A program made the translations under genes and the position numbers. The notes beneath the pieces are model-generated. The model had not been told where the DNA came from. It worked only from the letters and a program-made list of their open reading frames with translations, and ran no database searches. From positions 1 to 64,000 of the forward strand of contig NZ_SCML01000023.1 of the NCBI RefSeq assembly GCF_005503365.1: 64,000 bases of DNA. The letters are read 5' to 3'. Below, in pieces: positions 1 to 64,000 of the stretch (its first letter is position 1; every line of letters begins with the position of its first letter). This DNA is from Hydrogenophaga sp. 2FB. Lineage in GTDB: Bacteria; Pseudomonadota; Gammaproteobacteria; Burkholderiales; Burkholderiaceae_C.

Positions 1-1
1 G

Positions 2-46
2 GTCTGGCCCGCCCAACCCGCCCACGCCCTGCGCTGGGCCGTCTGA
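2..46 (+). CDS. possible 3' end of an upstream gene (partial)
   Basis: An open frame enters from the left edge and ends at TGA 44-46, reading VWPAQPAHALRWAV at its C-terminus. It is too short to identify. It lies just upstream of, and on the same strand as, the molbindin gene, so it could be the tail of a molybdate-related gene, but this rests on position only. Confidence 0.3.
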   Translation, partial: VWPAQPAHALRWAV

Positions 47-80
47 ATCTCCCTCCCTCTCCAACCAAAAGGAACACACC

Positions 81-296
81 ATGTCCATCCAAGCCATCAA
101 CGTGCGCAACCAGTTCAAGGGCAAGGTCCGCGAAATCATCAAGGGCGACGTCGTCTCCGAAGTCGACGTCGAAACGCCCTGGGGCATCGTCACCTCGGTC
201 ATCACCACGCGCTCGGTGGTGGACCTCGATCTGAAGGTCGGCTCCGAAGTGGTCGCGCTCGTGAAGTCGACCGAAGTGTCCATCGCCAAGCTCTGA
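81..296 (+). CDS. molbindin (Mop/TOBE-domain molybdopterin-type oxyanion-binding protein)
   Basis: This 71-residue protein is a single TOBE/Mop domain with the typical pattern: an N-terminal NQFKGKV strand, the TPWGIVTSVIT core, and a C-terminal EVVALVKSTEV strand. Family members form oligomers in the cytoplasm that bind molybdate or related oxyanions for storage or homeostasis. The start is supported by the AAGGAA ribosome-binding site (RBS) ahead of ATG 81. The length equals one free-standing Mop domain, so nothing is missing. It precedes a CysB-type regulator by 35 bases and the two may be cotranscribed. Molybdate and sulfate chemistry overlap, which fits the neighbourhood, but ligand specificity cannot be read from the sequence. 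Confidence 0.9.
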   Translation: MSIQAINVRNQFKGKVREIIKGDVVSEVDVETPWGIVTSVITTRSVVDLDLKVGSEVVALVKSTEVSIAKL

Positions 297-331
297 ACAC
301 GTGATCGTTCTCGAAGACATCCACCGCGCGC

Positions 332-1270
332 ATGAACTTCCAACAGCTCCGATCGGTGCGCGAAACCGCGCGGCACGGCTTCAACCTCACCGAGGTTGCG
401 GCCATGCTCTACACCTCGCAACCCGGTGTGAGCCGGCAGATCCGCGAGCTGGAGGAAGAGTTGGGCGTGACGATCTTCGCGCGCGCGGGCAAGCGCCTCA
501 CCGGCCTCACCAGCCCGGGCGAGACGCTGCTGCCCATCGTGGAGCGGCTGCTGCAGGAGGCCGAGAACCTGAAGCAGGCGGGCAAGGACTTCATGTCGCG
601 CGCCGAAGGCGGGCTGTCGATCGCGGCCACGCACTCGCAAGCGCGCTACGCATTGCCCCACGCGGTGCGCGACTTTCGCGCGCTGTTCCCGCAGGTCACG
701 CTCAACCTGCACCAGGGCTCACCCAAACAGGTGGCCGAAATGCTGATCGCGGGCGAGGCCGACATCGGCATTGCCACTGAAGCCCTCGCGAGCTTCCCGC
801 AACTGGTCACGCTGCCGTGCTACCGCTGGACGCACAGCGTGGTCGTGCCGCCCGGACACCCGCTGCTGGACCGCCAGGCGCCGCTGACGCTGCGCCAGTT
901 GACCGAGTACCCCATCATCACCTACGACCAGGGGTTCACGGGTCGATCGCACATCGACGACGCGTTCGACAAGGAGGGCCTGCGGCCCAACGTGGTGATC
1001 ACCGCGATGGACGCTGACGTGATCAAGACCTACGTGGAGCTCGGCATGGGCGTGGGCATCGTGGCCTCGATCGCGGTCGACCCCGAGCGCGACCACCACC
1101 TGCACGCCATCGAAGCCCGGCACCTGTTCGAGATCAACGTGACGCGCCTGGCCTTGCGGCGCGGCACCTGGCTGCGCGGCTACGCCTACAGCTTCATCGA
1201 GAACTTCGCGCCCAGCCTCACACGGCAGGTGGTGGAAGAGGCGTTGAACGACGAGATCGTGACAGTCTGA
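332..1270 (+). CDS. cysB: CysB-family LysR-type transcriptional regulator
   Basis: This 312-residue LysR regulator belongs to the CysB/Cbl branch. The N-terminus begins MNFQQLRSVRET, and the winged helix-turn-helix spans roughly residues 15-45 with the branch-typical TEVAAMLYTSQPGVSRQI segment. The C-terminal two-thirds is a periplasmic-binding-like effector domain. CysB proteins activate sulfate and sulfonate uptake genes under sulfur limitation, sensing O-acetylserine/N-acetylserine or sulfate-related ligands. Sulfate and sulfonate transporters lie downstream in this window and share a promoter pattern, so this protein is the natural candidate regulator (inference). No strong RBS is visible. 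The ATG at 332 is chosen because it gives the canonical CysB N-terminus. Confidence 0.9.
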   Translation: MNFQQLRSVRETARHGFNLTEVAAMLYTSQPGVSRQIRELEEELGVTIFARAGKRLTGLTSPGETLLPIVERLLQEAENLKQAGKDFMSRAEGGLSIAATHSQARYALPHAVRDFRALFPQVTLNLHQGSPKQVAEMLIAGEADIGIATEALASFPQLVTLPCYRWTHSVVVPPGHPLLDRQAPLTLRQLTEYPIITYDQGFTGRSHIDDAFDKEGLRPNVVITAMDADVIKTYVELGMGVGIVASIAVDPERDHHLHAIEARHLFEINVTRLALRRGTWLRGYAYSFIENFAPSLTRQVVEEALNDEIVTV

Positions 1271-1471
1271 GGTTTCTCGCAAGGCATTGAAGGAGCGCTA
1301 TCGGGTGGGGCAAACGCGGCGGGTCTCGTGACGCCTGCCGCGATGCAGTGCTTTACCCGATTGACGATTTATGTCGACATGATGTATCTTTAAAAGAACG
1401 GCCATCTGTGACGCAGGTCACCGAGCCCCGATACAGACCATCCCTTTCGCCAGACCCACCAAGGAATCGAC
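1271..1471. other. intergenic region with a 10-bp palindrome
   Basis: This gap between cysB and the first DUF1330 gene holds a perfect 10-bp palindrome, ATGTCGACAT, at 1371-1380. It sits inside a locally AT-rich stretch (about 1361-1397) that stands out from the GC-rich surroundings. The position, about 90 bases before the DUF1330 start, suits a promoter or operator. No terminator with a T-run is visible after cysB. Confidence 0.35.
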
Positions 1472-1765
1472 ATGCCCAAGGCGTACTTGATCAGCAACTA
1501 CCTGTCCGTCAACGACCCCGCCGCACTGGCGGCCTACGCCAAGCTTGCCGGCCCGGCCATTCAGGCTGCGGGTGGGCGCTTTCTGGCGCGCGGCGTGCCT
1601 GCGGAGGTGTATGAGTCGGCCGCCAGAGAGCGCGTGGTGCTGATCGAATTCGACAGCGTGGCGCATGCCGTCGCTGCGCATGACGGCGCGGCCTACCAGG
1701 AGGCATTGAAGGCTCTGGGCAATGGCGCCAAACGGGACATCCGCATCGTCGAAGCCGTGGCGTAA
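1472..1765 (+). CDS. DUF1330 family protein (copy 1)
   Basis: This 97-residue protein is a complete DUF1330 domain, an alpha/beta dimeric ferredoxin-like fold. It shows the typical KAYLISNY start, the AGPAIQAAGGRFLARG segment, and the LIEFDSVAHAVAAHDG segment. An AAGGAA RBS lies 6 bases before ATG 1472. The biochemical role of the family is not established. A second copy of identical length lies at 2781-3074 and is highly similar, so the pair looks like a local duplication separated by the GFA gene and a small, possibly frameshifted gene. Confidence 0.85.
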   Translation: MPKAYLISNYLSVNDPAALAAYAKLAGPAIQAAGGRFLARGVPAEVYESAARERVVLIEFDSVAHAVAAHDGAAYQEALKALGNGAKRDIRIVEAVA

Positions 1766-1838
1766 AACCCGTCACGCGTGTGCACGCGGCCGAAGTTGAC
1801 GATACTGCTTTGAACGCAACGTCGTCCACGGAGGCTCC

Positions 1839-2327
1839 ATGCATCTCGAAGGTTCATGCCATTGCGGCAGCGTCAGGTTCTCGGTCGAATCCACCGAGCC
1901 CATCCCGTTCATGCGCTGCTATTGCTCGATCTGTCGCAAGACGGCGGGCACCGGCGGCTACGCCATCAACCTGGGCGCGGACCACCGCACCCTCAAGGTC
2001 ACTGGCAAGCGCCACCTCAAGGTCTACAAGGCCAGGATCGAAGAAGACGGCCACGTGCGGCACAGCAGCGCCCAACGGCACTTCTGCGGCGTGTGCGGCA
2101 CGGCGCTCTGGTTGTGGGACCCGAGTTGGCCCGACCTCGTGCACCCGCACGCGGGCGCCATCGACACGCCCCTGCCGCCGCCGCCTTCGAGCGTGCACAT
2201 CCTGCTGGCCTCGAAGGCGTCGTGGGTTGCGGTGGAAGGCCGCAAGAACGACCCGCACTTTGATGGGTACCCCGACTTCTCGCTCAAGGAATGGCACGAA
2301 AGGCACCCGAAGCGCACGCCAGCCTAG
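1839..2327 (+). CDS. GFA family zinc protein (glutathione-dependent formaldehyde-activating enzyme-like)
   Basis: This 162-residue protein has the GFA/CENP-V zinc fold. The cysteine set is visible: CHCG near residues 7-10, CYCSIC near 28-33, and CGVCG around 86-90. These are the expected structural and catalytic zinc ligands. Members are annotated as formaldehyde-activating (S-hydroxymethylglutathione-forming) enzymes, but many have unknown substrates. A GGAGG RBS precedes ATG 1839. Formaldehyde would arise from O-demethylation of lignin aromatics such as vanillate, which is a loose thematic link to the right half of the window and nothing more. Confidence 0.85.
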   Translation: MHLEGSCHCGSVRFSVESTEPIPFMRCYCSICRKTAGTGGYAINLGADHRTLKVTGKRHLKVYKARIEEDGHVRHSSAQRHFCGVCGTALWLWDPSWPDLVHPHAGAIDTPLPPPPSSVHILLASKASWVAVEGRKNDPHFDGYPDFSLKEWHERHPKRTPA

Positions 2328-2436
2328 TCAGCGAAGGCGGCCACGGCGGAACATTTTCCCTTTCGCAGTTACCGAGTGGCTGCGCGCAGCACGCAGGACA
2401 GCCGTCTCAAGCATTGCGGCATCAAAAGGGAATCCC

Positions 2437-2663
2437 ATGACCATCATCTCCAACAGTGCATCGACCGGGACTGTCGCACCTCAGCGCGCCCGCCGACACT
2501 TTGCGGGCAATGGGGGTTGGAAGCCGGCACTCTGCGCAGCGTGCTGAACGATGGTGGCTTGAGCCCGGAAGACCAGGCAACGACCAGGGAACGGCTTGCA
2601 CGGCTTGACGACTTTCTGAGTCAGCTCGATAAATCCATCAAGAGCAAAGACAAGGTCCTGTGA
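2437..2663 (+). pseudogene. small gene with apparent frameshift in a G5 tract
   Basis: ATG 2437 has a good RBS (AAGGGAA at 2427-2433) and starts a frame reading MTIISNSASTGTVAPQRARR. That frame stops at 2545-2547. From the G5 tract at 2512-2516 another frame continues with protein-like composition (LEAGTLRSVLNDGG, then SPEDQATTRERLARLDDFLS) and ends at TGA 2661-2663. One added G would fuse the two into a 75-residue protein with a helical, charged C-terminus. The family is not recognised. The break may be a sequencing error in the homopolymer, a real lesion, or a slippage switch. Confidence 0.5.
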
Positions 2664-2780
2664 CGCCCATGCCATGCGCCTGCGTGGACGGCCATGTGCC
2701 GGACATTGGCCCCTCGCGCACGCCGGCCCGTTGAGGCCGGTACAGTCCTCGGTTCCCTTCAAACGCACGAGGACGACAAC

Positions 2781-3074
2781 ATGCCCAAGGCCTACTGGAT
2801 TGCCACCTACCGCTCGATCACCGACCCCGCCGCTCTTGCCGAGTACGCGAAGCTCGCCGGCCCCGCCATCCAGGCCGCGGGCGGGCGCTTCCTGGCGCGC
2901 GGCATGCCGGCACAGGTGTACGAATCCGCGGAGAACCAGCGCGCGGTGCTGATCGAGTTCGACAGCGTGGCGCAGGCCACCGCCGCGCACGACAGCCCGG
3001 CCTACCAGGCCGCGCTCAAGGCCTTGGGCAACGGCGCCGACCGCGACATTCGCGTCATCGAAGCGGTGGAATAG
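2781..3074 (+). CDS. DUF1330 family protein (copy 2)
   Basis: This 97-residue DUF1330 protein is a paralogue of the one at 1472-1765, sharing the same length and near-identical AGPAIQAAGGRFLARG and LIEFDSVA blocks. ATG 2781 is preceded by a GAGGA RBS. A longer in-frame ATG at 2694 exists but would add an unrelated N-terminus, so it was not used. Function is unknown. Substitutions between the copies (for example YLISNYLSVND versus YWIATYRSITD) look like ordinary divergence, which suggests both copies are maintained. Confidence 0.85.
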   Translation: MPKAYWIATYRSITDPAALAEYAKLAGPAIQAAGGRFLARGMPAQVYESAENQRAVLIEFDSVAQATAAHDSPAYQAALKALGNGADRDIRVIEAVE

Positions 3075-3087
3075 AAGCGTCTCGGCG

Positions 3088-3969
3088 TCAACGGATCAGC
3101 AGCCGATTCGTGTACCCGTCGTACAGATGGCTCTGCGCCATCTGGACCGGCTCGTAACGGTAGATGGGCGTGGCCGTCATGGTGTAGGTGCAACTGAACA
3201 GCAAGCGGGGGCGCTGCAGGGGCGGCAGGCCACGGTGCACGCCCCACATGTCGCCCACGAACGCCGTGCCTTTGGGGCCGCTGATGGTCATCACCTTGTC
3301 GCGGCCGAACCGGCGTTCGATGTACTCGTCGGTGTAGGGCCGGATCCGGAAACGCCCGGCCGTCTTGTGCGACTTGGCGACGAACTGGTGCGGCCCGCCA
3401 TCGGACGCGACGTCGGTCAGGTAGATGAACATGCGAAGAATCTTCCAGTCTTCCATGTCCCTGTGGAATCTCTGCACCTCGCTGTCCGCCTTGCCGCCGT
3501 GCGCAAAGGACCAGCGCAGGCCAACCCCCGAAATGGTGGGCTTGCAGCCCAGAAATCCGGCGGCGATCTGCAGCATGGCGGGGTCGTTCATGGCCCTGAG
3601 CAGATGGGGGCATGCAAGGATCGTCGGCACGTCATAAACCGCTGACGCCACCCCCTGGCTGCTGGCCGTCACGGGCTGGCCAGGCGCGCCTTGCGCGACC
3701 GGCGCGGTCTTCAGGAAGGACAGCACCTCGTCAATTTGCGCGGGGTCCAACGGGCTGGTGATCGGCGTCATGCCGGTTTCGCGAAGCGTTCTGAGGGCAG
3801 ACTGCGCTTCAGCACCCTCTGCCGCTGCGGCGCCGTGCATCAAGGTGACGCAGGTCCGGATGGCCGTGATCACGCCACTGCGCAGAACCGGGTGGGGAAG
3901 CAAGCGCGAAGCGTAGTACGCGCCATACCGCAGCGCGCTCTCCCGCTTCAAAGGCCGGATCGGAATCAT
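3088..3969 (-). CDS. PhyH-like Fe(II)/2-oxoglutarate dioxygenase family protein
   Basis: This 293-residue protein has the double-stranded beta-helix signature of phytanoyl-CoA dioxygenase-type enzymes. The iron-binding HxD is at His169-Asp171 (RFHRDMED), the distal histidine is near His245 (MWGVHRG), and the 2-oxoglutarate-binding arginine is close behind in the RPRLL segment. An upstream in-frame start at 4086 exists, but ATG 3969 carries a GGGAG RBS at the right distance and is preferred. The substrate is unknown. It is divergent from the FAD/NAD(P) gene at 4236, whose promoter matches the sulfur-type pattern of this window. A role in releasing sulfur from an organosulfur compound is therefore possible but speculative. 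Confidence 0.75.
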   Translation of the reverse strand: MIPIRPLKRESALRYGAYYASRLLPHPVLRSGVITAIRTCVTLMHGAAAAEGAEAQSALRTLRETGMTPITSPLDPAQIDEVLSFLKTAPVAQGAPGQPVTASSQGVASAVYDVPTILACPHLLRAMNDPAMLQIAAGFLGCKPTISGVGLRWSFAHGGKADSEVQRFHRDMEDWKILRMFIYLTDVASDGGPHQFVAKSHKTAGRFRIRPYTDEYIERRFGRDKVMTISGPKGTAFVGDMWGVHRGLPPLQRPRLLFSCTYTMTATPIYRYEPVQMAQSHLYDGYTNRLLIR

Positions 3970-4100
3970 GCAGACGCTCCCGGGTAGCACCAACAGGCGA
4001 TGGTGAGTTGCAGCAATGTAGACCGTTGGGCCGCCCATAGGAAGCTTTGCGTGCAGGGCATTCAGCGTGCCTGATCGTTTTCGCAACAGTCAGGCGGGTC

Positions 4101-4169
4101 GCATAAGCGTTTTTCGCATATCGCTGTTTGGTATTGATCGTTCCCTGTGCGACGCCCGCTGCCTAGCAT
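4101..4169 (+). promoter_or_regulatory. candidate sulfur-regulon promoter of the FAD/NAD(P) gene
   Basis: Upstream boxes GCATAAGC (4101-4108) and GCATAT (4116-4121) are followed by TCGTT (4138-4142), with a -35-like TTCCCT at 4141-4146, a 17-bp spacer, and a -10-like TAGCAT at 4164-4169. The same order and spacing occur before the sulfate-binding-protein gene, before the sulfonate-type binding-protein gene on the minus strand, and on the plus strand near 20.5 kb. This suggests a shared activator, plausibly CysB. Confidence 0.55.
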
Positions 4170-4235
4170 GGGCGAACCATGATCCCTCGTCGAACTGCCC
4201 CCTGTGCACCAGGGTTTTGAGATCCACCCGTTGCG

Positions 4236-5738
4236 ATGAGCGCCGCCCGCCACATCACCATCGTCGGCGGTGGTTTCTCGGGCGTGAGCGCCGCCGTGCA
4301 ACTGGTGCGCCACAGCCCGCTGCCGCTGGCCATCACCATCGTCGAGCCACGCAAACGCGTGGGGCCGGGCCTGGCCTTTGCCACGCACGACCCCGACCAC
4401 CGCCTCAACGGCCCGACCTGGGCGCATGCCATCGACCCGGTGGATGGCGATCACTTCAAGCGCTGGTGCACACAGCACGGCGTGTTCGAGGCCGATCCGC
4501 AAGCCGTGCGACCCAACGGCATCGCCTTCGTGCGGCGCGCGGTGCTCGGCGCGTACCTCGAAGACATGGTGCACCGCCACGCGCGCTGGGCGGCCACCGG
4601 GTCAACCATCCACACGCTGCAGGACCGCGCCGTCGACGCCTGGCAGCAGGATGGCGTCGTCACCACCGTCACCGAACGGGGCGAGCGTCTGGTGTCGGAC
4701 CTGCTGGTCGTCGCCACCGGCAACGCCGAACCGAAACTGCAGGCACCGCTGGACCCGGCGCTGGCGCGCCACGCGGCCGTGATCGAAAACCCCTTGAACA
4801 CCGTGCGCCTGCTGGGCATCCCCCGCACCGCGCGCGTGCTGATCGTCGGCAGCGGACTGACTTCGCTCGACGTGATCGCCACCTTGCAACGGCAAGGCCA
4901 CACCGGCGGCATCACGGTGGTTTCGCGCCGCGGCCTGCGCCCGCGTGCGCAGCCTCTGGCCCAGGGCACGGTGGAGCATCCCACCGGCCGCCAGAACCTG
5001 GACCGCCTGCTGAGCGACCCGCCCGCCTTCCTGGTGCAGGCCCAGCCCACGCTGCGTGCCTGGGTGAAGGCGGTGCGTGCGCGCATCCGCGAAGGCGCGG
5101 CGCGTGGCGAGAACTGGAACCTGCCGTTCGACGAACTGCGCGATTCGGTGTGGCAACTCTGGCCCACCCTGCCTGCCGCCGAACAAGGCCGCTTCCTGCG
5201 GCGCCTGCGCACCTGGTACGACGTGCACCGCTTCCGCTCACCACCGCAGACCGAAGCGATCTGCCGCGAAGCGCTGGAAGCCGGTCGTGTGGTGCACCTG
5301 GCCGCGCGGCTGCGCTCGTTGGTGCCGACAGCCGACACGCGCCGCATCGAGGCGGTGCTGCAACCCTCTGGCCAGGATCACACACGCACCGAGGCGTTCG
5401 ACGCGGTGGTGAACTGCACCGGCCTGGACGCGGCCTCGCGCACAGCCGCCAATCCGCTTCTGCAGGCGCTGGTGGACCAAGGCACGCTGCGACCCGATGC
5501 CTGCGGGATCGGTTACGCGGTGGACGCGCAGTGCCGCGTGATCGGTGCCGATGGGCGGCGGCAAGCGGCGATCCGGTTGATCGGCCCGCCCACGCTCGGC
5601 ACCTTTGGTGACCCGGGCGGTGCGATGTTCATCGCGGCGCAGATCCACCGCATCCTGCCGGATGTGTTCAACGTGCTGGGCCATGTGGAATCCGACGGTG
5701 TCAAGGTGAGCCAGGCCGCTTCGTTGAGTGCAGCGTAG
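4236..5738 (+). CDS. FAD/NAD(P)-binding protein (COG4529-like)
   Basis: This 500-residue flavoprotein-like protein has an N-terminal Rossmann motif, ITIVGGGFSGVSAA (residues 7-20), a second dinucleotide motif near residue 200 (VLIVGSGLTSLDVI), and a C-terminal FAD-type segment ending GDPGGAMF. The organisation fits the FAD-NAD(P)-binding family found beside uptake systems and oxidoreductases. The reaction is not known. ATG 4236 gives the canonical motif within the first 20 residues, although the RBS is weak. The promoter pattern at 4101-4169 places it in the candidate sulfur regulon, which suggests use under sulfur starvation. Confidence 0.75.
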   Translation: MSAARHITIVGGGFSGVSAAVQLVRHSPLPLAITIVEPRKRVGPGLAFATHDPDHRLNGPTWAHAIDPVDGDHFKRWCTQHGVFEADPQAVRPNGIAFVRRAVLGAYLEDMVHRHARWAATGSTIHTLQDRAVDAWQQDGVVTTVTERGERLVSDLLVVATGNAEPKLQAPLDPALARHAAVIENPLNTVRLLGIPRTARVLIVGSGLTSLDVIATLQRQGHTGGITVVSRRGLRPRAQPLAQGTVEHPTGRQNLDRLLSDPPAFLVQAQPTLRAWVKAVRARIREGAARGENWNLPFDELRDSVWQLWPTLPAAEQGRFLRRLRTWYDVHRFRSPPQTEAICREALEAGRVVHLAARLRSLVPTADTRRIEAVLQPSGQDHTRTEAFDAVVNCTGLDAASRTAANPLLQALVDQGTLRPDACGIGYAVDAQCRVIGADGRRQAAIRLIGPPTLGTFGDPGGAMFIAAQIHRILPDVFNVLGHVESDGVKVSQAASLSAA

Positions 5739-5859
5739 GCCGTTGCGAGGGCGCCTGAGGAACACGACAAGGTGTTGCGCCGTTAGCGGTGCATGAATGA
5801 CGGCTTCAGGACCGGACTGCCGTGCGGGCACTGCGGCGCGCTCGGCCGTGGCAGCCCAC

Positions 5860-6378
5860 TCAGGGAAACGCGGGGATGTCCGGCTCGGTCCCCTCCAGGT
5901 GTGCCTCGGGATGCAATGCCTGCAGCCGCTTTTCGATGGCCTCGACCCGCCACATGGACACGTCCACCATCAGCAGCACCTGGCCACGCTCGATCTGCGC
6001 GGCGAAACGCTGCAGGCGCTTGCTGGGCGTGGAGATGCCGATCATGGAGGACGTCCAGATGCCGAACAGCGCGCCAAAGATGGCCAGTCCGGGGGCGACC
6101 ATGACCCACTGCGCCTCGTCGCCCGCGATGGGATAGAACACGGCCACCAGTGCCCCCAGCAGCCCGCCGAGGCCCGCGCCGACGATCAGGCCTATCTCGG
6201 CCGAGCGCACCACGTCGGAGGTTTGCAGTACGTTGGCCGCGTGCAGGCCACGCATGTCGGCGTCCTCCCGGGCGACGAAATGGATATGGCGCTCCTCGAC
6301 GTGCGCCAGCAGCAGATCGTCCATCGTGGCGCGGGCACTTTTCAGGTCGGGCAAAAGCCAGTAGATACGTTTGCGCAT
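5860..6378 (-). CDS. DUF1269-like membrane protein
   Basis: This 172-residue protein starts MRKRIYWLLPDLKSA and has an N-terminal alpha/beta region, a glycine-rich hydrophobic hairpin around residues 65-115 (two membrane segments with GAGLGGLLGALV and GLAIFGALFG), and a C-terminal VDVSMWRVEAIEKRL segment. This matches the DUF1269/general-stress membrane protein type, whose function is unknown. A strong AAGGAG RBS precedes ATG 6378, so the longer frame reaching 6486 was rejected. It lies just downstream of the cytochrome oxidase operon on the same strand (22-bp gap) and may be read through from it. Confidence 0.7.
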   Translation of the reverse strand: MRKRIYWLLPDLKSARATMDDLLLAHVEERHIHFVAREDADMRGLHAANVLQTSDVVRSAEIGLIVGAGLGGLLGALVAVFYPIAGDEAQWVMVAPGLAIFGALFGIWTSSMIGISTPSKRLQRFAAQIERGQVLLMVDVSMWRVEAIEKRLQALHPEAHLEGTEPDIPAFP

Positions 6379-6400
6379 GATCAACTCCTTTGGGATGGCT

Positions 6401-6790
6401 TCAATGGTTTGCGCTTGTCTTCGGTTCCTCCACCGGCGCGAAGAACGCGCTGCGCGACAGGAAGGTGTAGTCGGCCTCCAGCGCACCGATGCCGATCAGC
6501 GTGATCAGCAGCAGCGGTGGCACCAGGATGGCGTAGACAAGGGCCAGGCGCTCCCACGCCATGTGCATGAAGACGGCCACGATCAACCCCGCCTTCAGCA
6601 GCATGAAGATGATGATGAGCGACCAGCGCAACAGGCCCTGCACCTGGAAGTAGTCCACCATGTAGGAGGCGGCGCTCAGCACGAACAGCAGGCCCCAGAT
6701 CTTGAAGTAGAGGCCCAGGGGATGCTGCTGGCCCTGCTCGTGCGAGCCTGCGCCGCGCCCTTCGTGCTGCCCGTGTTCTGCGTGGTCCAT
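6401..6790 (-). CDS. cytochrome c oxidase subunit IV-type membrane protein
   Basis: This 129-residue protein has a His-rich N-terminus followed by three hydrophobic segments (about residues 28-48, 56-78 and 87-106). It is typical of the small prokaryotic COX4 subunit encoded last in bacterial oxidase operons. The role is assembly or stabilisation of the heme-copper oxidase core rather than catalysis. ATG 6790 was chosen because it starts 16 bases after the upstream subunit III gene ends. It is the last subunit gene of the operon read from 11911 to 6401. Confidence 0.75.
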   Translation of the reverse strand: MDHAEHGQHEGRGAGSHEQGQQHPLGLYFKIWGLLFVLSAASYMVDYFQVQGLLRWSLIIIFMLLKAGLIVAVFMHMAWERLALVYAILVPPLLLITLIGIGALEADYTFLSRSAFFAPVEEPKTSANH

Positions 6791-6806
6791 GCAAGGCTCC
6801 CTTGGT

Positions 6807-7511
6807 CTACCAGAGATAGAAGAACGCGAAGATGAAGACCCACACCAGGTCCACGAAGTGCCAGTACAGGCCCATGGTCTCCACGATCTCGTAGTTGCCC
6901 TTGCGGCCGGTGAGGAAGCCGGGCCGCTCGTGGTCGAGGTCACCGCGCGCCACCTTGGTGGCGACGATGACCAGGAAGATCACGCCGATGCTCACGTGCG
7001 TCCCATGGAAGCCCGTGATCATGAAGAAGCAGGAGCCGAACTGCGCCGCGCCCCAGGGGTTGCCCCAGGGCCGCACGCCCTCGGAGATGAGCTTGTACCA
7101 CTCGAAGGCCTGCATGCCGACGAAGGCAGCCCCGAGCGCCGCGGTGGCCACCAGCAGCCAGAAGGTCGTCCTGCGGTCGCGCCGGTAGCCGTAGTTGACC
7201 GCGAGCGCCATCGTTCCGCTGCTGGAGATCAACACGAAGGTCATGATGGCGATCAGCAGCAGGGGCACGTTCTTGCCGAACATCATGAGCGAGAACACCT
7301 CGCTCGGGTTGGGCCAGGGCGTGACCGTTGACATGCGCACCGACATGTACGCGATCAGGAAGCTGCCGAAGATGAAGCTGTCCGAAAGAAGGAAGATCCA
7401 CATCATCGGCTTGCCCCAGGGCACACCCTTGAAGGCGCGCTGGTCCGAGGCGACGTCCCGCACGGCGCCGCGCCAGCCCTCGCCTGCCGCCAACCTCGCT
7501 TCGTTCGCCAT
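6807..7511 (-). CDS. cytochrome c oxidase subunit III (second subunit-III-like gene)
   Basis: This 234-residue integral membrane protein of the COX3 family has five or more membrane spans. Conserved features include the KPMMWIFLLSDS segment in the first helix, FEWYKL in the middle, the FHGTHVSIG motif, and YWHFVDLVWVFIF at the end. Subunit III surrounds subunit I and supports proton uptake and assembly. It follows another, shorter subunit-III-like gene at 7525-8220, so the operon encodes two COX3 proteins, as in the coxMNOP type of alternative oxidase. Confidence 0.88.
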   Translation of the reverse strand: MANEARLAAGEGWRGAVRDVASDQRAFKGVPWGKPMMWIFLLSDSFIFGSFLIAYMSVRMSTVTPWPNPSEVFSLMMFGKNVPLLLIAIMTFVLISSSGTMALAVNYGYRRDRRTTFWLLVATAALGAAFVGMQAFEWYKLISEGVRPWGNPWGAAQFGSCFFMITGFHGTHVSIGVIFLVIVATKVARGDLDHERPGFLTGRKGNYEIVETMGLYWHFVDLVWVFIFAFFYLW

Positions 7512-7524
7512 GGCTCGTCTCCGG

Positions 7525-8220
7525 TCAGAGGGGCGTGGCGGAACAGATCGCCAACCCCAGATCTTCCGACACCAGCAGTGCGTACAGCAGCACCCACACC
7601 GCCAGCAGGTAGTGCCAATAGGTCGCGCACAGTTCGCACGCCAGTCGCATGCGCGCGGCGTCGGCCCCACGCCTGACCCGCAGCGAGGCCCGCGCCCAGG
7701 CCACCAGTCCGCCCAACACGTGCAGGCCGTGCACCGCCGTGAACAGGTAGAAGAAGGCGGTGGCCGCGCTGCTGGCGAGGAGGAGGCCTGCGTCGTAGAA
7801 CTGCTTCCACACGTAGAGCTGGCCGGCCAGGAAGGCGAAGGTCAGCAGGCCGCTGGCGGCCAGGCCACGGCGCACGTTGCCGGCATCGGCACGGCGCGCG
7901 GCGTACACGGTCCATTCCATGGCCAGGCTGGCGCCCGCCAGGAAGACGGTGTTGACCAGCAGGAAGCGCGGCCGCGGAATGGGATTCCAGTCGGCCACGT
8001 CCAGCCGCATGGCATAGGCGCTGGCGAACAGCACGAACAGGGAGCTGGCCACGCCGAGGAAGACCCACAGCGCCACCTTGGCCGTGGGCTTGGCCGCCAG
8101 GCCCACGCGCACCTCGGGCACCACCACCTCGGCGCGCCAGGGCTCCACCAGGGTCTGCCGCATCAGCCACCCGACGATGACAGCCACCAGCAGCGAGAAG
8201 AACATCAGGCCGATGGTCAT
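7525..8220 (-). CDS. cytochrome c oxidase subunit III-like protein (first copy)
   Basis: This 231-residue COX3-family membrane protein has an additional N-terminal membrane helix (residues 1-22). The central segments show LYVWKQFYDAGLL and FTAVHGLHVLGG, matching the conserved His-containing helix of COX3, and YWHYLLAVWVLLYALL at the C-terminus. It is less canonical than its neighbour at 6807-7511. Its start is 4 bases downstream of the subunit I gene, which implies translational coupling. Two different subunit III proteins in one complex, or alternative use of them, are both possible. Confidence 0.82.
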   Translation of the reverse strand: MTIGLMFFSLLVAVIVGWLMRQTLVEPWRAEVVVPEVRVGLAAKPTAKVALWVFLGVASSLFVLFASAYAMRLDVADWNPIPRPRFLLVNTVFLAGASLAMEWTVYAARRADAGNVRRGLAASGLLTFAFLAGQLYVWKQFYDAGLLLASSAATAFFYLFTAVHGLHVLGGLVAWARASLRVRRGADAARMRLACELCATYWHYLLAVWVLLYALLVSEDLGLAICSATPL

Positions 8221-8224
8221 GGCA

Positions 8225-10024
8225 TCAGGCTCCAGCCGGCCGGTCGTTCCTGGCCCACGCTTCGGCCGCCACCTCCGAGGGCGGCACGTTCTGCGGGATG
8301 TAGTCGGTCTTCAGGCCCGGAACGCCGTAGTCGTAGGCCCAGCGATGCACCGTGGGCAGTTCCTGGCCGAAGTTGCCGTGGGCGGGCGGTGTCTCGGGCG
8401 TCATCCATTCCAGGCTCGTGGCCTGCCAGGGGTTGCCGCCCGCGGGCTTGCCCTTGAAGTAGCTGTGCGCCAGGTTGTAGAGAAAGACCAGTTGCACCGC
8501 GCCGACCACGAAGGCCGCCAACGAGATCCAGACATTGAGCAGGTGCGCCGAGTCCGGGATGAAGTTGGTGCCGCCGAAGCCGTAGTAGCGCCGCGGGATC
8601 CCCATGAAGCCCAGGTAGTGCATGGGATAGAAGATGGCGTAGGTGCCGACGAAGGTGACCCAGAAGTGCAACTTGCCCAGGGTGTCGTCGAGCATGCGCC
8701 CTGTGATCTTGGGGTACCAGTGATAGATGGCGCCGAACACCACCAACACCGGTGCGATACCCATCACCATGTGGAAGTGGGCCACGACGAACATGGTGTC
8801 CGACAGCGGCAGGTCGACCACCACGTTGCCGAGGAACAGCCCCGTCAGTCCGCCGTTGACGAAAGTGAAGATGAAGGCGATGGCGAACAGCATCGGCACA
8901 TTCAGACGGATATTGCCCTTCCACAGGGTCAGCACCCAGTTGTAGACCTTGATCGCCGTGGGCACCGCGATGATCAGGGTGGTGGTGGCGAAAAAGAAGC
9001 CGAAGTACGGGTTCATGCCGCTCACGTACATGTGGTGCGCCCACACGACGAAACTCAGGCCGCCGATGATCAGGATCGCCCATACCATCATGCGGTAGCC
9101 GAAGATGTTCTTGCGCGCGTGGACGCTGATAAGGTCCGACACCATGCCGAAGGCCGGCAGCGCCACGATGTAGACCTCCGGGTGGCCAAAGAACCAGAAC
9201 AGGTGCTGGAACAGCAGCGGGCTGCCACCGGTGTGGCCCAGCTGCTGGCCCTTGGAGACCAGCGCCGGCATGAAGAAGCTGGTGCCCAGCGTCTGGTCGA
9301 GGAACATCATGATGGCGCTCACGAACAGCGCCGGGAAGGCCAGCAGCGCCATGATCGTGGCCATGAAGATGCCCCACACCGTCAGCGGCAGCCGCATCAT
9401 GGTCATGCCGCGGGTGCGCGCCTGCAGCACGGTCACCACGTAGTTGAGGCCACCCATGGTGAATCCGATGACGAATACGCCCAGCGAGATCAGCATCAGC
9501 AGGATGCCCCAGCTGGCGCCCGGCGTGCCGTCCAGGATGGCCTGCGGCGGATAGAGCGTCCAGCCTGCGCCGGTGGGACCGCCCGGCACGAAAAAGCTGG
9601 CCACCAGGATCAGCACGGCCGCCAGGTAGATCCAGTAGCTGAGCATGTTGATGTAGGGGAACACCATGTCGCGCGCGCCCACCATCAGCGGGATCAGGTA
9701 GTTGCCGAAACCGCCCAGGAACAGCGCTGTCAGCAGGTAGATCACCATGATCATCCCGTGCATGCTCACCAGCTGCAGGTAGACAGCCGGATCGATGAAC
9801 GAGACCTTGCCCGGAAAGCCCAGCTGCAATCGCATGAGCCAGGAGAACACCAGCCCCACCAGACCGATGGCCATGGCTGTCAGCCCGTACTGGATCGCAA
9901 TGACCTTGGCGTCCTGGCTCCAGATGTACTTGCCGATGAAGGTCTTCGGGTGGTAGAGATGGGCCTCCGCCACCTCCACCGGCGGGGCGATTTCCGTTTC
10001 GTCGTGCGCAACATGAGTACCCAT
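8225..10024 (-). CDS. ctaD: cytochrome c oxidase subunit I (heme-copper oxidase)
   Basis: This 599-residue catalytic subunit of an A-family (caa3/aa3-type) terminal oxidase reduces O2 to water and pumps protons. The CuB ligand histidine with cross-linked tyrosine sits in FGHPEVYI, two further CuB histidines in VWAHHMYV, and the heme ligands in VAHFHMVMG. About twelve membrane spans are present. The length exceeds the roughly 530 typical of aa3 subunit I because of an extended C-terminus. It sits between subunit II (10045-11397) and the two subunit III genes. No heme A synthase or CtaG gene is nearby, so assembly factors must be elsewhere. Confidence 0.95.
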   Translation of the reverse strand: MGTHVAHDETEIAPPVEVAEAHLYHPKTFIGKYIWSQDAKVIAIQYGLTAMAIGLVGLVFSWLMRLQLGFPGKVSFIDPAVYLQLVSMHGMIMVIYLLTALFLGGFGNYLIPLMVGARDMVFPYINMLSYWIYLAAVLILVASFFVPGGPTGAGWTLYPPQAILDGTPGASWGILLMLISLGVFVIGFTMGGLNYVVTVLQARTRGMTMMRLPLTVWGIFMATIMALLAFPALFVSAIMMFLDQTLGTSFFMPALVSKGQQLGHTGGSPLLFQHLFWFFGHPEVYIVALPAFGMVSDLISVHARKNIFGYRMMVWAILIIGGLSFVVWAHHMYVSGMNPYFGFFFATTTLIIAVPTAIKVYNWVLTLWKGNIRLNVPMLFAIAFIFTFVNGGLTGLFLGNVVVDLPLSDTMFVVAHFHMVMGIAPVLVVFGAIYHWYPKITGRMLDDTLGKLHFWVTFVGTYAIFYPMHYLGFMGIPRRYYGFGGTNFIPDSAHLLNVWISLAAFVVGAVQLVFLYNLAHSYFKGKPAGGNPWQATSLEWMTPETPPAHGNFGQELPTVHRWAYDYGVPGLKTDYIPQNVPPSEVAAEAWARNDRPAGA

Positions 10025-10044
10025 TCAGCCTCCCAAGCGCGGGT

Positions 10045-11397
10045 TCAACGCGTGTTGATGTAGGCAAGGATGTCGCCGACCGCGGCGTCGTCCCTGAGCA
10101 TTCCCGAAATCAGTCTCATCTGGCCACCGTAGATGTCCTGCGGGTGCGCACCGCGCACGCCGTCACGGAAGTTCTTCAGCTGTGTGGCCATGTACCAGTC
10201 GTTCATGCCCTGCAGCCGCGGCGCGTTGGTCGCGGCGATGCCCTGGCCCTCAGCACCGTGGCAGGCGGCGCAGGTGGCCCAACGCGCACGACCCTTGTCG
10301 GCGTCGCCCTGGATGGTGCCCGCCGGCCGGGTGTCGGGCAGCGAGGCGATGTAGGCCACCACGTCGGCGACGGCGCTGCCATCCGCCAGCGTGGCCGCCA
10401 TGGGCGCCATCATCTTGCCGAAGGTGTCCTTCTCGTGCGCCCCCCGGGCGCCGCTCTTGAACAGGTTCAGCTGCCGCTCGAGGTACCACGCGCCCTGCCC
10501 CGCGAGCTTGGGCGCGTTGAGCGCCACATTGCCTTCGCCGTTGACGCCGTGGCAGGCGGCGCAGACGGCATAGAGGTTCTTGCCGATGGCGGCATTGGCG
10601 GCTGGCTTGTCGCGCAACTGTGCATAGGTCGGCTGCTGCTCCAGCCAGGCGGCGTAAGCGGCGGGCTCGTCCACCACCAGGCGGCCGCGCATGGCGAAGT
10701 GGCCGACGCCGCACAGTTCCTCGCACAGCAGGTCGAAGGAGCCCTCGCGGGTGGGCGTGAACCAGGCATAGGTGACCAGGCCGGGCACCATGTCCATCTT
10801 GACCCGCATTTCGGCGATGGCGAAGTTGTGCAGGACGTCCTTGGAGCGCAGCAGCACTTTGAGCGGCTTGCCCAGCGGCACCCGCAGTTCCGGGGTGGCC
10901 AGCAGGATGTCGTCACGACCGGCGGCATCCGTGGGATTCATGCCGAAGGGATTGGTGTCCGACACGTAGCGGGCGTGGGTGGTTCCGAGCTTGCCGTCCT
11001 TGCCGGGCAGGCGATAGCTCCAGTGCCATTGCTGCGCAACTGCCTCGACCACCTGCGCTTCCTGTGGCACGTTGATGACCTGCGACCACACCACCAGGCC
11101 GGGCGCGAGCATGGCGGCGACGCCGATGGCCGTGAGGACCAGCAGCCACCACTCGAGCTTCTTGTTCTCGGGCTGGTATTCGGCGTGCGCGCCTGGGCGG
11201 TGGCGGTAGCGGATCACCGCCCAGGCCATGAAGAGGCTGAGAGCGACGAAGACGAAACCGGTCACCCAGAAGGTGATGGTGATCGTGGTGTCGATGGCCC
11301 GCCAGTTGGAGGCGATCGGCGTGAAGTACCAGGGGCTCAGGAAGTGAAAGAGGACCGAGCCCAGCGCCAGGATGACGAGTGCAAGAGCGATCGCCAT
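10045..11397 (-). CDS. ctaC: cytochrome c oxidase subunit II fused to two cytochrome c domains
   Basis: This 450-residue periplasm-facing electron-entry subunit has two N-terminal membrane helices (residues 3-25 and 41-62) and a third hydrophobic stretch at 83-105. A cupredoxin domain follows with a CuA site: His190 and the CxExCxxxHxxM set at Cys225, Glu227, Cys229, His233 and Met236. Two class I cytochrome c domains follow, with CAACH at Cys279-His283 and CAACH at Cys376-His380. Ordinary caa3 subunit II carries one heme c; two is less common and resembles the coxM-type alternative oxidases. ATG 11397 (with a GGAG RBS) is preferred over 11415, which would overlap the preceding gene. Confidence 0.93.
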   Translation of the reverse strand: MAIALALVILALGSVLFHFLSPWYFTPIASNWRAIDTTITITFWVTGFVFVALSLFMAWAVIRYRHRPGAHAEYQPENKKLEWWLLVLTAIGVAAMLAPGLVVWSQVINVPQEAQVVEAVAQQWHWSYRLPGKDGKLGTTHARYVSDTNPFGMNPTDAAGRDDILLATPELRVPLGKPLKVLLRSKDVLHNFAIAEMRVKMDMVPGLVTYAWFTPTREGSFDLLCEELCGVGHFAMRGRLVVDEPAAYAAWLEQQPTYAQLRDKPAANAAIGKNLYAVCAACHGVNGEGNVALNAPKLAGQGAWYLERQLNLFKSGARGAHEKDTFGKMMAPMAATLADGSAVADVVAYIASLPDTRPAGTIQGDADKGRARWATCAACHGAEGQGIAATNAPRLQGMNDWYMATQLKNFRDGVRGAHPQDIYGGQMRLISGMLRDDAAVGDILAYINTR

Positions 11398-11398
11398 G

Positions 11399-11911
11399 CT
11401 AGGGCTCCGTCGCAATCCGTTTCAGCCGCCAGTAGAGGATGGCGGCCACACAGCCGAAGACGAGGTGCGCGGCCAGGGTGGCCGTGCCACGCAGGCCGGC
11501 CAGCCAGGGGAAGAATGCGGTGAGCACTTCGAAGTTGACCACGTACAGCAGCAAGCCCAGGAACGCGCCCGTCACCAACGCCTTTAGCGGCTCGGTGTCG
11601 AGCCGCAGTTGCGCCAGAATGGCCGCCAGCACCAGTCCGAAGACGATGCCCAGCACGTAGTGGGTGAGCAGCGCGATGGAGACCACGCTGACGCTGAAGC
11701 GGTAATCGGCCGTTTGCAGGCTGTCGGTTGCGCCGCTGAAGATCGGCGCAATCATGTGGGACGTCCGCCAGGGGCCGTCAGGGTTGAAGACGGCGGACCA
11801 GACCAGGTCCAGGACCATCAGCACGGCACCCGCGGCGAAACCGGAGACCGCTGCCGCGACCCAGTCCATCGCACGCCAGTGCCAGCTGCGCAAACCAAGA
11901 AACGTGTCCAT
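11399..11911 (-). CDS. four-helix membrane protein at the head of the oxidase operon
   Basis: This 170-residue protein has four predicted membrane segments (about residues 16-38, 73-98, 107-129 and 138-158). I do not recognise a named family with confidence; similar proteins accompany oxidase operons. It ends one base before the subunit II start, so it is almost certainly cotranscribed and coupled. No heme- or copper-ligand pattern stands out. A role in assembly or stability of the oxidase is an inference from position only. Confidence 0.65.
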   Translation of the reverse strand: MDTFLGLRSWHWRAMDWVAAAVSGFAAGAVLMVLDLVWSAVFNPDGPWRTSHMIAPIFSGATDSLQTADYRFSVSVVSIALLTHYVLGIVFGLVLAAILAQLRLDTEPLKALVTGAFLGLLLYVVNFEVLTAFFPWLAGLRGTATLAAHLVFGCVAAILYWRLKRIATEP

Positions 11912-12169
11912 GGCGCCCCCCCTCGTGCGAGAGATGTGCCCATGCTGTCCGGCTTGCGCCGGAACAACGCCGAGTACCCTTGTACACCCGCTAACCCGTC
12001 AACGCAAGCCAGCGCGCTTGCGCGCTGGCTCACGCAGTGCAGCGCTGTCAGTCTCAAGCCCGGAGGCAGCCCAAGCGAGGCAGCTCCGGTCGGGAAGCCC
12101 GGTGTCCGAGGTCACACGGCCTCGCTGCAAAGCCGTCGAATCTGCACCGCATGTGCAACCACACCGCCA
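11912..12169. other. intergenic region with two strong hairpins upstream of the oxidase operon
   Basis: This 258-base gap lies between the TPR gene (ending at 12170) and the oxidase operon, both on the minus strand. It contains CCGGC/GCCGG at 11949-11962 and a perfect 11-bp inverted repeat, AGCCAGCGCGC, with arms at 12007-12017 and 12020-12030. The second hairpin lacks a T-run. It could be a factor-assisted terminator for the TPR/transporter operon or part of the oxidase leader. No coding sequence is supported. Confidence 0.45.
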
Positions 12170-12616
12170 TCAGCGCGCTGCGCTGGCGGCCTTCGACGTC
12201 GCGATGGCCTTCTTCAGCAACTCGTACTCCGCGCACGGCCTGGTGGTGCACAGCAACTCCAGATACCGCAGGTTCTTGCGAGCGTTGGCCACGTCGCCCA
12301 AGGCCAGGAACAGCTCGCCCTGGTACTCCAGCGCGGGCCGGTGCTCGGGGTCGTACAGCAAGGCCTCGCGGTACCAACGCCCCGCTTCGTCGTACCGCTT
12401 GAGCTGGCGCAGGCTGTAGCCCAGCAGGTTGTAGACCTCGGCGTGCTGCACCGTGTGCGTGAGCGCGGTGAGCTGTGCAACCGCCTTGGCGTACTCGCCC
12501 GCATACACCTTGGCGCGCACGGCCGACAGGTCGGGCAGCTCGGACGACGGCGGTGCGCCGGCCGCACCGAGCGCCAGGTGAATGGCCGCCATCGCGGCCA
12601 CCGCAACGCGCCGCAC
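12170..12616 (-). CDS. secreted TPR-repeat protein
   Basis: This 148-residue protein starts with a short signal peptide (residues 1-20, cleavage near AGA-AP). It is followed by tetratricopeptide repeats: AEVYNLLGYSLRQLKRYDEA with WYREALLYDP, then PALEYQGELFLALGDVANA. TPR modules mediate protein-protein contacts. The gene starts 2 bases after the ABC-transporter ATPase stops, so it belongs to the end of the sulfonate-type transporter operon. What it contacts is unknown. Confidence 0.7.
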   Translation of the reverse strand: MRRVAVAAMAAIHLALGAAGAPPSSELPDLSAVRAKVYAGEYAKAVAQLTALTHTVQHAEVYNLLGYSLRQLKRYDEAGRWYREALLYDPEHRPALEYQGELFLALGDVANARKNLRYLELLCTTRPCAEYELLKKAIATSKAASAAR

Positions 12617-12618
12617 GC

Positions 12619-13416
12619 TCAGACCTCCGCAAGCTGAGGCGTTGGCGTGTGCGCCAACACCTCGCCCATGGCTTCGAGGATCTGGCGCTTGAGCGCGGCA
12701 AACGCCGGGCTCACACGGTCGCGCGGGCCAGGTGGCAGATCGATCTTCACCTGCTGGACGATGCGGCCCGGGTTGGCGTTCATCACCACCACGGTGTCGC
12801 TCAAGAAGATCGCCTCGTCCACATCGTGCGTCACCAGGATCATGGTCACGCCCTCGGCGCGCCAGATGCGCAGCAGCTCTTCCTGCAGGCGCACACGCGT
12901 GAGCGCGTCCAGCGCGCCCAGCGGTTCGTCAAGCAGCAAAATTTCCGGCTGACCGACCAGGCCGCGCGCGATCGCGCCACGCTGCGCCATGCCGCCCGAG
13001 AGCTCGTGCGGGTAGGCCTTCTCGAAACCCTGCAGGCCCACCAGCTCGATGTGCGACTGGATGGTGCGGCGCTGCTGCTCGGGCGAGAGCGCCGAGTTGG
13101 TCAGCGCCAGACCGATGTTCTGCTCCAGCGTCATCCAGGGCAACAGGCGGTGGTCCTGGAACACGATGGCGCGCGACAGGCTGGTGCCGGCAATGCGCTC
13201 GCCGTGCAGCAGGATCTCGCCCTCGTACGCCTTGTCCAGCCCGAGGATCAGCCTCAGCAGCGTGGACTTGCCACAACCACTGGGGCCGACCAGCGTGACG
13301 AAGGCGCCAGGCTCGACATCGAAACTCGCGTTGACCAGCGCATCCAGGCGCGGACGGCCTGGCACGGCATAGCTCTTGGAAACGGCCTTGACTTCAAGGC
13401 GACCGGGTTCTGCCAT
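12619..13416 (-). CDS. ABC transporter ATP-binding protein, nitrate/sulfonate/taurine type
   Basis: This 265-residue ATPase has Walker A GPSGCGKST (about residues 42-50), a Q-loop, the signature LSGGMAQR, Walker B ILLLDEPLGALD, and an H-loop in LVTHDVDEAI. It energises import through the permease at 13420-14265 and belongs to the SsuB/TauB/NrtD group. Genes run binding protein, permease, ATPase, TPR protein, with gaps of 9, 3 and 2 bases, so it is one operon. The substrate is most likely an alkane- or aryl-sulfonate, given the sulfur context and promoter, but taurine or another sulfur anion is equally consistent. Confidence 0.88.
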   Translation of the reverse strand: MAEPGRLEVKAVSKSYAVPGRPRLDALVNASFDVEPGAFVTLVGPSGCGKSTLLRLILGLDKAYEGEILLHGERIAGTSLSRAIVFQDHRLLPWMTLEQNIGLALTNSALSPEQQRRTIQSHIELVGLQGFEKAYPHELSGGMAQRGAIARGLVGQPEILLLDEPLGALDALTRVRLQEELLRIWRAEGVTMILVTHDVDEAIFLSDTVVVMNANPGRIVQQVKIDLPPGPRDRVSPAFAALKRQILEAMGEVLAHTPTPQLAEV

Positions 13417-13419
13417 GGT

Positions 13420-14265
13420 TTACCCCTCAAAGCCTTGTTTCCAGCGGAGCACGCGCCGCTGCAGCAAATACATCGTGCGGTCGATGCCGAAGCCCACGAA
13501 GCCGATGATCACCATGCAGACCAGCAACTGGTCGGTGAGCAACAGCCCCTGCGCGCGAAAGATCAGAAAGCCCAGACCTTCGAGGCCACTCAGGCCCTCG
13601 GCCACCACCACCAGCGCCCAGGCGAGACCGGCCGCGTAGCGCAGCGACACCATGATGGTCGGCGTGGCCGCGGGCAGGATGATCTTGCGTACCAGTTGCC
13701 AGCGCGTGAGCGTCATCACCTCGGCGAGTTCGATGTAGCTCTTGTCCACGCTGCGGATGCCCTGCAGCGTGTTCAGGAACACCGGGAAGAACACGGTCTT
13801 GGCGATCACCAGAATCTTGGCCGGCGCACCCAGGCCCAGCCACAGCACGATCAGCGGAAACCAGGCGATGCCGGGAATGTGGCGGATGGTGTCGAAGGTG
13901 GGTGAGAGGAATTGTTCGAACCGCTTCGACAACCCCGCGGCCACACCGAGCACCACGGCGGCCAACGCGCCGTACAGGAAGCCCTGCGAGACGAGAGACA
14001 GGCTCACCGCGAAATCGAGCAGCAGCTTCTGCTCGGTCAGCATCCTGAAGAAGGCCTCCACCACCTTGATCGGCGCGGGCAGGAAGACCGGGTCGATCCA
14101 GGCCAGGCTGGCCGCCGTCTGCCACAGCAGCAGCACGGCGGCGGGCAGCACGAAACCGATGGCACGGCTGGGCGAGAGCCCTTGCAGGAACTTCGCCAGA
14201 AGCGTCGGCGCGCCGGGGTCCACCGGTGTGGCCGCCGACGGCAGGGTTTGCGTCAGGGTGTTCAT
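13420..14265 (-). CDS. ABC transporter permease, sulfonate/taurine type
   Basis: This 281-residue inner-membrane permease of the SsuC/TauC group has about six spans. It contains the cytoplasmic EAA-type loop that contacts the ATPase (around ELAEVMTLTRWQLVRKIILP). The preceding KSYI and following TPTIMVSLRYAAGLAW are typical. Start ATG 14265 lies 9 bases after the binding-protein stop. It partners the ATPase at 12619-13416 and the periplasmic protein at 14275-15369. Confidence 0.88.
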   Translation of the reverse strand: MNTLTQTLPSAATPVDPGAPTLLAKFLQGLSPSRAIGFVLPAAVLLLWQTAASLAWIDPVFLPAPIKVVEAFFRMLTEQKLLLDFAVSLSLVSQGFLYGALAAVVLGVAAGLSKRFEQFLSPTFDTIRHIPGIAWFPLIVLWLGLGAPAKILVIAKTVFFPVFLNTLQGIRSVDKSYIELAEVMTLTRWQLVRKIILPAATPTIMVSLRYAAGLAWALVVVAEGLSGLEGLGFLIFRAQGLLLTDQLLVCMVIIGFVGFGIDRTMYLLQRRVLRWKQGFEG

Positions 14266-14274
14266 GGCGTTCGT

Positions 14275-15369
14275 TCAGCGGTAGATCGAGTGCGAGCCAC
14301 CCGCGAAGAAGCGGCCGTCGACGAAGGCGTCCACCTGCGCATCGGTCAGGCGGCGTTCGCCCAGGATGTCGTCGCCCTGCTTCACGTACCAGTCGATGAA
14401 GGTCTTGATGGAGTTGCGCGCGCGCTGGGCGTTGGGCTCGCCGGCCATGAACTCCCATTGGCCCAGGTGGGTGATCTGGAATTTGGCCACTTCCACCGGC
14501 ACGCGCGTTTCGCGCGCGACGATCTTCGCGGCCTCGTCCACGTTGTCCAGCGTCCAGGCCATGGCGCGTTCGCGCGAAGCCAGGAAGGCTTTCACCGCCT
14601 CGGGGTACTTGTTGACGAACTCGCGTTTGGCGAAGTACGTCACGCGACCCGCGTGGTTCACGTACACGCCATCGTCCGGCACATGGCCGATCACCTTGAG
14701 CTTGCCCGAGAGCCAGGCGCCCGTGGCGTTGCCCGCGGCCAGGTGCGTGGTGGTGGCGTCCAGCGCGCCGGAGATCACCGCCGAAATGGCCACCGTGGGG
14801 TTGTCGATCGATTCGTAGCGCACGCGGCCCTTGGTCTGGCGTGTGTCCAGCGGCAAGCCCACCGAGTTCAGCGCTTCGGTGGGGGCGGACCAGTAGCAGC
14901 TGATGCGGCTGCTGCCGAACTTCTTGCCGTCCAGGTCGGCCAGGGTGTTCACCGACTTGTTCGACACCGCGGCCAGCACCGGCGCGCGGTAGCGGTTGGA
15001 GGTTTCCGAGGCCCAGATGATCACGCCGTCCAGCCCGTTGGCGCGGTGCACGGTGGCGGGGTAGATCATGCGCTGCGCGATCGAAATCGCACCTTTGGCG
15101 AGGGCCCCCGTTTCGGCGCCGACCAACTCCGCGCCGCCCGAAGCGATGAGATTCACTTCTTTCGTGCCGACCTTGGTGAACTCTTCCTTGAAGATGCCCT
15201 TCTCGCGGGCGATCACGGTCCATGGCGTGAGCTGCAGGTTGATGGCGGGCAGCACCTCGGCCACGGCGGTGCCGGGCTGCGCGAGCAGGCCGATGGCCAG
15301 CGCGGCGGCAGCGCTCAGGGCGCGCAGGCGGCCTTGGGTGTGTCGTGCGTTCTTCGCTTCGTGCGTCAT
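14275..15369 (-). CDS. sulfonate-type ABC transporter periplasmic binding protein
   Basis: This 364-residue NMT1/SsuA-like binding protein has a signal peptide of about 38 residues ending AVA. The mature part begins EVLPAINLQLTPW and shows the family order of a REKGIFKEE helix, a LVGAETGALAKG pocket segment, and a LDGKKFGSSR hinge. ATG 15369 has a GGAGAAA RBS; the longer frame to 15729 overlaps the divergent gene and is rejected. The minus-strand promoter between 15370 and 15470 matches the sulfur-type pattern of this window. The ligand is probably a sulfonate (inference). Confidence 0.85.
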   Translation of the reverse strand: MTHEAKNARHTQGRLRALSAAAALAIGLLAQPGTAVAEVLPAINLQLTPWTVIAREKGIFKEEFTKVGTKEVNLIASGGAELVGAETGALAKGAISIAQRMIYPATVHRANGLDGVIIWASETSNRYRAPVLAAVSNKSVNTLADLDGKKFGSSRISCYWSAPTEALNSVGLPLDTRQTKGRVRYESIDNPTVAISAVISGALDATTTHLAAGNATGAWLSGKLKVIGHVPDDGVYVNHAGRVTYFAKREFVNKYPEAVKAFLASRERAMAWTLDNVDEAAKIVARETRVPVEVAKFQITHLGQWEFMAGEPNAQRARNSIKTFIDWYVKQGDDILGERRLTDAQVDAFVDGRFFAGGSHSIYR

Positions 15370-15412
15370 GAATTTCTCCAGGTTGGTGGTGACGTTGTGT
15401 GTCGATGAGGCG

Positions 15413-15540
15413 CCGATTCTTGAGGCCGCTCGCGCCCGCGCCAAGGAAGGAAATCGGCGATGCATATGTGACGGCAATGCGCGCAGATGCTTATGCGCAT
15501 TTCGTGCCACACGGCCGCGTGGTGACCGCCCAGAATGCGC
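15413..15540. promoter_or_regulatory. divergent promoter region of the sulfonate-type operon and binding-protein/MauG pair
   Basis: On the minus strand ACATAT is followed at the usual spacing by TCCTT and an AAGAAT -10-like hexamer (at 15416-15421 in plus coordinates), placing it within the shared sulfur-type architecture. On the plus strand GCTTATGC (15489-15496) and CAGAAT (15531-15536) precede ATG 15545, but the -35 position fits poorly. If CAGAAT is the -10, the transcript would begin almost at the start codon and be leaderless. Confidence 0.5.
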
Positions 15541-15544
15541 CCTC

Positions 15545-16387
15545 ATGACAGAACCGAAACATTTCGCCGACCGCCCACTGGGCCCCGTGCCCTGGCTGAT
15601 CGCCATGGGCATCCTGGCCTTGTGCGCGGCGGTGTTCGGCGCGATCGAATCGCGCGCCGCCGCCGCGGCGCCGCTGCCGGTGAAGGCGTTGCGCATCGGC
15701 GTCGCACCCAGGTCGCTGCCGGTCAGCACCGGCGAGCGCGACTACACCAACGGCAGCCCAGACGCGGCCTATGCGCAGGAGTTGGCGCACCAGTTGGGCG
15801 TGGAAGCCGTGCTCGTGCCCCTGCCCGCCCATGCGCAAGCGACCGCGCTGCAAGACGGTGCGGTGGACCTGGTGGTGACGCGCGCGCCCGTCGGTCCACC
15901 ATCGCCCGCGGCGCGTGTGCTGCACACCGGCCACAGCACAGGCCTGGGCGTGGCCATGCGCTCGGACACAGCCGTGCGCGAATGGTCGCAACTGGCCGGA
16001 CGCGTGGTCTGCGTCACGGCCGACAACGCCCGTGCGCAAGCACAGGCGCTGCGCGTGGGTGGTCGCGTGCGGGTGTTCGACGCGCCCGCGCAAGCGCTGG
16101 TGCGGGTGCGCACCGGCGACTGCGACGCCGCCCTGCTGGACCGCGCGCCGCTCGATGCCTTGCTGGCGCACAAGGAGTGGGCGAAGTTCGCCGCCACCCT
16201 GCCCCGCACCGATGTGCATCCGCTCGTGGCCTGGGTGGCGCACGAACGCGAGGACCTGGCCGCGCCGCTGTTCGCGGCGGTCAACGCGCTGGGCTCGACA
16301 CCGCAGTGGGCGCAGCGGCACCAGAAGTGGGCGGCCAACGTGGCCTTCGAGGTCTACTTCGACCAGACCGGGCCGGACTGCCATTGA
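15545..16387 (+). CDS. periplasmic substrate-binding protein (SBP_bac_3-like)
   Basis: This 280-residue protein has a hydrophobic signal (about residues 15-42, ending AAAAA) and a bacterial extracellular solute-binding family 3 fold, recognisable from KALRIGVAPRSLPV, the PDAAYAQELAHQLG helix and LQDGAVDLVVTRA. No permease or ATPase is adjacent; instead it overlaps a MauG-like peroxidase gene by 4 bases (TTGA). Orphan binding proteins of this kind accompany periplasmic redox enzymes such as quinoprotein dehydrogenases (MxaJ-like). ATG 15545 is used, although no RBS is visible; ATG 15605 would give a shorter signal peptide. Confidence 0.7.
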   Translation: MTEPKHFADRPLGPVPWLIAMGILALCAAVFGAIESRAAAAAPLPVKALRIGVAPRSLPVSTGERDYTNGSPDAAYAQELAHQLGVEAVLVPLPAHAQATALQDGAVDLVVTRAPVGPPSPAARVLHTGHSTGLGVAMRSDTAVREWSQLAGRVVCVTADNARAQAQALRVGGRVRVFDAPAQALVRVRTGDCDAALLDRAPLDALLAHKEWAKFAATLPRTDVHPLVAWVAHEREDLAAPLFAAVNALGSTPQWAQRHQKWAANVAFEVYFDQTGPDCH

Positions 16388-17445
16388 AGCGCTCGTCTGC
16401 GTTGGCGGCGTGGGCCGTGTGCCTTTGGGTGGTGCAGGCTGCGCTGGCGCAGGGCGAGCCCTTGCGCCAGGCCTACGAGAAGCCCGCGTCTGCGTGGCCC
16501 GCGCCCTGGATCGATGAAAGCGTGGCCTTCGTGGAGCTGGGCGCTCAACCACCCTCGTTGCGCCCGGCCTCGATCCGGTCGGCCGCAATGGCCCGCCTCG
16601 GCGCGCAGCTGTTCGTCGATCCGCGCCTCTCCGCCGATGGCCGCGTGTCCTGCGCGAGCTGCCACCGCCCCGACCAAGGCCGGACCGTGCGCACACCCAC
16701 GGCGCGCGGCGTGGCCGGCCCGTCGGGACGGCGCAACCCGCCCAGCCTGTACGGCGTGGCGACGCGCCTCCACTGGGCGTGGGACGGTGCGGGCCGCTCG
16801 TTACCCGCGCAATCGCTGCGGCCCCTGACGGACCCGCGCGAAATGGGCAACGCCTCGCTGGACGCGGTGTGGCAGCGCCTGCGCGGCGCACCCGAGTACG
16901 CCGCGCTCACCCGGGTCGACGACCCGGCGCGCATGGGCGACGCGCTCGCGGCGTTTCAGCGCACGCTGCACACCAACACCCGCTTCGACCGCTTCGCGCG
17001 GGGCGACGCACGTGCATTCACCGACCAGCAGATCCGCGGCCTGCACCTGTTCCGCACGAAGGCCCGCTGCGCGAATTGCCACTTCGGCCCCACCTTGAGC
17101 GACGACAAGTTTCACAACCTCGGCATCGCCTTCTTCGGCGAACCGTCGCAGGACCTCGGGCGTTTCGGGGTGACAGGGCAATGCGACGACGTGGCCCGCT
17201 TTCGCACACCGAGCCTGCGCCACGTGGCGCAGACGGCGCCCTACATGCACCACGGCCTGTTCGATTCGCTGGCGGGTGTGCTGCACCTGTATGCCCGCGG
17301 CGGCGGCGATGCGCGCAGCGGGCGGGCATCGGTGCGATCCGATCCCCTGTACGCGTGCGCGCTGCGTGTGTCGCCGCACCTCCAGCCACTGCCGCTGAGC
17401 ATCGCCGACATCGAGGCGCTGCGCGCGTTTCTGCAGGCACTTTAG
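16384..17445 (+). CDS. diheme cytochrome c peroxidase/MauG family protein
   Basis: This 353-residue periplasmic diheme protein has a signal peptide (about residues 1-23, ending ALAQG) and two heme-binding motifs, CASCH at Cys90-His94 and CANCH at Cys229-His233. The MauG/CcpA architecture also shows RTPSLRHVAQTAPYMHHG near the C-terminus. Members either detoxify H2O2 or make protein-derived cofactors. The start is TTG 16384, overlapping the stop of the upstream gene, because only this start gives the complete signal peptide. The coupling to a family 3 binding protein suggests a shared periplasmic pathway, but no amine or alcohol dehydrogenase gene is in the window. Confidence 0.85.
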   Translation: MKRSSALAAWAVCLWVVQAALAQGEPLRQAYEKPASAWPAPWIDESVAFVELGAQPPSLRPASIRSAAMARLGAQLFVDPRLSADGRVSCASCHRPDQGRTVRTPTARGVAGPSGRRNPPSLYGVATRLHWAWDGAGRSLPAQSLRPLTDPREMGNASLDAVWQRLRGAPEYAALTRVDDPARMGDALAAFQRTLHTNTRFDRFARGDARAFTDQQIRGLHLFRTKARCANCHFGPTLSDDKFHNLGIAFFGEPSQDLGRFGVTGQCDDVARFRTPSLRHVAQTAPYMHHGLFDSLAGVLHLYARGGGDARSGRASVRSDPLYACALRVSPHLQPLPLSIADIEALRAFLQAL

Positions 17446-17487
17446 GCAGCCGATCCGCTCGGCGGACGGTAGTTTTATATAGTTTCA

Positions 17488-17508
17488 ATATCTCATAAAA
17501 TGAGATAT
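17488..17508. promoter_or_regulatory. perfect 9-bp inverted repeat over the AbiE-type operon start (operator)
   Basis: ATATCTCAT and ATGAGATAT are exact inverted copies at 17488-17496 and 17500-17508, separated by AAA. The right arm runs into the start codon at 17507-17509. The sequence just upstream (17470-17490) is AT-rich and suits a promoter. AbiEi antitoxins repress their own operons by binding inverted repeats, so this is a likely autoregulatory site. Confidence 0.7.
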
Positions 17509-18307
17509 GAGCACTATTTACTCTCCACTGGAAAAAGGTTTCACCGCATCCCTGCACGCCATTGACCGGTGCCAGGTCGCGCTCTTGCGGGAGATCGCGG
17601 GCCTTTCCGGACTACGCATGGTGCTCAAGGGAGGCATGGCCATGCGAGCCAGCTTTGGCAGTTTGCGCCTCACGAAGGACATGGACTTCGACCGCGACAC
17701 GGAGGCCACCACCTTGAACTCGGTCCGCAGCATGATCACGCGTGGCATGAAGAGTGCAGCAGAACAGTCGCGGCTCCGGGCCGTGGCGATCGATTTCTCC
17801 AAAGCCACCGATGTCACCCTGCGCGCGCGCATGGTCGGTGAAACGATCGCAGGGCACGCGGTGCGGTTCGAAGTCGAGGTGTCGGGCCGGCGGTTTCCGC
17901 GCCGGGAAAACCGGCGCATGGAAACCGTGGTGCCGCCGTCCGACTACGGCATGGCGCCCTTTCCCGTGCACACCTACACCCACGCGATGCTGGCCGCGTC
18001 CAAGGTTCTGGCCGTCATGTCGGACAACCGCAACGTGCCGCGCGACGTCTACGATCTTCGAGACCTGATCTTCGCGCAGGCCAATCCGGTCGACATCCTT
18101 CGCGGCCTTCCCACAGAGGCCGTGGGGTACATGCGGGCCGACGTCGTCAGCAAACTCGCGCTCATCACCTTTGATCAAGCCCGAGAGGAACTTCTCCCCT
18201 ATCTGCCCCCAGCCATCGCGGCCGAAATCGACCAGGCCACATGGGACGCATGGACGCTGGACGTCGCTGAATCGATCGATGGCTGGTTTCAGGAGATCGG
18301 GCCATGA
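17507..18307 (+). CDS. AbiEii-like nucleotidyltransferase toxin
   Basis: This 266-residue protein is of the AbiEii/AbiGii toxin family, a DNA polymerase beta-like nucleotidyltransferase. The family motifs are LKGGMAMR (Lys41-Gly42-Gly43) and RLTKDMDFD, with acidic residues at Asp58, Asp60 and Asp62. A later DVYDLRDL segment, typical of the family, follows near residue 185. AbiEii toxins of type IV systems act as nucleotidyltransferases and cause reversible growth arrest or abortive phage defence. The start overlaps the operator palindrome and has no clear RBS, so the message may be poorly translated or leaderless. The stop overlaps the next gene's start (ATGA), implying coupled translation. 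Confidence 0.82.
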   Translation: MSTIYSPLEKGFTASLHAIDRCQVALLREIAGLSGLRMVLKGGMAMRASFGSLRLTKDMDFDRDTEATTLNSVRSMITRGMKSAAEQSRLRAVAIDFSKATDVTLRARMVGETIAGHAVRFEVEVSGRRFPRRENRRMETVVPPSDYGMAPFPVHTYTHAMLAASKVLAVMSDNRNVPRDVYDLRDLIFAQANPVDILRGLPTEAVGYMRADVVSKLALITFDQAREELLPYLPPAIAAEIDQATWDAWTLDVAESIDGWFQEIGP

Positions 18308-19038
18308 ATGCACCATGGAAGGTCCATGCGGAGACCTGGCTGATGTCTCCAGAAAGCCCGTTTGTGCTGACCTCGGGCTCGCTGCGGCTGCTCGCCGAGA
18401 GCCATCACCTCGATACCGGCGACCGAGCACCTGCAAACGCCACTTTCTTCCGTTGGCTCAAGGACATGACGGCGGCGCACAAGCTGATCGAAGTCACCCA
18501 TGGCGTGTACCTCAATCGACTCGGACACCGTTCTGAAAGCCCTTCCGCGGCGGCTTCCTTTGTCCGTCGCGGTGCGGTCGTGAGCCTCGCCTATGTGTTG
18601 GAGCAGGCGGGTCTCACGAACAACTTCGGCGAGACGTTCACCTGTGTCATTCCCACACACCCGTCCTGGACCACACCACAACTCAGCGAGCGGCATGTGC
18701 CTGGCCTGGGCACCTTTCGATTTCACGCGATGCGCGTCGACCGCCTGGAACCGCAGGGCGCGAAAACCAGCGACATCTACGACCTGCGCTTCAACTACAA
18801 GCGCACCACACCCGAAAAGGCCTTGCTCGACTGGATCTACCTTGCAAACACAAAGCAAAGCAAGCTCACAGCCCCGGCACTGGACATCAATGCCAACGAA
18901 CTGGACCCGCGGCGGCTCAAGCGCCTGGCCCGCAAGATGGGCATTGAAGCGGAGCTGATGGCGTGGATGGAGCGTTGGCAGCAGTACCAGAACGACCCTG
19001 AGGTGGATGCCAACGCTTCACGGTTCGAGATCGGCTGA
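18304..19038 (+). CDS. AbiEi-like antitoxin/transcriptional regulator
   Basis: This 244-residue protein has an N-terminal winged-helix-like region (about residues 20-75, including FFRWLKDMTAAHKLIEVTHGVYLN) and a C-terminal domain with TTPEKALLDWIYLA, the pattern of AbiEi-type antitoxins. Such proteins repress the operon and counter the nucleotidyltransferase toxin. It overlaps the toxin gene by 4 bases. The order is toxin first, the reverse of the classical abiEi-abiEii operon. I infer the antitoxin role from domain pattern and partner. Confidence 0.75.
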   Translation: MNAPWKVHAETWLMSPESPFVLTSGSLRLLAESHHLDTGDRAPANATFFRWLKDMTAAHKLIEVTHGVYLNRLGHRSESPSAAASFVRRGAVVSLAYVLEQAGLTNNFGETFTCVIPTHPSWTTPQLSERHVPGLGTFRFHAMRVDRLEPQGAKTSDIYDLRFNYKRTTPEKALLDWIYLANTKQSKLTAPALDINANELDPRRLKRLARKMGIEAELMAWMERWQQYQNDPEVDANASRFEIG

Positions 19039-19045
19039 ACGGCTC

Positions 19046-20401
19046 TCAAGCCACCAACCGCTGCGCCCCCGCATACCGGCTCACCGGCCGCTCCAACCCC
19101 AGGTTCTCCCGCAAGGTCGTGCCCTCGTACGCCGTGCGGAACAAGCCCCGTCGCTGCAGTTCCGGCACCACCAGTTCCACGAACTCGTTGAGCGAGGCCG
19201 GCAGCACCGGTGGCATCACGTTGAAGCCATCGGCCGCTCCGTTCTCGAACCATTCCTGCATGCGATCGGCGATGGTCTGCGGCGTGCCGATCACCACCCA
19301 GTGCCCGCGCGCGCCGGCCAGGTACTCGTACAGCTGGCGCACGGTGAAGCGTTCGCGCCGCGCCAGTTCGATCACCACGTGCGCGCGGCTGTTGATGCCC
19401 TTGGGCGGCTCGGGGTAGTACGGCGGCGGCGCGTCCAGGCTCCAGCGCCGCAGGTCCTCGCCCGGCCAGAACGGCGCGAGCGTGCTCAGGCCCACCGACG
19501 GGTGGATCAAGGCCTGCAGCTCGGCCCACTTGGCCTGCGCCTCTTCCTCCGTGCGGCCGATCACCGGCGAAATGCCGGGCAGCACCAGCAACTGCTCGGG
19601 GCGGCGGCCGTACTTGCCCATGCGGCCTTTCACGTCGGCATAGAACGCCTGCGCTTCGGCCAGGCTGGTCCAGGCGGTGAAGATCGCCTCGGCCGTCGCG
19701 GCGGCGAGTTCCTTGCCGTCCTCGGACGAGCCGGCCTGCACGATCACCGGATGGCCCTGCGGCGAGCGCTCCAGGTTGAGCGGCCCCTTCACCTTCAGGT
19801 GCTTGCCGACGTGGTTGAGCTCGTGCACCTTCTTCGGGTCGAAGTAGATGCCGGACTCGCGGTCGCGCACGAAGGCATCGTCGTCGAAGCTGTCCCACAG
19901 GCCCTTGACCACGTCCACGAACTCGGTCGCCTTCGCGTAGCGGTCGCCCGGCGAGGGGTGCGCGTCCAGCCCGAAGTTGCCATGCACGCTGGCGTTGCTG
20001 GTGGTCACCACGTTCCACGCCGCGCGGCCTTTGCTGATGTGATCGAGCGAGGCGAACTTGCGCGCGAGCAGGTAGGGATCTTCGTAGGTGGTGGACGCCG
20101 TGGCCACGAAGCCGATGTGTTTCGTCACCGCGGCCAGCGCGGCCCACAAGGTGACCGGCTCGAAGTGCGAGATGCGGCCCTGGCGGCCGAACGACTCGTC
20201 GTCGCCCGTGCCCCAGATGCCCGGGCTGTCGGCGACGAACACCTGGTCGAACAGGCCGCGCTCCGCCGTCTGCGCCACCTCGATGTAGTGATCGATGTTG
20301 GTGCCCGAGTCAATCTGCGACCCCGGGTGCCGCCAGGCGGCGATGTGGTGGCCGGTGGCCATGATGAAGGCGCCAAGGCGCAGTTGCCGATGCTTGCTCA
20401 T
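19046..20401 (-). CDS. FMN-dependent monooxygenase, NtaA/SnaA/DszA (LLM) family
   Basis: This 451-residue class C flavin monooxygenase uses FMNH2 from a separate reductase to oxidise substrates. Typical blocks are LRLGAFIMATGHH at the start, YEDPYLLARKFASLDHIS, the WNVVTTSN segment, and QAGSSEDGKELAA. The family includes nitrilotriacetate, pristinamycin, dibenzothiophene sulfone and methanesulfonate/sulfone monooxygenases. In Burkholderiales such genes often serve organosulfur scavenging. ATG 20401 has a GGGGAG RBS. Its upstream minus-strand region has TCGTT and TAGATT at the same spacing as the shared promoter pattern, supporting a sulfur-starvation role (inference). Confidence 0.82.
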   Translation of the reverse strand: MSKHRQLRLGAFIMATGHHIAAWRHPGSQIDSGTNIDHYIEVAQTAERGLFDQVFVADSPGIWGTGDDESFGRQGRISHFEPVTLWAALAAVTKHIGFVATASTTYEDPYLLARKFASLDHISKGRAAWNVVTTSNASVHGNFGLDAHPSPGDRYAKATEFVDVVKGLWDSFDDDAFVRDRESGIYFDPKKVHELNHVGKHLKVKGPLNLERSPQGHPVIVQAGSSEDGKELAAATAEAIFTAWTSLAEAQAFYADVKGRMGKYGRRPEQLLVLPGISPVIGRTEEEAQAKWAELQALIHPSVGLSTLAPFWPGEDLRRWSLDAPPPYYPEPPKGINSRAHVVIELARRERFTVRQLYEYLAGARGHWVVIGTPQTIADRMQEWFENGAADGFNVMPPVLPASLNEFVELVVPELQRRGLFRTAYEGTTLRENLGLERPVSRYAGAQRLVA

Positions 20402-20533
20402 GGGTGGGTGCTCCCCTGTGGTTGGAACCCGCCAATCTAGGCGCGCAGGCCCCGACAGGGAACGAAACAAAGCGCATATGCATAGCCGATCTGCTTCGTT
20501 GTGGCGGCGCACTTTCACGCCTAGCATGGGTTC
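20402..20533. promoter_or_regulatory. back-to-back promoters around a GCATATGC palindrome
   Basis: The 8-bp palindrome GCATATGC lies at 20474-20481. To the right, on the plus strand, TCGTT (20496-20500) and TAGCAT (20522-20527) repeat the spacing seen before the 4236 and 23068 genes, including the longer match GCCTAGCATGGG shared with 4161-4172. To the left, on the minus strand, TCGTT and TAGATT face the monooxygenase gene. The layout suggests one activator site region serving two divergent transcripts. Confidence 0.55.
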
Positions 20534-20619
20534 ACCGGTTGAGTCTGGTCCGGCCGATGCGGGGATGCTGAAAACCCTGGTTGTCTCCTGGGGGGAGGAT
20601 TGCATCGGCCGGTTTTTTT
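20534..20619 (+). ncRNA. candidate small RNA ending in a hairpin plus T7
   Basis: No convincing gene is present on the plus strand here, yet a TAGCAT -10-like box (20522-20527) is followed within about 95 bases by a terminator-like structure. CCGGCCGATGC (20550-20560) pairs perfectly with GCATCGGCCGG (20602-20612), directly followed by seven T (20613-20619). The 41-base loop contains a smaller CTCC/GGAG stem. The opposing methyltransferase transcript appears to terminate at about 20626, so two transcripts meet here. A short peptide beginning at the ATG inside the loop cannot be excluded, but it would read through the T-tract. Existence and function are inferred. Confidence 0.45.
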
Positions 20620-20625
20620 ACGCCC

Positions 20626-20690
20626 AAAAGAAAACCCGCCGAAGCGGGTGAACCTCCAGGGTGGAGGCGAAGCTCGGGGGGAGAGCTTCG
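20626..20690 (-). terminator. triple-hairpin intrinsic terminator of the methyltransferase gene
   Basis: Read on the minus strand, three hairpins occur in a row. They are an 8-bp CGAAGCTC stem (plus arms 20668-20675 and 20683-20690), a CCTCCA/TGGAGG stem, and ACCCGC/GCGGGT with a TTCG loop (20634-20649), followed by TTTTCTTTT. The last is a textbook intrinsic terminator. The preceding two may stabilise the 3' end or belong to a separate minus-strand RNA. Confidence 0.65.
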
Positions 20691-20803
20691 GAGACCTTGG
20701 TGTATGACAGTGCCGCCAGTATTCCCGCAAGCACTGCCGGGCCGTGTCGGACACGGATCAGTTGCTGTGTAGGAAAAGAAGAAGATGCGGCGCACGCCCG
20801 TCT

Positions 20804-21568
20804 TCAACGGCTCGCCACGATGAAAAGCCGCGGGAAAGGCAACAGCACTGTGCCATCGGCCAGCGCGGGATAGGCCTCGGTGATGGCGGCGAGATAGCGG
20901 GCCACGAAAGCCGCCTTCTCGTCTTCGTCCAGCGGCGCCAGATAGGGCCGCAGGGCCGAGGTCTTGAACCACTCCACCACGGCTTCGGGGCCACCCGCCA
21001 GGGGATGGAAGTAGGTCGTGCGCCACACATCGACGCTGGTGCACAGCGGCTTGAGCAGCTGGAAATAGAACGCGGCGTGGTGCCGCGCGGGGTGTTGAAT
21101 GCCTCCTATTTTTGAGGCCCAGGGTCCGTCTGCCGCCACCTGCCGCGCCAGCCGGTGCGCGGGCTCTTCCAGGTTGTCGGGCGTCTGCACGGCCAAGCTT
21201 CCGCCGGGGGCCAGACGGCTGACCAAGCGCGGGTACAGCCTGGCGTGCTCGGGCAGCCATTGCAGCGAGGCGTTGGCCAGGATCACATCAAAGGACTCGG
21301 TCGGGTTCCAGGTGGCGATGTCGGCGAGTTCAAAAGCCGTGTCCGGCAAGCGCTTGCGGGCCGCGGCCAACATGTCTTCGGAACTGTCCAGCCCGGTCAC
21401 GCGGGCCTGCGGGAAGCGCGCGGCCAACACCTCGGTGGAGTTGCCAGGGCCACAGCCGAGGTCGATGGCGACACGCACGTCCCGGAGCGGCAGCGCGGCC
21501 ACCAGGTCGCGCACAGGGCGCGTGCGTTCTTGCTCAAAGGCCGAGTACTTGCTGGCGGACCACGTCAT
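20804..21568 (-). CDS. tam: trans-aconitate 2-methyltransferase-like SAM-dependent methyltransferase
   Basis: This 254-residue class I methyltransferase has the SAM-binding motif AIDLGCGPGNST (about residues 34-45), the acidic loop VTGLDSSEDML, and LANASLQWLPEH. These match the Tam family, which methylates trans-aconitate to relieve aconitase inhibition. ATG 21568 gives the standard Tam N-terminus MTWSASKYSAFE; a longer frame to 21673 was rejected. It is a single gene with its own 3' terminator, divergent from the peroxiredoxin gene. Substrate assignment follows the family and is not proven by sequence alone. Confidence 0.8.
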   Translation of the reverse strand: MTWSASKYSAFEQERTRPVRDLVAALPLRDVRVAIDLGCGPGNSTEVLAARFPQARVTGLDSSEDMLAAARKRLPDTAFELADIATWNPTESFDVILANASLQWLPEHARLYPRLVSRLAPGGSLAVQTPDNLEEPAHRLARQVAADGPWASKIGGIQHPARHHAAFYFQLLKPLCTSVDVWRTTYFHPLAGGPEAVVEWFKTSALRPYLAPLDEDEKAAFVARYLAAITEAYPALADGTVLLPFPRLFIVASR

Positions 21569-21745
21569 CGTGCGTTCTCTCCATGGGGTTGGGCTGTCGG
21601 CGCATTGTGCCTCTGCGCTCAATGTCCATGCACAAAGAAGGCATCGAGCCATATGCCGAGAGCCCATAAACAAACTACTTCATAGTTGTTTGAAGACCTG
21701 CAGGCGCTCCTGACAATGCACCTCTACTTTTGACGAGAGCCCTTC

Positions 21746-22387
21746 ATGAGCACACTTCGACTCGGTGATACCGCACCCGATTTCACACAAGACTCCACCG
21801 ACGGCCCGATCCGCTTCCACGAATGGGCGGGCGACCACTGGGTGGTGTTGTTCTCGCACCCGGCCGACTTCACACCGGTGTGCACCACCGAACTCGGCAG
21901 GACCGCCGCGCTGTCCACCGAATTCGCCCGGCGCAACGCCAAGCCCATCGCGGTCAGCGTCGACCCGCTGGACTCGCATGGCAAATGGGTGCTCGACATC
22001 AACGAGACGCAGAACACCACGGTCAACTTCCCCATCCTGGCCGATGCGGACCGCCAGGTGGCCACGCTCTACGACATGATCCACCCCAACGCGTCGGCCA
22101 CCGCCACGGTGCGCAGCGTGTTCATCATCGACCCGAAGAAGGTGATCCGCACCACGCTCACCTACCCCGCGAGCACCGGCCGCAACTTCAACGAGATCCT
22201 GCGCGTGATCGATTCGCTGCAGCTCACCGACAGCCACAAGGTCGCCACGCCGGCCAACTGGACCGACGGCGAGGACGTGGTGATCGTGCCCAGCCTGCAA
22301 GACCCGGCCGAACTCGCGCAGCGTTTCCCCAAGGGCTTCAAGGCCGTGCGGCCCTACCTGCGCCTCACGCCGCAGCCCAACCGCTGA
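21746..22387 (+). CDS. 1-Cys peroxiredoxin (Prx6 type)
   Basis: This 213-residue cytoplasmic peroxidase of the AhpC/TSA superfamily, Prx6 branch, reduces H2O2 and organic hydroperoxides. The peroxidatic cysteine is Cys46 in HPADFTPVCTTELG. The long C-terminal dimerisation arm with YPASTGRNFNEILRVIDSLQ and the final KGFKAVRPYLR is typical, and no conserved resolving cysteine is seen. The gene precedes a small hydrolase gene by 11 bases and the two likely form a transcription unit upstream of the sulfate transporter genes. Confidence 0.93.
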   Translation: MSTLRLGDTAPDFTQDSTDGPIRFHEWAGDHWVVLFSHPADFTPVCTTELGRTAALSTEFARRNAKPIAVSVDPLDSHGKWVLDINETQNTTVNFPILADADRQVATLYDMIHPNASATATVRSVFIIDPKKVIRTTLTYPASTGRNFNEILRVIDSLQLTDSHKVATPANWTDGEDVVIVPSLQDPAELAQRFPKGFKAVRPYLRLTPQPNR

Positions 22388-22398
22388 GCGCGCACGGC

Positions 22399-22977
22399 AT
22401 GGCATCGCCCACGGTCATCATCATTCCGGGCTGGCGCAACTCCGGCCCGGGCCACTGGCAGACCTTGTGGTCGGACAGCCTGCCTTCGGTGTTGCGGGTG
22501 GAGCAGGACGACTGGGTCGCGCCAGTGCGGCAGGCCTGGGTCTCGCGCCTGAGCGAAACCATTGAACGCGCGCCGGGCACGGTGATCGTGGTCGCGCACA
22601 GCCTGGGCTGCATCACCACCACGCACCTGCCGCCCGAGGTGGCGCAACGCATCCAGGGCGCGCTGCTGGTCGCGCCAGCCGACCCCGAGCGCCGCGGCGT
22701 GCTGGCCGACTTCGCGCCCGTGCCCTACCAGCGCCTGCCCTACCGCAGCATCCTGGTGGCCAGCAACAACGACCCCTATTGCCCGGTGCGCACCGCGGGC
22801 GCCTATGCGCGGGCCTGGGGCAGCGAGTTCGTGCGGCTCAACGAGGCCGGTCACATCAACGTCGATTCGGGCCACGGCCACTGGCCGCTGGGCTTGGCGT
22901 TGCTGCAGTCGCTGGGCGCGCACGTGCCGGCTGGCAACCGCCTGGACGAGCCGGTGGCGACAGCGCTTTATTCCTGA
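22399..22977 (+). CDS. RBBP9/YdeN-family serine hydrolase
   Basis: This 192-residue alpha/beta hydrolase begins with the family-typical VIIIPGWRNSGPGHWQ oxyanion segment. The nucleophile is Ser68 in VVAHSLGC, the aspartate lies in ASNNDPYC, and the histidine in NEAGHINVDSGHGHWP. Natural substrates of this bacterial family are mostly unknown. ATG 22399 is the first in-frame ATG after the peroxiredoxin gene, with an 11-base gap. Confidence 0.85.
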   Translation: MASPTVIIIPGWRNSGPGHWQTLWSDSLPSVLRVEQDDWVAPVRQAWVSRLSETIERAPGTVIVVAHSLGCITTTHLPPEVAQRIQGALLVAPADPERRGVLADFAPVPYQRLPYRSILVASNNDPYCPVRTAGAYARAWGSEFVRLNEAGHINVDSGHGHWPLGLALLQSLGAHVPAGNRLDEPVATALYS

Positions 22978-22979
22978 TC

Positions 22980-23034
22980 GACATAAAGAAACAAGAACAA
23001 AGTCGTTGGGAATCGCTGGACCGACGCCCAGAAT
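22980..23034 (+). promoter_or_regulatory. candidate sulfur-regulon promoter of the sulfate transporter operon
   Basis: ACATAA (22981-22986), TCGTT (23003-23007), a -35-like TTGGGA (23006-23011), a 17-bp spacer and CAGAAT (23029-23034) have exactly the spacing found at 4116-4169 and 20474-20527. The predicted transcript start is about 27 bases before the binding-protein ATG at 23068. As the operon is a standard CysB target in related bacteria, this copy anchors the interpretation of the others. Confidence 0.6.
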
Positions 23035-23067
23035 GCGTTGCATCCTGTTTCAGCTTTGGAGCTCTCC

Positions 23068-24069
23068 ATGAAAAACACCTTGCGTGCGGCACTGGCCGCC
23101 GTCGCCCTGTCCACGTCCGCCCTGGCAGGCGCACAGACCACCACGCTGCTCAACGTGTCCTACGACGTGGCGCGCGAGTTCTACAAGGACATCAACGTCG
23201 CCTTCGTCGCGAGCTACAAGAAGTCCACCGGCAAGGACATCAAGGTGGACCAGTCGCATGCGGGCTCCAGCGCGCAGGCGCGTGCCGTGGCGGACGGCCT
23301 GGACGCCGACGTGGTGACCATGAACACCACGACCGACGTGGACTTCCTGGCCGACAAGGGCGTGGTCGCCAAGGACTGGCGCCAGAAATTCCCCAACAAC
23401 GCCGCGCCCACCGCTTCGACGATGCTGTTCCTCGTGCGCAATGGCAACCCCAAGAACATCAAGGACTGGGACGACCTGATCAAGCCCGGCGTGCAGGTCA
23501 TCGTGGTCAACCCCAAGACCGGCGGCAATGGCCGGTACGCCTATCTGGCGGCCTGGGGCTACGTGCGCAGCAAGGGCGGCACCGACGCACAAGCCGCCGA
23601 GTTCGTGGGCAAGCTCTACAAGAACGTACCGGTGCTGGCGCGCGGCGGGCGCGATGCCACGGGCGTCTTCCTGCAACGCAACATCGGCGACGTGCTGATC
23701 ACCTTCGAATCCGAAGTCGTCTCGGTGAACAACGAGTTCGGCGCCGGCAAAGTCGACGCCATCCACCCGAGCGCATCCATCGTGGCCGAGAACCCGGTGG
23801 CCATCGTCGAGCGCACCGTGAACAAGAAGGGCTCGGCCGCCGAAGCCAAGGCCTACCTCGAATTCCTCTACAGCCCTGAAGGCCAGGAGATCGCGGCCAA
23901 GCACAACATCCGCCCGCGCAACGAAGCCATCCTGAAGAAATACGCGACCGCGTTCAAGCCGATCAAGCTGTTCGCCGTCAGCGACTATTTCGGCTCCTTT
24001 GCCGAAGCGCAGAAGGTCCACTTCAACGACGGCGGCCAGTTCGACAAGCTGTACACCGTCGGCAAGTAG
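23068..24069 (+). CDS. sbp: sulfate/thiosulfate-binding periplasmic protein
   Basis: This 333-residue periplasmic binding protein of the Sbp/CysP family has a signal peptide of about 23 residues ending AGA. Family blocks are LLNVSYDVAREFY, DQSHAGSSAQARAVADGL, the TGGNGRYAYLAAWGY ligand-side segment, and FFLxRN-like LVRNGNPKNIKDW. It delivers sulfate (or thiosulfate) to CysTWA encoded next. ATG 23068 follows a GGAG RBS; the earlier ATG 23038 would add ten residues before the signal and overlaps the promoter. Confidence 0.93.
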   Translation: MKNTLRAALAAVALSTSALAGAQTTTLLNVSYDVAREFYKDINVAFVASYKKSTGKDIKVDQSHAGSSAQARAVADGLDADVVTMNTTTDVDFLADKGVVAKDWRQKFPNNAAPTASTMLFLVRNGNPKNIKDWDDLIKPGVQVIVVNPKTGGNGRYAYLAAWGYVRSKGGTDAQAAEFVGKLYKNVPVLARGGRDATGVFLQRNIGDVLITFESEVVSVNNEFGAGKVDAIHPSASIVAENPVAIVERTVNKKGSAAEAKAYLEFLYSPEGQEIAAKHNIRPRNEAILKKYATAFKPIKLFAVSDYFGSFAEAQKVHFNDGGQFDKLYTVGK

Positions 24070-24075
24070 AGAAGT

Positions 24076-24151
24076 CCCACCACCGCGCTCCGCGCGACCC
24101 CCCAAGGGGGGCGATGCCTGAGGCCCGGCAAAGCCGGTTCCTCGGCATCTC
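24076..24151 (+). repeat. intergenic palindromic repeat, copy A
   Basis: The element contains CCCCCC/GGGGGG, then GATGCC (24113-24118) pairing with GGCATC (24144-24149) around an inner CCGGC-AAA-GCCGG stem. Similar elements occur near 42.8, 53.4, 56.6 and 59.1 kb. It lies between the binding-protein and cysT genes and could limit read-through or stabilise the upstream message. Confidence 0.7.
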
Positions 24152-24200
24152 TTGATGAGCGCTACCTCTCTCCTCTCGGCGCTTTTGGATCTCGAACCTT

Positions 24201-25082
24201 ATGACTTCTGCAACGCTGCCCTCTGGCGCGGCTCCTCTCTCCGGCCCCCGGCGCACCAGGCGCCGCGTGCTGCCGGGCTTCAACATCACGCTGGGTTTCA
24301 CGGTTTTCTACCTGAGCCTGATCGTGTTGATCCCGCTCTCGGCGCTGATCTTCAAGACCTTCACGCTCACCTGGCCGCAGTTCTGGGAGGCCGTTACCGC
24401 GCCGCGCGTGCTGGCTTCGTACAAGCTCACGTTCGGCGCCTCGCTCATCGCCGCGGTGGTCAATGCATTCTTCGGCCTGCTGGTGGCGTGGGTGCTGGTG
24501 CGCTACACCTTCCCCGGCAAGAAGGTCATTGACGCGCTGGTGGACCTGCCTTTCGCATTGCCCACCGCCGTGGCCGGCATTTCGCTGACCGCGCTGCTGG
24601 CGGGCAACGGCTGGATCGGTCAGTACCTGGAACCCCTGGGCATCCAGCTGGCCTTCAATCCCAACGGCGTGGTGATCGCGCTCATCTTCATCGGCCTGCC
24701 CTTCGTGGTGCGCACGGTGCAGCCGGTGCTCGAAGACTCCGAAAAGGAACTGGAAGAAGCCGCCACCTGCCTGGGCGCCACGCGCTGGCAGACCTTCAGC
24801 CGTGTGATCTTTCCCAGCATCGCGCCGGCGCTGCTCACCGGCTTTGCCATGGCCTTCGCGCGCGCCGTGGGCGAGTACGGCTCGGTGATCTTCATCGCCG
24901 GCAACATGCCCATGATCTCCGAGATCACGCCGCTGATCATCATCAGCAAGCTGGAGCAATACGACTACGCCGGCGCCACTGCCGTGGCCACGGTGATGCT
25001 GTTCTTCTCTTTCGTGCTGCTGCTGCTCATCAATGCGCTGCAAGCCTGGCAACGCAAACGCTCCGGAGGGAACCTGCAATGA
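24201..25082 (+). CDS. cysT: sulfate ABC transporter permease CysT
   Basis: This 293-residue inner-membrane permease has about six spans and the [23 protein letters not shown] start typical of CysT/CysU. The EAA loop is [15 protein letters not shown] near residues 186-200. It forms the translocation pore together with CysW. The gene overlaps cysW by 4 bases (ATGA at 25079-25082). It is separated from the binding-protein gene by repeat copy A. Confidence 0.93.
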
Positions 25083-25948
25083 GCGCCGCCCGCACAGAAG
25101 CACCCTGGGTGCGCCGCACGCTCATCGGCGTCGCGCTGGTGTTCATGTTCCTGTTCCTGGTGTTGCCGCTGGCCGCGGTGTTTACCGAGGCGCTGCGCAA
25201 GGGCCTGGAGTCCTACGTCGATGCGTTGAAAGACCCGGACGCCTGGTCCGCGATCCGCCTCACGCTGATCACGGCCTTGATCGCCGTGCCGCTCAACCTC
25301 GTGTTCGGCGTGGCCGCGGCCTGGGCCGTGGCCAAGTACGAGTTCCGTGGCAAGTCCTTCCTCACCACGCTGATCGACCTGCCGTTCTCCGTCTCACCCG
25401 TGGTCGCGGGCCTGATCTACGTGCTGGTGTTCGGCGCGCAGGGCTGGTTCGGTCCGTGGCTCGCGGAGCACGACATCAAGATCGTGTTCGCCGTGCCCGG
25501 CATCATCCTGGCCACCATCTTCGTCACCTTCCCCTTCATCGCGCGCGAGTTGATTCCGCTGATGCAGGCGCAGGGCAACGACGAGGAGCAGGCCGCGATC
25601 GTGCTCGGCGCCTCGGGCTGGCAGACCTTCTGGCATGTCACGCTGCCCAACATCAAGTGGGGCCTGATCTATGGCGTCATCTTGTGCAACGCGCGCGCCA
25701 TGGGCGAGTTCGGCGCGGTGTCGGTGGTCTCCGGCCACATCCGCGGGCAGACCAACACCATGCCACTGCACGTGGAAATTCTCTACAACGAATACCAGTC
25801 GGTGGCGGCCTTCGCCATCGCTTCGCTGCTGGCGCTGCTCGCGTTGGTCACGCTGGTGATCAAGTCGGTGGCCGAGTGGAACATGGAACGGGAAATGAAA
25901 GCCCTGGCCGAGTTGCCGCCCGAGCGCCCCACGGCATTGGCGCCCTAA
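25079..25948 (+). CDS. cysW: sulfate ABC transporter permease CysW
   Basis: This 289-residue permease is the paralogous partner of CysT. It has six membrane spans, the conserved [18 protein letters not shown] segment, an [20 protein letters not shown] loop, and [18 protein letters not shown], which is diagnostic for CysW. It is translationally coupled to cysT and followed by cysA after 11 bases. Confidence 0.94.
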
Positions 25949-25959
25949 GAAAGAACACC

Positions 25960-27048
25960 ATGAGCATTGAAATCCGCGACATCAACAAACACTTCGGCAC
26001 GTTCCAGGCGCTGAAGAACGTCAACCTCGACATCCACTCGGGTGAACTGCTCGCGTTGCTCGGCCCGTCGGGCTGCGGCAAGACCACGCTGCTGCGCATC
26101 ATCGCGGGCCTGGAAACACCGGACACCGGCAACATCCTGTTCAGCGGCGAAGACACCACCGACGTGCACGTGCGCGAGCGCAACGTGGGCTTCGTGTTCC
26201 AGCACTACGCGCTGTTCCGCCACATGACCGTGATGGAAAACGTGGCCTTCGGTCTGCGCGTGAAGCCGCGCAGCGAGCGCCCCAGCGACGCGCAGATCAA
26301 GGCCAAGGTGCTCGACCTGCTCAAGCTGGTGCAGCTCGACTGGCTGGCCGACCGCTATCCCTCGCAACTCTCGGGCGGCCAGCGCCAGCGCATTGCCCTG
26401 GCGCGCGCGCTCGCGGTGGAGCCCAAGGTGCTGCTGCTCGACGAGCCCTTCGGCGCGCTCGACGCCAAGGTGCGCAAGGAACTGCGCCGCTGGCTGCGCC
26501 GCCTGCACGACGAGCTGCACGTCACCAGCGTGTTCGTCACGCACGACCAGGAAGAGGCGCTCGAAGTGGCCGACCGCGTGGTGCTGATGAACCAGGGCCA
26601 GGTGGAGCAGATCGGCGCGCCGCAAGACGTGTGGGACCACCCTGCCAGCCCCTTCGTCTACGGTTTCCTGGGCGACGTGAACCTGTTCCATGGCCGCGCG
26701 CACGAAGGGCTGTTGCACCTGGACGGCGTGTCGATCGATTCGCCCGAGCACGCCACTGCGCAAGACGCCAAGGCCTACGCCTACGTGCGCCCGCACGACC
26801 TGGACGTGCAACGTTACGAGGCCGGCCTGCCCGGCATCGTCGCCAGGCTCGACCGCGCGGTGGTGGTCGGTCCGATCGCGCGGCTGGAGTTGCTGCCGGT
26901 GGATCCGCAAGCGCCCGGTGGGCACGACCCGTTGATCGAGGCGCGCATGTCGGCCGAGCGCTTTCGCGAACTGGGCTTCAAGGAAGGCGACACGCTGGTC
27001 GTGTCGCCCAAGAAGGCCCGCGTGTTCCTGCAATCTCACGCCAGCTGA
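25960..27048 (+). CDS. cysA: sulfate ABC transporter ATPase CysA
   Basis: This 362-residue ATPase starts [13 protein letters not shown]. It shows Walker [10 protein letters not shown] (about 34-42), signature LSGGQRQR, Walker [14 protein letters not shown]-loop VTHDQEEA, and a C-terminal TOBE regulatory region from about residue 240. It powers sulfate/thiosulfate import through CysTW. The gene ends 22 bases before a strong terminator, closing the operon that begins at 23068. Confidence 0.95.
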
Positions 27049-27069
27049 ACGCAACCCCAGCCCATATTT

Positions 27070-27115
27070 ACACCGCTTACATCGGGTATCGCACCCCGAT
27101 GCAAGCGGTGTTTTT
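27070..27115 (+). terminator. intrinsic terminator of the sulfate transporter operon
   Basis: A two-level stem has ACACCGCTT (27070-27078) pairing with AAGCGGTGT (27103-27111) and an inner CATCGGG/CCCGATG stem, followed by TTTTT (27111-27115). It sits between convergent cysA and a small minus-strand gene and may also damp opposing transcription. Confidence 0.85.
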
Positions 27116-27327
27116 CACGAGGCAAGCTGGATCTTGCCTTCGCTCACGTAGCGTTTGAAGTCGGTCAACGGCATCGCGGTAGAACCACGCACGTCCTCGT
27201 CCACCCAGCTGAGCGTGACGTCGTTCAAGCCGGTCTCGACCTTCACGGGCCCTGGGCGGATGACGATGTTCGGGCCGTCGCCTTCGCGGTACTCGACCTT
27301 GCCGACGATCGTTGCGCTTTGTGCCAT
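27115..27327 (-). CDS. small conserved hypothetical protein
   Basis: This 70-residue protein starts MAQSATIVGKVEYREGDG and ends GKIQLAS. It is probably a small beta-rich domain with two repeated hydrophobic/charged strands. ATG 27327 has an excellent AAGGAG RBS, so the 112-residue longer frame was not used. I recognise no function. Its 3' end abuts the cysA terminator, and nothing links it functionally to sulfate uptake. Confidence 0.65.
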   Translation of the reverse strand: MAQSATIVGKVEYREGDGPNIVIRPGPVKVETGLNDVTLSWVDEDVRGSTAMPLTDFKRYVSEGKIQLAS

Positions 27328-27490
27328 GTGTGCTCCTTGGAATGGTGCCTTCAGGATCGCGGCCGGCCAGGCAAAGGTCTGTGCGTTGTCGAACAGAACT
27401 CCATGCGCGTGAGGCTTAGTCTGAACGTCAGCCGATTTTCCGGCTGTTGCCACACTCCTGCCCCGTGCAGCTTTTCAAGGAACCCTGATC

Positions 27491-27724
27491 ATGAAAACCT
27501 CCCGACTTCTCACCACTTCCGTGGCCGCGCTGACGGTCGTTGGCGCGGGGCTCGTGTTTGCCCAATCCACGCCGCCCGGCTCCACACCGCCTCCCGCTGC
27601 GGAGCCGGCCAACCAGGCCCAGCCGACCACGCCTGCGGCCCCAATGCAGACCACGCCGAGCCAGGACACGACGCAACGCAGCGACGTGCCCATGACCACC
27701 GACGCGCAAGCAGACCGCAACTGA
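27491..27724 (+). CDS. small secreted Pro/Thr/Ala-rich protein
   Basis: This 77-residue protein has a clear signal peptide (residues 1-24, ending VFAQ). A low-complexity mature part of about 50 residues follows, rich in Pro, Thr, Ala and Gln, with no cysteines. It is probably intrinsically disordered in the periplasm. An AAGGAA RBS precedes ATG 27491. The gene lies 35 bases upstream of an L,D-transpeptidase-like gene and may be cotranscribed with it. A structural or linker role at the cell wall is conceivable, but there is no direct evidence. Confidence 0.65.
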   Translation: MKTSRLLTTSVAALTVVGAGLVFAQSTPPGSTPPPAAEPANQAQPTTPAAPMQTTPSQDTTQRSDVPMTTDAQADRN

Positions 27725-27759
27725 CCCAACCGAGTGGGCACGCCTGAACCCGTCGGTTC

Positions 27760-28557
27760 ATGGCGCGCCTTCAACCTGCTCGACCCGTCATGCGCTCCAA
27801 CCCGTCCACCGCGCAGGACATCCGCAACGGACTGCTGATCGGTGCGGCATTGCTGACATTGCTGATGCCGCCCGCCTCGTTCGTGCAGGGTGCGGATACG
27901 GGCGTTTCAACGGCCGCTGTCGATACGCAGCCGTTGGCGCCCGTGCCCGCACCCGTGCCGAACTTTGGCGCGATCGAGCCCACCCCCAACGCACGCGAAC
28001 TGGTGCAGTGGATCGCCCGCACCGGCGACAACGCGGGCATGCCTTTCGTGCTGGTCGACAAACAGGCCGCACGGCTGCACGTGTTCAACGCCCAGGCCAA
28101 CCTGGAAGACAGCACGCCGGTGCTGCTGGGATCTGCGCCCGGCGATGACACGGTGCCGGGCATTGGCCAGCGCCCGGTGCACCTGGTCCAACCCCACGAA
28201 CGCACCACTCCCGCGGGCCGCTTTGTCGGCCACCTGGGACACAACCTCACCGGTGAAGACGTGGTGTGGGTCGACTACGGTGCCGCGGTCTCGATGCACC
28301 GGGTACGACCGACGCTGCAACCCAGGGAGCGCCGTGCCGAGCGGCTCAACTCGGACACCATCGACGACAACCGCATTTCCTATGGGTGCATCAACGTGCC
28401 CGCGGCGTTCTACGATGCGCGCCTGCGGCCGGTGTTCTCAACCATGCAGGCCATCGTGTATGTGCTGCCCGAGCAGAAGAGCCTGCAGCAGGTCTTCGGC
28501 ATGACGCCCCCACTGCGAGAAACGCCCCGTGTCAGGCGCTCTGCAGGCTTCGTTTGA
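27760..28557 (+). CDS. L,D-transpeptidase (YkuD)-like protein
   Basis: This 265-residue protein has an N-terminal hydrophobic segment (about residues 25-45) and a YkuD-like domain. The catalytic cysteine motif is ISYGCINVP (Cys near 213), with a preceding histidine in AVSMHRV (near 179). L,D-transpeptidases cross-link peptidoglycan or attach proteins to it. The motif departs from the standard SxGCxR/HGT form by having Asn after the Ile, so activity should be regarded as probable only. A start at ATG 27790 is also possible. The 3' end overlaps the convergent Crp-type gene by 26 bases. Confidence 0.7.
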   Translation: MARLQPARPVMRSNPSTAQDIRNGLLIGAALLTLLMPPASFVQGADTGVSTAAVDTQPLAPVPAPVPNFGAIEPTPNARELVQWIARTGDNAGMPFVLVDKQAARLHVFNAQANLEDSTPVLLGSAPGDDTVPGIGQRPVHLVQPHERTTPAGRFVGHLGHNLTGEDVVWVDYGAAVSMHRVRPTLQPRERRAERLNSDTIDDNRISYGCINVPAAFYDARLRPVFSTMQAIVYVLPEQKSLQQVFGMTPPLRETPRVRRSAGFV

Positions 28558-29323
28558 CCACGAGGGTGACCGACACATCGCGATCCAGTGCGTGCGCGTG
28601 CGAGACCGTGTGCGCAAACGGCAGTTTGTCGTAGGCGCGCCGCACGACGCTGTAGCACTCGCAGCTGCGTGCTTCGAGCCCGTCGCGGTCCAGGATGTGG
28701 ATATGGCCTCGGTGGTATTCGATCAGCCCGGCCTTCTGCAGCTTGAGCGCGCCACTGGTGACACCTTCGCGCCGCACACCCAACAGGCTGGCAATGCGTT
28801 CTTGTGTCGCCAGCATGTCGGTGTTGTCTTCCTGGCGATCCAGGTGCTGCAGCAGCCAGCGGCAGAGTTGCTGGTCCAGCGCGTGGTGGCGGTTGCAGGC
28901 CGAGGACTGCGCCATGTGGGTGAACAGCGCTTGCGTATAGGCCAGCAACTGCTGCATGAGTTCGGGCGATCGGCGCGTGTGGTGCAGCAAGGCCTGCGCG
29001 CCCATGCGGTACGCGTGGCCCGGGCGCTGCACGATTGCATCGCTGAGCGCGGTGGTGTCGCCCATGAAGGCGCACACGCCGACCATGCCCTCGCTGCCAA
29101 CAACCGCGACTTCGGAAGAAGAGCCGTCCTCCAGCGAGGACACCAGCGAAACGGTACCCGTCACCGGAAAGTACACATGTCGCACCTCGGCGCCAGCTTG
29201 GTGCAACAGTTCGCCGGTGTGCAATTCGACCCATTCTAGATCGGGTGTCAGCAAGTGCATGGTGGCGCTGGGCAGCGCGGCCAGCAGATGGTTCCCTTCA
29301 AGCTGTGACGTGGTGGTTGTCAT
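28532..29323 (-). CDS. Crp/Fnr-family transcriptional regulator
   Basis: This 263-residue protein has an N-terminal cyclic-nucleotide-binding-like barrel (LLHQAGAEVRHVYFPVTGTVSLV, EVAVVGSEGMVGV) and a C-terminal winged helix (TQERIASLLGVRREGVTSGALKLQKAGLIEY). The group resembles Crp/Fnr regulators with FYPVTGxVSL barrels, whose ligand is usually unknown. No Fnr-type N-terminal cysteine cluster is seen. A C-terminal tail of about 50 residues beyond the DNA-binding domain is longer than usual. The gene stands alone and overlaps the 3' end of the transpeptidase-like gene. Confidence 0.8.
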   Translation of the reverse strand: MTTTTSQLEGNHLLAALPSATMHLLTPDLEWVELHTGELLHQAGAEVRHVYFPVTGTVSLVSSLEDGSSSEVAVVGSEGMVGVCAFMGDTTALSDAIVQRPGHAYRMGAQALLHHTRRSPELMQQLLAYTQALFTHMAQSSACNRHHALDQQLCRWLLQHLDRQEDNTDMLATQERIASLLGVRREGVTSGALKLQKAGLIEYHRGHIHILDRDGLEARSCECYSVVRRAYDKLPFAHTVSHAHALDRDVSVTLVVKRSLQSA

Positions 29324-29894
29324 GGCAGTTCCCTTTCACTTTCAGCATGTCGTTTGTTCGAGGGCCGGTCCTGCCATGCAGGCCCAGGCCCCACCTGAAT
29401 TAGGCGTGGTATCGCACACAGCGGCTGTCAGACAACCGCTCGATTCATCCGGGAAGCTGGCCTACGGGCGCATACCCCAGCCATACAAAAGGCGGCCGTC
29501 TACGTACAGAAGCAAAGCCTGACCGGCCTGATTCGAAGCATCGCGCAGGCGGCCGAGGAGGCAGCGACTGCCATCGAAGTTCACGCCGATTGGGCGAGCG
29601 CGGACCGGCCCCTCAACAACCTCTGAATTGTTTCGTTGTCGGGCAATTTCTGGCGCGGGGGAACCAATTTCCGGGATCGGTTACTCAGGCCTTATGGGGT
29701 GTCCGTGTGGTATCAGACATCAGCCGAAACGTAACAGGTCTCACAAGCCGCTTCCTGAACGCGGTCCTCTCCAACGGGTCATGTGCTGAGTCCAGACAGG
29801 CAATCGGCCAACGCGCTGGACAACCATGTCCGCGTCCTCATTCGCAGAATGCTTAACCCGACAATCAACCTGCCAACCCATCCGAGGGAACGAT
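29324..29894. other. gene-poor region with a degraded frame and an hrp-box-like element
   Basis: No intact gene is supported across these 570 bases. A frame running from about 29397 to TGA near 29625 has protein-like composition (for example KQSLTGLIRSIAQAAEEAAT) but no credible start, so it may be the remnant of a gene. Further right, GGAACC (29660-29665) and TTACTCA (29681-29687), 15 bases apart, resemble the promoter recognised by HrpL-type sigma factors. This lies about 200 bases before a truncated type III chaperone gene. Confidence 0.4.
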
Positions 29895-30006
29895 ATGACC
29901 GCAGACCAACTCTTGAACGACCTGGGCCTCACCGCTGGCTTGCAGGAACTGCGCTTCGATGCCAACGGATGCGCGCGATTGATGTTCGACGGCAAGATCG
30001 CGGTCA
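29895..30006 (+). pseudogene. 5' fragment of a type III secretion chaperone (CesT-like) gene
   Basis: A gene starts at ATG 29895 with RBS GAGGGAA and reads MTADQLLNDLGLTAGL, then QELRFDANGCARLMFDG. This matches the N-terminal third of CesT/Tir-type secretion chaperones (LLxxLGxxxGLxxLxxDxxGxCxLxFDG). After about 37 residues the sequence becomes the reverse strand of an FAD-linked oxidase gene, so the rest of the chaperone is missing. The join is near 30001-30010. The family call rests on a short segment. Confidence 0.55.
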
Positions 30007-30658
30007 GCGTTCCTTCAGAACCGATGAACAGCTGGGTCAAGCAATACCCTGCGGAGGACTTTCGGGCTCTTCTTGCCGTGCGGATCACTTCGCCATCTGC
30101 GGTAACCACCGTAAGCGACAGCACGTTGTCGCGCATGGTCCCGTAGCGCACGGTGTTCGTGCCGGAAGCGGCGGTGGCAACCATACCGCCAATGGATGCG
30201 TTGGCGCCCGGGTCCACCGAGAAGAAGAACCCTGTGTGGACGAGATCTTCATTGAGTTGTTCGCGTGTCACGCCAGCCTGTACGGTGGCGGTCAAATCGT
30301 CGGGGCGTATGTCCACGATCGCGTTCATGCGTGACATGTCGATGCATATGCCCCCTTTGATCGCCAGCAGATGCCCTTCCACAGAGGACCCGACACCAAA
30401 TGGAATGACCGGTATCCGGTGCGCGGCACAACTGCGCACGATGAAGCTGACTTCATCGGTTGACTCTGCGAACACCACCGCCTGCGGCGGACGCGGTGCA
30501 TACGCAGACTCATCGGTGCCGTGCAGAAGGCAAACCGAGGCATTGCTGGTGAAGCGGCTGTTGAAGACCGCCTTGAGCGACGACACCACTGAATCGGGCA
30601 GTGGCCGTATGGTTGGGGTGGGGCCGGTTTGACCGGTGGTGTTGAGGACCGTGGACAT
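30007..30658 (-). pseudogene. truncated FAD-linked oxidase (GlcD/D-lactate dehydrogenase type)
   Basis: The first 217 or so residues of a VAO-type FAD oxidase are intact from ATG 30658. They include IPVIPFGVGSSVEGH (the FAD pyrophosphate loop), FFFSVDPGANASIGGMVATAASG and QLFIGSEGTL. Just after GSEGTL, where intact relatives continue into the substrate domain, the frame crosses into antisense of the chaperone fragment. The substrate and C-terminal regions (about 250 residues) are absent, so the enzyme cannot be functional. Its 5' end and promoter region look normal, pointing to a recent break. Confidence 0.8.
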
Positions 30659-30835
30659 CTTTATCTCCCGCACTTGAGGTTGGGGGGCGAGTCTAGAAAC
30701 CGCAGCAGTGGCTGGGAAATAGCGTTTCGTTCTAGCCCTATTCGGACCCGTGATACCAAGCCAGTGATGCGTTTGACAGCCCGGATTTGATGGGAGAATG
30801 GCCGCGCTGGTCCGCCTGCTCCCATCACAACCAGG

Positions 30836-31297
30836 GTGAAAGAATTGGCTCAACCGAGTGTCGGCTTCAGAGGTCTGCTGGAAAATCGACTGGACGAAAT
30901 TTCAAAGCTCGCGGAGGCTTTTGAGAAATGGGCCACGGACGCGCGCGTGCCGCAGGCAACCATCCGCGCGGTGAATCTCATGCTCGACGAGCTGATCTCC
31001 AACGTGGTGATGTATGCCTACCCGGCGTCACAACGCGGCGAGATTCTTGTAGATGCGTGGATCTCACCGGGGCAGCTGGAGGTGCGGCTCACCGATCACG
31101 CATTTGCCTTCAACTCGCTGCAGGCGCGCCAGCCCGATGTTCGCGCGGACATCGACGATCGACGAATCGGTGGTCTGGGCATCCATTTCGTGCGCCAGCT
31201 GGCGGACGTGGTCACTTATGAGCGGACCACGGAAGGCGGCCAGGAAGTCAATCGGGTCCACATCGTCAAACGGTACGTGCCGGACTCTGAGCATTGA
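30836..31297 (+). CDS. anti-sigma-factor-type ATP-binding protein (RsbW-like HATPase)
   Basis: This 153-residue stand-alone HATPase_c protein has an N box, LMLDELISNVVMYAYP, and a G box region, RRIGGLGIHFVRQLADVVTYE. This pattern is typical of RsbW/SpoIIAB-type serine kinases used in partner-switching control. The start is GTG 30836; TTG 30845 is an alternative with better RBS spacing. No anti-anti-sigma (STAS) or phosphatase partner gene is adjacent, so the target is unknown. It ends immediately next to the convergent sensor kinase gene. Confidence 0.8.
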   Translation: MKELAQPSVGFRGLLENRLDEISKLAEAFEKWATDARVPQATIRAVNLMLDELISNVVMYAYPASQRGEILVDAWISPGQLEVRLTDHAFAFNSLQARQPDVRADIDDRRIGGLGIHFVRQLADVVTYERTTEGGQEVNRVHIVKRYVPDSEH

Positions 31298-32692
31298 TCA
31301 GGCCGCAGCCTCTGCGGCCCGCAATGTGACTGTCACGGCCAACCCAGGCCGTTCATTGCGCACCGACAGAGTGCCCCCGTGCGCCTGCGCCACGAGTTTG
31401 CAGAGGTATAGGCCCAGTCCGACGCCACCCGCACTGCGGGTGCGTGCGGTGTCGGGACGGAAGAAGGGCTGGGCCAGGTGCGCAAGTTGTTCGTCGGGCA
31501 CGCCCGGGCCGTGGTCGCGCACTTCCAGCTCGATGCCCTGCCCTGCACCGAGTGGGCGCAGGTGCAACTCAACAGGCAACGGGGCACCGGCGCTGTGGCG
31601 TAAGGCGTTGTCCAGCAGGTTGCGCAACAGCAGGCGCACGCGGACGCGGTCGAGTGGCAACGTGGGCAGGCCGTCGGTCAGATGCAGGGCCACGCCACGC
31701 GCGGATGGCTGGGTGGCGGCCAGTTCGTCGATGACCTCGCGCACCAACGCGGCCGGGTCGGTGGGTTCGCGGTGCAATGCCTTGTGGCGCCCGGCAAGGC
31801 GCTCGCTCTCCAGCAGGTCGCTGATGAGGCGGGCCATTTCGCTCAGGTCGCGCAGCAGGGCCTCGCGCTGTGGCGTGATCTCGTCGGATTCGGGCAGCAG
31901 TTCGGTGTTGAGCCGGGCGCGGGTGAGCGGGCTGCGCAGTTCGTGGCTGATGGCCAGCAGCAACGCGCGCTGGGCTTCGAGCATCTGGTGGATGTCGTGC
32001 CCCATGTTGTTGATGGTGGCGGCGAGTTGGCCGAGTTCGTCGGGCCGCTGGGGATGGCGCACGGGAATGGGTTCGCCAAACTCGCCCGCACCGAAGCGCA
32101 GCGCGCCCTGGCGGATGTGGTCCAGCGGGCGCAACAGGCGGCGCACGTACAGGTAGGCCAGCAGCGTGAGCATGAGCAAGGCCGCGAGCGTGTAGCCCAC
32201 CAGCTTGGGACGGCGGTCGAACGCCGCTTCGTTCAGGCCAAAATCGATGCGGTGACCGTCGGTGGTGCTGCGTTGCAGCAGTTGCCGCCAGTCCTGGTCG
32301 TCGCCCCAGCCGGCATCGTCATCACCACGACCACCGTGCGGTCGATCGCGCAGCCAGTGCGCTCGCGCCTGCTGCGGATGTGAGCGCCAGTTGATCCGCG
32401 GGCCAACGATGTCGATGGTGATCGGCAGGCGCTGCGTGAGGGCCTGGGCGCGTTCGATGCTGGGTGCACCGCCACCCGCCGACACCTCGCCGGCCAGGCG
32501 GTCCACATAGTCCATGAGCATGGGTCGCGCGGCTTCGCGCCAGCCCACCGAAAAGGCCTTCTGCGCGCCGCTGATGAACGTGAAGGACATCGCCATGGCC
32601 AGCAACAGGAACACCATCACCATGCGCAGCTTGAGCGAACAGCGCACGGCGTTCGCCGCGCGGCGGTACCAGGGGGTCGTTGTGGCAGTCAT
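31298..32692 (-). CDS. sensor histidine kinase (CpxA-like)
   Basis: This 464-residue inner-membrane kinase has membrane segments near residues 22-42 and 166-186 flanking a periplasmic sensor domain of about 120 residues. A HAMP domain follows, then the phosphoacceptor His in AISHELRSPLTRARL, and the ATPase boxes NLLDNALRHS and GGVGLGLYLCKLV. The sensor domain carries a strongly acidic Gly/Asp-rich loop near residues 120-135. With the response regulator and the CpxP/Spy-like protein upstream it forms an envelope-stress type module. The start lies one base after the regulator stop. Confidence 0.88.
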   Translation of the reverse strand: MTATTTPWYRRAANAVRCSLKLRMVMVFLLLAMAMSFTFISGAQKAFSVGWREAARPMLMDYVDRLAGEVSAGGGAPSIERAQALTQRLPITIDIVGPRINWRSHPQQARAHWLRDRPHGGRGDDDAGWGDDQDWRQLLQRSTTDGHRIDFGLNEAAFDRRPKLVGYTLAALLMLTLLAYLYVRRLLRPLDHIRQGALRFGAGEFGEPIPVRHPQRPDELGQLAATINNMGHDIHQMLEAQRALLLAISHELRSPLTRARLNTELLPESDEITPQREALLRDLSEMARLISDLLESERLAGRHKALHREPTDPAALVREVIDELAATQPSARGVALHLTDGLPTLPLDRVRVRLLLRNLLDNALRHSAGAPLPVELHLRPLGAGQGIELEVRDHGPGVPDEQLAHLAQPFFRPDTARTRSAGGVGLGLYLCKLVAQAHGGTLSVRNERPGLAVTVTLRAAEAAA

Positions 32693-32693
32693 G

Positions 32694-33401
32694 TCAGCGC
32701 TTGAGCTTGTGCAGCGCGAGCGAGTAGCCGGCGTTGCGCAGGGTCTTGATGCAGTCCAGCGGTTCGAGTTTCTTGCGCAAGCGGCTCACCACGATGTCGA
32801 CCGCGCGGGTGTACAGGTCGGCCTCGTGGCCGCGCAGCTGGTTCAGGATGTCGTCGCGGCTGAACACCTTGCCGCTGTCGCGCGCGAGCAGGTGCAAAAG
32901 ATCAAACTCGGTGCTGGTGAGTTCCACCGCCTCGCCCTGGCGCAGCACGCTGCGGCGTGTTGGGTCGATGCTGAGGCCTTCGAACAGCAGCACGTCGGGC
33001 GCCGTCGCAACGGTGTTGCCTTGCGGGCCGTTGCCGCCATGGCGGCGGCGCAGCACGGTCTGGATGTGCGCGACGAGTTCGCGTGGCTCGAAGGGCTTGG
33101 GCAGGTAGGCGTCGGCGCCCAGTTCGAGGCCTACCACGCGGTCCATCACGTCGCCACGCGCGGTGAGCATGACGATGGGAATGTCGCTTTCCTTGCGGAT
33201 GGTGCGGCACAGTTCGAAGCCGTCCATCTCGGGCAGCATCACGTCAAGGATGGCGGCGTCGAATGGCGGCGTGTCGCGCAGGCGCGCCAAGCCCTCGCTG
33301 GGCTTGAGCGCGTGCGTCAGCGACAGCTCGAAGCGCTGGAAGTATTGGGCCAGCGGCGGGCCGAGCTGTTCGTCGTCGTCAATCAGCAGAACGCGGTGCA
33401 T
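32694..33401 (-). CDS. OmpR-family response regulator (CpxR-like)
   Basis: This 235-residue regulator has a receiver domain with acidic residues IDDDEQ near 7-9, phospho-acceptor Asp in AAILDVMLPEMDG (about 53), and the conserved Lys in LPKPFEPREL. A winged-helix DNA-binding domain follows with TSTEFDLLHLLA and RAVDIVVSRLRKKL. It is coupled to the kinase gene downstream. Preceding it is a CpxP/Spy-like gene, which suggests that these proteins control envelope folding stress or metal response. Confidence 0.92.
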   Translation of the reverse strand: MHRVLLIDDDEQLGPPLAQYFQRFELSLTHALKPSEGLARLRDTPPFDAAILDVMLPEMDGFELCRTIRKESDIPIVMLTARGDVMDRVVGLELGADAYLPKPFEPRELVAHIQTVLRRRHGGNGPQGNTVATAPDVLLFEGLSIDPTRRSVLRQGEAVELTSTEFDLLHLLARDSGKVFSRDDILNQLRGHEADLYTRAVDIVVSRLRKKLEPLDCIKTLRNAGYSLALHKLKR

Positions 33402-33442
33402 GCGGCATTGTCACACTGCATCTGGCGCGCCGGCCGGCCGCC

Positions 33443-33913
33443 TCATCCGCGCGCGAACCAGCCACGGCGTTTCTGCATGCGCTCACGGACCTCCGCTTGC
33501 TGCGTGGGGTTCAGGCTGTCGTAGAAGTCGGCCAGCGCGTTGATCACCTCGGGACTGCTGACCTGCACCACGCGGGTTTTTTCGTCGAGCAGGTTCAGGG
33601 CGCGGGCGCGGTCGAACTTCTCGCCGGCCACCAGCGCGCGCACTTCGGCGCGTGGGTCGGAGGTCTGGCCGATGAAGGCCGTGCGCTGGGCCTGCATCTT
33701 GTCGGCCAGCACGTTGAGTTTTTGCTGCTGTTCGGCGTTGAGATCGAGTTTCTGGGTGATGCGGTTGACCACCTTGCCGCGCACTTCGGCCATCTTCTCG
33801 GCGCTCATGGGGCCATGCGCATGGTGACCACGCGATCCACAGGCGGCCACGCCGCCGATGGCGATGGCAACGCCGGTGAGGGCCATGAGCGAGCGTCTGG
33901 TCCAGGATTTCAT
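33443..33913 (-). CDS. Spy/CpxP-type periplasmic protein, probable lipoprotein
   Basis: This 156-residue protein has a signal sequence ending in a VAAC lipobox (Cys near 25), so it is probably lipid-anchored, followed by a His-rich stretch (GHHAHG). The two helical LTxxQ-like motifs of the Spy/CpxP family are present as LNAEQQQKL and LNPTQQAEVRERM. CpxP-type proteins bind the sensor kinase and damp signalling or act as chaperones. It is the first gene of the operon with the response regulator and kinase. The histidines could bind metal. Confidence 0.85.
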   Translation of the reverse strand: MKSWTRRSLMALTGVAIAIGGVAACGSRGHHAHGPMSAEKMAEVRGKVVNRITQKLDLNAEQQQKLNVLADKMQAQRTAFIGQTSDPRAEVRALVAGEKFDRARALNLLDEKTRVVQVSSPEVINALADFYDSLNPTQQAEVRERMQKRRGWFARG

Positions 33914-34031
33914 GTGGGTGTCCTTTCGAATGGACTGTTGAACATGACCCTGATGGTGCCGGGCACCCTGCCCCGCGTCGTCTCGCTCCAGTTTCGGTTT
34001 GTATCGCTATTTTTCAGCCGGCGGCAACGGC

Positions 34032-35030
34032 TCAATACGCTTCGGTGTCAACCTCGCGATTCGCCTGCTCGGTGTAGCGGTTGCCGCTCACGGTCTTCTG
34101 GTTGATCAGCGCGTCGAGCCGCGCCAGCGTGGCCGCATCCAGCTTCACATCCACCGCGCCGAGGTCGTCGCGCAGGTGGTCTTCGCGCGAGGTGCCCGGG
34201 ATTGGCAGGACGTCGGGCCCCTGGTGCAGCAGCCAGGCCAGCGCCAGCTGGGCCGGTGTGCAGCCCACTTCTTGCGCGATCGCGCGGTACGGCGGCAGCA
34301 GCTTGAGGTTGGCGGCAAAGTGCTCGGGTGTGAAGCGCGGCATGGCGCGGCGGATGTCCTTGGCGTCGAAGGCGTTCACGTCGAGGTCGTCACCGCACAG
34401 GAAGCCGCGCGCCACCGGGCTGAAGGCCACGAAGCTGATGCCGAACTCGCGGCAGGTGTCGAGCACCGCGATCTCCGGGTTGCGCGTCCACAGCGAGTAT
34501 TCGGTCTGCACGGCCGTGATCGGGTGCACCGCCTGCGCCTTGCGGATCGTCGCGGCCGACACCTCGGACAAGCCCAGCGTGCGCACCTTGCCGGCACGCA
34601 CCAGGTCGCTCATCGCGCCCACGCTGTCTTCCACTGGCACCTGTTTGTCCCAGCGGTGCAGGTAGTACAGATCGATCACGTCGGTCTTGAGACGGCGCAG
34701 GCTGTCCTCGCAGTTCTTGCGAATGGCCTCGGGCCGCCCGTCGATCACGCGCTTGACGCCGTCGTCGAACTGCACGCCGGCCATGCCGCCCTTGCTGGCG
34801 AGCGTGAACTGGCTGCGGTGCCTGGAGAGCACGTTGCCCACGTGCGTTTCGCTGGCGCCAAAGCCGTAGAGCGCGGCGGTATCGAAGTGCGTCACGCCCT
34901 GGTCCAGCGCGGTGAGCAGCACGCGCTCGGCCTGTTCTTTGGACACCGGCGCCCCGTAGGCGTGGCAGATATTCATGCAGCCCAGGCCAAGGGCCGAGAC
35001 GGTGAAGGGGCCGAGTTGGCGCTGCTGCAT
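34032..35030 (-). CDS. aldo/keto reductase
   Basis: This 332-residue NADPH-dependent reductase of the AKR superfamily has a (beta/alpha)8 barrel. The catalytic tetrad is visible: Asp and Tyr in HFDTAALYG, Lys in LASKGG, and His in YYLHRWD. The C-terminal cofactor-binding segment is LPIPGTSREDHLRDD. It starts 5 bases after pmdC on the same strand and is therefore the last gene of the protocatechuate operon. Its substrate is unknown; reduction of an aromatic aldehyde or a ring-cleavage semialdehyde is plausible. Confidence 0.88.
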   Translation of the reverse strand: MQQRQLGPFTVSALGLGCMNICHAYGAPVSKEQAERVLLTALDQGVTHFDTAALYGFGASETHVGNVLSRHRSQFTLASKGGMAGVQFDDGVKRVIDGRPEAIRKNCEDSLRRLKTDVIDLYYLHRWDKQVPVEDSVGAMSDLVRAGKVRTLGLSEVSAATIRKAQAVHPITAVQTEYSLWTRNPEIAVLDTCREFGISFVAFSPVARGFLCGDDLDVNAFDAKDIRRAMPRFTPEHFAANLKLLPPYRAIAQEVGCTPAQLALAWLLHQGPDVLPIPGTSREDHLRDDLGAVDVKLDAATLARLDALINQKTVSGNRYTEQANREVDTEAY

Positions 35031-35035
35031 GGTGT

Positions 35036-35998
35036 TCAGCCTTGCGCGTTGAGTTGCTGTTCCAGCTTGTGCAGCACCTGGTAGCACGCCAACACGCGGG
35101 TCACGCTGGAATTGGGCTCGCGGCCTTCCTTGATGGCAGCGAAGAACTCGCGGTCTTGCAGTTCGATGCCGTTCATGCTCACGTCCACCTTGGACACGTC
35201 GATCTGCTCTTCCTTGCCGTTGAACAGATCGTCGTAACGCGCGATGTACGTCGCGGTGTCGCCGATGTAGCGGAAGAAGGTGCCCAGCGGGCCGTCGTTG
35301 TTGAACGAGAGCGAGAGCGTGCAGATCGCGCCGTTGGCGGCCTTGAGCTGGATGCTCATGTCCATGGCGATGCCCAGCGTGGGGTGGATCGGGCCCTGGA
35401 TGGCGTTGGCCTGCACGATCGGGCTGTTGGCCTGGTAGGCGAACAGGTCGACCGTGTGCGCGGCGTGGTGCCACAGCAGGTGGTCGGTCCAGCTGCGGGC
35501 CTGGCCGAGCGCGTTGGTGTTGGTGCGGCGGAAGAAGAAGGTCTGCACATCCATTTGCAGGATGTTGAATTTACCGGCCTGGATCTGCTTGTGCACGTAC
35601 TGGTGGCTGGGGTTGAAGCGGCGCGTGTGGCCGCACATGGCCACCAGGCCGGTCTGCTTCTGCAGCGCCACGACTTCCTCGGCACCCTTGAGGCTGTCGG
35701 CCAGCGGGATCTCGACCTGCACGTGTTTGCCGGCCTTGAGACAGGCGATGGTCTGCTCGGCGTGCATCTGCGTGGGCGTGCACAGGATGACGGCGTCCAG
35801 CTCCTTGAGCGCGAGCGATTCGGACAGTTCGGTGGTGACATGGCCGATACCGTACTTGGCGGCCACTTCCTTCGTCTTGTCGAGGTCGCGGCTGATGAGC
35901 GAGATCACTTCCACGCCGTCGATGTTTTTGATGCCGTCCAGGTGTTTGATGCCGAAGGCGCCAGCGCCCGCGAGGGCGACTTTGATGGTTTTGGTCAT
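35036..35998 (-). CDS. pmdC: 4-carboxy-2-hydroxymuconate-6-semialdehyde dehydrogenase
   Basis: This 320-residue NAD(P)-dependent dehydrogenase of the Gfo/Idh/MocA fold matches LigC/PmdC. It oxidises the cyclic hemiacetal form of the protocatechuate 4,5-cleavage product to 2-pyrone-4,6-dicarboxylate. The Rossmann motif is VALAGAGAFGIKHL (residues 7-20). Substrate-side segments FNPSHQYVHKQI and LLWHHAAHTVDLF are characteristic of LigC. It follows pmdB by one base. The order E, F, D, A, B, C equals that reported for Comamonas pmd operons. Confidence 0.93.
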   Translation of the reverse strand: MTKTIKVALAGAGAFGIKHLDGIKNIDGVEVISLISRDLDKTKEVAAKYGIGHVTTELSESLALKELDAVILCTPTQMHAEQTIACLKAGKHVQVEIPLADSLKGAEEVVALQKQTGLVAMCGHTRRFNPSHQYVHKQIQAGKFNILQMDVQTFFFRRTNTNALGQARSWTDHLLWHHAAHTVDLFAYQANSPIVQANAIQGPIHPTLGIAMDMSIQLKAANGAICTLSLSFNNDGPLGTFFRYIGDTATYIARYDDLFNGKEEQIDVSKVDVSMNGIELQDREFFAAIKEGREPNSSVTRVLACYQVLHKLEQQLNAQG

Positions 35999-35999
35999 G

Positions 36000-37293
<1,294 letters not shown>

Positions 37294-37297
37294 GGGT

Positions 37298-38230
37298 TCA
37301 GACCTCCTCGGGCCAGTACAGGCGCATCGGGTTGGTGACGAGCAGCTTCTTCTGCACGTCGGCCGTGGGCGCGATCTGCGGGATGAAATCCACCAGCAGG
37401 CCGTCGTCGGGCATGTGCTTCTTGAGGTTAGGGTGCGGCCAGTCGGTGCCCCAGATCACGCGGTCCGGGAACTCTTCGACCACGCGGCGCGCGAAAGGCA
37501 CCACGTCCTGATAGGCAGCCTGTTCGCCATCCAGCGCCTTCGGCCCGGTGACGGACAGGCGCTCGGGGCAGGTGACCTTGCTCCACACGTTGGTGTTCTC
37601 GCGCATGAACTTGAGGAACAGCTCGAACTCGGGGCCGTCCACCGGCTTGGTCACGTCGGGCGTGCCCATGTGGTCCACCACCACGGTGGTGGGCAGCGCG
37701 GTGAAGAAGTCCCACAGCTCGGGCAGGTCCACCGCTTCGAAGTAGATCACGACGTGCCAGCCCAGCTTGTGGATGCGCGTGGCGATCTCCAGCAGCTCTT
37801 CCTTGGGCGTGAAGTCCACCAGGCGCTTGACGAAGTTGAAGCGCACGCCGCGCACGCCGGCGTCGTGCAAGCGTTGCAGTTCGTCGTCGCTGACGCTGCG
37901 CTTGACCGTCGCCACGCCGCGCGCCTTGCCACCGCTGCTCACCAACGCGTCGACCATGGCGCTGTTGTCGGCGCCGTGGCAGGTGGCCTGCACCACCACA
38001 TTGCGCGAGAAGCCGAGGTGGTCGCGCAGGGCATACAGCTGGGCCTTGCTCGCGTCACACGGGGTGTACTTGCGCTCGGGTGCGTAGGGGAATTCGGCGC
38101 CAGGGCCGAACACGTGGCAGTGCGCGTCGACCGCGCCCGCGGGCAATTGGAAGCGTGGCTTGCTCGGGCCGTCGTACCAGTCGAGCCAACCCGTGGTCTT
38201 GGTGAAATCGCCGGAAGTCGGTTTGCTCAT
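37298..38230 (-). CDS. pmdD: 2-pyrone-4,6-dicarboxylate hydrolase
   Basis: This 310-residue amidohydrolase-superfamily lactonase of the LigI type opens 2-pyrone-4,6-dicarboxylate to 4-oxalomesaconate. The metal-binding-like DAHCHVFGPG (near residue 35) and the barrel segments VVDHMG and VIWGTDWPHPN (general-base Asp) are clear. LigI works without a metal despite the fold. It is placed between pmdF and pmdA, as in Comamonas. Confidence 0.94.
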   Translation of the reverse strand: MSKPTSGDFTKTTGWLDWYDGPSKPRFQLPAGAVDAHCHVFGPGAEFPYAPERKYTPCDASKAQLYALRDHLGFSRNVVVQATCHGADNSAMVDALVSSGGKARGVATVKRSVSDDELQRLHDAGVRGVRFNFVKRLVDFTPKEELLEIATRIHKLGWHVVIYFEAVDLPELWDFFTALPTTVVVDHMGTPDVTKPVDGPEFELFLKFMRENTNVWSKVTCPERLSVTGPKALDGEQAAYQDVVPFARRVVEEFPDRVIWGTDWPHPNLKKHMPDDGLLVDFIPQIAPTADVQKKLLVTNPMRLYWPEEV

Positions 38231-38239
38231 GTCGTGTCC

Positions 38240-38923
38240 TCAGTCGATGTACTTGAGACCGGCTTTTTCCAGCGGCTCGCGCATCTTGTACATGTCCAGG
38301 CCCAGCACGCCGCTGGCCAGCTTGGCCCGTTTCTCGCCTTCGAAGCTCTCGCGCTTGCGCGCGACGTCCAGCGTTTCAACCGCGCGCGCGGCGGGCACGC
38401 AGACCACGCCGTCGTCGTCGGCCACGATCACGTCGCCCGGGGTCACCAGCATGCCGGCGCACACCACGGGGATGTTCACCGAGCCGATGGTGGCCTTGAT
38501 GCAGCCCTTGCTGCTGATGGCTTTGCTCCACACCGGGAAGCCCATCTTCTGCAGTTCCTTCACGTCGCGCACACCGGCATCGATGATGAGCGCGCGCGCG
38601 CCTCGCGCCTGGAAGCTGGTCGCCAGCAGATCGCCGAAGTAGCCATCGGTGCATTCGGCCGTGATGGCCGCAACCACGATGTCGCCAGGCTGGATCTGCT
38701 CCGCCGCCACGTGCAGCATCCAGTTGTCGCCCGGGTGCAGCAGCACGGTCACGGCGGTGCCGCTGACCTGCTGGCCCGGGTAGATCGGGCGCATGTAGGG
38801 CTTGAGCAGGCCCACGCGGCCCATGGCCTCGTGAACGGTGGCAGAGCCGAGTGCGGCCAGGCCGTCAGCGGCCGCGCGGTCGGCGCGTTTGATGTTGCGG
38901 TAGACAACGCCCAGTTCGTACAT
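38240..38923 (-). CDS. pmdF: 4-carboxy-4-hydroxy-2-oxoadipate aldolase
   Basis: This 227-residue class II aldolase of the RraA-like fold (LigK/PmdF/HMG aldolase) splits 4-carboxy-4-hydroxy-2-oxoadipate to pyruvate and oxaloacetate, the last pathway step. Characteristic segments are [15 protein letters not shown], the [25 protein letters not shown] metal/substrate loop (with Arg and Asp), and [19 protein letters not shown] 38923 is used; a longer frame overlaps pmdE. Confidence 0.94.
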
Positions 38924-38924
38924 G

Positions 38925-39959
38925 TCAGAGTCCTTTCGATTTGAGACGCGCATCGAGGCGCGGGAACACGCGGCGCACGTTGCCTTCGTAGATCTGGTGC
39001 TTGTCTTCGGCACTCAGGATCTTCGACGCTTCGATGTAGCGCTTGGTGTCGTCGTAGTAGTTGCCGGTGGTCGGGTCGATGCCGCGCACCGCGCCGATCA
39101 TTTCGCTGGCGAACAGCACGTTCTTCACCGGGATCACGGTGTTGAGCAGGTCGATGCCGGGCTGGTGGTACACGCAGGTGTCGAAGAACACGTTGTTCAT
39201 CACGTGCGTGTCGAGCAGCGGCTTCTTCATCTCCTGCGCCAGGCCACGGAAGCGGCCCCAGTGGTAAGGCACCGCGCCACCGCCGTGCGGAATGAGGAAC
39301 TTCAGCGTCGGAAAATCCTTGAACAGATCGCCCTGGATCAGTTGCATGAAGGCGGTGGTGTCGGCGTTCAGGTAATGCGCGCCGGTGGTGTGGAAGCAGG
39401 CATTGCAGCTCGTGCTCACGTGGATCATGGCGGGCAGGTCGTACTCCACCATCTTTTCGTAGATGGGGTACCACTGCTTGTCGGTCAGCGGCGGGCTGGT
39501 CCAGTGGCCGCCGGACGGATCGGGGTTCAGGTTGATGCCGACCGCGCCGTATTCCTTGACGCACTTCTCCAGCTCGGGAATGCAGGTCTTGGGGTCGACA
39601 CCCGGGCTTTGCGGCAGCATCGCGACCGGCACGAAGTGGTCGGGGAACAGCTCGCTCACGCGGAAGCAGAGTTCGTTGCAGATGGCGGCCCAGGTGCTCG
39701 ACACGTTGAAGTCGCCGATGTGGTGCGCCATGAAGCTCGCGCGCGGCGAGAACAGCGTGATGTCGCTGCCGCGCTCCTTCATCAGCTTGAGCTGGTTGGT
39801 CTCGATGGACTCGCGCAGCTCGTCGTCGCTGATCTTCAGGTCCGCCGCCTTCGGCATGACCGCCGGGTCCTGGATGCCAGCGATCTGCTGGTTGCGCCAG
39901 GCCTCCAGCGCCTTGGGCGCCGTGGTGTAGTGGCCGTGGCAATCGATGATGAGGCTCAT
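38925..39959 (-). CDS. pmdE: 4-oxalomesaconate hydratase
   Basis: This 344-residue amidohydrolase-superfamily protein of the LigJ/PmdE type hydrates 4-oxalomesaconate to 4-carboxy-4-hydroxy-2-oxoadipate. Metal-site residues appear in [12 protein letters not shown] (HxH), [22 protein letters not shown], and a late acidic region. It starts about 35 bases after the stop of the binding-protein-like gene upstream and ends one base before pmdF. Confidence 0.93.
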
Positions 39960-39994
39960 GGGGCGGTCTCCGGAATCGTGTTGTGAATGAAGGT

Positions 39995-40708
39995 TTATGC
40001 GGGCTCCATGCCCTGGCGGCGCTTGGCCGCTTCGGCATCGGGCGATGTCATGAAATCGAGCAACTGGCGCACACGCTCGGCCTGCGGCGACCCGCTGGCC
40101 AGGCCCACGGGCACACCGGCGGAAAAAATCGTGTCGAACTTGAGCTCGGGCGGCATCACGCCCAGCACGGTGATGCCCTCGACGTGGATGAGCTCGCTCA
40201 GTTGCTGAAAGCCCAGCTCCACCTCGCCTTGCGCCACCAGCGAACCCACTGGCACACCGGGACGCGCTTGCGTGAGCCGATCGCGCACCTCGTCGCCCAG
40301 GCCCCAGCGTTCGAACAAGGCGATCAGCGCTGTGCCGCTGGGGCCGGTGGAGTAGCCGATGCGGCGCGCGGCGCGCACCGCGCGCTGGAGCGCTTCTTCC
40401 GTCGAGATGTCGGGTTGGGTCGCGCCCTGGCGCACAGCCACGGCCACGCTCGAGCGCACAAGATCGACCCGGCTACCCGCGCGCAGGTGGCCCGCGGCGA
40501 TCAGCTTGTCGATCGCGTCGGACGCGAGCACCACCACATCGAAAGCCTCGCCCGCGGCCACGCGCTGGGCCGCGTCGACCCCACCGACCGCCTCGATCGC
40601 CACCGCGCTGCCCGAGCGCTGCTCGAACACGGTGCCGAGTTCGGCCAGCACCTGGCGGGTGGCCATGGACGAAATGCCTCGAATGCGGGGGGTTGTCTCT
40701 GTGGTCAT
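39995..40708 (-). CDS. binding-protein-like protein without a signal peptide (ModA-type fold)
   Basis: This 237-residue protein resembles the extracellular molybdate/tungstate-type binding proteins (RQVLAELGTVFEQRSG, FDVVVLASDAIDKL, YSTGPSGTALIALFERWG, GELGFQQLSEL-like segment) but has no signal peptide, so it is probably cytoplasmic. It is the first gene of the protocatechuate operon, divergent from the LysR regulator, where Comamonas has other pmd genes (as I recall, pmdU and pmdK). An effector-binding or small-molecule sensing role is possible. ATG 40735 would add nine residues; neither start has a clear RBS. Confidence 0.7.
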   Translation of the reverse strand: MTTETTPRIRGISSMATRQVLAELGTVFEQRSGSAVAIEAVGGVDAAQRVAAGEAFDVVVLASDAIDKLIAAGHLRAGSRVDLVRSSVAVAVRQGATQPDISTEEALQRAVRAARRIGYSTGPSGTALIALFERWGLGDEVRDRLTQARPGVPVGSLVAQGEVELGFQQLSELIHVEGITVLGVMPPELKFDTIFSAGVPVGLASGSPQAERVRQLLDFMTSPDAEAAKRRQGMEPA

Positions 40709-40780
40709 GGGCGGCAAACGTGGAGGATTTGGCATTGTGGACCGCACCACCCCTGAAGAAAAGTCACTAACACGGCTATC

Positions 40781-40803
40781 AGTTAGATCAAAATTACATA
40801 ACT
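40781..40803. promoter_or_regulatory. LysR-type operator between the regulator and the protocatechuate operon
   Basis: AGTTA (40781-40785) and TAACT (40799-40803) form an interrupted palindrome with 13 bases between, containing the T-N11-A style symmetry of LysR sites. It lies 15 bases before the regulator start, in a markedly AT-rich stretch, so it could mediate both autorepression and activation of the divergent operon. Confidence 0.55.
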
Positions 40804-40817
40804 ATGATGGCGCTGAC

Positions 40818-41711
40818 ATGGATCTGAAACAACTCGAATACTTCGTGCGCGTGGCCGAGCTCGGCAGTTTCACGCGCGCGGCCATCGCGCTCAACGTCGC
40901 CCAACCCGCGCTGTCGCGCCAGGTGCGCCTGCTGGAGGTGGAACTGCGGCAGAACCTGCTGGTGCGCAACGGCCGTGGCGCCACGCCCACCGAGGCCGGC
41001 ACGCTGCTGCTGGCGCACGGGCGCGGCATCCTGCACCAGGTGGAGCGGGCGCGCGAAGAGCTGGGGCGTGTGCGCGGCGCGCTGGCCGGGCGCGTGGCCA
41101 TTGGCCTGCCGCCGAGCCTGGCGCGCGTGATCACGGTGCCGCTCACGCGCGCGTTCCGCCAGCAGCTGCCGCAGGCCAGCCTGTCGATCAGCGAGGGGCT
41201 GTCGATGTCGATGCGCGAGTCGCTGGTGACGGGGCGGCTGGACATCGCCGTGCTCTACAACGCGCAGCCCTCGCCCGACCTGGAGATCTACCCGCTACAG
41301 GACGAGGAACTGTTCCTGATAGAGCCGCGCCCACCCGGCCTGCCCGAAGACCCGCCACCGCTGGCCATTCCGCTGCGCGAGGTGGCCGCCCTGCCACTCG
41401 TGATTCCCAGCCGGCCGAACGCCATCCGCATGCACGTGGAAACCGAAATGGCCAACATCGGTTGCCGGCCCAACATCGCACTCGAAATCGACGGCGTGTC
41501 GGCCATCCTCGACCTGGTAGCCGACGGCGCTGGCGCCGCCCTGCTCGCGCCCAACGCGGTGCTGAGCTCGATCCGGCCCTCGGCCTACCGCATGCGCCCG
41601 GTGAGCGATCCGCCGCTGCGCACACGCCTGTGTCTGGCGGTGAGCTCGCAACGGCCCGCCACGCTCACGCAGCAGACCACGCTGGACCTGATCCGAAAAG
41701 TCATGGCGTGA
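40818..41711 (+). CDS. LysR-family regulator of the protocatechuate operon (PmdR-like)
   Basis: This 297-residue LysR protein starts MDLKQLEYFVRVAELGSF, with the helix-turn-helix around residues 18-38 (AAIALNVAQPALSRQVRLLE) and an effector domain from about residue 90. It is divergent from the protocatechuate 4,5-cleavage operon. In Comamonas a LysR regulator (PmdR) controls that operon, so the assignment as its regulator is strongly suggested by position. It resembles the NAC/CbbR-like LysR subgroup more than LigR, so the inducer is uncertain. Confidence 0.85.
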   Translation: MDLKQLEYFVRVAELGSFTRAAIALNVAQPALSRQVRLLEVELRQNLLVRNGRGATPTEAGTLLLAHGRGILHQVERAREELGRVRGALAGRVAIGLPPSLARVITVPLTRAFRQQLPQASLSISEGLSMSMRESLVTGRLDIAVLYNAQPSPDLEIYPLQDEELFLIEPRPPGLPEDPPPLAIPLREVAALPLVIPSRPNAIRMHVETEMANIGCRPNIALEIDGVSAILDLVADGAGAALLAPNAVLSSIRPSAYRMRPVSDPPLRTRLCLAVSSQRPATLTQQTTLDLIRKVMA

Positions 41712-41726
41712 GGCGCCCGACGGCGC

Positions 41727-42680
41727 TCAGCCCTTCATCAACCAGAGAATGGCGCTGAGTGTGGGGAACGAAGCCGCCGTGGTGGCCAGCAACGCCGCCG
41801 CCGTGAAGCCCTCGTACCCATGCCGCTGCGCCAACAGCGGGTAGATACCGAGCATGGGCACGGCCGCTGAAAGCACCACGGCGATGCGCAATTCTTCGGA
41901 GAGCGCGGGCAGGCCCAGCAAAGGCAGCAACGCCGCAGCGGCCCACACCGCCGCCGGGTGCAGCAGCAACTTGCCGACCGCGATCTGCGCCACCTGCAAA
42001 CGCAGGCCACGCACCTGCAGGCCCACCAGCGTGCCACCGATGATGAACAGCGCCAGGCCACCGCTGGCCGCGCCCAGCAGTTTGACCGTGCGCGACAGCA
42101 CCGAGGGCAATGGCCAGCCCAGAAGGGCCACCACGAAGCCGAGCACGATGGCAACGATCATCGGGTTGCGCGCCAGGCGGCCCAGGATCTGGCGCACGGC
42201 CCGTGACCAGGACGTGCGGGCGGCGCCCGACACCCCCATGTCCGCCGCGGTCAACAGCAGCGGCAGCTTGACGAGGTTTTCCACCAGCACGTTCATGGCC
42301 AATGCCACACCGGCCAACGGCCCGATGGCGAGCAACACCACCGGGTAACCGATGTAGGCGCTGTTGCCGCAGCTCATGCCCATGGCCATGTAGGCGCTCT
42401 CGGTCAGGCCGCGCCCTTGCACCTGTCGAGCAAACCACAGGCTGGCCAGCAGCATCCCCACCGAACCGATGCCAAACGCCAGCAGGTAGGCCGGCTGCAG
42501 CAACTCGGCGATGGGCCGCGAAGCCAGCGCGTTGAACAGCAAGGCCGGCAAGGCGAACTGGATGACGAACTTGCCCAGCACCCGCATGTCCGTCGCGGTG
42601 AACACGCGCCACCGCACAGCGGCGTACCCCAGCGCGATACACAGATAGATCGGGCCGGTGATGGCGAGGATGTCGAGCAA
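41727..42680 (-). CDS. AEC family transporter
   Basis: This 317-residue membrane carrier of the auxin efflux carrier superfamily has about ten spans, with the conserved N-terminal MLDILAITGPIYLCIALGY and the broken-helix region MGMSCGNSAYIGYPV (about residues 100-115). Bacterial members transport malonate, malate or other carboxylates; direction and substrate are unknown here. It is convergent with the LysR gene. Its placement suggests carboxylate exchange linked to aromatic catabolism. Confidence 0.82.
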   Translation of the reverse strand: MLDILAITGPIYLCIALGYAAVRWRVFTATDMRVLGKFVIQFALPALLFNALASRPIAELLQPAYLLAFGIGSVGMLLASLWFARQVQGRGLTESAYMAMGMSCGNSAYIGYPVVLLAIGPLAGVALAMNVLVENLVKLPLLLTAADMGVSGAARTSWSRAVRQILGRLARNPMIVAIVLGFVVALLGWPLPSVLSRTVKLLGAASGGLALFIIGGTLVGLQVRGLRLQVAQIAVGKLLLHPAAVWAAAALLPLLGLPALSEELRIAVVLSAAVPMLGIYPLLAQRHGYEGFTAAALLATTAASFPTLSAILWLMKG

Positions 42681-42750
42681 GGGGAAGGCCTAAAAAAGGC
42701 GAGAGGGAGAGGGAGAGAGACAAGGCGTCCGGCGCGCGGGGTCCTCATCC

Positions 42751-42845
42751 AGGGCTCCCGAGGATCCGGCTACGCCGGTCCCAGGGTGCGCCCCCTCCCG
42801 CCGAAGGCGAGAGAGGGGGGGAGCCGCGCAGCGGCGCGGGGGGTG
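42751..42845 (-). repeat. intergenic palindromic repeat, copy in reverse orientation
   Basis: Read on the minus strand it begins CCCCCGCGCCGC, contains a CGCCTTCGGCG stem with flanking CCCCCC/GGGGGG, then CCGGC-GTA-GCCGG. It matches the element at 59104-59203 closely. It lies between the Bug-type binding-protein gene and the AEC carrier gene, in the 3' region of the former. Confidence 0.65.
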
Positions 42846-42846
42846 T

Positions 42847-43842
42847 TTACTGTTTCTGGATTTTTGCGCGTTCGATCACACCGCTCCAGCGGCGAATGTC
42901 GGACGCCAGCAAGGCAGCGTTCTGCTCCGGCGTGCTGGAGCGCGCATCGATGTTCAGGCCACGCAGCTTTTCGCGCACGCCAGGATCGGCCACGGCGGTG
43001 GCGATCTCCTTGTTCAGGCGCTCCACCACGGCGCGCGGCGTCTTCGACGGCACGGCCAGCGCGTTCCACGACGAGGCGATGTAGTCCTTCACGCCGGCCT
43101 CGACCGCGGTGGGCACATCGGGCAACACGATGGAGCGCTTCTCGCCCGTGACGGCCAGGGCTCGCAGCGCGCCACCCTGGATCTGCGTGAGCACCGGCGC
43201 CAGGATTTCCACCGCCACGTCGACCTGCTGGCCGCGGATGGCGCCGATCAGCGCGGGCGAGCCGTTGTACGGCACGATCTGCGCCTCGATGCCCGCCGTG
43301 CTCTTGAACAGCTCGGCCGCGAGATGCTGCGTGCTGCCGATGTTGATGCTGCCGATGTTGATCTTGCCCGGGTTGGCCTTGGCGAACTTCACCAGGTCGC
43401 CCAGGGTCTTGTGCGGCGAGTTCGCGGGCACCACCACGGCGATGTCGAAGTAGCCGAGCGTGGAGACCGGCGTGAAGTCCTTGATGGTGTCGAACGGCAG
43501 CTTGTTGAACAGGCTGGCGGTGACGGCCGTGCCGTTGGACATGAGGAACATGGTGTAGCCATCGGGCTCGGAACGCGCCACCGACTCGGCCGCCACCACG
43601 CCACCCGCACCAGGGCGGTTGTCGATCACCACGGGTTGGCCGAGCTGGCTCGTCAGTTTTTCCGCGACGATGCGCGCGGTGAGGTCGCCCACGCCGCCCG
43701 GGCCGAACGGCACCACGATGCGCAGGCCCTTCGACGGGAAGTTGGCTTGAGCGTGCGCCGGCGCAGAGACCAGGCCGAGCGCGGCGGTGGCAAGAGAGGC
43801 GGCCAGGATGGCGCGGCGGTGGAGGTGAAGTTTTTTGATCAT
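42847..43842 (-). CDS. Bug-family (TctC-like) periplasmic binding protein
   Basis: This 331-residue protein has a signal peptide (about 31 residues, ending AHAQA) and the Bug/TctC fold: FPSKGLRIVVPFGPGGVGD with the carboxylate-binding loop, VIDNRPGAGGVVAAE, and the PDGYTMFLMSNGTA block. Bug proteins bind aromatic or aliphatic carboxylates and many have no cognate TctAB. The gene follows the TRAP large permease by 19 bases, so it is part of that operon. This mixes two transporter classes. It may act as a sensor or supply a further ligand. Confidence 0.9.
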   Translation of the reverse strand: MIKKLHLHRRAILAASLATAALGLVSAPAHAQANFPSKGLRIVVPFGPGGVGDLTARIVAEKLTSQLGQPVVIDNRPGAGGVVAAESVARSEPDGYTMFLMSNGTAVTASLFNKLPFDTIKDFTPVSTLGYFDIAVVVPANSPHKTLGDLVKFAKANPGKINIGSINIGSTQHLAAELFKSTAGIEAQIVPYNGSPALIGAIRGQQVDVAVEILAPVLTQIQGGALRALAVTGEKRSIVLPDVPTAVEAGVKDYIASSWNALAVPSKTPRAVVERLNKEIATAVADPGVREKLRGLNIDARSSTPEQNAALLASDIRRWSGVIERAKIQKQ

Positions 43843-43861
43843 GAAATTGCCCTACGAAAAA

Positions 43862-45181
43862 TCAACCGACGTATTGAACCAACCACAGGGATATGGAAGG
43901 GAAAAGAAGCAGCAGCAACGTACGCACCACGTCGCTGGCCAGGAAAGGCATCACGCCACGGTAGCTCTCGCCGATCGGCACGTCCTTGGCCATGCCGTTG
44001 ACGATGTACACGTTCAGGCCCACGGGAGGCGCCAGCAAGCCGAAGCCCACGGTCATCAGCACCATGATGCCGAACCAGATCGCCACGGACTCGGCGGGCA
44101 TGCCGAAGTCCAGCCCCATGATCACGGGGAAGAAGATCGGGATGGTCAGCAGGATCATGGAAAGCTCGTCCATCACGGCGCCGAGCACCACATAGAACAG
44201 CAGGATGGCGGTGACCACCATCAACGGCGAGATGTCCCAGCCTTTGATGACGTCGGCCAGCATGGCGGGCACCTGCGTCAAGGCCAGTGCCGAGTTCATC
44301 AGGTCCGCGCCGATGAAGATCATGAAGATCATGGCGCTGGCCGCTGCGGTGGAATAGAAGCACAGCTTGACCTTGGCCCAACTCAGCTCGCGCTTGAGCA
44401 TGGCCGCCACGAAGGTGGCCGCCGCGCCGACCCCCGCGCCTTCGGTAGGCGTGAACAGGCCGCCGTAGATGCCGCCGAACACGACCACAAACACCACCGC
44501 GATGGGCAGCACGCCCTTGAGCGCGTCCCAGGTGAGCTTGGCCTGCGCTTCGTCATGCTCGGGCGCGTGACCCGGCACCAGGCGAACGTACACGGCGATC
44601 GCGATCATGTAGCCGAGCATGGCAATGATGCCGGGCACCATGGCCGCGGCGAACAGCTTGGCGATGTTCTGCTCGGTCAGGATGGCGTAGATCACCAGCG
44701 GCACCGACGGCGGAATGAGAATGCCCAGCGTGCCACCGGCGGCGAGCGTGCCCGTGGCGAGGCGTCCCGAATAGCCGTGGCGCTTCATCTCTGGCAAGGC
44801 CACCGAGGTGATGGTGGCCGCCGTGGCCACCGACGAACCGCAGATCGCGCCGAAGCCCGCGCTGGCCAGCACCGCCGCCATCGCCAGGCCGCCCTTGAAG
44901 CGCGACATGACCACGCTGGCGAACTGGAAAAGCGCCTTGGAGATGCCGCCCTGCGTGGCGAAGTTGCCCATCAGGATGAACAGCGGAATCACCGACAGGT
45001 CGTAGCTCGCGAAGCGCGCGAAGGCCACGCCGTTGAGGTTGTTGAGGAAGGGGGGCAGGCCCACCTGGTAGATGTAGCCGAAAGTGCCCGCGGCAAACAT
45101 GGAAACGGCGATCGGCACGCGGATCGCCATCAACACCAGCATCACCGCGAAGATCAAACCCGCCAAGCTCAAGGAACTCAT
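43862..45181 (-). CDS. TRAP transporter large permease (DctM)
   Basis: This 439-residue permease of the TRAP family has about twelve spans. Conserved parts are SVIPLFILMGNFATQGGIS, the GGLAMAAVLASAGFGAICGSS loop, GTLGILIPPSVPLVIYA and GLLTPTEGAG-like GLFTPTEGAGVGA. It drives sodium-coupled uptake together with the small permease. Start ATG 45181 overlaps the small permease stop (ATGA). Confidence 0.94.
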   Translation of the reverse strand: MSSLSLAGLIFAVMLVLMAIRVPIAVSMFAAGTFGYIYQVGLPPFLNNLNGVAFARFASYDLSVIPLFILMGNFATQGGISKALFQFASVVMSRFKGGLAMAAVLASAGFGAICGSSVATAATITSVALPEMKRHGYSGRLATGTLAAGGTLGILIPPSVPLVIYAILTEQNIAKLFAAAMVPGIIAMLGYMIAIAVYVRLVPGHAPEHDEAQAKLTWDALKGVLPIAVVFVVVFGGIYGGLFTPTEGAGVGAAATFVAAMLKRELSWAKVKLCFYSTAAASAMIFMIFIGADLMNSALALTQVPAMLADVIKGWDISPLMVVTAILLFYVVLGAVMDELSMILLTIPIFFPVIMGLDFGMPAESVAIWFGIMVLMTVGFGLLAPPVGLNVYIVNGMAKDVPIGESYRGVMPFLASDVVRTLLLLLFPSISLWLVQYVG

Positions 45182-45654
45182 TCGCCCTGCTCCGGAAAAT
45201 TGCCAACAAACACCTGGGTCAGGGCAATCACGCCGGTCAACAGGAAAGGAGGAACCATGAAGGCATACGTGATCCACTCGGGAAAGCCAAGCATCATGGT
45301 GGTGGTCTGCGAGGCGTAGGCGCTCATGCCGCCCACCGTGGTTCGCCAGGCCAGGCCGATCATCAGGCAGGCCAGCAGCAGGCTGCCAAAACGGTCCAGC
45401 CGCGCGATGCCGCTGCTGGAGACCCTGGAGGTGAAGAAGTCGACGATGATGTTTTCACGCTTGAGCTGACACCAGGGCATGAACAGCGCAATGGCCGCGC
45501 CGGCAGTCACCGCCGTGAGTTCGTAGTCGCCCACCAGCGTGACGCCGATGGTGTTGCGGCCGATGAGGCTGATGCAGGTGATCAGGGTGATCACCGTGAG
45601 CAGCACACCGGCCAGGATGGCGCAGAAGCGGGCCAACTGAGACAGCAATTTCAA
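45178..45654 (-). CDS. TRAP transporter small permease (DctQ)
   Basis: This 158-residue protein has four membrane segments (about residues 8-30, 47-65, 87-107 and 125-146). It is typical of the DctQ subunit, with MPWCQLKRENIIVDFFTSR after the second helix. It is coupled to the large permease by a 4-base overlap and separated from the binding-protein gene by a stem-loop. Confidence 0.9.
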   Translation of the reverse strand: MKLLSQLARFCAILAGVLLTVITLITCISLIGRNTIGVTLVGDYELTAVTAGAAIALFMPWCQLKRENIIVDFFTSRVSSSGIARLDRFGSLLLACLMIGLAWRTTVGGMSAYASQTTTMMLGFPEWITYAFMVPPFLLTGVIALTQVFVGNFPEQGE

Positions 45655-45687
45655 CTTGTCACCCTTATAAAAATGCCGAAGGCGGGT

Positions 45688-45713
45688 CCACCGCGGCGCG
45701 CCGGCCGCGGTGG
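45688..45713 (-). other. stem-loop between TRAP binding-protein and permease genes
   Basis: CCACCGCGG (45688-45696) pairs with CCGCGGTGG (45705-45713) around an 8-base loop. It lies just after the binding-protein stop and about 35 bases before the small permease start, with no T-run. Such structures commonly stabilise the upstream message or attenuate transcription so that the binding protein exceeds the permease. Confidence 0.6.
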
Positions 45714-45722
45714 GGTCGCATC

Positions 45723-46763
45723 TTATCGCTGGTACTTCGCGATCAGCGCGCGGGCTTCGGACACCAGCTTCGCGCCGTCGATGTTCTTGCCCTTCATCTC
45801 GTTGATCCAGTCGGTCTCCACGGTGGCGGCCGTGCGGCGCCAGCGTTGCGTTTCGGCGGCGTCCAGGGCCACGATGTTGTTCTTCGCCTTCACCGCGATG
45901 TCATGGCCCACCTTGTCGCCCTCGTCCATGGCGCGGCCGAAGAAGGCCGCGGTCTCGATGCCGGAGTTCTTGTCGATCACGGCCTTGAGATCGGCCGGCA
46001 GCTTCTCGTAGGACGCCTTGTTCATCGAGAACGCGAAGGTCTGGGTGTACAGGCCTTGCTTGCCGGCGAAGGTGGTGTGGTTCTTCACCAGTTCGGTGAC
46101 CTTGAGCGAAGGCGTCACTTCCCAGGGAATGGTGGTGCCTTCGATCGTGCCTTTGGAGAGCGCATCGGTCACGGCGGGCACGGGCATGCCCACGGGCGTG
46201 GCGCCGAGCTTGGTGAGCATGTTGTTGATCACGCGCGAGCCGCCGCGCACCTTCATGCCACGCAGGCTTTCCAGGCCGGTCACCGGCGTCTTGGTATGGA
46301 ACAGGCCCGGGCCGTGGGTGTGCACCGCGATCAGCTTGACGTCCTTGAATTCGTCGGCGGCGTACTTCTCCACGTACTCCTGGAACGCGCGCGAGGACTC
46401 TTCGGCCGAGCCGCTCATGAACGGCAACTCGAACACCTCGGACTTGTTGAAGCGGCCCGGGGTGTAGCCGAGCACGGTCCAGGTGAGGTCGACCACGCCG
46501 TCACGCGCCTGGTCGAACAGCTGTGGTGGCGAGCCACCGAGCGACATGGCGTGGAACAGTTGCACCTTGATCTTGCCGCCGGACTCGGCTTCGACCTTCT
46601 GCGCCCAGGGCACGAGCGCGCGCGCGGGGATCGTGGCCTGCTGCGGCAGCATCTGGTGCAGGCGCAAGGTGACGGTCTGCTGGGCCAGGGCCTGGCCGGC
46701 CATCGTGGCGGCGGCCACAGAGCCCAGGGCCATCAAGGCGGTGCGGCGTTTGAGGAATTTCAT
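45723..46763 (-). CDS. TRAP transporter periplasmic binding protein (DctP)
   Basis: This 346-residue binding protein has a signal peptide (about 27 residues, ending ALAQ), then the DctP fold. Diagnostic segments are TVTLRLHQMLPQQA, GVVDLTWTVLGYTPGRF, LRGMKVRGGSRVINNM (carboxylate-binding Arg) and IEGTTIPWEV. The ligand is likely an organic or aromatic acid. It is the first gene of the operon that continues with the permeases and the Bug-type protein, and it is next to a GntR regulator on the same strand. Confidence 0.92.
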   Translation of the reverse strand: MKFLKRRTALMALGSVAAATMAGQALAQQTVTLRLHQMLPQQATIPARALVPWAQKVEAESGGKIKVQLFHAMSLGGSPPQLFDQARDGVVDLTWTVLGYTPGRFNKSEVFELPFMSGSAEESSRAFQEYVEKYAADEFKDVKLIAVHTHGPGLFHTKTPVTGLESLRGMKVRGGSRVINNMLTKLGATPVGMPVPAVTDALSKGTIEGTTIPWEVTPSLKVTELVKNHTTFAGKQGLYTQTFAFSMNKASYEKLPADLKAVIDKNSGIETAAFFGRAMDEGDKVGHDIAVKAKNNIVALDAAETQRWRRTAATVETDWINEMKGKNIDGAKLVSEARALIAKYQR

Positions 46764-46934
46764 GATGTTGTCTCCTGTTCCTTCTAAGGCCAGGCCGGTC
46801 GCGTGTGGGCGCACTCCGGGCCTGGCGGGCTTGCAGAACGTATCTGCCCACACTGTGCATGGTCACCTGGCTCTGCGCCAGTCATATATCTGACTTTCAG
46901 TTATGCCGTTCTCTTATGCGGGACACCCCACGGT

Positions 46935-47735
46935 TCACCGGCGACGGATGAGCTTGATGGCGGGCATGGACGCGGGCGCGTGCACGCTCGCGCGGCCGTC
47001 CAATACCTCGCGCAGGTTGCGCTGCGCCAGGCGCGAGTGCTCGCGCATGATGGCTTCGGCGCGCGAGCCTTCGCGCTGTTCAATCGCGTCGAGCACCTGG
47101 CGGTGCTGGTCTTGCGCCACCACCAGCATGTCGCGCGCGCGCTGCGAATGCGCCTGCAGCACCACGAAGCCCGAGGGCGAGGCAAACGGCAGACTGAGCA
47201 CTTTTTCGAGCTGGCGCAAGGTGGTGGGGCTGTCGGCCATTTCCCACACCAGCGCGTGGAACTGGCTGTTGAGCGCGACGTAGCTGGAGAAGCCTTCGTC
47301 ATTGAGGGCCTGGGCCTCGAGCACGGTGTCAATCTGGTTGAGGCATTGCCGCGCCTCACCGAGCACCACGCCCGGCGCGCCGCGCTCGGCCGCCAGGCGC
47401 GCCAGCAGGCCTTCGAGCGTGCCGCGCAGTTCGATGGCGTCGGCGATGTCGCGCTCGGAAAACGTCTGCACCACGTAGCCGCCATTGGGCAGCGCCTCCA
47501 GCAGGCCTTCCTGCTCCAGCCGCATCAGCGCGGCGCGGATCGGCGTGCGCGAGACGCCCAGGCGTTCGACGATGGCCAGCTCGGCGATGCGCGAGCCACC
47601 GGCCAGTTCACCCGAGAGGATGAGTTCGCGCAGTTGCAGCAGCGCGCGCACCTGAGCGCTTTCGGCCGCGGGTTCGGGCACGGGCGCGGGGTCGGCCAGC
47701 GCATTCGGTGGGGCTTGGGAGGTCGCCGTGTTCAT
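46935..47735 (-). CDS. GntR-family regulator (FCD subgroup)
   Basis: This 266-residue regulator has an N-terminal winged helix (SRIAELAIVERLGVSRTPIRAALMRLEQEG, about residues 45-75) and a C-terminal all-helical FCD domain with the metal/effector-binding histidines (FHALVWEMA and MLVVAQDQHRQVLDAI). FCD regulators usually repress catabolic or transport operons and respond to acids. TGTATACA-type sites lie in the intergenic region to the right. The TRAP operon to the left and the MetE-like gene to the right are candidate targets. Confidence 0.88.
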   Translation of the reverse strand: MNTATSQAPPNALADPAPVPEPAAESAQVRALLQLRELILSGELAGGSRIAELAIVERLGVSRTPIRAALMRLEQEGLLEALPNGGYVVQTFSERDIADAIELRGTLEGLLARLAAERGAPGVVLGEARQCLNQIDTVLEAQALNDEGFSSYVALNSQFHALVWEMADSPTTLRQLEKVLSLPFASPSGFVVLQAHSQRARDMLVVAQDQHRQVLDAIEQREGSRAEAIMREHSRLAQRNLREVLDGRASVHAPASMPAIKLIRRR

Positions 47736-47746
47736 GGGATACGCAA

Positions 47747-47817
47747 TGTATACAGAAAGGACGATATTTCAAGAGAATTCGCATCCAACTGGGGTTTTCC
47801 ATAGGTTTATGTATTCA
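47747..47817. promoter_or_regulatory. two GntR-type operator candidates
   Basis: A perfect TGTATACA palindrome (47747-47754) lies 11 bases before the GntR start codon, and a one-mismatch copy, TGTATTCA (47810-47817), lies 62 bases before the MetE-like gene. FCD-type GntR proteins bind sites of this form. The pair would allow control of both divergent genes. Confidence 0.55.
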
Positions 47818-47879
47818 AAGAAGGCTGTCAAAGTGCGCTTTCGCCACTGTTTCCAGACCCAGACCACAGGACGTTTTCC

Positions 47880-49010
47880 ATGACCTTGCGCGCCCACCCT
47901 CCCTACCGCGCCGACCATGTCGGCAGTTTTCTGCGGCCGGCCTACCTGCTGGAGGCCCGTGACCAGTTCTTCAACCAGAAGAGCATCACGGCCGAACAGT
48001 TGCGCAAGGTGGAAGACCGCGCAATCAACGAGATCGTGAAATTCCAGGCCGACGTGGGCCTGCAGTCGATCACCGACGGCGAGTTCCGCCGCACCTACTT
48101 CCACATCGATTTTCTGGAGCAGTTGGGTGGCGTGAAGACCGACATTCCGGTGACCATCCGCAAGCCGGACGGCACGGAAGAACTCGCGCCGCCGGTGATC
48201 CGCGTGATCGACAAGGTGCGCCACGCGAAGAACATCCAGTTGGCCGACTTCCAGTACCTGAAGGCGCAGGTGGAGGCGCTGGGTTTGCCCGCCCTCACGC
48301 CCAAGGTGACCATTCCCTCGCCCACCATGCTGCACTTTCGCGGCGGGCGCGCGGGCATCAGCAAGGAGGCTTATCCCGAGCTCGACCCGGTGTTCTACGA
48401 CGACGTGGCCAAGGCCTATGGCGATGAGCTGCAAAGCCTGGCCGACGCAGGCTGCACGTATGTGCAGATGGACGACACCAACATGGCCTACCTGTGCGAC
48501 GAGCGCATGCGCGAGGCAGCGCGCCAGCGCGGCGACGATCCGAACGAACTGCCGCATCGCTATGCCGGCTTCATCAACAAGGTGGTGGCGCGCAAGCCCG
48601 CTGGCATGACGCTGGCCATGCACCTGTGCCGTGGCAACTTCAAGAGCACGCACGCGGCGGCCGGCAACTACGAGCCGGTGGCCGAGGCGCTGTTGTCGGA
48701 GATGAAGCTGGACGCGTTCTTCCTCGAGTACGACGACGACCGCTCGGGCGATTTCCGTCCGCTGCGCTACCTGAGCAAAGGCAAGACGGTTGTACTGGGT
48801 CTGGTCACCACCAAGTTCGGCCAGCTCGAACACAAGGACGATCTGAAGCGGCGCATCGACGAGGCGTCGAAGTACGCACCGCTGGAGCAGATGTGTCTGT
48901 CGCCGCAGTGCGGTTTTTCTTCCACCGTGCACGGGAACAACATTGCCGTTGAAGATCAGCGGCGCAAGCTGGCGCTGGTGGTGGAAACGGCGCGTGAGGT
49001 TTGGGGCTGA
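47880..49010 (+). CDS. MetE-like cobalamin-independent methyltransferase family protein
   Basis: This 376-residue protein resembles the catalytic C-terminal half of MetE (the short YxjG-like group), starting with RADHVGSFLRP. Zinc-site residues are visible as HLCRGN (His-x-Cys) and the late QMCLSPQCGFSS (Cys). Short members transfer methyl groups to thiols such as homocysteine, but not all are methionine synthases. It stands divergent from the GntR gene among aromatic catabolism genes. A role in recycling methyl groups from lignin-derived O-methyl aromatics is possible but unsupported by a demethylase in the window. Confidence 0.82.
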   Translation: MTLRAHPPYRADHVGSFLRPAYLLEARDQFFNQKSITAEQLRKVEDRAINEIVKFQADVGLQSITDGEFRRTYFHIDFLEQLGGVKTDIPVTIRKPDGTEELAPPVIRVIDKVRHAKNIQLADFQYLKAQVEALGLPALTPKVTIPSPTMLHFRGGRAGISKEAYPELDPVFYDDVAKAYGDELQSLADAGCTYVQMDDTNMAYLCDERMREAARQRGDDPNELPHRYAGFINKVVARKPAGMTLAMHLCRGNFKSTHAAAGNYEPVAEALLSEMKLDAFFLEYDDDRSGDFRPLRYLSKGKTVVLGLVTTKFGQLEHKDDLKRRIDEASKYAPLEQMCLSPQCGFSSTVHGNNIAVEDQRRKLALVVETAREVWG

Positions 49011-49111
49011 GTTTTTTTCGTTCGTGGCGTTTCGCGCGGAGACCTCGCGGCAGGCCGATGGCGGCGCCCGCTGTTGAGGGCGTGTCTCCTTGGCGTGGAT
49101 ACGATGCCGTC

Positions 49112-49720
49112 ATGACGCCACCGCTCGCCTTCTACTTCGACTTCATCTCGCCCTACGGCTATTTCGCCTCGCTGCGCATCGAGGCGCTGGCGGCGCGCCA
49201 TGGGCGTGCCGTGGATTGGCATGCGATGTTGTTGGGTGTGTCGGTGATGAAGGTGATGGGGCTCAAGCCCTTGCTGGAAACGCCGCTCAAAGGGCCCTAT
49301 GTGGAGCGAGATGTGCTGCGCCATGCGCGTGAGCACGGTGTGGTGATGGCACGCCGGCCGAGCGACCCGGTGATGAATCCCCTGCCCTGTGCGCGGGCGT
49401 TTGCCTGGGTGAAGGCCCATCAGCCCGAGCACGCGGCCGCGCTGGTCCATGCCATCTACGGCGCGTACTGGGGTGAGGGGAAGGACCTGTCCACGCCCGC
49501 ATCGCTGCGTTCGCTCGCACTGCCCCCTGGGCTGAACGCCGACGCGCTGGCCAAAGCCGCGGCGAGCGAGGAAGCCGCGTCGCTGTTGCGCGCGATGGTC
49601 GACGCGTCGTTGAAAGCCGGTGTGTTCGGTTCGCCCACCGTGGTGGTGGATGGAGAACCCTTCTGGGGCGTGGACAAACTCGATCAGGTCGAGCGCTGGC
49701 TTTCGCGCGGCGGCTGGTAG
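49112..49720 (+). CDS. 2-hydroxychromene-2-carboxylate isomerase-like (DsbA family, kappa-GST)
   Basis: This 202-residue thioredoxin-fold protein starts LAFYFDFISPYGYFAS, where the serine of the SPY segment takes the place of the disulfide cysteine, as in HCCA isomerase (NahD). It has an inserted helical domain and ends with GVFGSPTVVVDGEPFWGVDKL. These enzymes use glutathione to isomerise ring-cleavage products of naphthalene-type compounds. It is convergent with the acyl-CoA ligase. The actual substrate is unknown. Confidence 0.85.
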   Translation: MTPPLAFYFDFISPYGYFASLRIEALAARHGRAVDWHAMLLGVSVMKVMGLKPLLETPLKGPYVERDVLRHAREHGVVMARRPSDPVMNPLPCARAFAWVKAHQPEHAAALVHAIYGAYWGEGKDLSTPASLRSLALPPGLNADALAKAAASEEAASLLRAMVDASLKAGVFGSPTVVVDGEPFWGVDKLDQVERWLSRGGW

Positions 49721-49723
49721 CGC

Positions 49724-51562
49724 TTATTCAAATCGCAACTCGGTCTGCACCGCCATCGCGGCCAGGCCCTGCATCAGCGTCTCGCGCAGCGCGTCGTCGG
49801 GCGCGCCGGCCACGGTGATCACGGCGCATTGCCGCCCGCCCTTTTCCATCGCTTCAACACGTGCGGTCACGCCGGGCACCCATTCGCGCAGCGCCTCGCT
49901 GAGCTTGATCTCGATCGCGCGCAAGCGCAGCTCGGGCTTGAACACCTTGCCGATCGCGGTCACCGGTAGCGCCTCCAGCAGCACCACGCGCTTCGGGCAC
50001 GCGGGCCGTTCGTAGACCTGGGGCGCGATAGCCGCCAACAGTTCCGCGGCACCGATCGCAGCGCCCGGTTTGAGCGTGACGAACGCCACCGGCACCTCGC
50101 CCGCATAGGCATCGGGCTCGGCGACCACGGCGCACAGGGCCACGGCGGGGTGCGCGAGGAACGCGTCTTCCACAAGGCCGGGGTCGATGTTGTGCGAACC
50201 GCGGATGATCACGTCCTTCGCGCGGCCGGTGATGTGGATGCGTCCGGCCTCGTCGAGATGGCCCAGGTCGCCGGTGACGATCCAGCCCGCCTCGAACAGG
50301 CCGGCGTTGCGCGCGGTGTCGGTGTAGCCCGGGCTCACGTGCGGCCCGCGCAGCACCAGCACACCGGTCTCGCCCACCGCGCAGCGCTCGTGCAGCTGCG
50401 CTTCCCCCTCGCGCCACGGCACCGCATGCACCTCGGTGTACGGCAGGCGCAGGCCGGCCGAGCCGGGCGTGCGCGGTCCTCGCAGCGGCTCGATGCTCAC
50501 GAGCCCCGCGCACTCGGTCATGCCCAGGATGTTGCGCACGGCGATGCCGGTGGCTGCTTCGAAACGCTGCGCGAGTTCAGAGGGCAGAGGCGAGCCGCCG
50601 GTGTAAGCGGCGCGCACGGTGGTGATGTCGGCGTTCACCGGCACACCCATCAAACCCGCGAGCACCGTGGGCACGCAGGCCAGATGCGTCACGCGCTCCC
50701 GTTCGCAGAACTGCCAGTAGCGCTGCACGAAGCCGGTGTTGCGCATGCCGCTGAGCGTGGGCAGTACCTGGCGCGCGCCCACCGCCAGCAGTGCCAGACC
50801 GTAGACGAACGCGCCGGCCACGTGGAACAGCGGAAAGCCATTGATCTCCACCGCGTGTTCGTTCACGTCGTAGAACGCGTGCGCGAACCACGCCGTGTGC
50901 GCTTCGTTGCCCTGCGCATGTTGCGCCAGCTTGGGCGCGCCGGTGGTGCCGCCGGTGTGGAACAGCGCGACCACGCGATCGGGGTTCAGGTCCGGCTCGA
51001 AGGCCAGTGTATCGGGCTGCGCGGCGAGCAATTCCTGCAGCACCGGCACGTCGGGCGCCGTCTGCTCACCCACGCGGATCTGGAGCAAGGGCAATCCGTG
51101 GTGCCGCACCACCTGCTCGGCCACGGGCCACACCGCGAGTTCGCTGTTGGGGCCCAGCGCCACCAGCAGCTTTGCATTCGATGCCTTCAACAGGGCCGCG
51201 ATGTGCTCGGGTTGCAGCAGGTAGTTGATCGGGCAGACACGGCCCGCGAGCTGTGCGCCCCACAACACCGCGTGCGCTTCGGGCATGTTGGGCACGAGCA
51301 GCGCGACCGCGTCGTCGGGCCCCACACCGAGCGAACGAAACAGGTTGGCCGCGCGGTGGATACTGGCCAACAGCGCGCGGTAGGTGGTTCGCGTGGGCGG
51401 CGTGTCCAGCGCGGCATCGGGCAGAAAGGTGAAAGCCTCGCGCTCGGGGAATCGCTCGGCCGCCGCGCGGATCAGCGCGTACGGGCTGCGGTGCGGCGCG
51501 ACCTCGGCCAGCGGCGTGCGTTCGAGCCGCTCGATGTCCGCCAGCGTGGTGAAGGCTTGCAT
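49724..51562 (-). CDS. AMP-dependent acyl-CoA ligase
   Basis: This 612-residue adenylate-forming enzyme has the A3 motif LFHTGGTTGAPKLA, the A5 segment ILGMTECAGLV, TGDLGHLDEAGRIHITGRAKD (A7/A8), and a C-terminal Lys in VTAIGKVFKPELR. It activates a carboxylic acid to its CoA ester in the cytoplasm. Start ATG 51562 is 4 bases after the stop of the amidohydrolase gene, so the two are coupled. The substrate may be an aromatic or alicyclic acid. Confidence 0.9.
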   Translation of the reverse strand: MQAFTTLADIERLERTPLAEVAPHRSPYALIRAAAERFPEREAFTFLPDAALDTPPTRTTYRALLASIHRAANLFRSLGVGPDDAVALLVPNMPEAHAVLWGAQLAGRVCPINYLLQPEHIAALLKASNAKLLVALGPNSELAVWPVAEQVVRHHGLPLLQIRVGEQTAPDVPVLQELLAAQPDTLAFEPDLNPDRVVALFHTGGTTGAPKLAQHAQGNEAHTAWFAHAFYDVNEHAVEINGFPLFHVAGAFVYGLALLAVGARQVLPTLSGMRNTGFVQRYWQFCERERVTHLACVPTVLAGLMGVPVNADITTVRAAYTGGSPLPSELAQRFEAATGIAVRNILGMTECAGLVSIEPLRGPRTPGSAGLRLPYTEVHAVPWREGEAQLHERCAVGETGVLVLRGPHVSPGYTDTARNAGLFEAGWIVTGDLGHLDEAGRIHITGRAKDVIIRGSHNIDPGLVEDAFLAHPAVALCAVVAEPDAYAGEVPVAFVTLKPGAAIGAAELLAAIAPQVYERPACPKRVVLLEALPVTAIGKVFKPELRLRAIEIKLSEALREWVPGVTARVEAMEKGGRQCAVITVAGAPDDALRETLMQGLAAMAVQTELRFE

Positions 51563-51566
51563 CGGT

Positions 51567-52430
51567 TCAGTCCAGGCCCAACAGGCGCACGGCATTGCCC
51601 TTGAGGATGCCGGGCATCACCTCGGGCTTGAAACCGGCGATTTCAAAATCCTTCATCCAGCGCTCGGGCGTGATCAGCGGGTAGTCGCTGCCGAACAGCA
51701 CGCGGTCCTTGAGCAGCGTGTTCGCGTACTGCACCAATTGCTTGGGAAAGTACTTCGGGCTCCAGCCCGAGAGGTCGATCCACACGTTGGGCTTGTGCGT
51801 GGCCACGCTGAGCGCTTCGTCCTGCCAGGGAAAGCTTGGGTGCGCCATGACGATCTGCATGTCCGGAAAGCTGATCGCCACGTCGTCCAGGTGCATCGGG
51901 TTGCTGTACTCCAGGCGCAAGCCGCCGCCGCAGCGCATGCCCGAACCGATGCCGCTGTGACCGGTGTGAAAGATCGTGGGCAGCTTGTGCGCGTTGATCA
52001 CCTCGTAGATCGGCCAGGCCATCTTGTCGTAGGGGTGGTAGCCCTGCACCGTGGGGTGGAACTTGAAACCCTTGACGCCCTCTTCCGCGATCAGCCGCTC
52101 CGCTTCGCGAGCGCCCATCTTGCCTTTGTGCGGGTCGATGCTGGCGAAGGCCACCATCATGTCGCTATTCTCGCGCGCGGCCTGCGCGATCTCCTCGTTC
52201 GGAATGCGGCGACGCCCCAATTGCGACTCGCTGTCAACCGTAAACATTACCAGTCCGATCTTCTTGTCGCGGTAGTAGGCTACGGTTTCAGCAATCGTGG
52301 GACGGCGGTTGCTACCAAAGTATTTGTCGGCCGCGCGGTCGTATTCCTCGCCGTAGTTGTCAAACGGGTTGCGGCAACTCACTTCGGCGTGGGTGTGGAT
52401 GTCGATCGCGATCAGGTTCTGGTGGTCCAT
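51567..52430 (-). CDS. amidohydrolase-2 family protein (decarboxylase/hydrolase)
   Basis: This 287-residue TIM-barrel protein of the amidohydrolase-2 (ACMSD-like) family has HxH in AIDIHTHAE, metal-ligand His in IFHTGHSG, and the catalytic Asp in VLFGSDYPL. The family includes non-oxidative decarboxylases of hydroxybenzoates (for example gamma-resorcylate and 5-carboxyvanillate) and hydrolases. ATG 52430 is used; ATG 52457 is an alternative. It is divergent from the hydroxycinnamate-type cluster, with a palindromic operator in between, and forms an operon with the CoA ligase. Confidence 0.85.
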   Translation of the reverse strand: MDHQNLIAIDIHTHAEVSCRNPFDNYGEEYDRAADKYFGSNRRPTIAETVAYYRDKKIGLVMFTVDSESQLGRRRIPNEEIAQAARENSDMMVAFASIDPHKGKMGAREAERLIAEEGVKGFKFHPTVQGYHPYDKMAWPIYEVINAHKLPTIFHTGHSGIGSGMRCGGGLRLEYSNPMHLDDVAISFPDMQIVMAHPSFPWQDEALSVATHKPNVWIDLSGWSPKYFPKQLVQYANTLLKDRVLFGSDYPLITPERWMKDFEIAGFKPEVMPGILKGNAVRLLGLD

Positions 52431-52491
52431 ACGGGTCTCTCTACCTAGGGTAAACACGGAGCCTGTTTTCGGGCCCTCGCGCTTGTTTTAG

Positions 52492-52510
52492 TTATTGTTT
52501 ATAACAATAA
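52492..52510. promoter_or_regulatory. 8-bp inverted repeat operator between divergent catabolic operons
   Basis: TTATTGTT (52492-52499) and AACAATAA (52503-52510) are perfect inverted copies around TAT, in an AT-rich island inside GC-rich DNA. It lies about 60 bases from each divergent start codon. MarR-type regulators of hydroxycinnamate genes use sites of this size and symmetry. No MarR gene is in the window. Confidence 0.6.
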
Positions 52511-52568
52511 TCGCACCTCTTCTCAAGCACACAAACCCGAAGCCAGGGAACCAGAAAGCGTCGACGCC

Positions 52569-53357
52569 ATGCCCATCCATTCCACCGACATCAGCCTGAG
52601 TTTGCAAGGCGCATCGTCCGAAATCGCCGTCATCACGCTCAACCGGCCGGCCAAGCGCAACGCGCTGAACGACGGCCTGATCCTCGCCTTGCGCGACATC
52701 TTCCAGGGCATGCCGCACGGCGTCCGCGCGGCCGTGATCCATGGCGCGGGCGACCATTTCTGCGCCGGCCTGGACCTGTCCGAACTGCAGGAACGCGACG
52801 CCGGCCAAGGCCTGCACCATTCGCGCATGTGGCACGCGGCGCTTGAGTGCGTGCAGCAAGGCCCGGTCCCGGTGGTCGCGGCGCTGCATGGCGCGGTGGT
52901 CGGCGGTGGCCTGGAACTGGCCAGCGCGTGTCATATCCGCGTGGCCGATCAATCGAGCTTCTTTGCGTTGCCCGAAGGCTCGCGCGGCATCTTCGTGGGC
53001 GGCGGCGGCTCGGTGCGCATCCCACGCCTGATCGGTGCGGCGCGCATGGCCGACATGATGTTCACCGGCCGTGTCTACAAGGCCGAGGAAGGCGAACGCA
53101 TTGGCCTGGCGCAATACCTCGTGCCGGAAGGCACCGCGCTGGACAAAGCCATGGAGCTGGCCACGCGCATCGCCAGCAACGCACCGCTCACCAACTACGC
53201 GCTGATGCATGCACTGCCGCGCATCGCCGAACAACCGGCCGACCAGGGCTTCTTCACCGAAGCGCTGATGGCCGCCATCGTGCAGAACGCACCAGAAGCC
53301 AAGGAACGCGTGCGCGCGTTCCTCGAAGGCCGAGCGAGCAAAGTGAAGAGCGACTGA
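52569..53357 (+). CDS. crotonase-family enoyl-CoA hydratase
   Basis: This 262-residue crotonase has oxyanion-hole segments HFCAGLDLSEL and HGAVVGGGLEL. Both glutamates used by classical enoyl-CoA hydratases are present, Glu116 in GGGLELA and Glu136 in LPEGSRG. Hydroxycinnamoyl-CoA hydratase-lyases (Ech) have serine at the first position. This favours simple hydration within beta-oxidation over retro-aldol cleavage to vanillin (inference from the family). It leads the cluster with feruloyl-CoA synthase, thiolase and dehydrogenase. Confidence 0.88.
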   Translation: MPIHSTDISLSLQGASSEIAVITLNRPAKRNALNDGLILALRDIFQGMPHGVRAAVIHGAGDHFCAGLDLSELQERDAGQGLHHSRMWHAALECVQQGPVPVVAALHGAVVGGGLELASACHIRVADQSSFFALPEGSRGIFVGGGGSVRIPRLIGAARMADMMFTGRVYKAEEGERIGLAQYLVPEGTALDKAMELATRIASNAPLTNYALMHALPRIAEQPADQGFFTEALMAAIVQNAPEAKERVRAFLEGRASKVKSD

Positions 53358-53360
53358 AGT

Positions 53361-53442
53361 CGCTCCCCCCGCGCCGCCTTCGGCGTCACCCCCCAGAGGG
53401 CGATGCCTGGGACCGGCGGAGCCGGATCCGTGGCATCTCTGG
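53361..53442 (+). repeat. intergenic palindromic repeat, copy B
   Basis: This element has the same layout as copy A: CCCCCC, a GCC-TTCG-GGC-like stem, GATGCC (53402-53407) pairing with GGCATC (53432-53437), and an inner CCGGC-GGA-GCCGG. It starts 4 bases after the crotonase gene and ends about 60 bases before the feruloyl-CoA synthase gene. Confidence 0.7.
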
Positions 53443-53500
53443 ACTTCAGACACGCGCGCCGGCAAGACCCTGGTAGCCAACGACAACACGCAGAGACAAC

Positions 53501-55363
53501 ATGACCGCAGCGAAGTACCGGCCTTTGAAGTTTGGTGTCACCCACGCCGCCCTGCGCGACGGCGCGCCCGGCGTGCGCTACCTGAGCGCGCAGCAAACGC
53601 TGCCGCCCTTCCCCGATCGCATCACCGATCGGCTGGTGCACTGGGCCCGCACGCGCCCCGACCAGACCGTGTTCGCACGCCGTGTGAAAAATGCCGACGG
53701 CACGACCGGCGACTGGCGCCATATCAGCTTCGCGCAAGCGCTCGACGCGGCGCGCCGCATCGGCCAGGGTTTGCTCAACCGTGGACTCTCCGCCGAGCGG
53801 CCGGTGCTGATCCTGAGCGAGAACGACCTTGAACACGCGCTGCTCGCGCTGGGCTGCGTTTACGCCGGCATCGCCTATTGCCCGACCTCGCCGGCCTACT
53901 CGCTGGTGAGCCAGGACTTCGACAAGCTGCACCACGTGGTGAAGACGCTCACGCCAGGCCTGGTGTTCGCCGCGGACGCGCACCGTTACAGCCGCGCCAT
54001 GCTGGCCACGCTGGGCGACAACGTGGAGCTGGTGACCACCAAAGGCACGGTGCCCGGCCGCGCAACCACCTCGTTTGCCGCGCTGCTGGCCACCGAACCC
54101 ACACCCGCGGTGGACGCCGCGATGGCCGCCACCGGGCCCGACACGATCACCAAGTTCCTCTTCACCTCGGGCTCGACCAAGATGCCCAAGGCCGTCATCA
54201 ACACGCAGCGCATGTGGTGCGCCAACCAGCAGCAGATGAGCGAGTCGATGCCGGTGCTGGCCGAGAGCCCGCTGGTGCTGGTGGACTGGCTGCCGTGGAA
54301 CCACACGTTTGGTGGCAACCACAACGTGGGCATGGTGCTCTACCACGGTGGCACGCTCTACATCGACGACGGCAAACCCACGCCCGCGCTGATGGGCGAG
54401 ACGCTGCGCAATCTGCGCGAGATCGCGCCGACGGTGTACTTCAACGTGCCCACCGGTTTCGAGGCGATCGCCAACGCGATGAAGACCGACAACGCCCTGC
54501 GCAAGACGCTGCTCTCGCGCGTGCAAATGTTCTTCTACGCCGGCGCCGCGCTGGCGCAGCCGGTGTGGGACGCGCTGCACGCGGTGCAGGAAGCCGAGAT
54601 CGGCGAGCGCATCGTCATGGGCACCGGCCTGGGCATGACGGAGTCGGGCCCCTTTGGCCTCTTCGTCACCAGCGCCGACGTGAAAGCTGGCGACCTGGGC
54701 CTGCCCACGCCGGGTCTGGAGCTCAAACTGGTCGACAGCGACGGCAAGACCGAGGTGCGCTACCGGGGCCCGAACATCACGCCCGGCTACTGGCGCATGC
54801 CGGCGGAGACCGCCGAATGTTTCGATGAAGAAGGCTTCTTCAAGACCGGTGACGCGGTGAGGTGGATCGACGAGACCGACATCCACCAGGGTCTGAAATT
54901 CGACGGCCGCATCGCCGAAGACTTCAAGCTCGCTACCGGTACCTTCGTGAGCGTGGGTCCGATGCGCGCCAAGATCATCGCGGCTGGCGCGCCCTATATC
55001 CAGGACGTGGTCATCACCGGCCTGAACATGAAGGAAGTCGGCGCCATGGTGTTTCCCACCGGCGCGGTGCGCGCGCTCAGCGGCCTGCCGGCCGATGCGC
55101 CCTTGCACGACGTGCTTCACAGCGCGCCGGTGCTCGCGCACTTCCAGCGCGTGGTGACCGACCTGGCCAGAACGGCCACCGGCAGCGCCAGCCGCATCGC
55201 GCGCCTGTGCCTGCTGTCCGAGCCGCCCACGATCGACCGGGGCGAGGTCACGGACAAGGGCTCGATCAACCAACGCGCGGTGCTGGTGCACCGCGCCGAG
55301 ACCGTGGCAAAACTGCACGACGACACGCTGCACGCCATCCTCAAACCCGAGCAAACCACATGA
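53501..55363 (+). CDS. fcs: feruloyl-CoA synthase family ligase
   Basis: This 620-residue adenylate-forming enzyme of the Fcs type has the phosphate-binding motif FLFTSGSTKMPKAVINTQRM (about 223-242), VDWLPWNHTFGGNHNVG, and MGTGLGMTESGPF. The late segment GRIAEDFKLATGTFVSVG, rather than the usual GRxKD, is characteristic of this family. It converts ferulate, p-coumarate or caffeate to the CoA thioester. Its stop overlaps the thiolase start by 4 bases. Substrate range cannot be read from the sequence. Confidence 0.88.
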   Translation: MTAAKYRPLKFGVTHAALRDGAPGVRYLSAQQTLPPFPDRITDRLVHWARTRPDQTVFARRVKNADGTTGDWRHISFAQALDAARRIGQGLLNRGLSAERPVLILSENDLEHALLALGCVYAGIAYCPTSPAYSLVSQDFDKLHHVVKTLTPGLVFAADAHRYSRAMLATLGDNVELVTTKGTVPGRATTSFAALLATEPTPAVDAAMAATGPDTITKFLFTSGSTKMPKAVINTQRMWCANQQQMSESMPVLAESPLVLVDWLPWNHTFGGNHNVGMVLYHGGTLYIDDGKPTPALMGETLRNLREIAPTVYFNVPTGFEAIANAMKTDNALRKTLLSRVQMFFYAGAALAQPVWDALHAVQEAEIGERIVMGTGLGMTESGPFGLFVTSADVKAGDLGLPTPGLELKLVDSDGKTEVRYRGPNITPGYWRMPAETAECFDEEGFFKTGDAVRWIDETDIHQGLKFDGRIAEDFKLATGTFVSVGPMRAKIIAAGAPYIQDVVITGLNMKEVGAMVFPTGAVRALSGLPADAPLHDVLHSAPVLAHFQRVVTDLARTATGSASRIARLCLLSEPPTIDRGEVTDKGSINQRAVLVHRAETVAKLHDDTLHAILKPEQTT

Positions 55364-56607
55364 CATCCCGCGGATTCTTCAACGCCTTTGACGACGTCTG
55401 GCTGCTCGACGGCGTGCGCACGCCCATGGTCGACTACTGCGGCGCACTCGGCCACATCTCGCCCACCGACCTCGGCATCAAGGCCGCGCGCGCAGCGCTG
55501 CAACGCGCGGGCGTGCCGGGCGAACACATCGGCTCGGTGGTCACCGGCAACATGGCGCCCGGCGACTTCGATCAGTTCTTCCTGCCGCGCCACATCGGTC
55601 TGTACGCCGGCGTGCCGGTGGAAGTGCCGGCCATCATGGCGCAGCGCATCTGCGGCACGGGCTTCGAACTGTTCCGCCATGCAGGTGAGCACATCCAGGG
55701 CGGCGCGTGCGATGCCGCGCTGGTGGTGGGCACCGAGAGCATGACGCGCAACCCCATCGCCGCCTTCGACCACCGCACCGGCTTCAAGCTGGGCGCCCCT
55801 GTGGGTTTCAAGGACTACATGTGGGAAGCGCTGAAGGACCCGGCGGCCGGCATCAACATGATCCAGACCGCCGAGAACCTCGCGAAGCAATACGGCATCA
55901 CCCGAGAAGAGGTCGATGCTTTTGCCTCGGCCTCGTTCGCGAAAGCCGTGGCCGCGCAGGAGAGCGGTTTTCTCGCGGGCGAAATCGTACCGGTGGTCAC
56001 CGAGAGTTTCGAGCTCGCAGGCTACAAGGCGCGTGGCATCAAGCTGCAGGGCAAGCTCACCGAAGTGGCCACCGACACCCACCCGCGCATCTCGCCGGTG
56101 GAGGTGCTCGCCAAGCTGAGGTCGGTGTTCGAAGGCGGCGTGCAGACCGGTGGCAACAGCTCGGCGCTGGTGGACGCGGCAGCGGCCTGCGTGGTCACCT
56201 CCGGCGGTTACGCGAAAGCGCAAGGCAAGAAACCGATGGCGCGCGTGGTGGCCGCATCGGCCGTCGGTGTGCCGCCCGAAATCATGGGCATCGGCCCGGC
56301 GCCCGCCATCCGCCTGCTGCTCGAACGCACCGGCCTGAAGCTGAGCGACATCGCGCGCTTCGAAGTGAACGAAGCGCAAGGCGCACAAACCCTCGCTGTG
56401 GCGCGCGAACTCGGCATGGATCTGGACCGCCTGAACGTCAACGGTGGTGCCATCGCCCTGGGCCACCCGCTCGCGGCCACCGGCGTTCGCTTGACCTTGA
56501 CCCTCGCGCGCGAACTGCAGCGCAGCGGCCAGCGCTATGGCATCTCCAGCGCCTGCGTGGGTGGCGGCCAGGGCATGGCCTTGCTCATCGAAAACACAGC
56601 ATCATGA
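55360..56607 (+). CDS. thiolase (acetyl-CoA acyltransferase family)
   Basis: This 415-residue thiolase-fold protein has nucleophilic Cys98 in AQRICGTGF, the GGAIALGHPLAATG histidine, and the second cysteine in SSACVGGGQG. The usual NEAFA motif is replaced by NEAQGAQ, so one active-site block is atypical. In context it would cleave a 3-oxoacyl-CoA formed from a hydroxycinnamate, releasing acetyl-CoA and a benzoyl-type CoA. It is coupled to the feruloyl-CoA synthase gene. Confidence 0.88.
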   Translation: MTSRGFFNAFDDVWLLDGVRTPMVDYCGALGHISPTDLGIKAARAALQRAGVPGEHIGSVVTGNMAPGDFDQFFLPRHIGLYAGVPVEVPAIMAQRICGTGFELFRHAGEHIQGGACDAALVVGTESMTRNPIAAFDHRTGFKLGAPVGFKDYMWEALKDPAAGINMIQTAENLAKQYGITREEVDAFASASFAKAVAAQESGFLAGEIVPVVTESFELAGYKARGIKLQGKLTEVATDTHPRISPVEVLAKLRSVFEGGVQTGGNSSALVDAAAACVVTSGGYAKAQGKKPMARVVAASAVGVPPEIMGIGPAPAIRLLLERTGLKLSDIARFEVNEAQGAQTLAVARELGMDLDRLNVNGGAIALGHPLAATGVRLTLTLARELQRSGQRYGISSACVGGGQGMALLIENTAS

Positions 56608-56610
56608 ACA

Positions 56611-56687
56611 CCCCCGCGTCGCTTCGCGCCACCCCCTCAAGGGGGCAATACCGGCGGCCCGGCAAAGCCGGTTCCGCGGTATTTCCG
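56611..56687 (+). repeat. intergenic palindromic repeat, copy C
   Basis: It begins CCCCCGCGTCGCTTCGCG, then CCCCCTCAAGGGGG. The outer stem AATACCG (56647-56653) pairs with CGGTATT (56677-56683), and the inner CCCGGC-AAA-GCCGG is the same as in copy A. The outer stem differs from GATGCC/GGCATC in copies A and B yet remains fully paired, which indicates compensatory change. Confidence 0.7.
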
Positions 56688-56731
56688 GCATGCACTCGAA
56701 ACACCTCTTCAATCTGTCAAAGGAGCCAAGC

Positions 56732-57496
56732 ATGAACATTCAAGGACACGCAGCCCTCGTCACCGGTGGTGGCTCGGGCCTGGGCGAAGCCACCGCGCGC
56801 GAACTCGCGCGCCTGGGCGCCAAAGTCGCGGTGCTCGACGTGAACCTGGACAACGCCAAACGCGTGGCGGACGACATCGGTGGCGTGGCGCTGCGCTGCG
56901 ACATCACCGACACCGAGAGCCTGCAGGCCGCGATCGACCAGGCGGCGGCCGCGCACGGCCCGGCGCGCATGCTGATGAACATCGCCGGCATCGGCTCGGC
57001 CAAGCGCGTCGTCGCCAAAGACGGCAGTGCCGCGCCGCTGGAAGACTTCGCCAAGGTGATCAACGTCAACCTGATCGGCACCTACAACGCCAGCCGTCTC
57101 TTCGCCGCCGCTTGCGCCAGGCTGGACCCATTGGAAGACGGCGAGCGCGGCGTGATGGTGTTCACCGCCAGCGTGGCCGCCTTCGACGGCCAGGTAGGCC
57201 AGCAGGCCTACAGCGCGTCCAAGGGCGGTCTGGTCGGCATGACGCTGCCGATGGCGCGCGACCTCGCACAGCATGGCATTCGCGTCTGCACCATCGCACC
57301 CGGCCTGTTCAGCACGCCGCTGATGAAACAACTGCCCGAACCGGTGCAGGCCTCGCTGGCGGCTAGCATTCCGTTCCCGCCGCGGCTGGGCAAACCCGAA
57401 GAGTTCGCCCAGCTCGCGGCACACATCATCAACAACACGCACCTGAATGGCGAAGTGATCCGCCTCGACGGTGCTTTGAGAATGGCCCCCCGATGA
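56732..57496 (+). CDS. SDR-family 3-hydroxyacyl-CoA dehydrogenase (HSD10-like)
   Basis: This 254-residue short-chain dehydrogenase has the NAD-binding TGGGSGLGEATA (about 11-22), NIAGI, and the catalytic YSASK (Tyr near 168, Lys 172) with a preceding serine in FTASVAAF. The C-terminal PGLFSTPLMKQLPEPVQASL and GEVIRLDGALRM match type II 3-hydroxyacyl-CoA dehydrogenases. An AAGGAG RBS precedes ATG 56732. It would oxidise the 3-hydroxy intermediate produced by the crotonase. Confidence 0.88.
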   Translation: MNIQGHAALVTGGGSGLGEATARELARLGAKVAVLDVNLDNAKRVADDIGGVALRCDITDTESLQAAIDQAAAAHGPARMLMNIAGIGSAKRVVAKDGSAAPLEDFAKVINVNLIGTYNASRLFAAACARLDPLEDGERGVMVFTASVAAFDGQVGQQAYSASKGGLVGMTLPMARDLAQHGIRVCTIAPGLFSTPLMKQLPEPVQASLAASIPFPPRLGKPEEFAQLAAHIINNTHLNGEVIRLDGALRMAPR

Positions 57497-57912
57497 GCAA
57501 AGTGGTTGTGTACGAAGTGGAAGTGATGTTCGGCGATTGCGATCCCGCCGGCATCGTGTTTTTTCCGAATTTCTCGAAGTGGATGGACGCGTCTTCGTTG
57601 AACTTCTTCAAGCAGTGCGGCGTACCGCCCTGGCGCGAGACGAAGAAGACGCGCGGCATCGTCGGCACGCCGCTGCTGGAGATCCACACCAGGTTCATGC
57701 GTCCCGCCACCTACGGCGAGCGCCTGCAGATCCACACCAGCGTCGTCGAATGGCGCGACAAGGTGTTCATCCACAAGCACGTGGTCAAGCGCGGTGACGA
57801 CGTGTTGTGCGAAGGCAGCGAGACCCGCGCCTTCGTGGTCCATCCGCCCGAAACGCCCGACCGCATCAAGGCGATCCCCGTGCCCGAAGACATCAAGGCG
57901 CTCTGCAGCTGA
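57493..57912 (+). CDS. hotdog-fold acyl-CoA thioesterase (4-hydroxybenzoyl-CoA thioesterase-like)
   Basis: This 139-residue thioesterase has the diagnostic FGDCDPAGIVFFPNFSKWMD, including the catalytic Asp near residue 19, of 4-hydroxybenzoyl-CoA thioesterases. It overlaps the SDR gene by 4 bases. In the cluster it would release the free benzoic acid (vanillate or 4-hydroxybenzoate) after thiolysis. General acyl-CoA housekeeping is the alternative. Confidence 0.88.
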   Translation: MSKVVVYEVEVMFGDCDPAGIVFFPNFSKWMDASSLNFFKQCGVPPWRETKKTRGIVGTPLLEIHTRFMRPATYGERLQIHTSVVEWRDKVFIHKHVVKRGDDVLCEGSETRAFVVHPPETPDRIKAIPVPEDIKALCS

Positions 57913-57963
57913 TCCTGCGCCTGAACCGAACCGTTTTTTCACCACCCCAGAAGGAGACATCGA

Positions 57964-59097
57964 ATGAAAGCCGTCAAGACCCTCATCGCCGTGGCCGTCA
58001 CCGCCCTGACCAGCACCGCTGTGCTGGCCGACATCAACATCGGCGTGAGTCTCTCGCTCACCGGCCCGGGTTCCGGCCTGGGCATTCCGATGCAGAACCA
58101 GTTCAAGCTGTTCCCGAAGACCATCGCCGGAGAAAAGGTCAACCTGATCATCCTCGACGATGCGAGCGACCCGGGCAAGGGCGCGGCCAACGCACGCCGC
58201 TTCGTCACCGAAGACAAGGTCGACCTGATCATCGGCTCGTGCCTGACGCCCGTGGCCGCGGCCATGACGCCCGTGGTCACCGAAGCCAAGACGGTGCAAC
58301 TGGCCGCCTCGCCCGTGGGCGTGCCACCCGGCGCCGATCAGTGGATGTTCCGCCTGCCGCAGGGCAACGACGTGATGGCCCATGCCATGGTCGAACACAT
58401 GAAGAAGCAAGGCATCAAGACGATTGGCTTCCTTGGATACACCGATGCCTATGGTGAGCTCTGGCTCAAGGCCATCACGCCGCTGGCCGAGAAAGCTGGC
58501 ATGAAAGTGGTGGCCGCGGAGCGCTTCGCGCGCACCGACACCAGCGTGACGCCGCAGGCGCTCAAGCTCACCTCCGCCAACCCCGATGCGATCCTCGTGG
58601 TGGCGTCGGGTTCGGGCGCCGCGATGCCGCACAAGGCGATCGTGGAGCGCGGCTACAAGGGCAAGATCTACCAGACGCACGCGGCCGCCACGCCCGATCT
58701 GGTGCGCATCGGCGGCAAGGACGTGGAAGGTTCCTTTGTGGTCTCCGGCCCGGCCGTGATCGCCGAGCAGTTGCCCGACAGCCACCCGTCCAAGAAGCTG
58801 GCGGTGGACTTCGTGACGCAATACGAAAAGCTGGTGGGCCCCGGCTCGCGCAACCAGTTCGCCGGCCACAGCTACGACGCCGCCATTGCGTTGAACAAGG
58901 CCGTGCCACTCGCGCTGAAAAGCGGCAAGCCCGGCACGCCGGAGTTCCGCGCCGCGCTGCGCGACACCTTCGAAACCATGGGCCGCACGGTGTTCTCGCA
59001 CGGCGTGATGAACTGGACCAAGGACGACCACTGGGGCTACACGAATGAAACCGGTGTGATGCTGAAGGTCGTCGACGGCAAATTCAAGGTGGAGTGA
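57964..59097 (+). CDS. branched-chain-amino-acid-type ABC binding protein (aromatic acid uptake)
   Basis: This 377-residue periplasmic binding protein of the Liv/amide family has a 22-residue signal peptide ending VLA. The segments INIGVSLSLTGPGSGLGIPMQ, DDASDPGKGAANARRF and GFLGYTDAYGELW are typical. Liv-type systems in catabolic clusters often import aromatic acids such as hydroxycinnamates or benzoates. An AAGGAG RBS precedes ATG 57964. It is the first of four transporter genes. Confidence 0.88.
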   Translation: MKAVKTLIAVAVTALTSTAVLADINIGVSLSLTGPGSGLGIPMQNQFKLFPKTIAGEKVNLIILDDASDPGKGAANARRFVTEDKVDLIIGSCLTPVAAAMTPVVTEAKTVQLAASPVGVPPGADQWMFRLPQGNDVMAHAMVEHMKKQGIKTIGFLGYTDAYGELWLKAITPLAEKAGMKVVAAERFARTDTSVTPQALKLTSANPDAILVVASGSGAAMPHKAIVERGYKGKIYQTHAAATPDLVRIGGKDVEGSFVVSGPAVIAEQLPDSHPSKKLAVDFVTQYEKLVGPGSRNQFAGHSYDAAIALNKAVPLALKSGKPGTPEFRAALRDTFETMGRTVFSHGVMNWTKDDHWGYTNETGVMLKVVDGKFKVE

Positions 59098-59103
59098 TTC
59101 GGA

Positions 59104-59322
59104 GCACCCCCCTGCGCGCCTGACGGCGCCCCCCCTTTCTCGCCTTCGGCGGGAGGGGGAGCGACACCTGGGGCCGGCGGAGCCGGACCCTTGTTGCCTC
59201 TGGCTTACCCCCTCCCCCTCTGGGGGAGGGCTGGGGTGAGGGCCCGCAGGCAGTGGCGTGGTCGGCGCGCCTGGCTCCCATCCCGGCCTTCCCCCAGAGG
59301 GGGAAGGAGCGCATTCACGTGG
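59104..59322 (+). repeat. intergenic palindromic repeats, copy D with a second hairpin unit
   Basis: The left unit (59104-59203) has CCCCCC, a CGCCTTCGGCG stem and CCGGC-GGA-GCCGG, and matches the reversed copy at 42751-42845. The right unit (about 59205-59322) has CCTCCCCCTCTGGGGGAGG and, 80 bases on, CCTTCCCCCAGAGGGGGAAGG as an imperfect mirror. The block fills the 268-base gap between the binding-protein and permease genes. No gene is seen in it. Confidence 0.65.
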
Positions 59323-59365
59323 CTGAGTTTCTTTTCCGCGCTTCCTTTTCTCGCTAAGGGTCCGT

Positions 59366-60406
59366 ATGGATTTTTCGATTGCCAGCATCCTGGCACTGGA
59401 TGGCCTCACCAACGGCGCGGTGTACGCGCTGCTGGGCCTGGCCATCGTCCTGGTGTTCACCGTCACCCGGATCATCTTCATTCCCCAGGGCGAGTTCGTC
59501 GCGTACGGCGCGCTCACCCTGGCCATTTTTCAAACCGGCAAGGTGCCCGGCACCGTGTGGCTGCTGTTGCTGCTGGCCGGGCTTGCCGCGCTGAGGGACT
59601 TGGTCGAGCGCTGGCGCCAGCACCGCAACGCGTTGACCGCGTTCAAGGCCGCAGGCCGCACGCTGGTGCTGCCGCTGCTCGTGTCCATCGTGGCCATCTG
59701 GGCCGCGCCGCAGCAGTTCCCGTTGTGGGTGCAGGCGGCGCTCAGCGTCGCGGTGGTCACGGTCTACGGCCCGCTGGTCTACCGCGTGGCCTACCAGTCG
59801 CTGGAGAGCGCCACGCCGCTGGTGTTGTTGATCGTCTCGGTCGGCGTGCACTTCGCCATGACCGGCCTGGGCCTGGTGTTCTTCGGCGCGGAAGGTTTCC
59901 GCAATCCGGCGTTCTGGGACACGCGTTACGCCATCGGCCCGGTCATGCTGTCGGGCCAGGCCATCATCACCTTCGCCGCCACGGTGGCGCTGATCGTCAT
60001 GCTCTGGCTGTATTTCGAGCGCTCGCTGCGCGGCAAGGCCCTGCGCGCCATTGCGGTGAACCGCACGGGTGCGCGCCTCATGGGCATCTCGTCGCAAGCA
60101 TCGGGCCAGCTCACGATGACCATGGCGGCCTTCATCGGCGCGCTCTCGGGTCTGCTGATCGGCCCGACCACTACCGTGTTCTACGACTCGGGTTTTCTCA
60201 TCGGCCTCAAGGGCTTCGTGGCGGCTGTCGCTGCCGGCCTTGCGAGCTACCCGGGGGCGCTGGTCGCTGCGCTCGGTGTCGGCGTGATCGAAGCCTTCGG
60301 TTCGTTCTGGGCCAGTGCCTTCAAGGAAGTGATTGTGTTCACCCTGATCCTCCCCGTCTTGCTGTTCCGTTCGCTGCGCAGCAAACATTCCGACGAGGAC
60401 CACTGA
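59366..60406 (+). CDS. livH: ABC transporter permease LivH
   Basis: This 346-residue inner-membrane permease of the LivH family has about eight spans. Characteristic segments are [33 protein letters not shown] at the N-terminus, RALRAIAVN-type [18 protein letters not shown], and [23 protein letters not shown] stretch of about 60 residues around 65-125 is longer than in the E. coli protein. It is separated from its binding protein by repeat DNA and followed after one base by the LivM-LivG fusion. Confidence 0.88.
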
Positions 60407-60407
60407 C

Positions 60408-62177
60408 ATGCCGAAGCCACAAAACATCGGCCTGCTGGTCCTGGCCATTGCGATCCCGCTGATCGCCGTCCTCCCCGTGCCCGATTTCTGGATCACGCAA
60501 CTCAACATGATCGGCATGTACAGCATGACCGTGCTGGGCCTGATCCTGCTCACCGGCGTGGGCGGTCTCACCTCGTTCGGGCAGGCAGCGTTCGTCGGCA
60601 TCGGCGCGTACACCACGGCCTGGCTCACGCTCAACCTCGGCATGTCGCCGTGGGTCACGCTGTTCATCGGCATGGGTCTCACGGCCGCCAGCGCGCTGAT
60701 CGTTGGACTGATCACCTTGCGCATGTCGGGCCACTACCTGCCGCTGGCCACCATCGCCTGGGGCCTGTCGCTGTACTACCTCATGGGCAACCTCGATGCG
60801 CTGGGCAAATACGACGGTCTGCTCGGCATCAAGAGCCTGTCCATCGCGGGCTTCGACATCGGCCAGGGCCGTGCGTTCTTCGTGCTGACCTGGGTCATCC
60901 TGCTGGCCTTCGTGGCCGCCATGCTGCACCTGCTCGACTCGCGCGCGGGCCGCGCGATCCGCTCGCTCAAGAGCGGCTCGCAGATGCCCGAGGCCATGGG
61001 CATCAGCACCTTCCGCTACAAGGTCACCATCTTCGTGCTGGCCGCGCTGCTGGCGTCCGTCGCGGGTTGGCTGCTGGCACACTTCCAGCGCACGGTGAAC
61101 CCTTCTGCCTTCGGGCTGAAGATGGGTATCGAGTACCTGTTCATGGCGGTGATCGGTGGCGTGGGCCACGTCTGGGGCGCGATCGTGGGCGCGGGCCTGA
61201 TCCGCGTGCTCGAAGACCAGCTGCAAGTGCTGCTGCCCAAACTGATGGGCACCAGCGGCAGCTATGAAGTGATCGTCTTCGGCGTGGCGCTGGTGGTGAT
61301 GCTCAAGTACCTGCCCGATGGCCTGTGGTCGATGGTGGGCAAGCGCATGCCTCAAAAACCGCGCACGGTCGATTGGCAGAACGCCGCCGCCCTGCCCGAA
61401 CGCGCCAAGCCGGCGGCGGGCGAACTGGTGCTGGACGTGCAGAAGGCGCGCATGCAGTTCGGTGGCCTGGTGGCCGTGAACGACATCAGCTTCCAGATCC
61501 ACGGCGGCCAGATCGTCGGGCTCATCGGACCCAACGGCGCCGGCAAGTCGACCACCTTCAACCTCATCACCGGCGTGTTGCCCGCCACCAGCGGCCAGGT
61601 GCGGTTCCAGGGCGGCAACGTGGTGGGCAAGCCCTCGCGCGCCATCGCGCAACTGGGCATGGCGCGCACCTTCCAGCACGTGAAGATGATCCCGGACATG
61701 ACGGTGCTGGAGAACGTGGCCTTGGGCGCGCACACGCGGGGCCGCAAGGGCGTGCTGCCCGCCATGCTGCGCACCAACCGTGCCGAGGAACGGCAACTCT
61801 TCCGCGAAGCGCAGCGCCAGCTGGAACGCATCGGCATGGGTGAGTACCTGCACGAACAGGCCGGCAACCTGGCCATGGGGCCGCAGCGGCTGATGGAAAT
61901 TGCGCGCGCCCTGTGCGCCGACCCCACGCTGCTGCTGCTCGACGAACCGGCGGCCGGTCTGCGCCACAAGGAAAAGCAGGCGCTCGCGGGCGTGCTGCGC
62001 CAGCTCAAAGGCGAAGGCATGAGCATCCTGCTGGTGGAACACGACATGGACCTGGTGATGCAGATCTGCGACCACCTGGTGGTGATGGAATTCGGCACGC
62101 TGCTCACGCAAGGGCCACCCGCGCAGGTGCAACAAGACCCGAAGGTGCGCGCGGCCTACCTCGGCACGGAGCATTGA
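60408..62177 (+). CDS. fused ABC permease-ATPase (LivM-LivG)
   Basis: This 589-residue fusion has residues 1-320 as a LivM permease ([33 protein letters not shown], and the EAA-like [14 protein letters not shown]). After a linker, residues 345-589 are a LivG ATPase with Walker [10 protein letters not shown], Walker [12 protein letters not shown] and H-loop EHDMDLVM. The ABC signature reads LAMGPQRL, unlike the usual LSxGQ, so one composite ATP site may be weak. It works with LivH and LivF encoded on either side. Confidence 0.9.
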
Positions 62178-62179
62178 AC

Positions 62180-62917
62180 ATGAGCACAACACCCATCCTT
62201 CAAGTCAAAGGCCTGCGCGCCGGCTATGGCCGCGCCGAGGTGCTGCACGGCATCGACATCGAGGTGCAGCCCGGCGGTGTGATCACCGTCATCGGCCCCA
62301 ACGGCGCGGGCAAGTCCACGCTGCTCAACACGCTCATGGGCATCCTGCCCGGCCACGGCACCATCGAGTTCCGTGGGCAGGACATCACCACCCTCTCGCT
62401 CGAAGACCGTGTGATGAACGGCATGGCGCTCGTCCCCGAGAAGCGCGAGCTGTTCAGCACCATGTCGGTGGAAGACAACCTGCTGCTCGGCGGCTTTCGC
62501 CAGATGCGGCTGGGCAATGCGAAATGGCGCAGCCGCATGGACGATGTCTACGGCATCTTCCCGCGTCTCAAGGAGCGCCGCACGCAACTCGCCGGCACGC
62601 TCTCGGGCGGAGAACGTCAGATGCTGGCCGTGGGCCGCGCGCTCATGTCCGCGCCCGACCTGCTCATGCTCGACGAGCCCAGCCTGGGCCTGGCGCCACT
62701 GATCGTGAAAGAGATCTTCGCCATCATCGAACGGCTGCGCCAGACCGGCGTGACCATCGTGCTGGTGGAGCAGAACGCGCGCGCCGCGCTGCAAGTGGCC
62801 GACCACGGCTACGTGCTGGAGATGGGCGAACTGAGCGCAAGCGGCCCGGCCCGCGAACTGGCCAGTGATCCGCGCGTGATCGAGACCTATCTGGGCACTG
62901 CACGGCAAAGCGCCTGA
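62180..62917 (+). CDS. livF: ABC transporter ATPase LivF
   Basis: This 245-residue ATPase has Walker [10 protein letters not shown] (about 39-47), a canonical signature LSGGERQM, Walker [14 protein letters not shown] and [10 protein letters not shown] in the H-loop region. It pairs with the ATPase half of the preceding fusion protein. Since that partner's signature motif is degenerate, the LivF signature probably supplies the functional composite site. The start is 2 bases after the fusion gene stop. Confidence 0.92.
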
Positions 62918-62950
62918 CACCCTTCCCGCCACCACCCGAGGAGACACAAG

Positions 62951-64000
62951 ATGATGAAGAACGCACAGCGTCGCACCGCCACTCTGACCCTGCCCCTCGG
63001 GCTAGGGCTAGGGCTGCTCATGGCAGCTTGCAGCACCACACCGGGCGCACCACCCGCACCACTCGCCCCCGCCGTGGGCGCCAGCCTGGGCCAATGCGAG
63101 GCGCTGACCAACCAGTTCCGTTTCGACCAGACCACCCTCGACTCCGCTGCCCCCGTGGCCGCTGGCGGTCTCATGCTCGCGGGCCAGCCGGTCGCGGCGC
63201 ACTGCCTCGTCAAAGGCCAGATGCACAAGCGCAAAGGCAGCGACGGGCGCGACTACGCCATTGCCTTCGAAATGCGCCTGCCCCAGGCCTGGAACGGCCG
63301 CTTCTACCACCAGGGCAACGGCGGGCTCGACGGTGCCGTGCGCCCGGCCGAAGGCGCGCTCGGCGGCGGCCCCGTCACCGGCGCGCTGGCACAAGGCTTC
63401 GCGGTGATCAGCTCCGACGCTGGCCACACCGGCGCACAGACCGCGGTCTTCGGCCTGGAGCCTCAGGCCCGGCTGGACTATGGCTACCAGGCCGTCGCCA
63501 AGCTCACGCCCATGGCCAAGTCGCTCATCGCCACGGCCTACGGCAAGGGCCCGGACCGCTCCTACATCGGCGGCTGCTCCAACGGCGGTCGCCACGCCAT
63601 GGTGGCGGTCTCGCGCCTGGGCGACCAGTACGACGGCTACCTCATCGGCGCGCCCGGCTACCGCCTGCCCAACGCGGCGCTGGCGCAGCTGTGGGGCGCG
63701 CAACGCTGGACGCCGCTGGCCACGCCCGGCGCGACCGTGAAGCACCCGCTCAACCCCAACGCCACCATCCCCGACCTGGGCAGCGCCCTCAGCGCCGCCG
63801 AACGCCAGACCGTGGCGCGCGCCATCCTCAACCGCTGCGACGCGCTCGACGGCTTGAACGACGGCATGGTGCAGGCCACGCAGGCCTGCCAGGCCGCCTT
63901 CGACGTGGTGCGCGACGTGCCCAGCTGCAGCGGCGCGCGCGACGGCAGTTGCCTCACGCCCGTGCAGAAGACCACGCTGGCCCAGGTGCAGGCCGGCGGC
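62951..64000 (+). CDS. tannase/feruloyl esterase family protein (partial, runs off the window)
   Basis: The first 350 residues of a tannase/feruloyl esterase-type serine hydrolase are present. A lipoprotein signal with lipobox LMAAC (Cys27) suggests anchoring in the outer envelope. The nucleophile is Ser210 in YIGGCSNGGRHAM, and VISSDAGHTG and FYHQGNGGLDG are family blocks. Such enzymes release ferulate, gallate or terephthalate-type acids from esters. The location after a Liv-type importer and next to the feruloyl-CoA synthase genes fits a hydrolyse-import-degrade unit. The C-terminal part with the catalytic Asp and His lies beyond 64000. Confidence 0.85.
   Translation, partial: MMKNAQRRTATLTLPLGLGLGLLMAACSTTPGAPPAPLAPAVGASLGQCEALTNQFRFDQTTLDSAAPVAAGGLMLAGQPVAAHCLVKGQMHKRKGSDGRDYAIAFEMRLPQAWNGRFYHQGNGGLDGAVRPAEGALGGGPVTGALAQGFAVISSDAGHTGAQTAVFGLEPQARLDYGYQAVAKLTPMAKSLIATAYGKGPDRSYIGGCSNGGRHAMVAVSRLGDQYDGYLIGAPGYRLPNAALAQLWGAQRWTPLATPGATVKHPLNPNATIPDLGSALSAAERQTVARAILNRCDALDGLNDGMVQATQACQAAFDVVRDVPSCSGARDGSCLTPVQKTTLAQVQAGG

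What the first reader, a model, noticed from the sequence alone, without database searches (positions are those of the whole stretch)
4101..23034. Shared promoter architecture across four or five sulfur-related transcription units
Near 4.1, 20.5 and 23.0 kb (plus strand) and at 15.4 kb (minus strand) the same elements occur in register. They are RCATAW, then T-C-(G/C)-T-T starting 22 bases later, a TT-starting -35-like hexamer, a 17-bp spacer, and a (T/C/A)AG(C/A)AT hexamer starting 48 bases after the first box. The monooxygenase promoter (minus strand, about 20.4 kb) keeps the TCGTT to TAGATT spacing. One copy precedes the sulfate uptake operon, a known type of CysB target, and a CysB gene lies at 332-1270. 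This suggests a compact sulfur-limitation regulon that also includes an uncharacterised flavoprotein.
Basis: partly seen in the sequence, partly recalled or inferred. Interest (0 to 1): 0.72.

Follow-up and report, generated by a model that had tools for sequence, protein, structure and literature searches.

The report
Sulfur-starvation promoters, one driving small RNA
A cluster of genes for scavenging sulfur in a Hydrogenophaga bacterium is switched by a set of look-alike promoters, and one of these promoters drives no protein gene but what looks like a small RNA.

Summary
The composite motif occurs at four sites in the window and nowhere else on either strand; it was absent from 60 random sequences. 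That spacing is kept in the 30 sulfate-transporter, 7 ABC, 5 monooxygenase and 5 divergent promoters read in the genus; the first box is looser. A profile finds one new significant site elsewhere in the genome, before a sulfonate-transporter operon. In other genera 18 of 25 examined sites precede sulfur-uptake or island genes. So this is a sulfur-starvation regulon. The window LysR looks like an accessory, SsuR-like CysB paralogue.

The surprise is the 20.5-kb plus-strand unit: no gene follows. About 86 nt downstream lies a terminator-like stem with U7, though with a long branched loop that a simple scan does not list. This RNA is conserved in 5 of 67 Hydrogenophaga genomes, divergent from the monooxygenase over one palindromic operator, without Rfam match at threshold. 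I read it as a sulfur-starvation small RNA with unknown targets.

The parts
332..1270 (+). CysB-family LysR regulator, accessory (SsuR/Cbl-like), probable activator of the organosulfur promoters
   Evidence: Pfam LysR domains; NCBIfam PRK12684 475 bits, above cut-off; CysB equivalog 404 bits, below cut-off 436; closest solved chains are CysB; present in 19 of 67 genomes, all 16 with the monooxygenase among them
4116..4169 (+). promoter A: GCATAT 4116, TCGTT 4138, TAGCAT 4164
   Evidence: orthologous promoters before tauD in G012, G028, G036, G043
4179..4235 (+). short remnant resembling the 5' end of a TauD dioxygenase gene; intact copies exist in four relatives
   Evidence: resemblance read by eye
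4236..5738 (+). FAD/NAD(P)-binding flavoprotein (NAD_binding_9)
   Evidence: orthologues at 63% identity or more in G028, G043, G012, G036, G005; in the first four it follows an ABC permease gene
12619..15369 (-). SsuA/SsuC/SsuB-like ABC transporter genes (12619-13416, 13420-14265, 14275-15369)
   Evidence: related to, but below the cut-offs of, the NCBIfam sulfonate models
15416..15469 (-). promoter B: ACATAT 15469, TCCTT 15447, AAGAAT 15421; a further GCATAAGC palindrome lies upstream near 15485-15503
   Evidence: second box in 7 of 7, hexamer exact in 6 of 7 and first box exact in 4 of 7 orthologous promoters
19046..20401 (-). NtaA/DmoA-family FMN-dependent (luciferase-like) monooxygenase
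20434..20465 (-). promoter C (monooxygenase): TCGTT 20465, TAGATT 20439
   Evidence: hexamer exact in 3 of 5 orthologues, first box in 0 of 5
20461..20500 (.). 40-bp palindromic operator AACGAA...ATGCAT...TTCGTT shared by the two divergent promoters
   Evidence: mean pairwise identity 0.87 over 5 genomes against 0.42 in the adjoining spacer
20474..20527 (+). promoter D (small RNA): GCATAT 20474, TCGTT 20496, TAGCAT 20522
   Evidence: all three elements exact in 5 of 5 copies
20534..20619 (+). candidate small RNA, about 86 nt, ending in the terminator-like stem CCGGCCGATGC...GCATCGGCCGG-U7 (start inferred from the -10)
   Evidence: the simple terminator scan with loops of 3-8 does not list it
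21664..21717 (+). promoter E (peroxiredoxin), weaker: CCATAA 21664, TTGTT 21686, GACAAT 21712; not found by profile R2 at E <= 10
   Evidence: the orthologous G012 site has TCGTT and CAGAAT
21746..22387 (+). 1-Cys peroxiredoxin (AhpC/TSA)
22414..22977 (+). serine hydrolase (PF06821) domain within ORF 21823-22977; true start not determined
22981..23034 (+). promoter F (sulfate uptake): ACATAA 22981, TCGTT 23003, CAGAAT 23029
   Evidence: second box in 30 of 30, hexamer exact in 29 of 30, first box exact in 8 of 30 (ATA(A/T) in 28 of 30) of the orthologues read
23068..27048 (+). sulfate-uptake operon: sbp 23068-24069, cysT 24201-25082, cysW 25079-25948, cysA about 25960-27048

Best explanation
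The sites are LysR-type activator sites of the CysB family, each fused to a weak sigma-70-type promoter. A dimer half-site (RCATAW, or ATAA within a dyad) lies near -60, a second contact (TTCGTT or GTCGTT) overlaps or abuts the -35, and a poor -10 makes the promoter depend on the activator. When sulfate and cysteine run short, the CysB-family proteins switch these units on together: sulfonate-type ABC uptake, the FMN monooxygenase, the flavoprotein (which in this genome has come to lie behind a former TauD promoter), the 1-Cys peroxiredoxin and sulfate uptake. The accessory paralogue at 332-1270 most likely reads the organosulfur boxes, while a more widely held CysB reads the sulfate-uptake box. 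One palindrome serves two divergent promoters. On one side it drives the monooxygenase. On the other it drives a roughly 86-nt untranslated RNA that ends in its own terminator-like stem and probably acts in trans as a sulfur-starvation small RNA. Shown here: motif, register, conservation, the gene families behind it, and promoter plus conserved stem with no conserved gene between. Inferred: activator binding, sulfur response, transcription and termination of the RNA, and its trans action.
For: Motif and register. Profile R2 finds one held-out site in the own genome (E 1.5e-5), just before an FAD_binding_2 - ferredoxin - SsuA - two-permease operon. In five relatives all 28 matches with E <= 0.002 precede sulfur or island units: 18 belong to the trained promoter classes, and 10 others precede tauD x4 (orthologous to one trained site), FAD_binding_2 x3, peroxiredoxin x2 and serine hydrolase x1. 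LysR with monooxygenase: 16 of 16 genomes with the monooxygenase (83% identity or more) carry it against 3 of the 51 others, Fisher P 9e-13, not corrected for phylogeny; 7 of 7 ABC and 5 of 5 small-RNA genomes also have it. Small RNA: operator 0.87, -10 block 1.00 and RNA stem-loop 0.84 mean pairwise identity, against 0.42 in the spacer, 0.55 in the RNA 5' part and 0.50 upstream of the operator. In the four matches outside the own genome the alignment ends at query base 218 of 239, at the T run. The T run is on the plus strand only. Core lengths 60, 62, 63, 63 and 66 nt with indels, so no frame is shared by all five.
Against: No expression or binding data. The terminator-like stem (11 pairs, U7) encloses about 40 nt with inner hairpins, and the simple scan (loops of 3-8) does not list it, so efficient termination is assumed. 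Only five copies of the RNA were found, and covariation gives no support: one two-sided change, equalled by 108 of 500 shuffles. Folding energy is only moderately better than shuffles (z -1.3 to -3.1), and two of five inner folds differ. Four of five core lengths are multiples of three, and the frame agrees in the window and G043 (read by eye), so a short peptide is not fully excluded. The exact first box is kept in only 8 of 30 sulfate-uptake, 4 of 7 ABC and 0 of 5 monooxygenase promoters. The sulfate-uptake box occurs as often without the window LysR (15 of 30) as with it. The strict motif was not found in the roughly 390 bases scanned upstream of the tauD-monooxygenase pair of the second clade (0 of 10 loci; 2 of 12 not oriented). 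Seven of 25 examined sites in other genera precede genes with no evident sulfur link, and no base rate was computed.
Confidence: 0.77

Rival explanations
1. The RNA at 20534-20619 is a cis-acting attenuator or leader of the gene downstream, not an independent RNA.
For: In G012, G028 and G043 a rhodanese-encapsulin-desulfurase operon, and in G036 a peroxiredoxin, follow on the same strand within about 200 nt. The stem with its long branched loop is not a textbook terminator.
Against: Those genes have their own in-register promoter after the stem. The downstream gene differs between genomes, and in the window the next plus-strand gene with a Pfam match is over 1.1 kb away, with a converging gene between. 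The RNA and its operator are what is conserved.
Confidence: 0.13
2. The transcript encodes a small peptide.
For: The window has an open frame from an internal ATG across the stem, and the same frame runs in G043 (read by eye); four of five core lengths are multiples of three.
Against: Indels inside the most conserved stretch put G028 and G012 in another frame, and G036 differs as well (read by eye). The conserved sequence runs into the stem and T run.
Confidence: 0.08
3. The shared boxes are only generic sigma-70 promoters of GC-rich genomes, with no common regulator.
For: The -35 and -10 hexamers are ordinary in kind; the consensus scan of 19-24.3 kb found none of them, so they are weak.
Against: Conserved elements lie near -40 and -60, outside the core promoter, with fixed register over several unit types and many genomes. 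Matches concentrate before sulfur genes.
Confidence: 0.05
4. Housekeeping CysB alone reads all the boxes and the LysR at 332-1270 has another role.
For: All four paralogues share the stretch TSQPG(V/I/M)S(R/K) in the helix-turn-helix (31 to 41 of 62 residues identical in pairs). The sulfate-uptake box is intact in 15 of 30 genomes without this LysR.
Against: Presence of the LysR tracks the organosulfur genes, and it sits beside them in several genomes, for example G005 next to the flavoprotein and G047 next to the monooxygenase.
Confidence: 0.3

Closest known systems
CysB / SsuR sulfur regulon of Burkholderia cenocepacia (Iwanicka-Nowicka 2007; Lochowska 2011)
   Same: Two related CysB-family activators; targets sbp-cysTWA, sulfonate transport, taurine dioxygenases. 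From memory of the 2011 abstract: about 44 bp upstream of or overlapping the -35 suffice for SsuR binding. The two papers were seen only as references, and a gene list sbp-cysTWA-ssuR, in passages of PMC7970998; a direct look-up of the 2011 paper was not held.
   Different: The regulator here is not next to sbp. The regulon adds the NtaA/DmoA-type monooxygenase, the flavoprotein, a peroxiredoxin and a small RNA. I recall no small RNA in that regulon.
Cbl/CysB control of tauABCD and ssu in Escherichia coli
   Same: Accessory CysB paralogue for organosulfur genes on top of a general CysB; recalled, with the 1997 paper seen only as a reference.
   Different: The window LysR scores 381 bits to the Cbl equivalog against a cut-off of 491, so it is not Cbl proper.
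SrpI family 2A encapsulin with cysteine desulfurase (eLife 2021, PMC8049743; abstract and passages seen)
   Same: Sulfur-starvation shell and cargo genes; in three relatives such genes lie behind the small RNA with an in-register promoter.
   Different: Not at this place in the window (the rest of the own genome was not searched for it); in relatives a rhodanese gene comes first. CysB and rhodanese are not mentioned in that paper (0 hits each).
Trans-acting small RNAs with an anti-Shine-Dalgarno stretch (recalled; no call)
   Same: The RNA carries UGUCUCC in all five copies, complementary to GGAGACA, seen before starts such as window 57964 and 46763.
   Different: The stretch is partly paired in the predicted folds, and no convincing target was found.

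Membership tests
CysB/SsuR-type sulfur-starvation regulon | CysB-family LysR gene present and linked | tested here: met
CysB/SsuR-type sulfur-starvation regulon | common site upstream of sulfate and organosulfur uptake genes, conserved in register | tested here: met
CysB/SsuR-type sulfur-starvation regulon | binding of the regulator to the sites | not testable with these tools
   needs gel shift or footprint
CysB/SsuR-type sulfur-starvation regulon | induction by sulfate or cysteine limitation | not testable with these tools
   needs expression data
CysB equivalog (NCBIfam PRK12681) for 332-1270 | score above the curated cut-off | tested here: not met
   403.7 against 436 bits
Cbl equivalog (PRK12679) for 332-1270 | score above the curated cut-off | tested here: not met
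   381.1 against 491 bits
CysB-family subfamily (PRK12684) for 332-1270 | score above the curated cut-off | tested here: met
   475.4 against 402 bits
SsuR of Burkholderia for 332-1270 | orthology to the characterised SsuR protein | not tested
   no SsuR sequence was at hand; the likeness rests on distribution and context only
Bacterial intergenic small RNA | own promoter, and no gene between it and the RNA's end | tested here: met
Bacterial intergenic small RNA | own intrinsic terminator | tested here: inconclusive
   11-pair stem plus U7 conserved, but long branched loop and not listed by the simple scan
Bacterial intergenic small RNA | sequence conservation beyond the promoter, without a conserved reading frame | tested here: met
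   frames differ by indels
Bacterial intergenic small RNA | compensatory changes supporting the fold | tested here: inconclusive
   1 two-sided change in 5 sequences, 108 of 500 shuffles equal it
Bacterial intergenic small RNA | transcript observed; Hfq or target pairing | not testable with these tools
   no expression data; target scan uninformative
Known Rfam family | match at gathering score | tested here: not met
   0 matches in the window; on the plus strand at relaxed threshold only weak unrelated matches (E 0.78 and 1.7)

The most novel reading that the evidence does not exclude
A dedicated sulfur-starvation small RNA, made from one palindromic CysB-family operator back to back with a sulfur-scavenging monooxygenase, lowers translation of selected mRNAs by pairing its UGUCUCC stretch with their ribosome-binding sites, so that the cell spends less sulfur while it scavenges more: a riboregulatory arm of the CysB/SsuR response.
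Probability: 0.33. Interest if true: 0.7.

Novelty: new variant of a known kind. Interest (0 to 1): 0.52.

Why it matters
Sparing small RNAs are known for iron (recalled, e.g. RyhB; PrrF also appears in passages), but for sulfur a bacterial counterpart under CysB-type control did not turn up in my searches (listings of open-licence papers only). If the RNA is made and acts in trans, it gives a concrete, testable case. The profile also gives a usable handle on the sulfur-scavenging regulon of this family of bacteria, which here includes a flavoprotein of unknown function, a 1-Cys peroxiredoxin and, in relatives, a sulfur-related encapsulin.

Tried and rejected
Target search: duplex energies of the RNA core against start regions of predicted genes in the window and in four relatives. 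Only the seven best of each list were looked at. The one gene that came up in two lists is the peroxiredoxin (window 21842/21845, G012 L022 16299/16302), at an internal codon about 96 nt inside the gene in the window, so not at its start; start calls were unreliable and I draw nothing from it. Complementary 7- to 9-mers: AGGAGAC lies within 14 nt of an ATG in 10 of 20 places in about 223 kb, but that is what any Shine-Dalgarno word would do.

Covariation and relaxed Rfam search: no support. On the minus strand at 20626-20692 there is a sub-threshold anti-hemB score, 27.1 bits against 49.5.

Consensus scan of 19-24.3 kb: no promoter-like hit, and the stem at the end of the RNA is not among its 11 terminator-like sites.

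A sixth match in G024 was rejected after reading it: 33 bases without promoter or stem.

Rows dropped: 30 sbp loci were handed out and read, of 42 genomes with a copy at 69% identity or more (49 genomes with any match). One of 26 matches in other genera had no locus. Of 12 weak rows (E > 0.01), three were inspected by script and one by its letters. Of three weak rows (E 0.19 to 0.93), all lie over stop-free frames of 381 to 924 codons; one (L113, E 0.34) is just before a TctC-family gene, no sulfur link known to me.

Translating window:22388-22977 failed on stops. Literature: ten searches; three papers opened for passages only. The B. cenocepacia SsuR paper of 2011 is not held; the 2007 paper was not looked up.


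Full report
What was checked. None of 60 first-order Markov sequences of the same composition holds it; the spacing is sharp, with five pairs at the stated gap and 0 to 2 at each of 23 other gaps. The monooxygenase promoter on the minus strand keeps the second spacing (20465 to 20439). A sixth site, with TTGTT and GACAAT, lies in register before the 1-Cys peroxiredoxin gene at 21746; profile R2 does not list it in the window at E <= 10.

Where it is. The window is the first 64 kb of a 98-kb contig in a 6.3-Mb assembly. Genes: CysB-family LysR (332-1270), flavoprotein (4236-5738), cytochrome oxidase genes, SsuABC-like transporter (12619-15369), a di-haem MauG-like protein, an AbiEii-family gene, the NtaA/DmoA-type FMN monooxygenase (19046-20401), peroxiredoxin, serine hydrolase, and sbp-cysT-cysW-cysA (23068-27048).

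Conservation of the promoters. Upstream regions of orthologues in the genus were located by their second box and then read without gaps. The hexamer at +26 is exact in 29 of 30 sulfate-binding-protein promoters, 6 of 7 ABC, 3 of 5 monooxygenase and 5 of 5 divergent promoters. The first box is looser: exact in 8 of 30 (ATA(A/T) in 28 of 30), 4 of 7, 0 of 5 and 5 of 5. The sulfate-uptake promoters often carry a dyad of the form TTATTC-N7-GAATAA, then AAACAAGAACAAAGTCGTT, then CAGAAT; the spacer before the -10 drifts. Only one flavoprotein promoter (the window's) could be aligned, because in G028, G043, G036 and G012 the flavoprotein gene follows an ABC permease gene. The promoter orthologous to the window's 4.1-kb site stands there before a TauD dioxygenase gene. 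In the window a short stretch at 4179-4235 still resembles the start of that gene, so the flavoprotein has probably come under the TauD promoter by loss of what lay between. Intact TauD copies exist in those four relatives.

A wider test. A sequence-only profile of 28 sites was run on the whole own genome. Beyond the five window sites, which it was built on, it gives one clear match (E 1.5e-5), about 10 to 35 nt (by choice of start codon) before an FAD_binding_2 gene that is followed by a ferredoxin, an SsuA-family binding protein and two permeases; the three further rows have E 0.19 to 0.93. In five relatives there are 40 rows with E <= 1. All 28 with E <= 0.002 lie before small-RNA (4), monooxygenase (4), sulfate-uptake (5), ABC (5), tauD (4), FAD_binding_2 (3), peroxiredoxin (2) or serine-hydrolase (1) units; the first 18 are of the trained classes. 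In 39 genomes of other genera, 13 have 26 matches with E <= 0.01. Of these 25 were examined, and 18 precede sulfate-type binding proteins (3), sulfonate-type binding proteins (5), TauD (1), an FMN reductase (1), a TauE-family exporter (1), rhodaneses (2), 1-Cys peroxiredoxins (2) or the same serine hydrolase family (3, one of them 251 nt away). The other seven precede nothing recognised (2), a doubtful frame, a FadL-type porin, an ABC ATPase, an amino-acid-type binding protein and an AraC regulator. Downstream frames were picked by script and no base rate for these families was computed, so this is enrichment by judgement.

Which regulator. Four CysB-family genes were found in the genome. The window's is accessory: at E <= 1e-100 it is in 19 of 67 genomes. 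All 16 genomes with the monooxygenase at 83% identity or more have it, and 3 of the other 51; so do all 7 with the ABC binding protein at 83% or more, all 6 with the flavoprotein at 63% or more and all 5 with the small RNA. The Fisher value (9e-13) ignores shared ancestry. Of the 30 genomes whose sulfate-uptake box was read, 15 have this LysR and 15 do not. I conclude that the box family is read by CysB-type proteins in general and that the local LysR most likely reads the organosulfur sites, as SsuR does in Burkholderia cenocepacia (recalled; those papers seen only as references). The recognition helices are too alike to settle it, and orthology to SsuR itself was not tested.

The small RNA. 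Behind the 20.5-kb plus promoter there is no gene. Transcription from TAGCAT (20522) would start near 20534 and meet CCGGCCGATGC...GCATCGGCCGG followed by seven T's at 20613-20619. The 11-pair stem encloses some 40 nt with inner hairpins; the simple scan, which allows loops of 3-8, does not list it, so I call it terminator-like. The T run is on the plus strand only, and the next plus-strand gene with a Pfam match starts at 21746, past a converging methyltransferase gene. The region is found in 5 of 67 genus genomes, the own one included, and in no other genus among 299 family genomes. In the four matches outside the own genome the homology ends at the T run. Block identities over ten pairs are 0.87 for the 40-bp operator, 0.42 for the spacer, 1.00 for the -10 block, 0.55 for the 5' part of the RNA and 0.84 for its stem-loop: promoter and RNA are held while what lies between drifts. 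The RNA cores are 60, 62, 63, 63 and 66 nt long, with indels inside the conserved stretch, so one reading frame cannot run through all, although the window and G043 agree. The long stem pairs in 100% of cells but hardly varies, so covariation is silent; the inner fold differs in two of the five. In all five genomes the RNA lies divergent from the monooxygenase. Twelve further monooxygenase copies at 83-87% identity, in 11 genomes, lack it by the R1 and DNA searches; there the upstream stretch reads as another gene in the same direction, TauD in the three of twelve that were tested.

Neighbours in relatives. After the RNA, G012, G028 and G043 have a promoter of the same build (TGGTT, 26 bases, TAGAGT) in front of a rhodanese gene (family tested in G028), an SrpI-type encapsulin and an aminotransferase-V gene of the cysteine desulfurase kind; G036 has TCGTT, 26, CAGAAT before a peroxiredoxin. 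SrpI encapsulin is induced by sulfate starvation in a cyanobacterium (PMC8049743, abstract and passages). This places the RNA inside a sulfur-starvation block whatever its exact role.

How it most likely works. Low sulfur activates CysB-family proteins; a tetramer on the shared palindrome turns on the monooxygenase on one side and the RNA on the other. The RNA is most likely a trans-acting regulator. A stretch UGUCUCC is present in all five copies and could pair with GGAGACA ribosome-binding sites (examples), but I found no convincing target, so this last step is a guess. Attenuator and peptide readings are less likely, for the reasons given above and in the rivals.

Verdict. The regulon is real by comparative evidence and of a known kind. 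The small RNA is the new element; I found no report of a CysB- or SsuR-controlled small RNA in the listings searched, a search limited to open-licence papers.

Noticed in passing
window 4179-4235: Short remnant resembling the 5' end of a TauD dioxygenase gene between promoter A and the flavoprotein gene; intact copies stand behind the orthologous promoter in four relatives.
   Followed up: partly
L020 (G028), L021 (G043), L022 (G012), downstream of the small RNA: Rhodanese - SrpI-type family 2A encapsulin - aminotransferase-V (cysteine desulfurase type) genes behind an in-register sulfur-type promoter, absent from the corresponding place in the window.
   Followed up: partly
window 17507-18307: AbiEii-family nucleotidyltransferase gene between the MauG-like gene and the monooxygenase, inside the sulfur block.
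   Followed up: no
window 20626-20692, minus strand: Sub-threshold match to the Burkholderia anti-hemB RNA family (27.1 bits, gathering 49.5), near the terminator-like stem of the converging methyltransferase gene.
   Followed up: no
L115 (G000 C31) 1268-6056: FAD_binding_2 flavoprotein, ferredoxin, SsuA-like and two permease genes behind the only new significant profile site in the genome: a probable further sulfonate operon.
   Followed up: partly
window 15485-15503, minus strand: A second palindromic GCGCATAAGC-type element upstream of promoter B, seen in several orthologues by eye, perhaps a second activator site.
   Followed up: no
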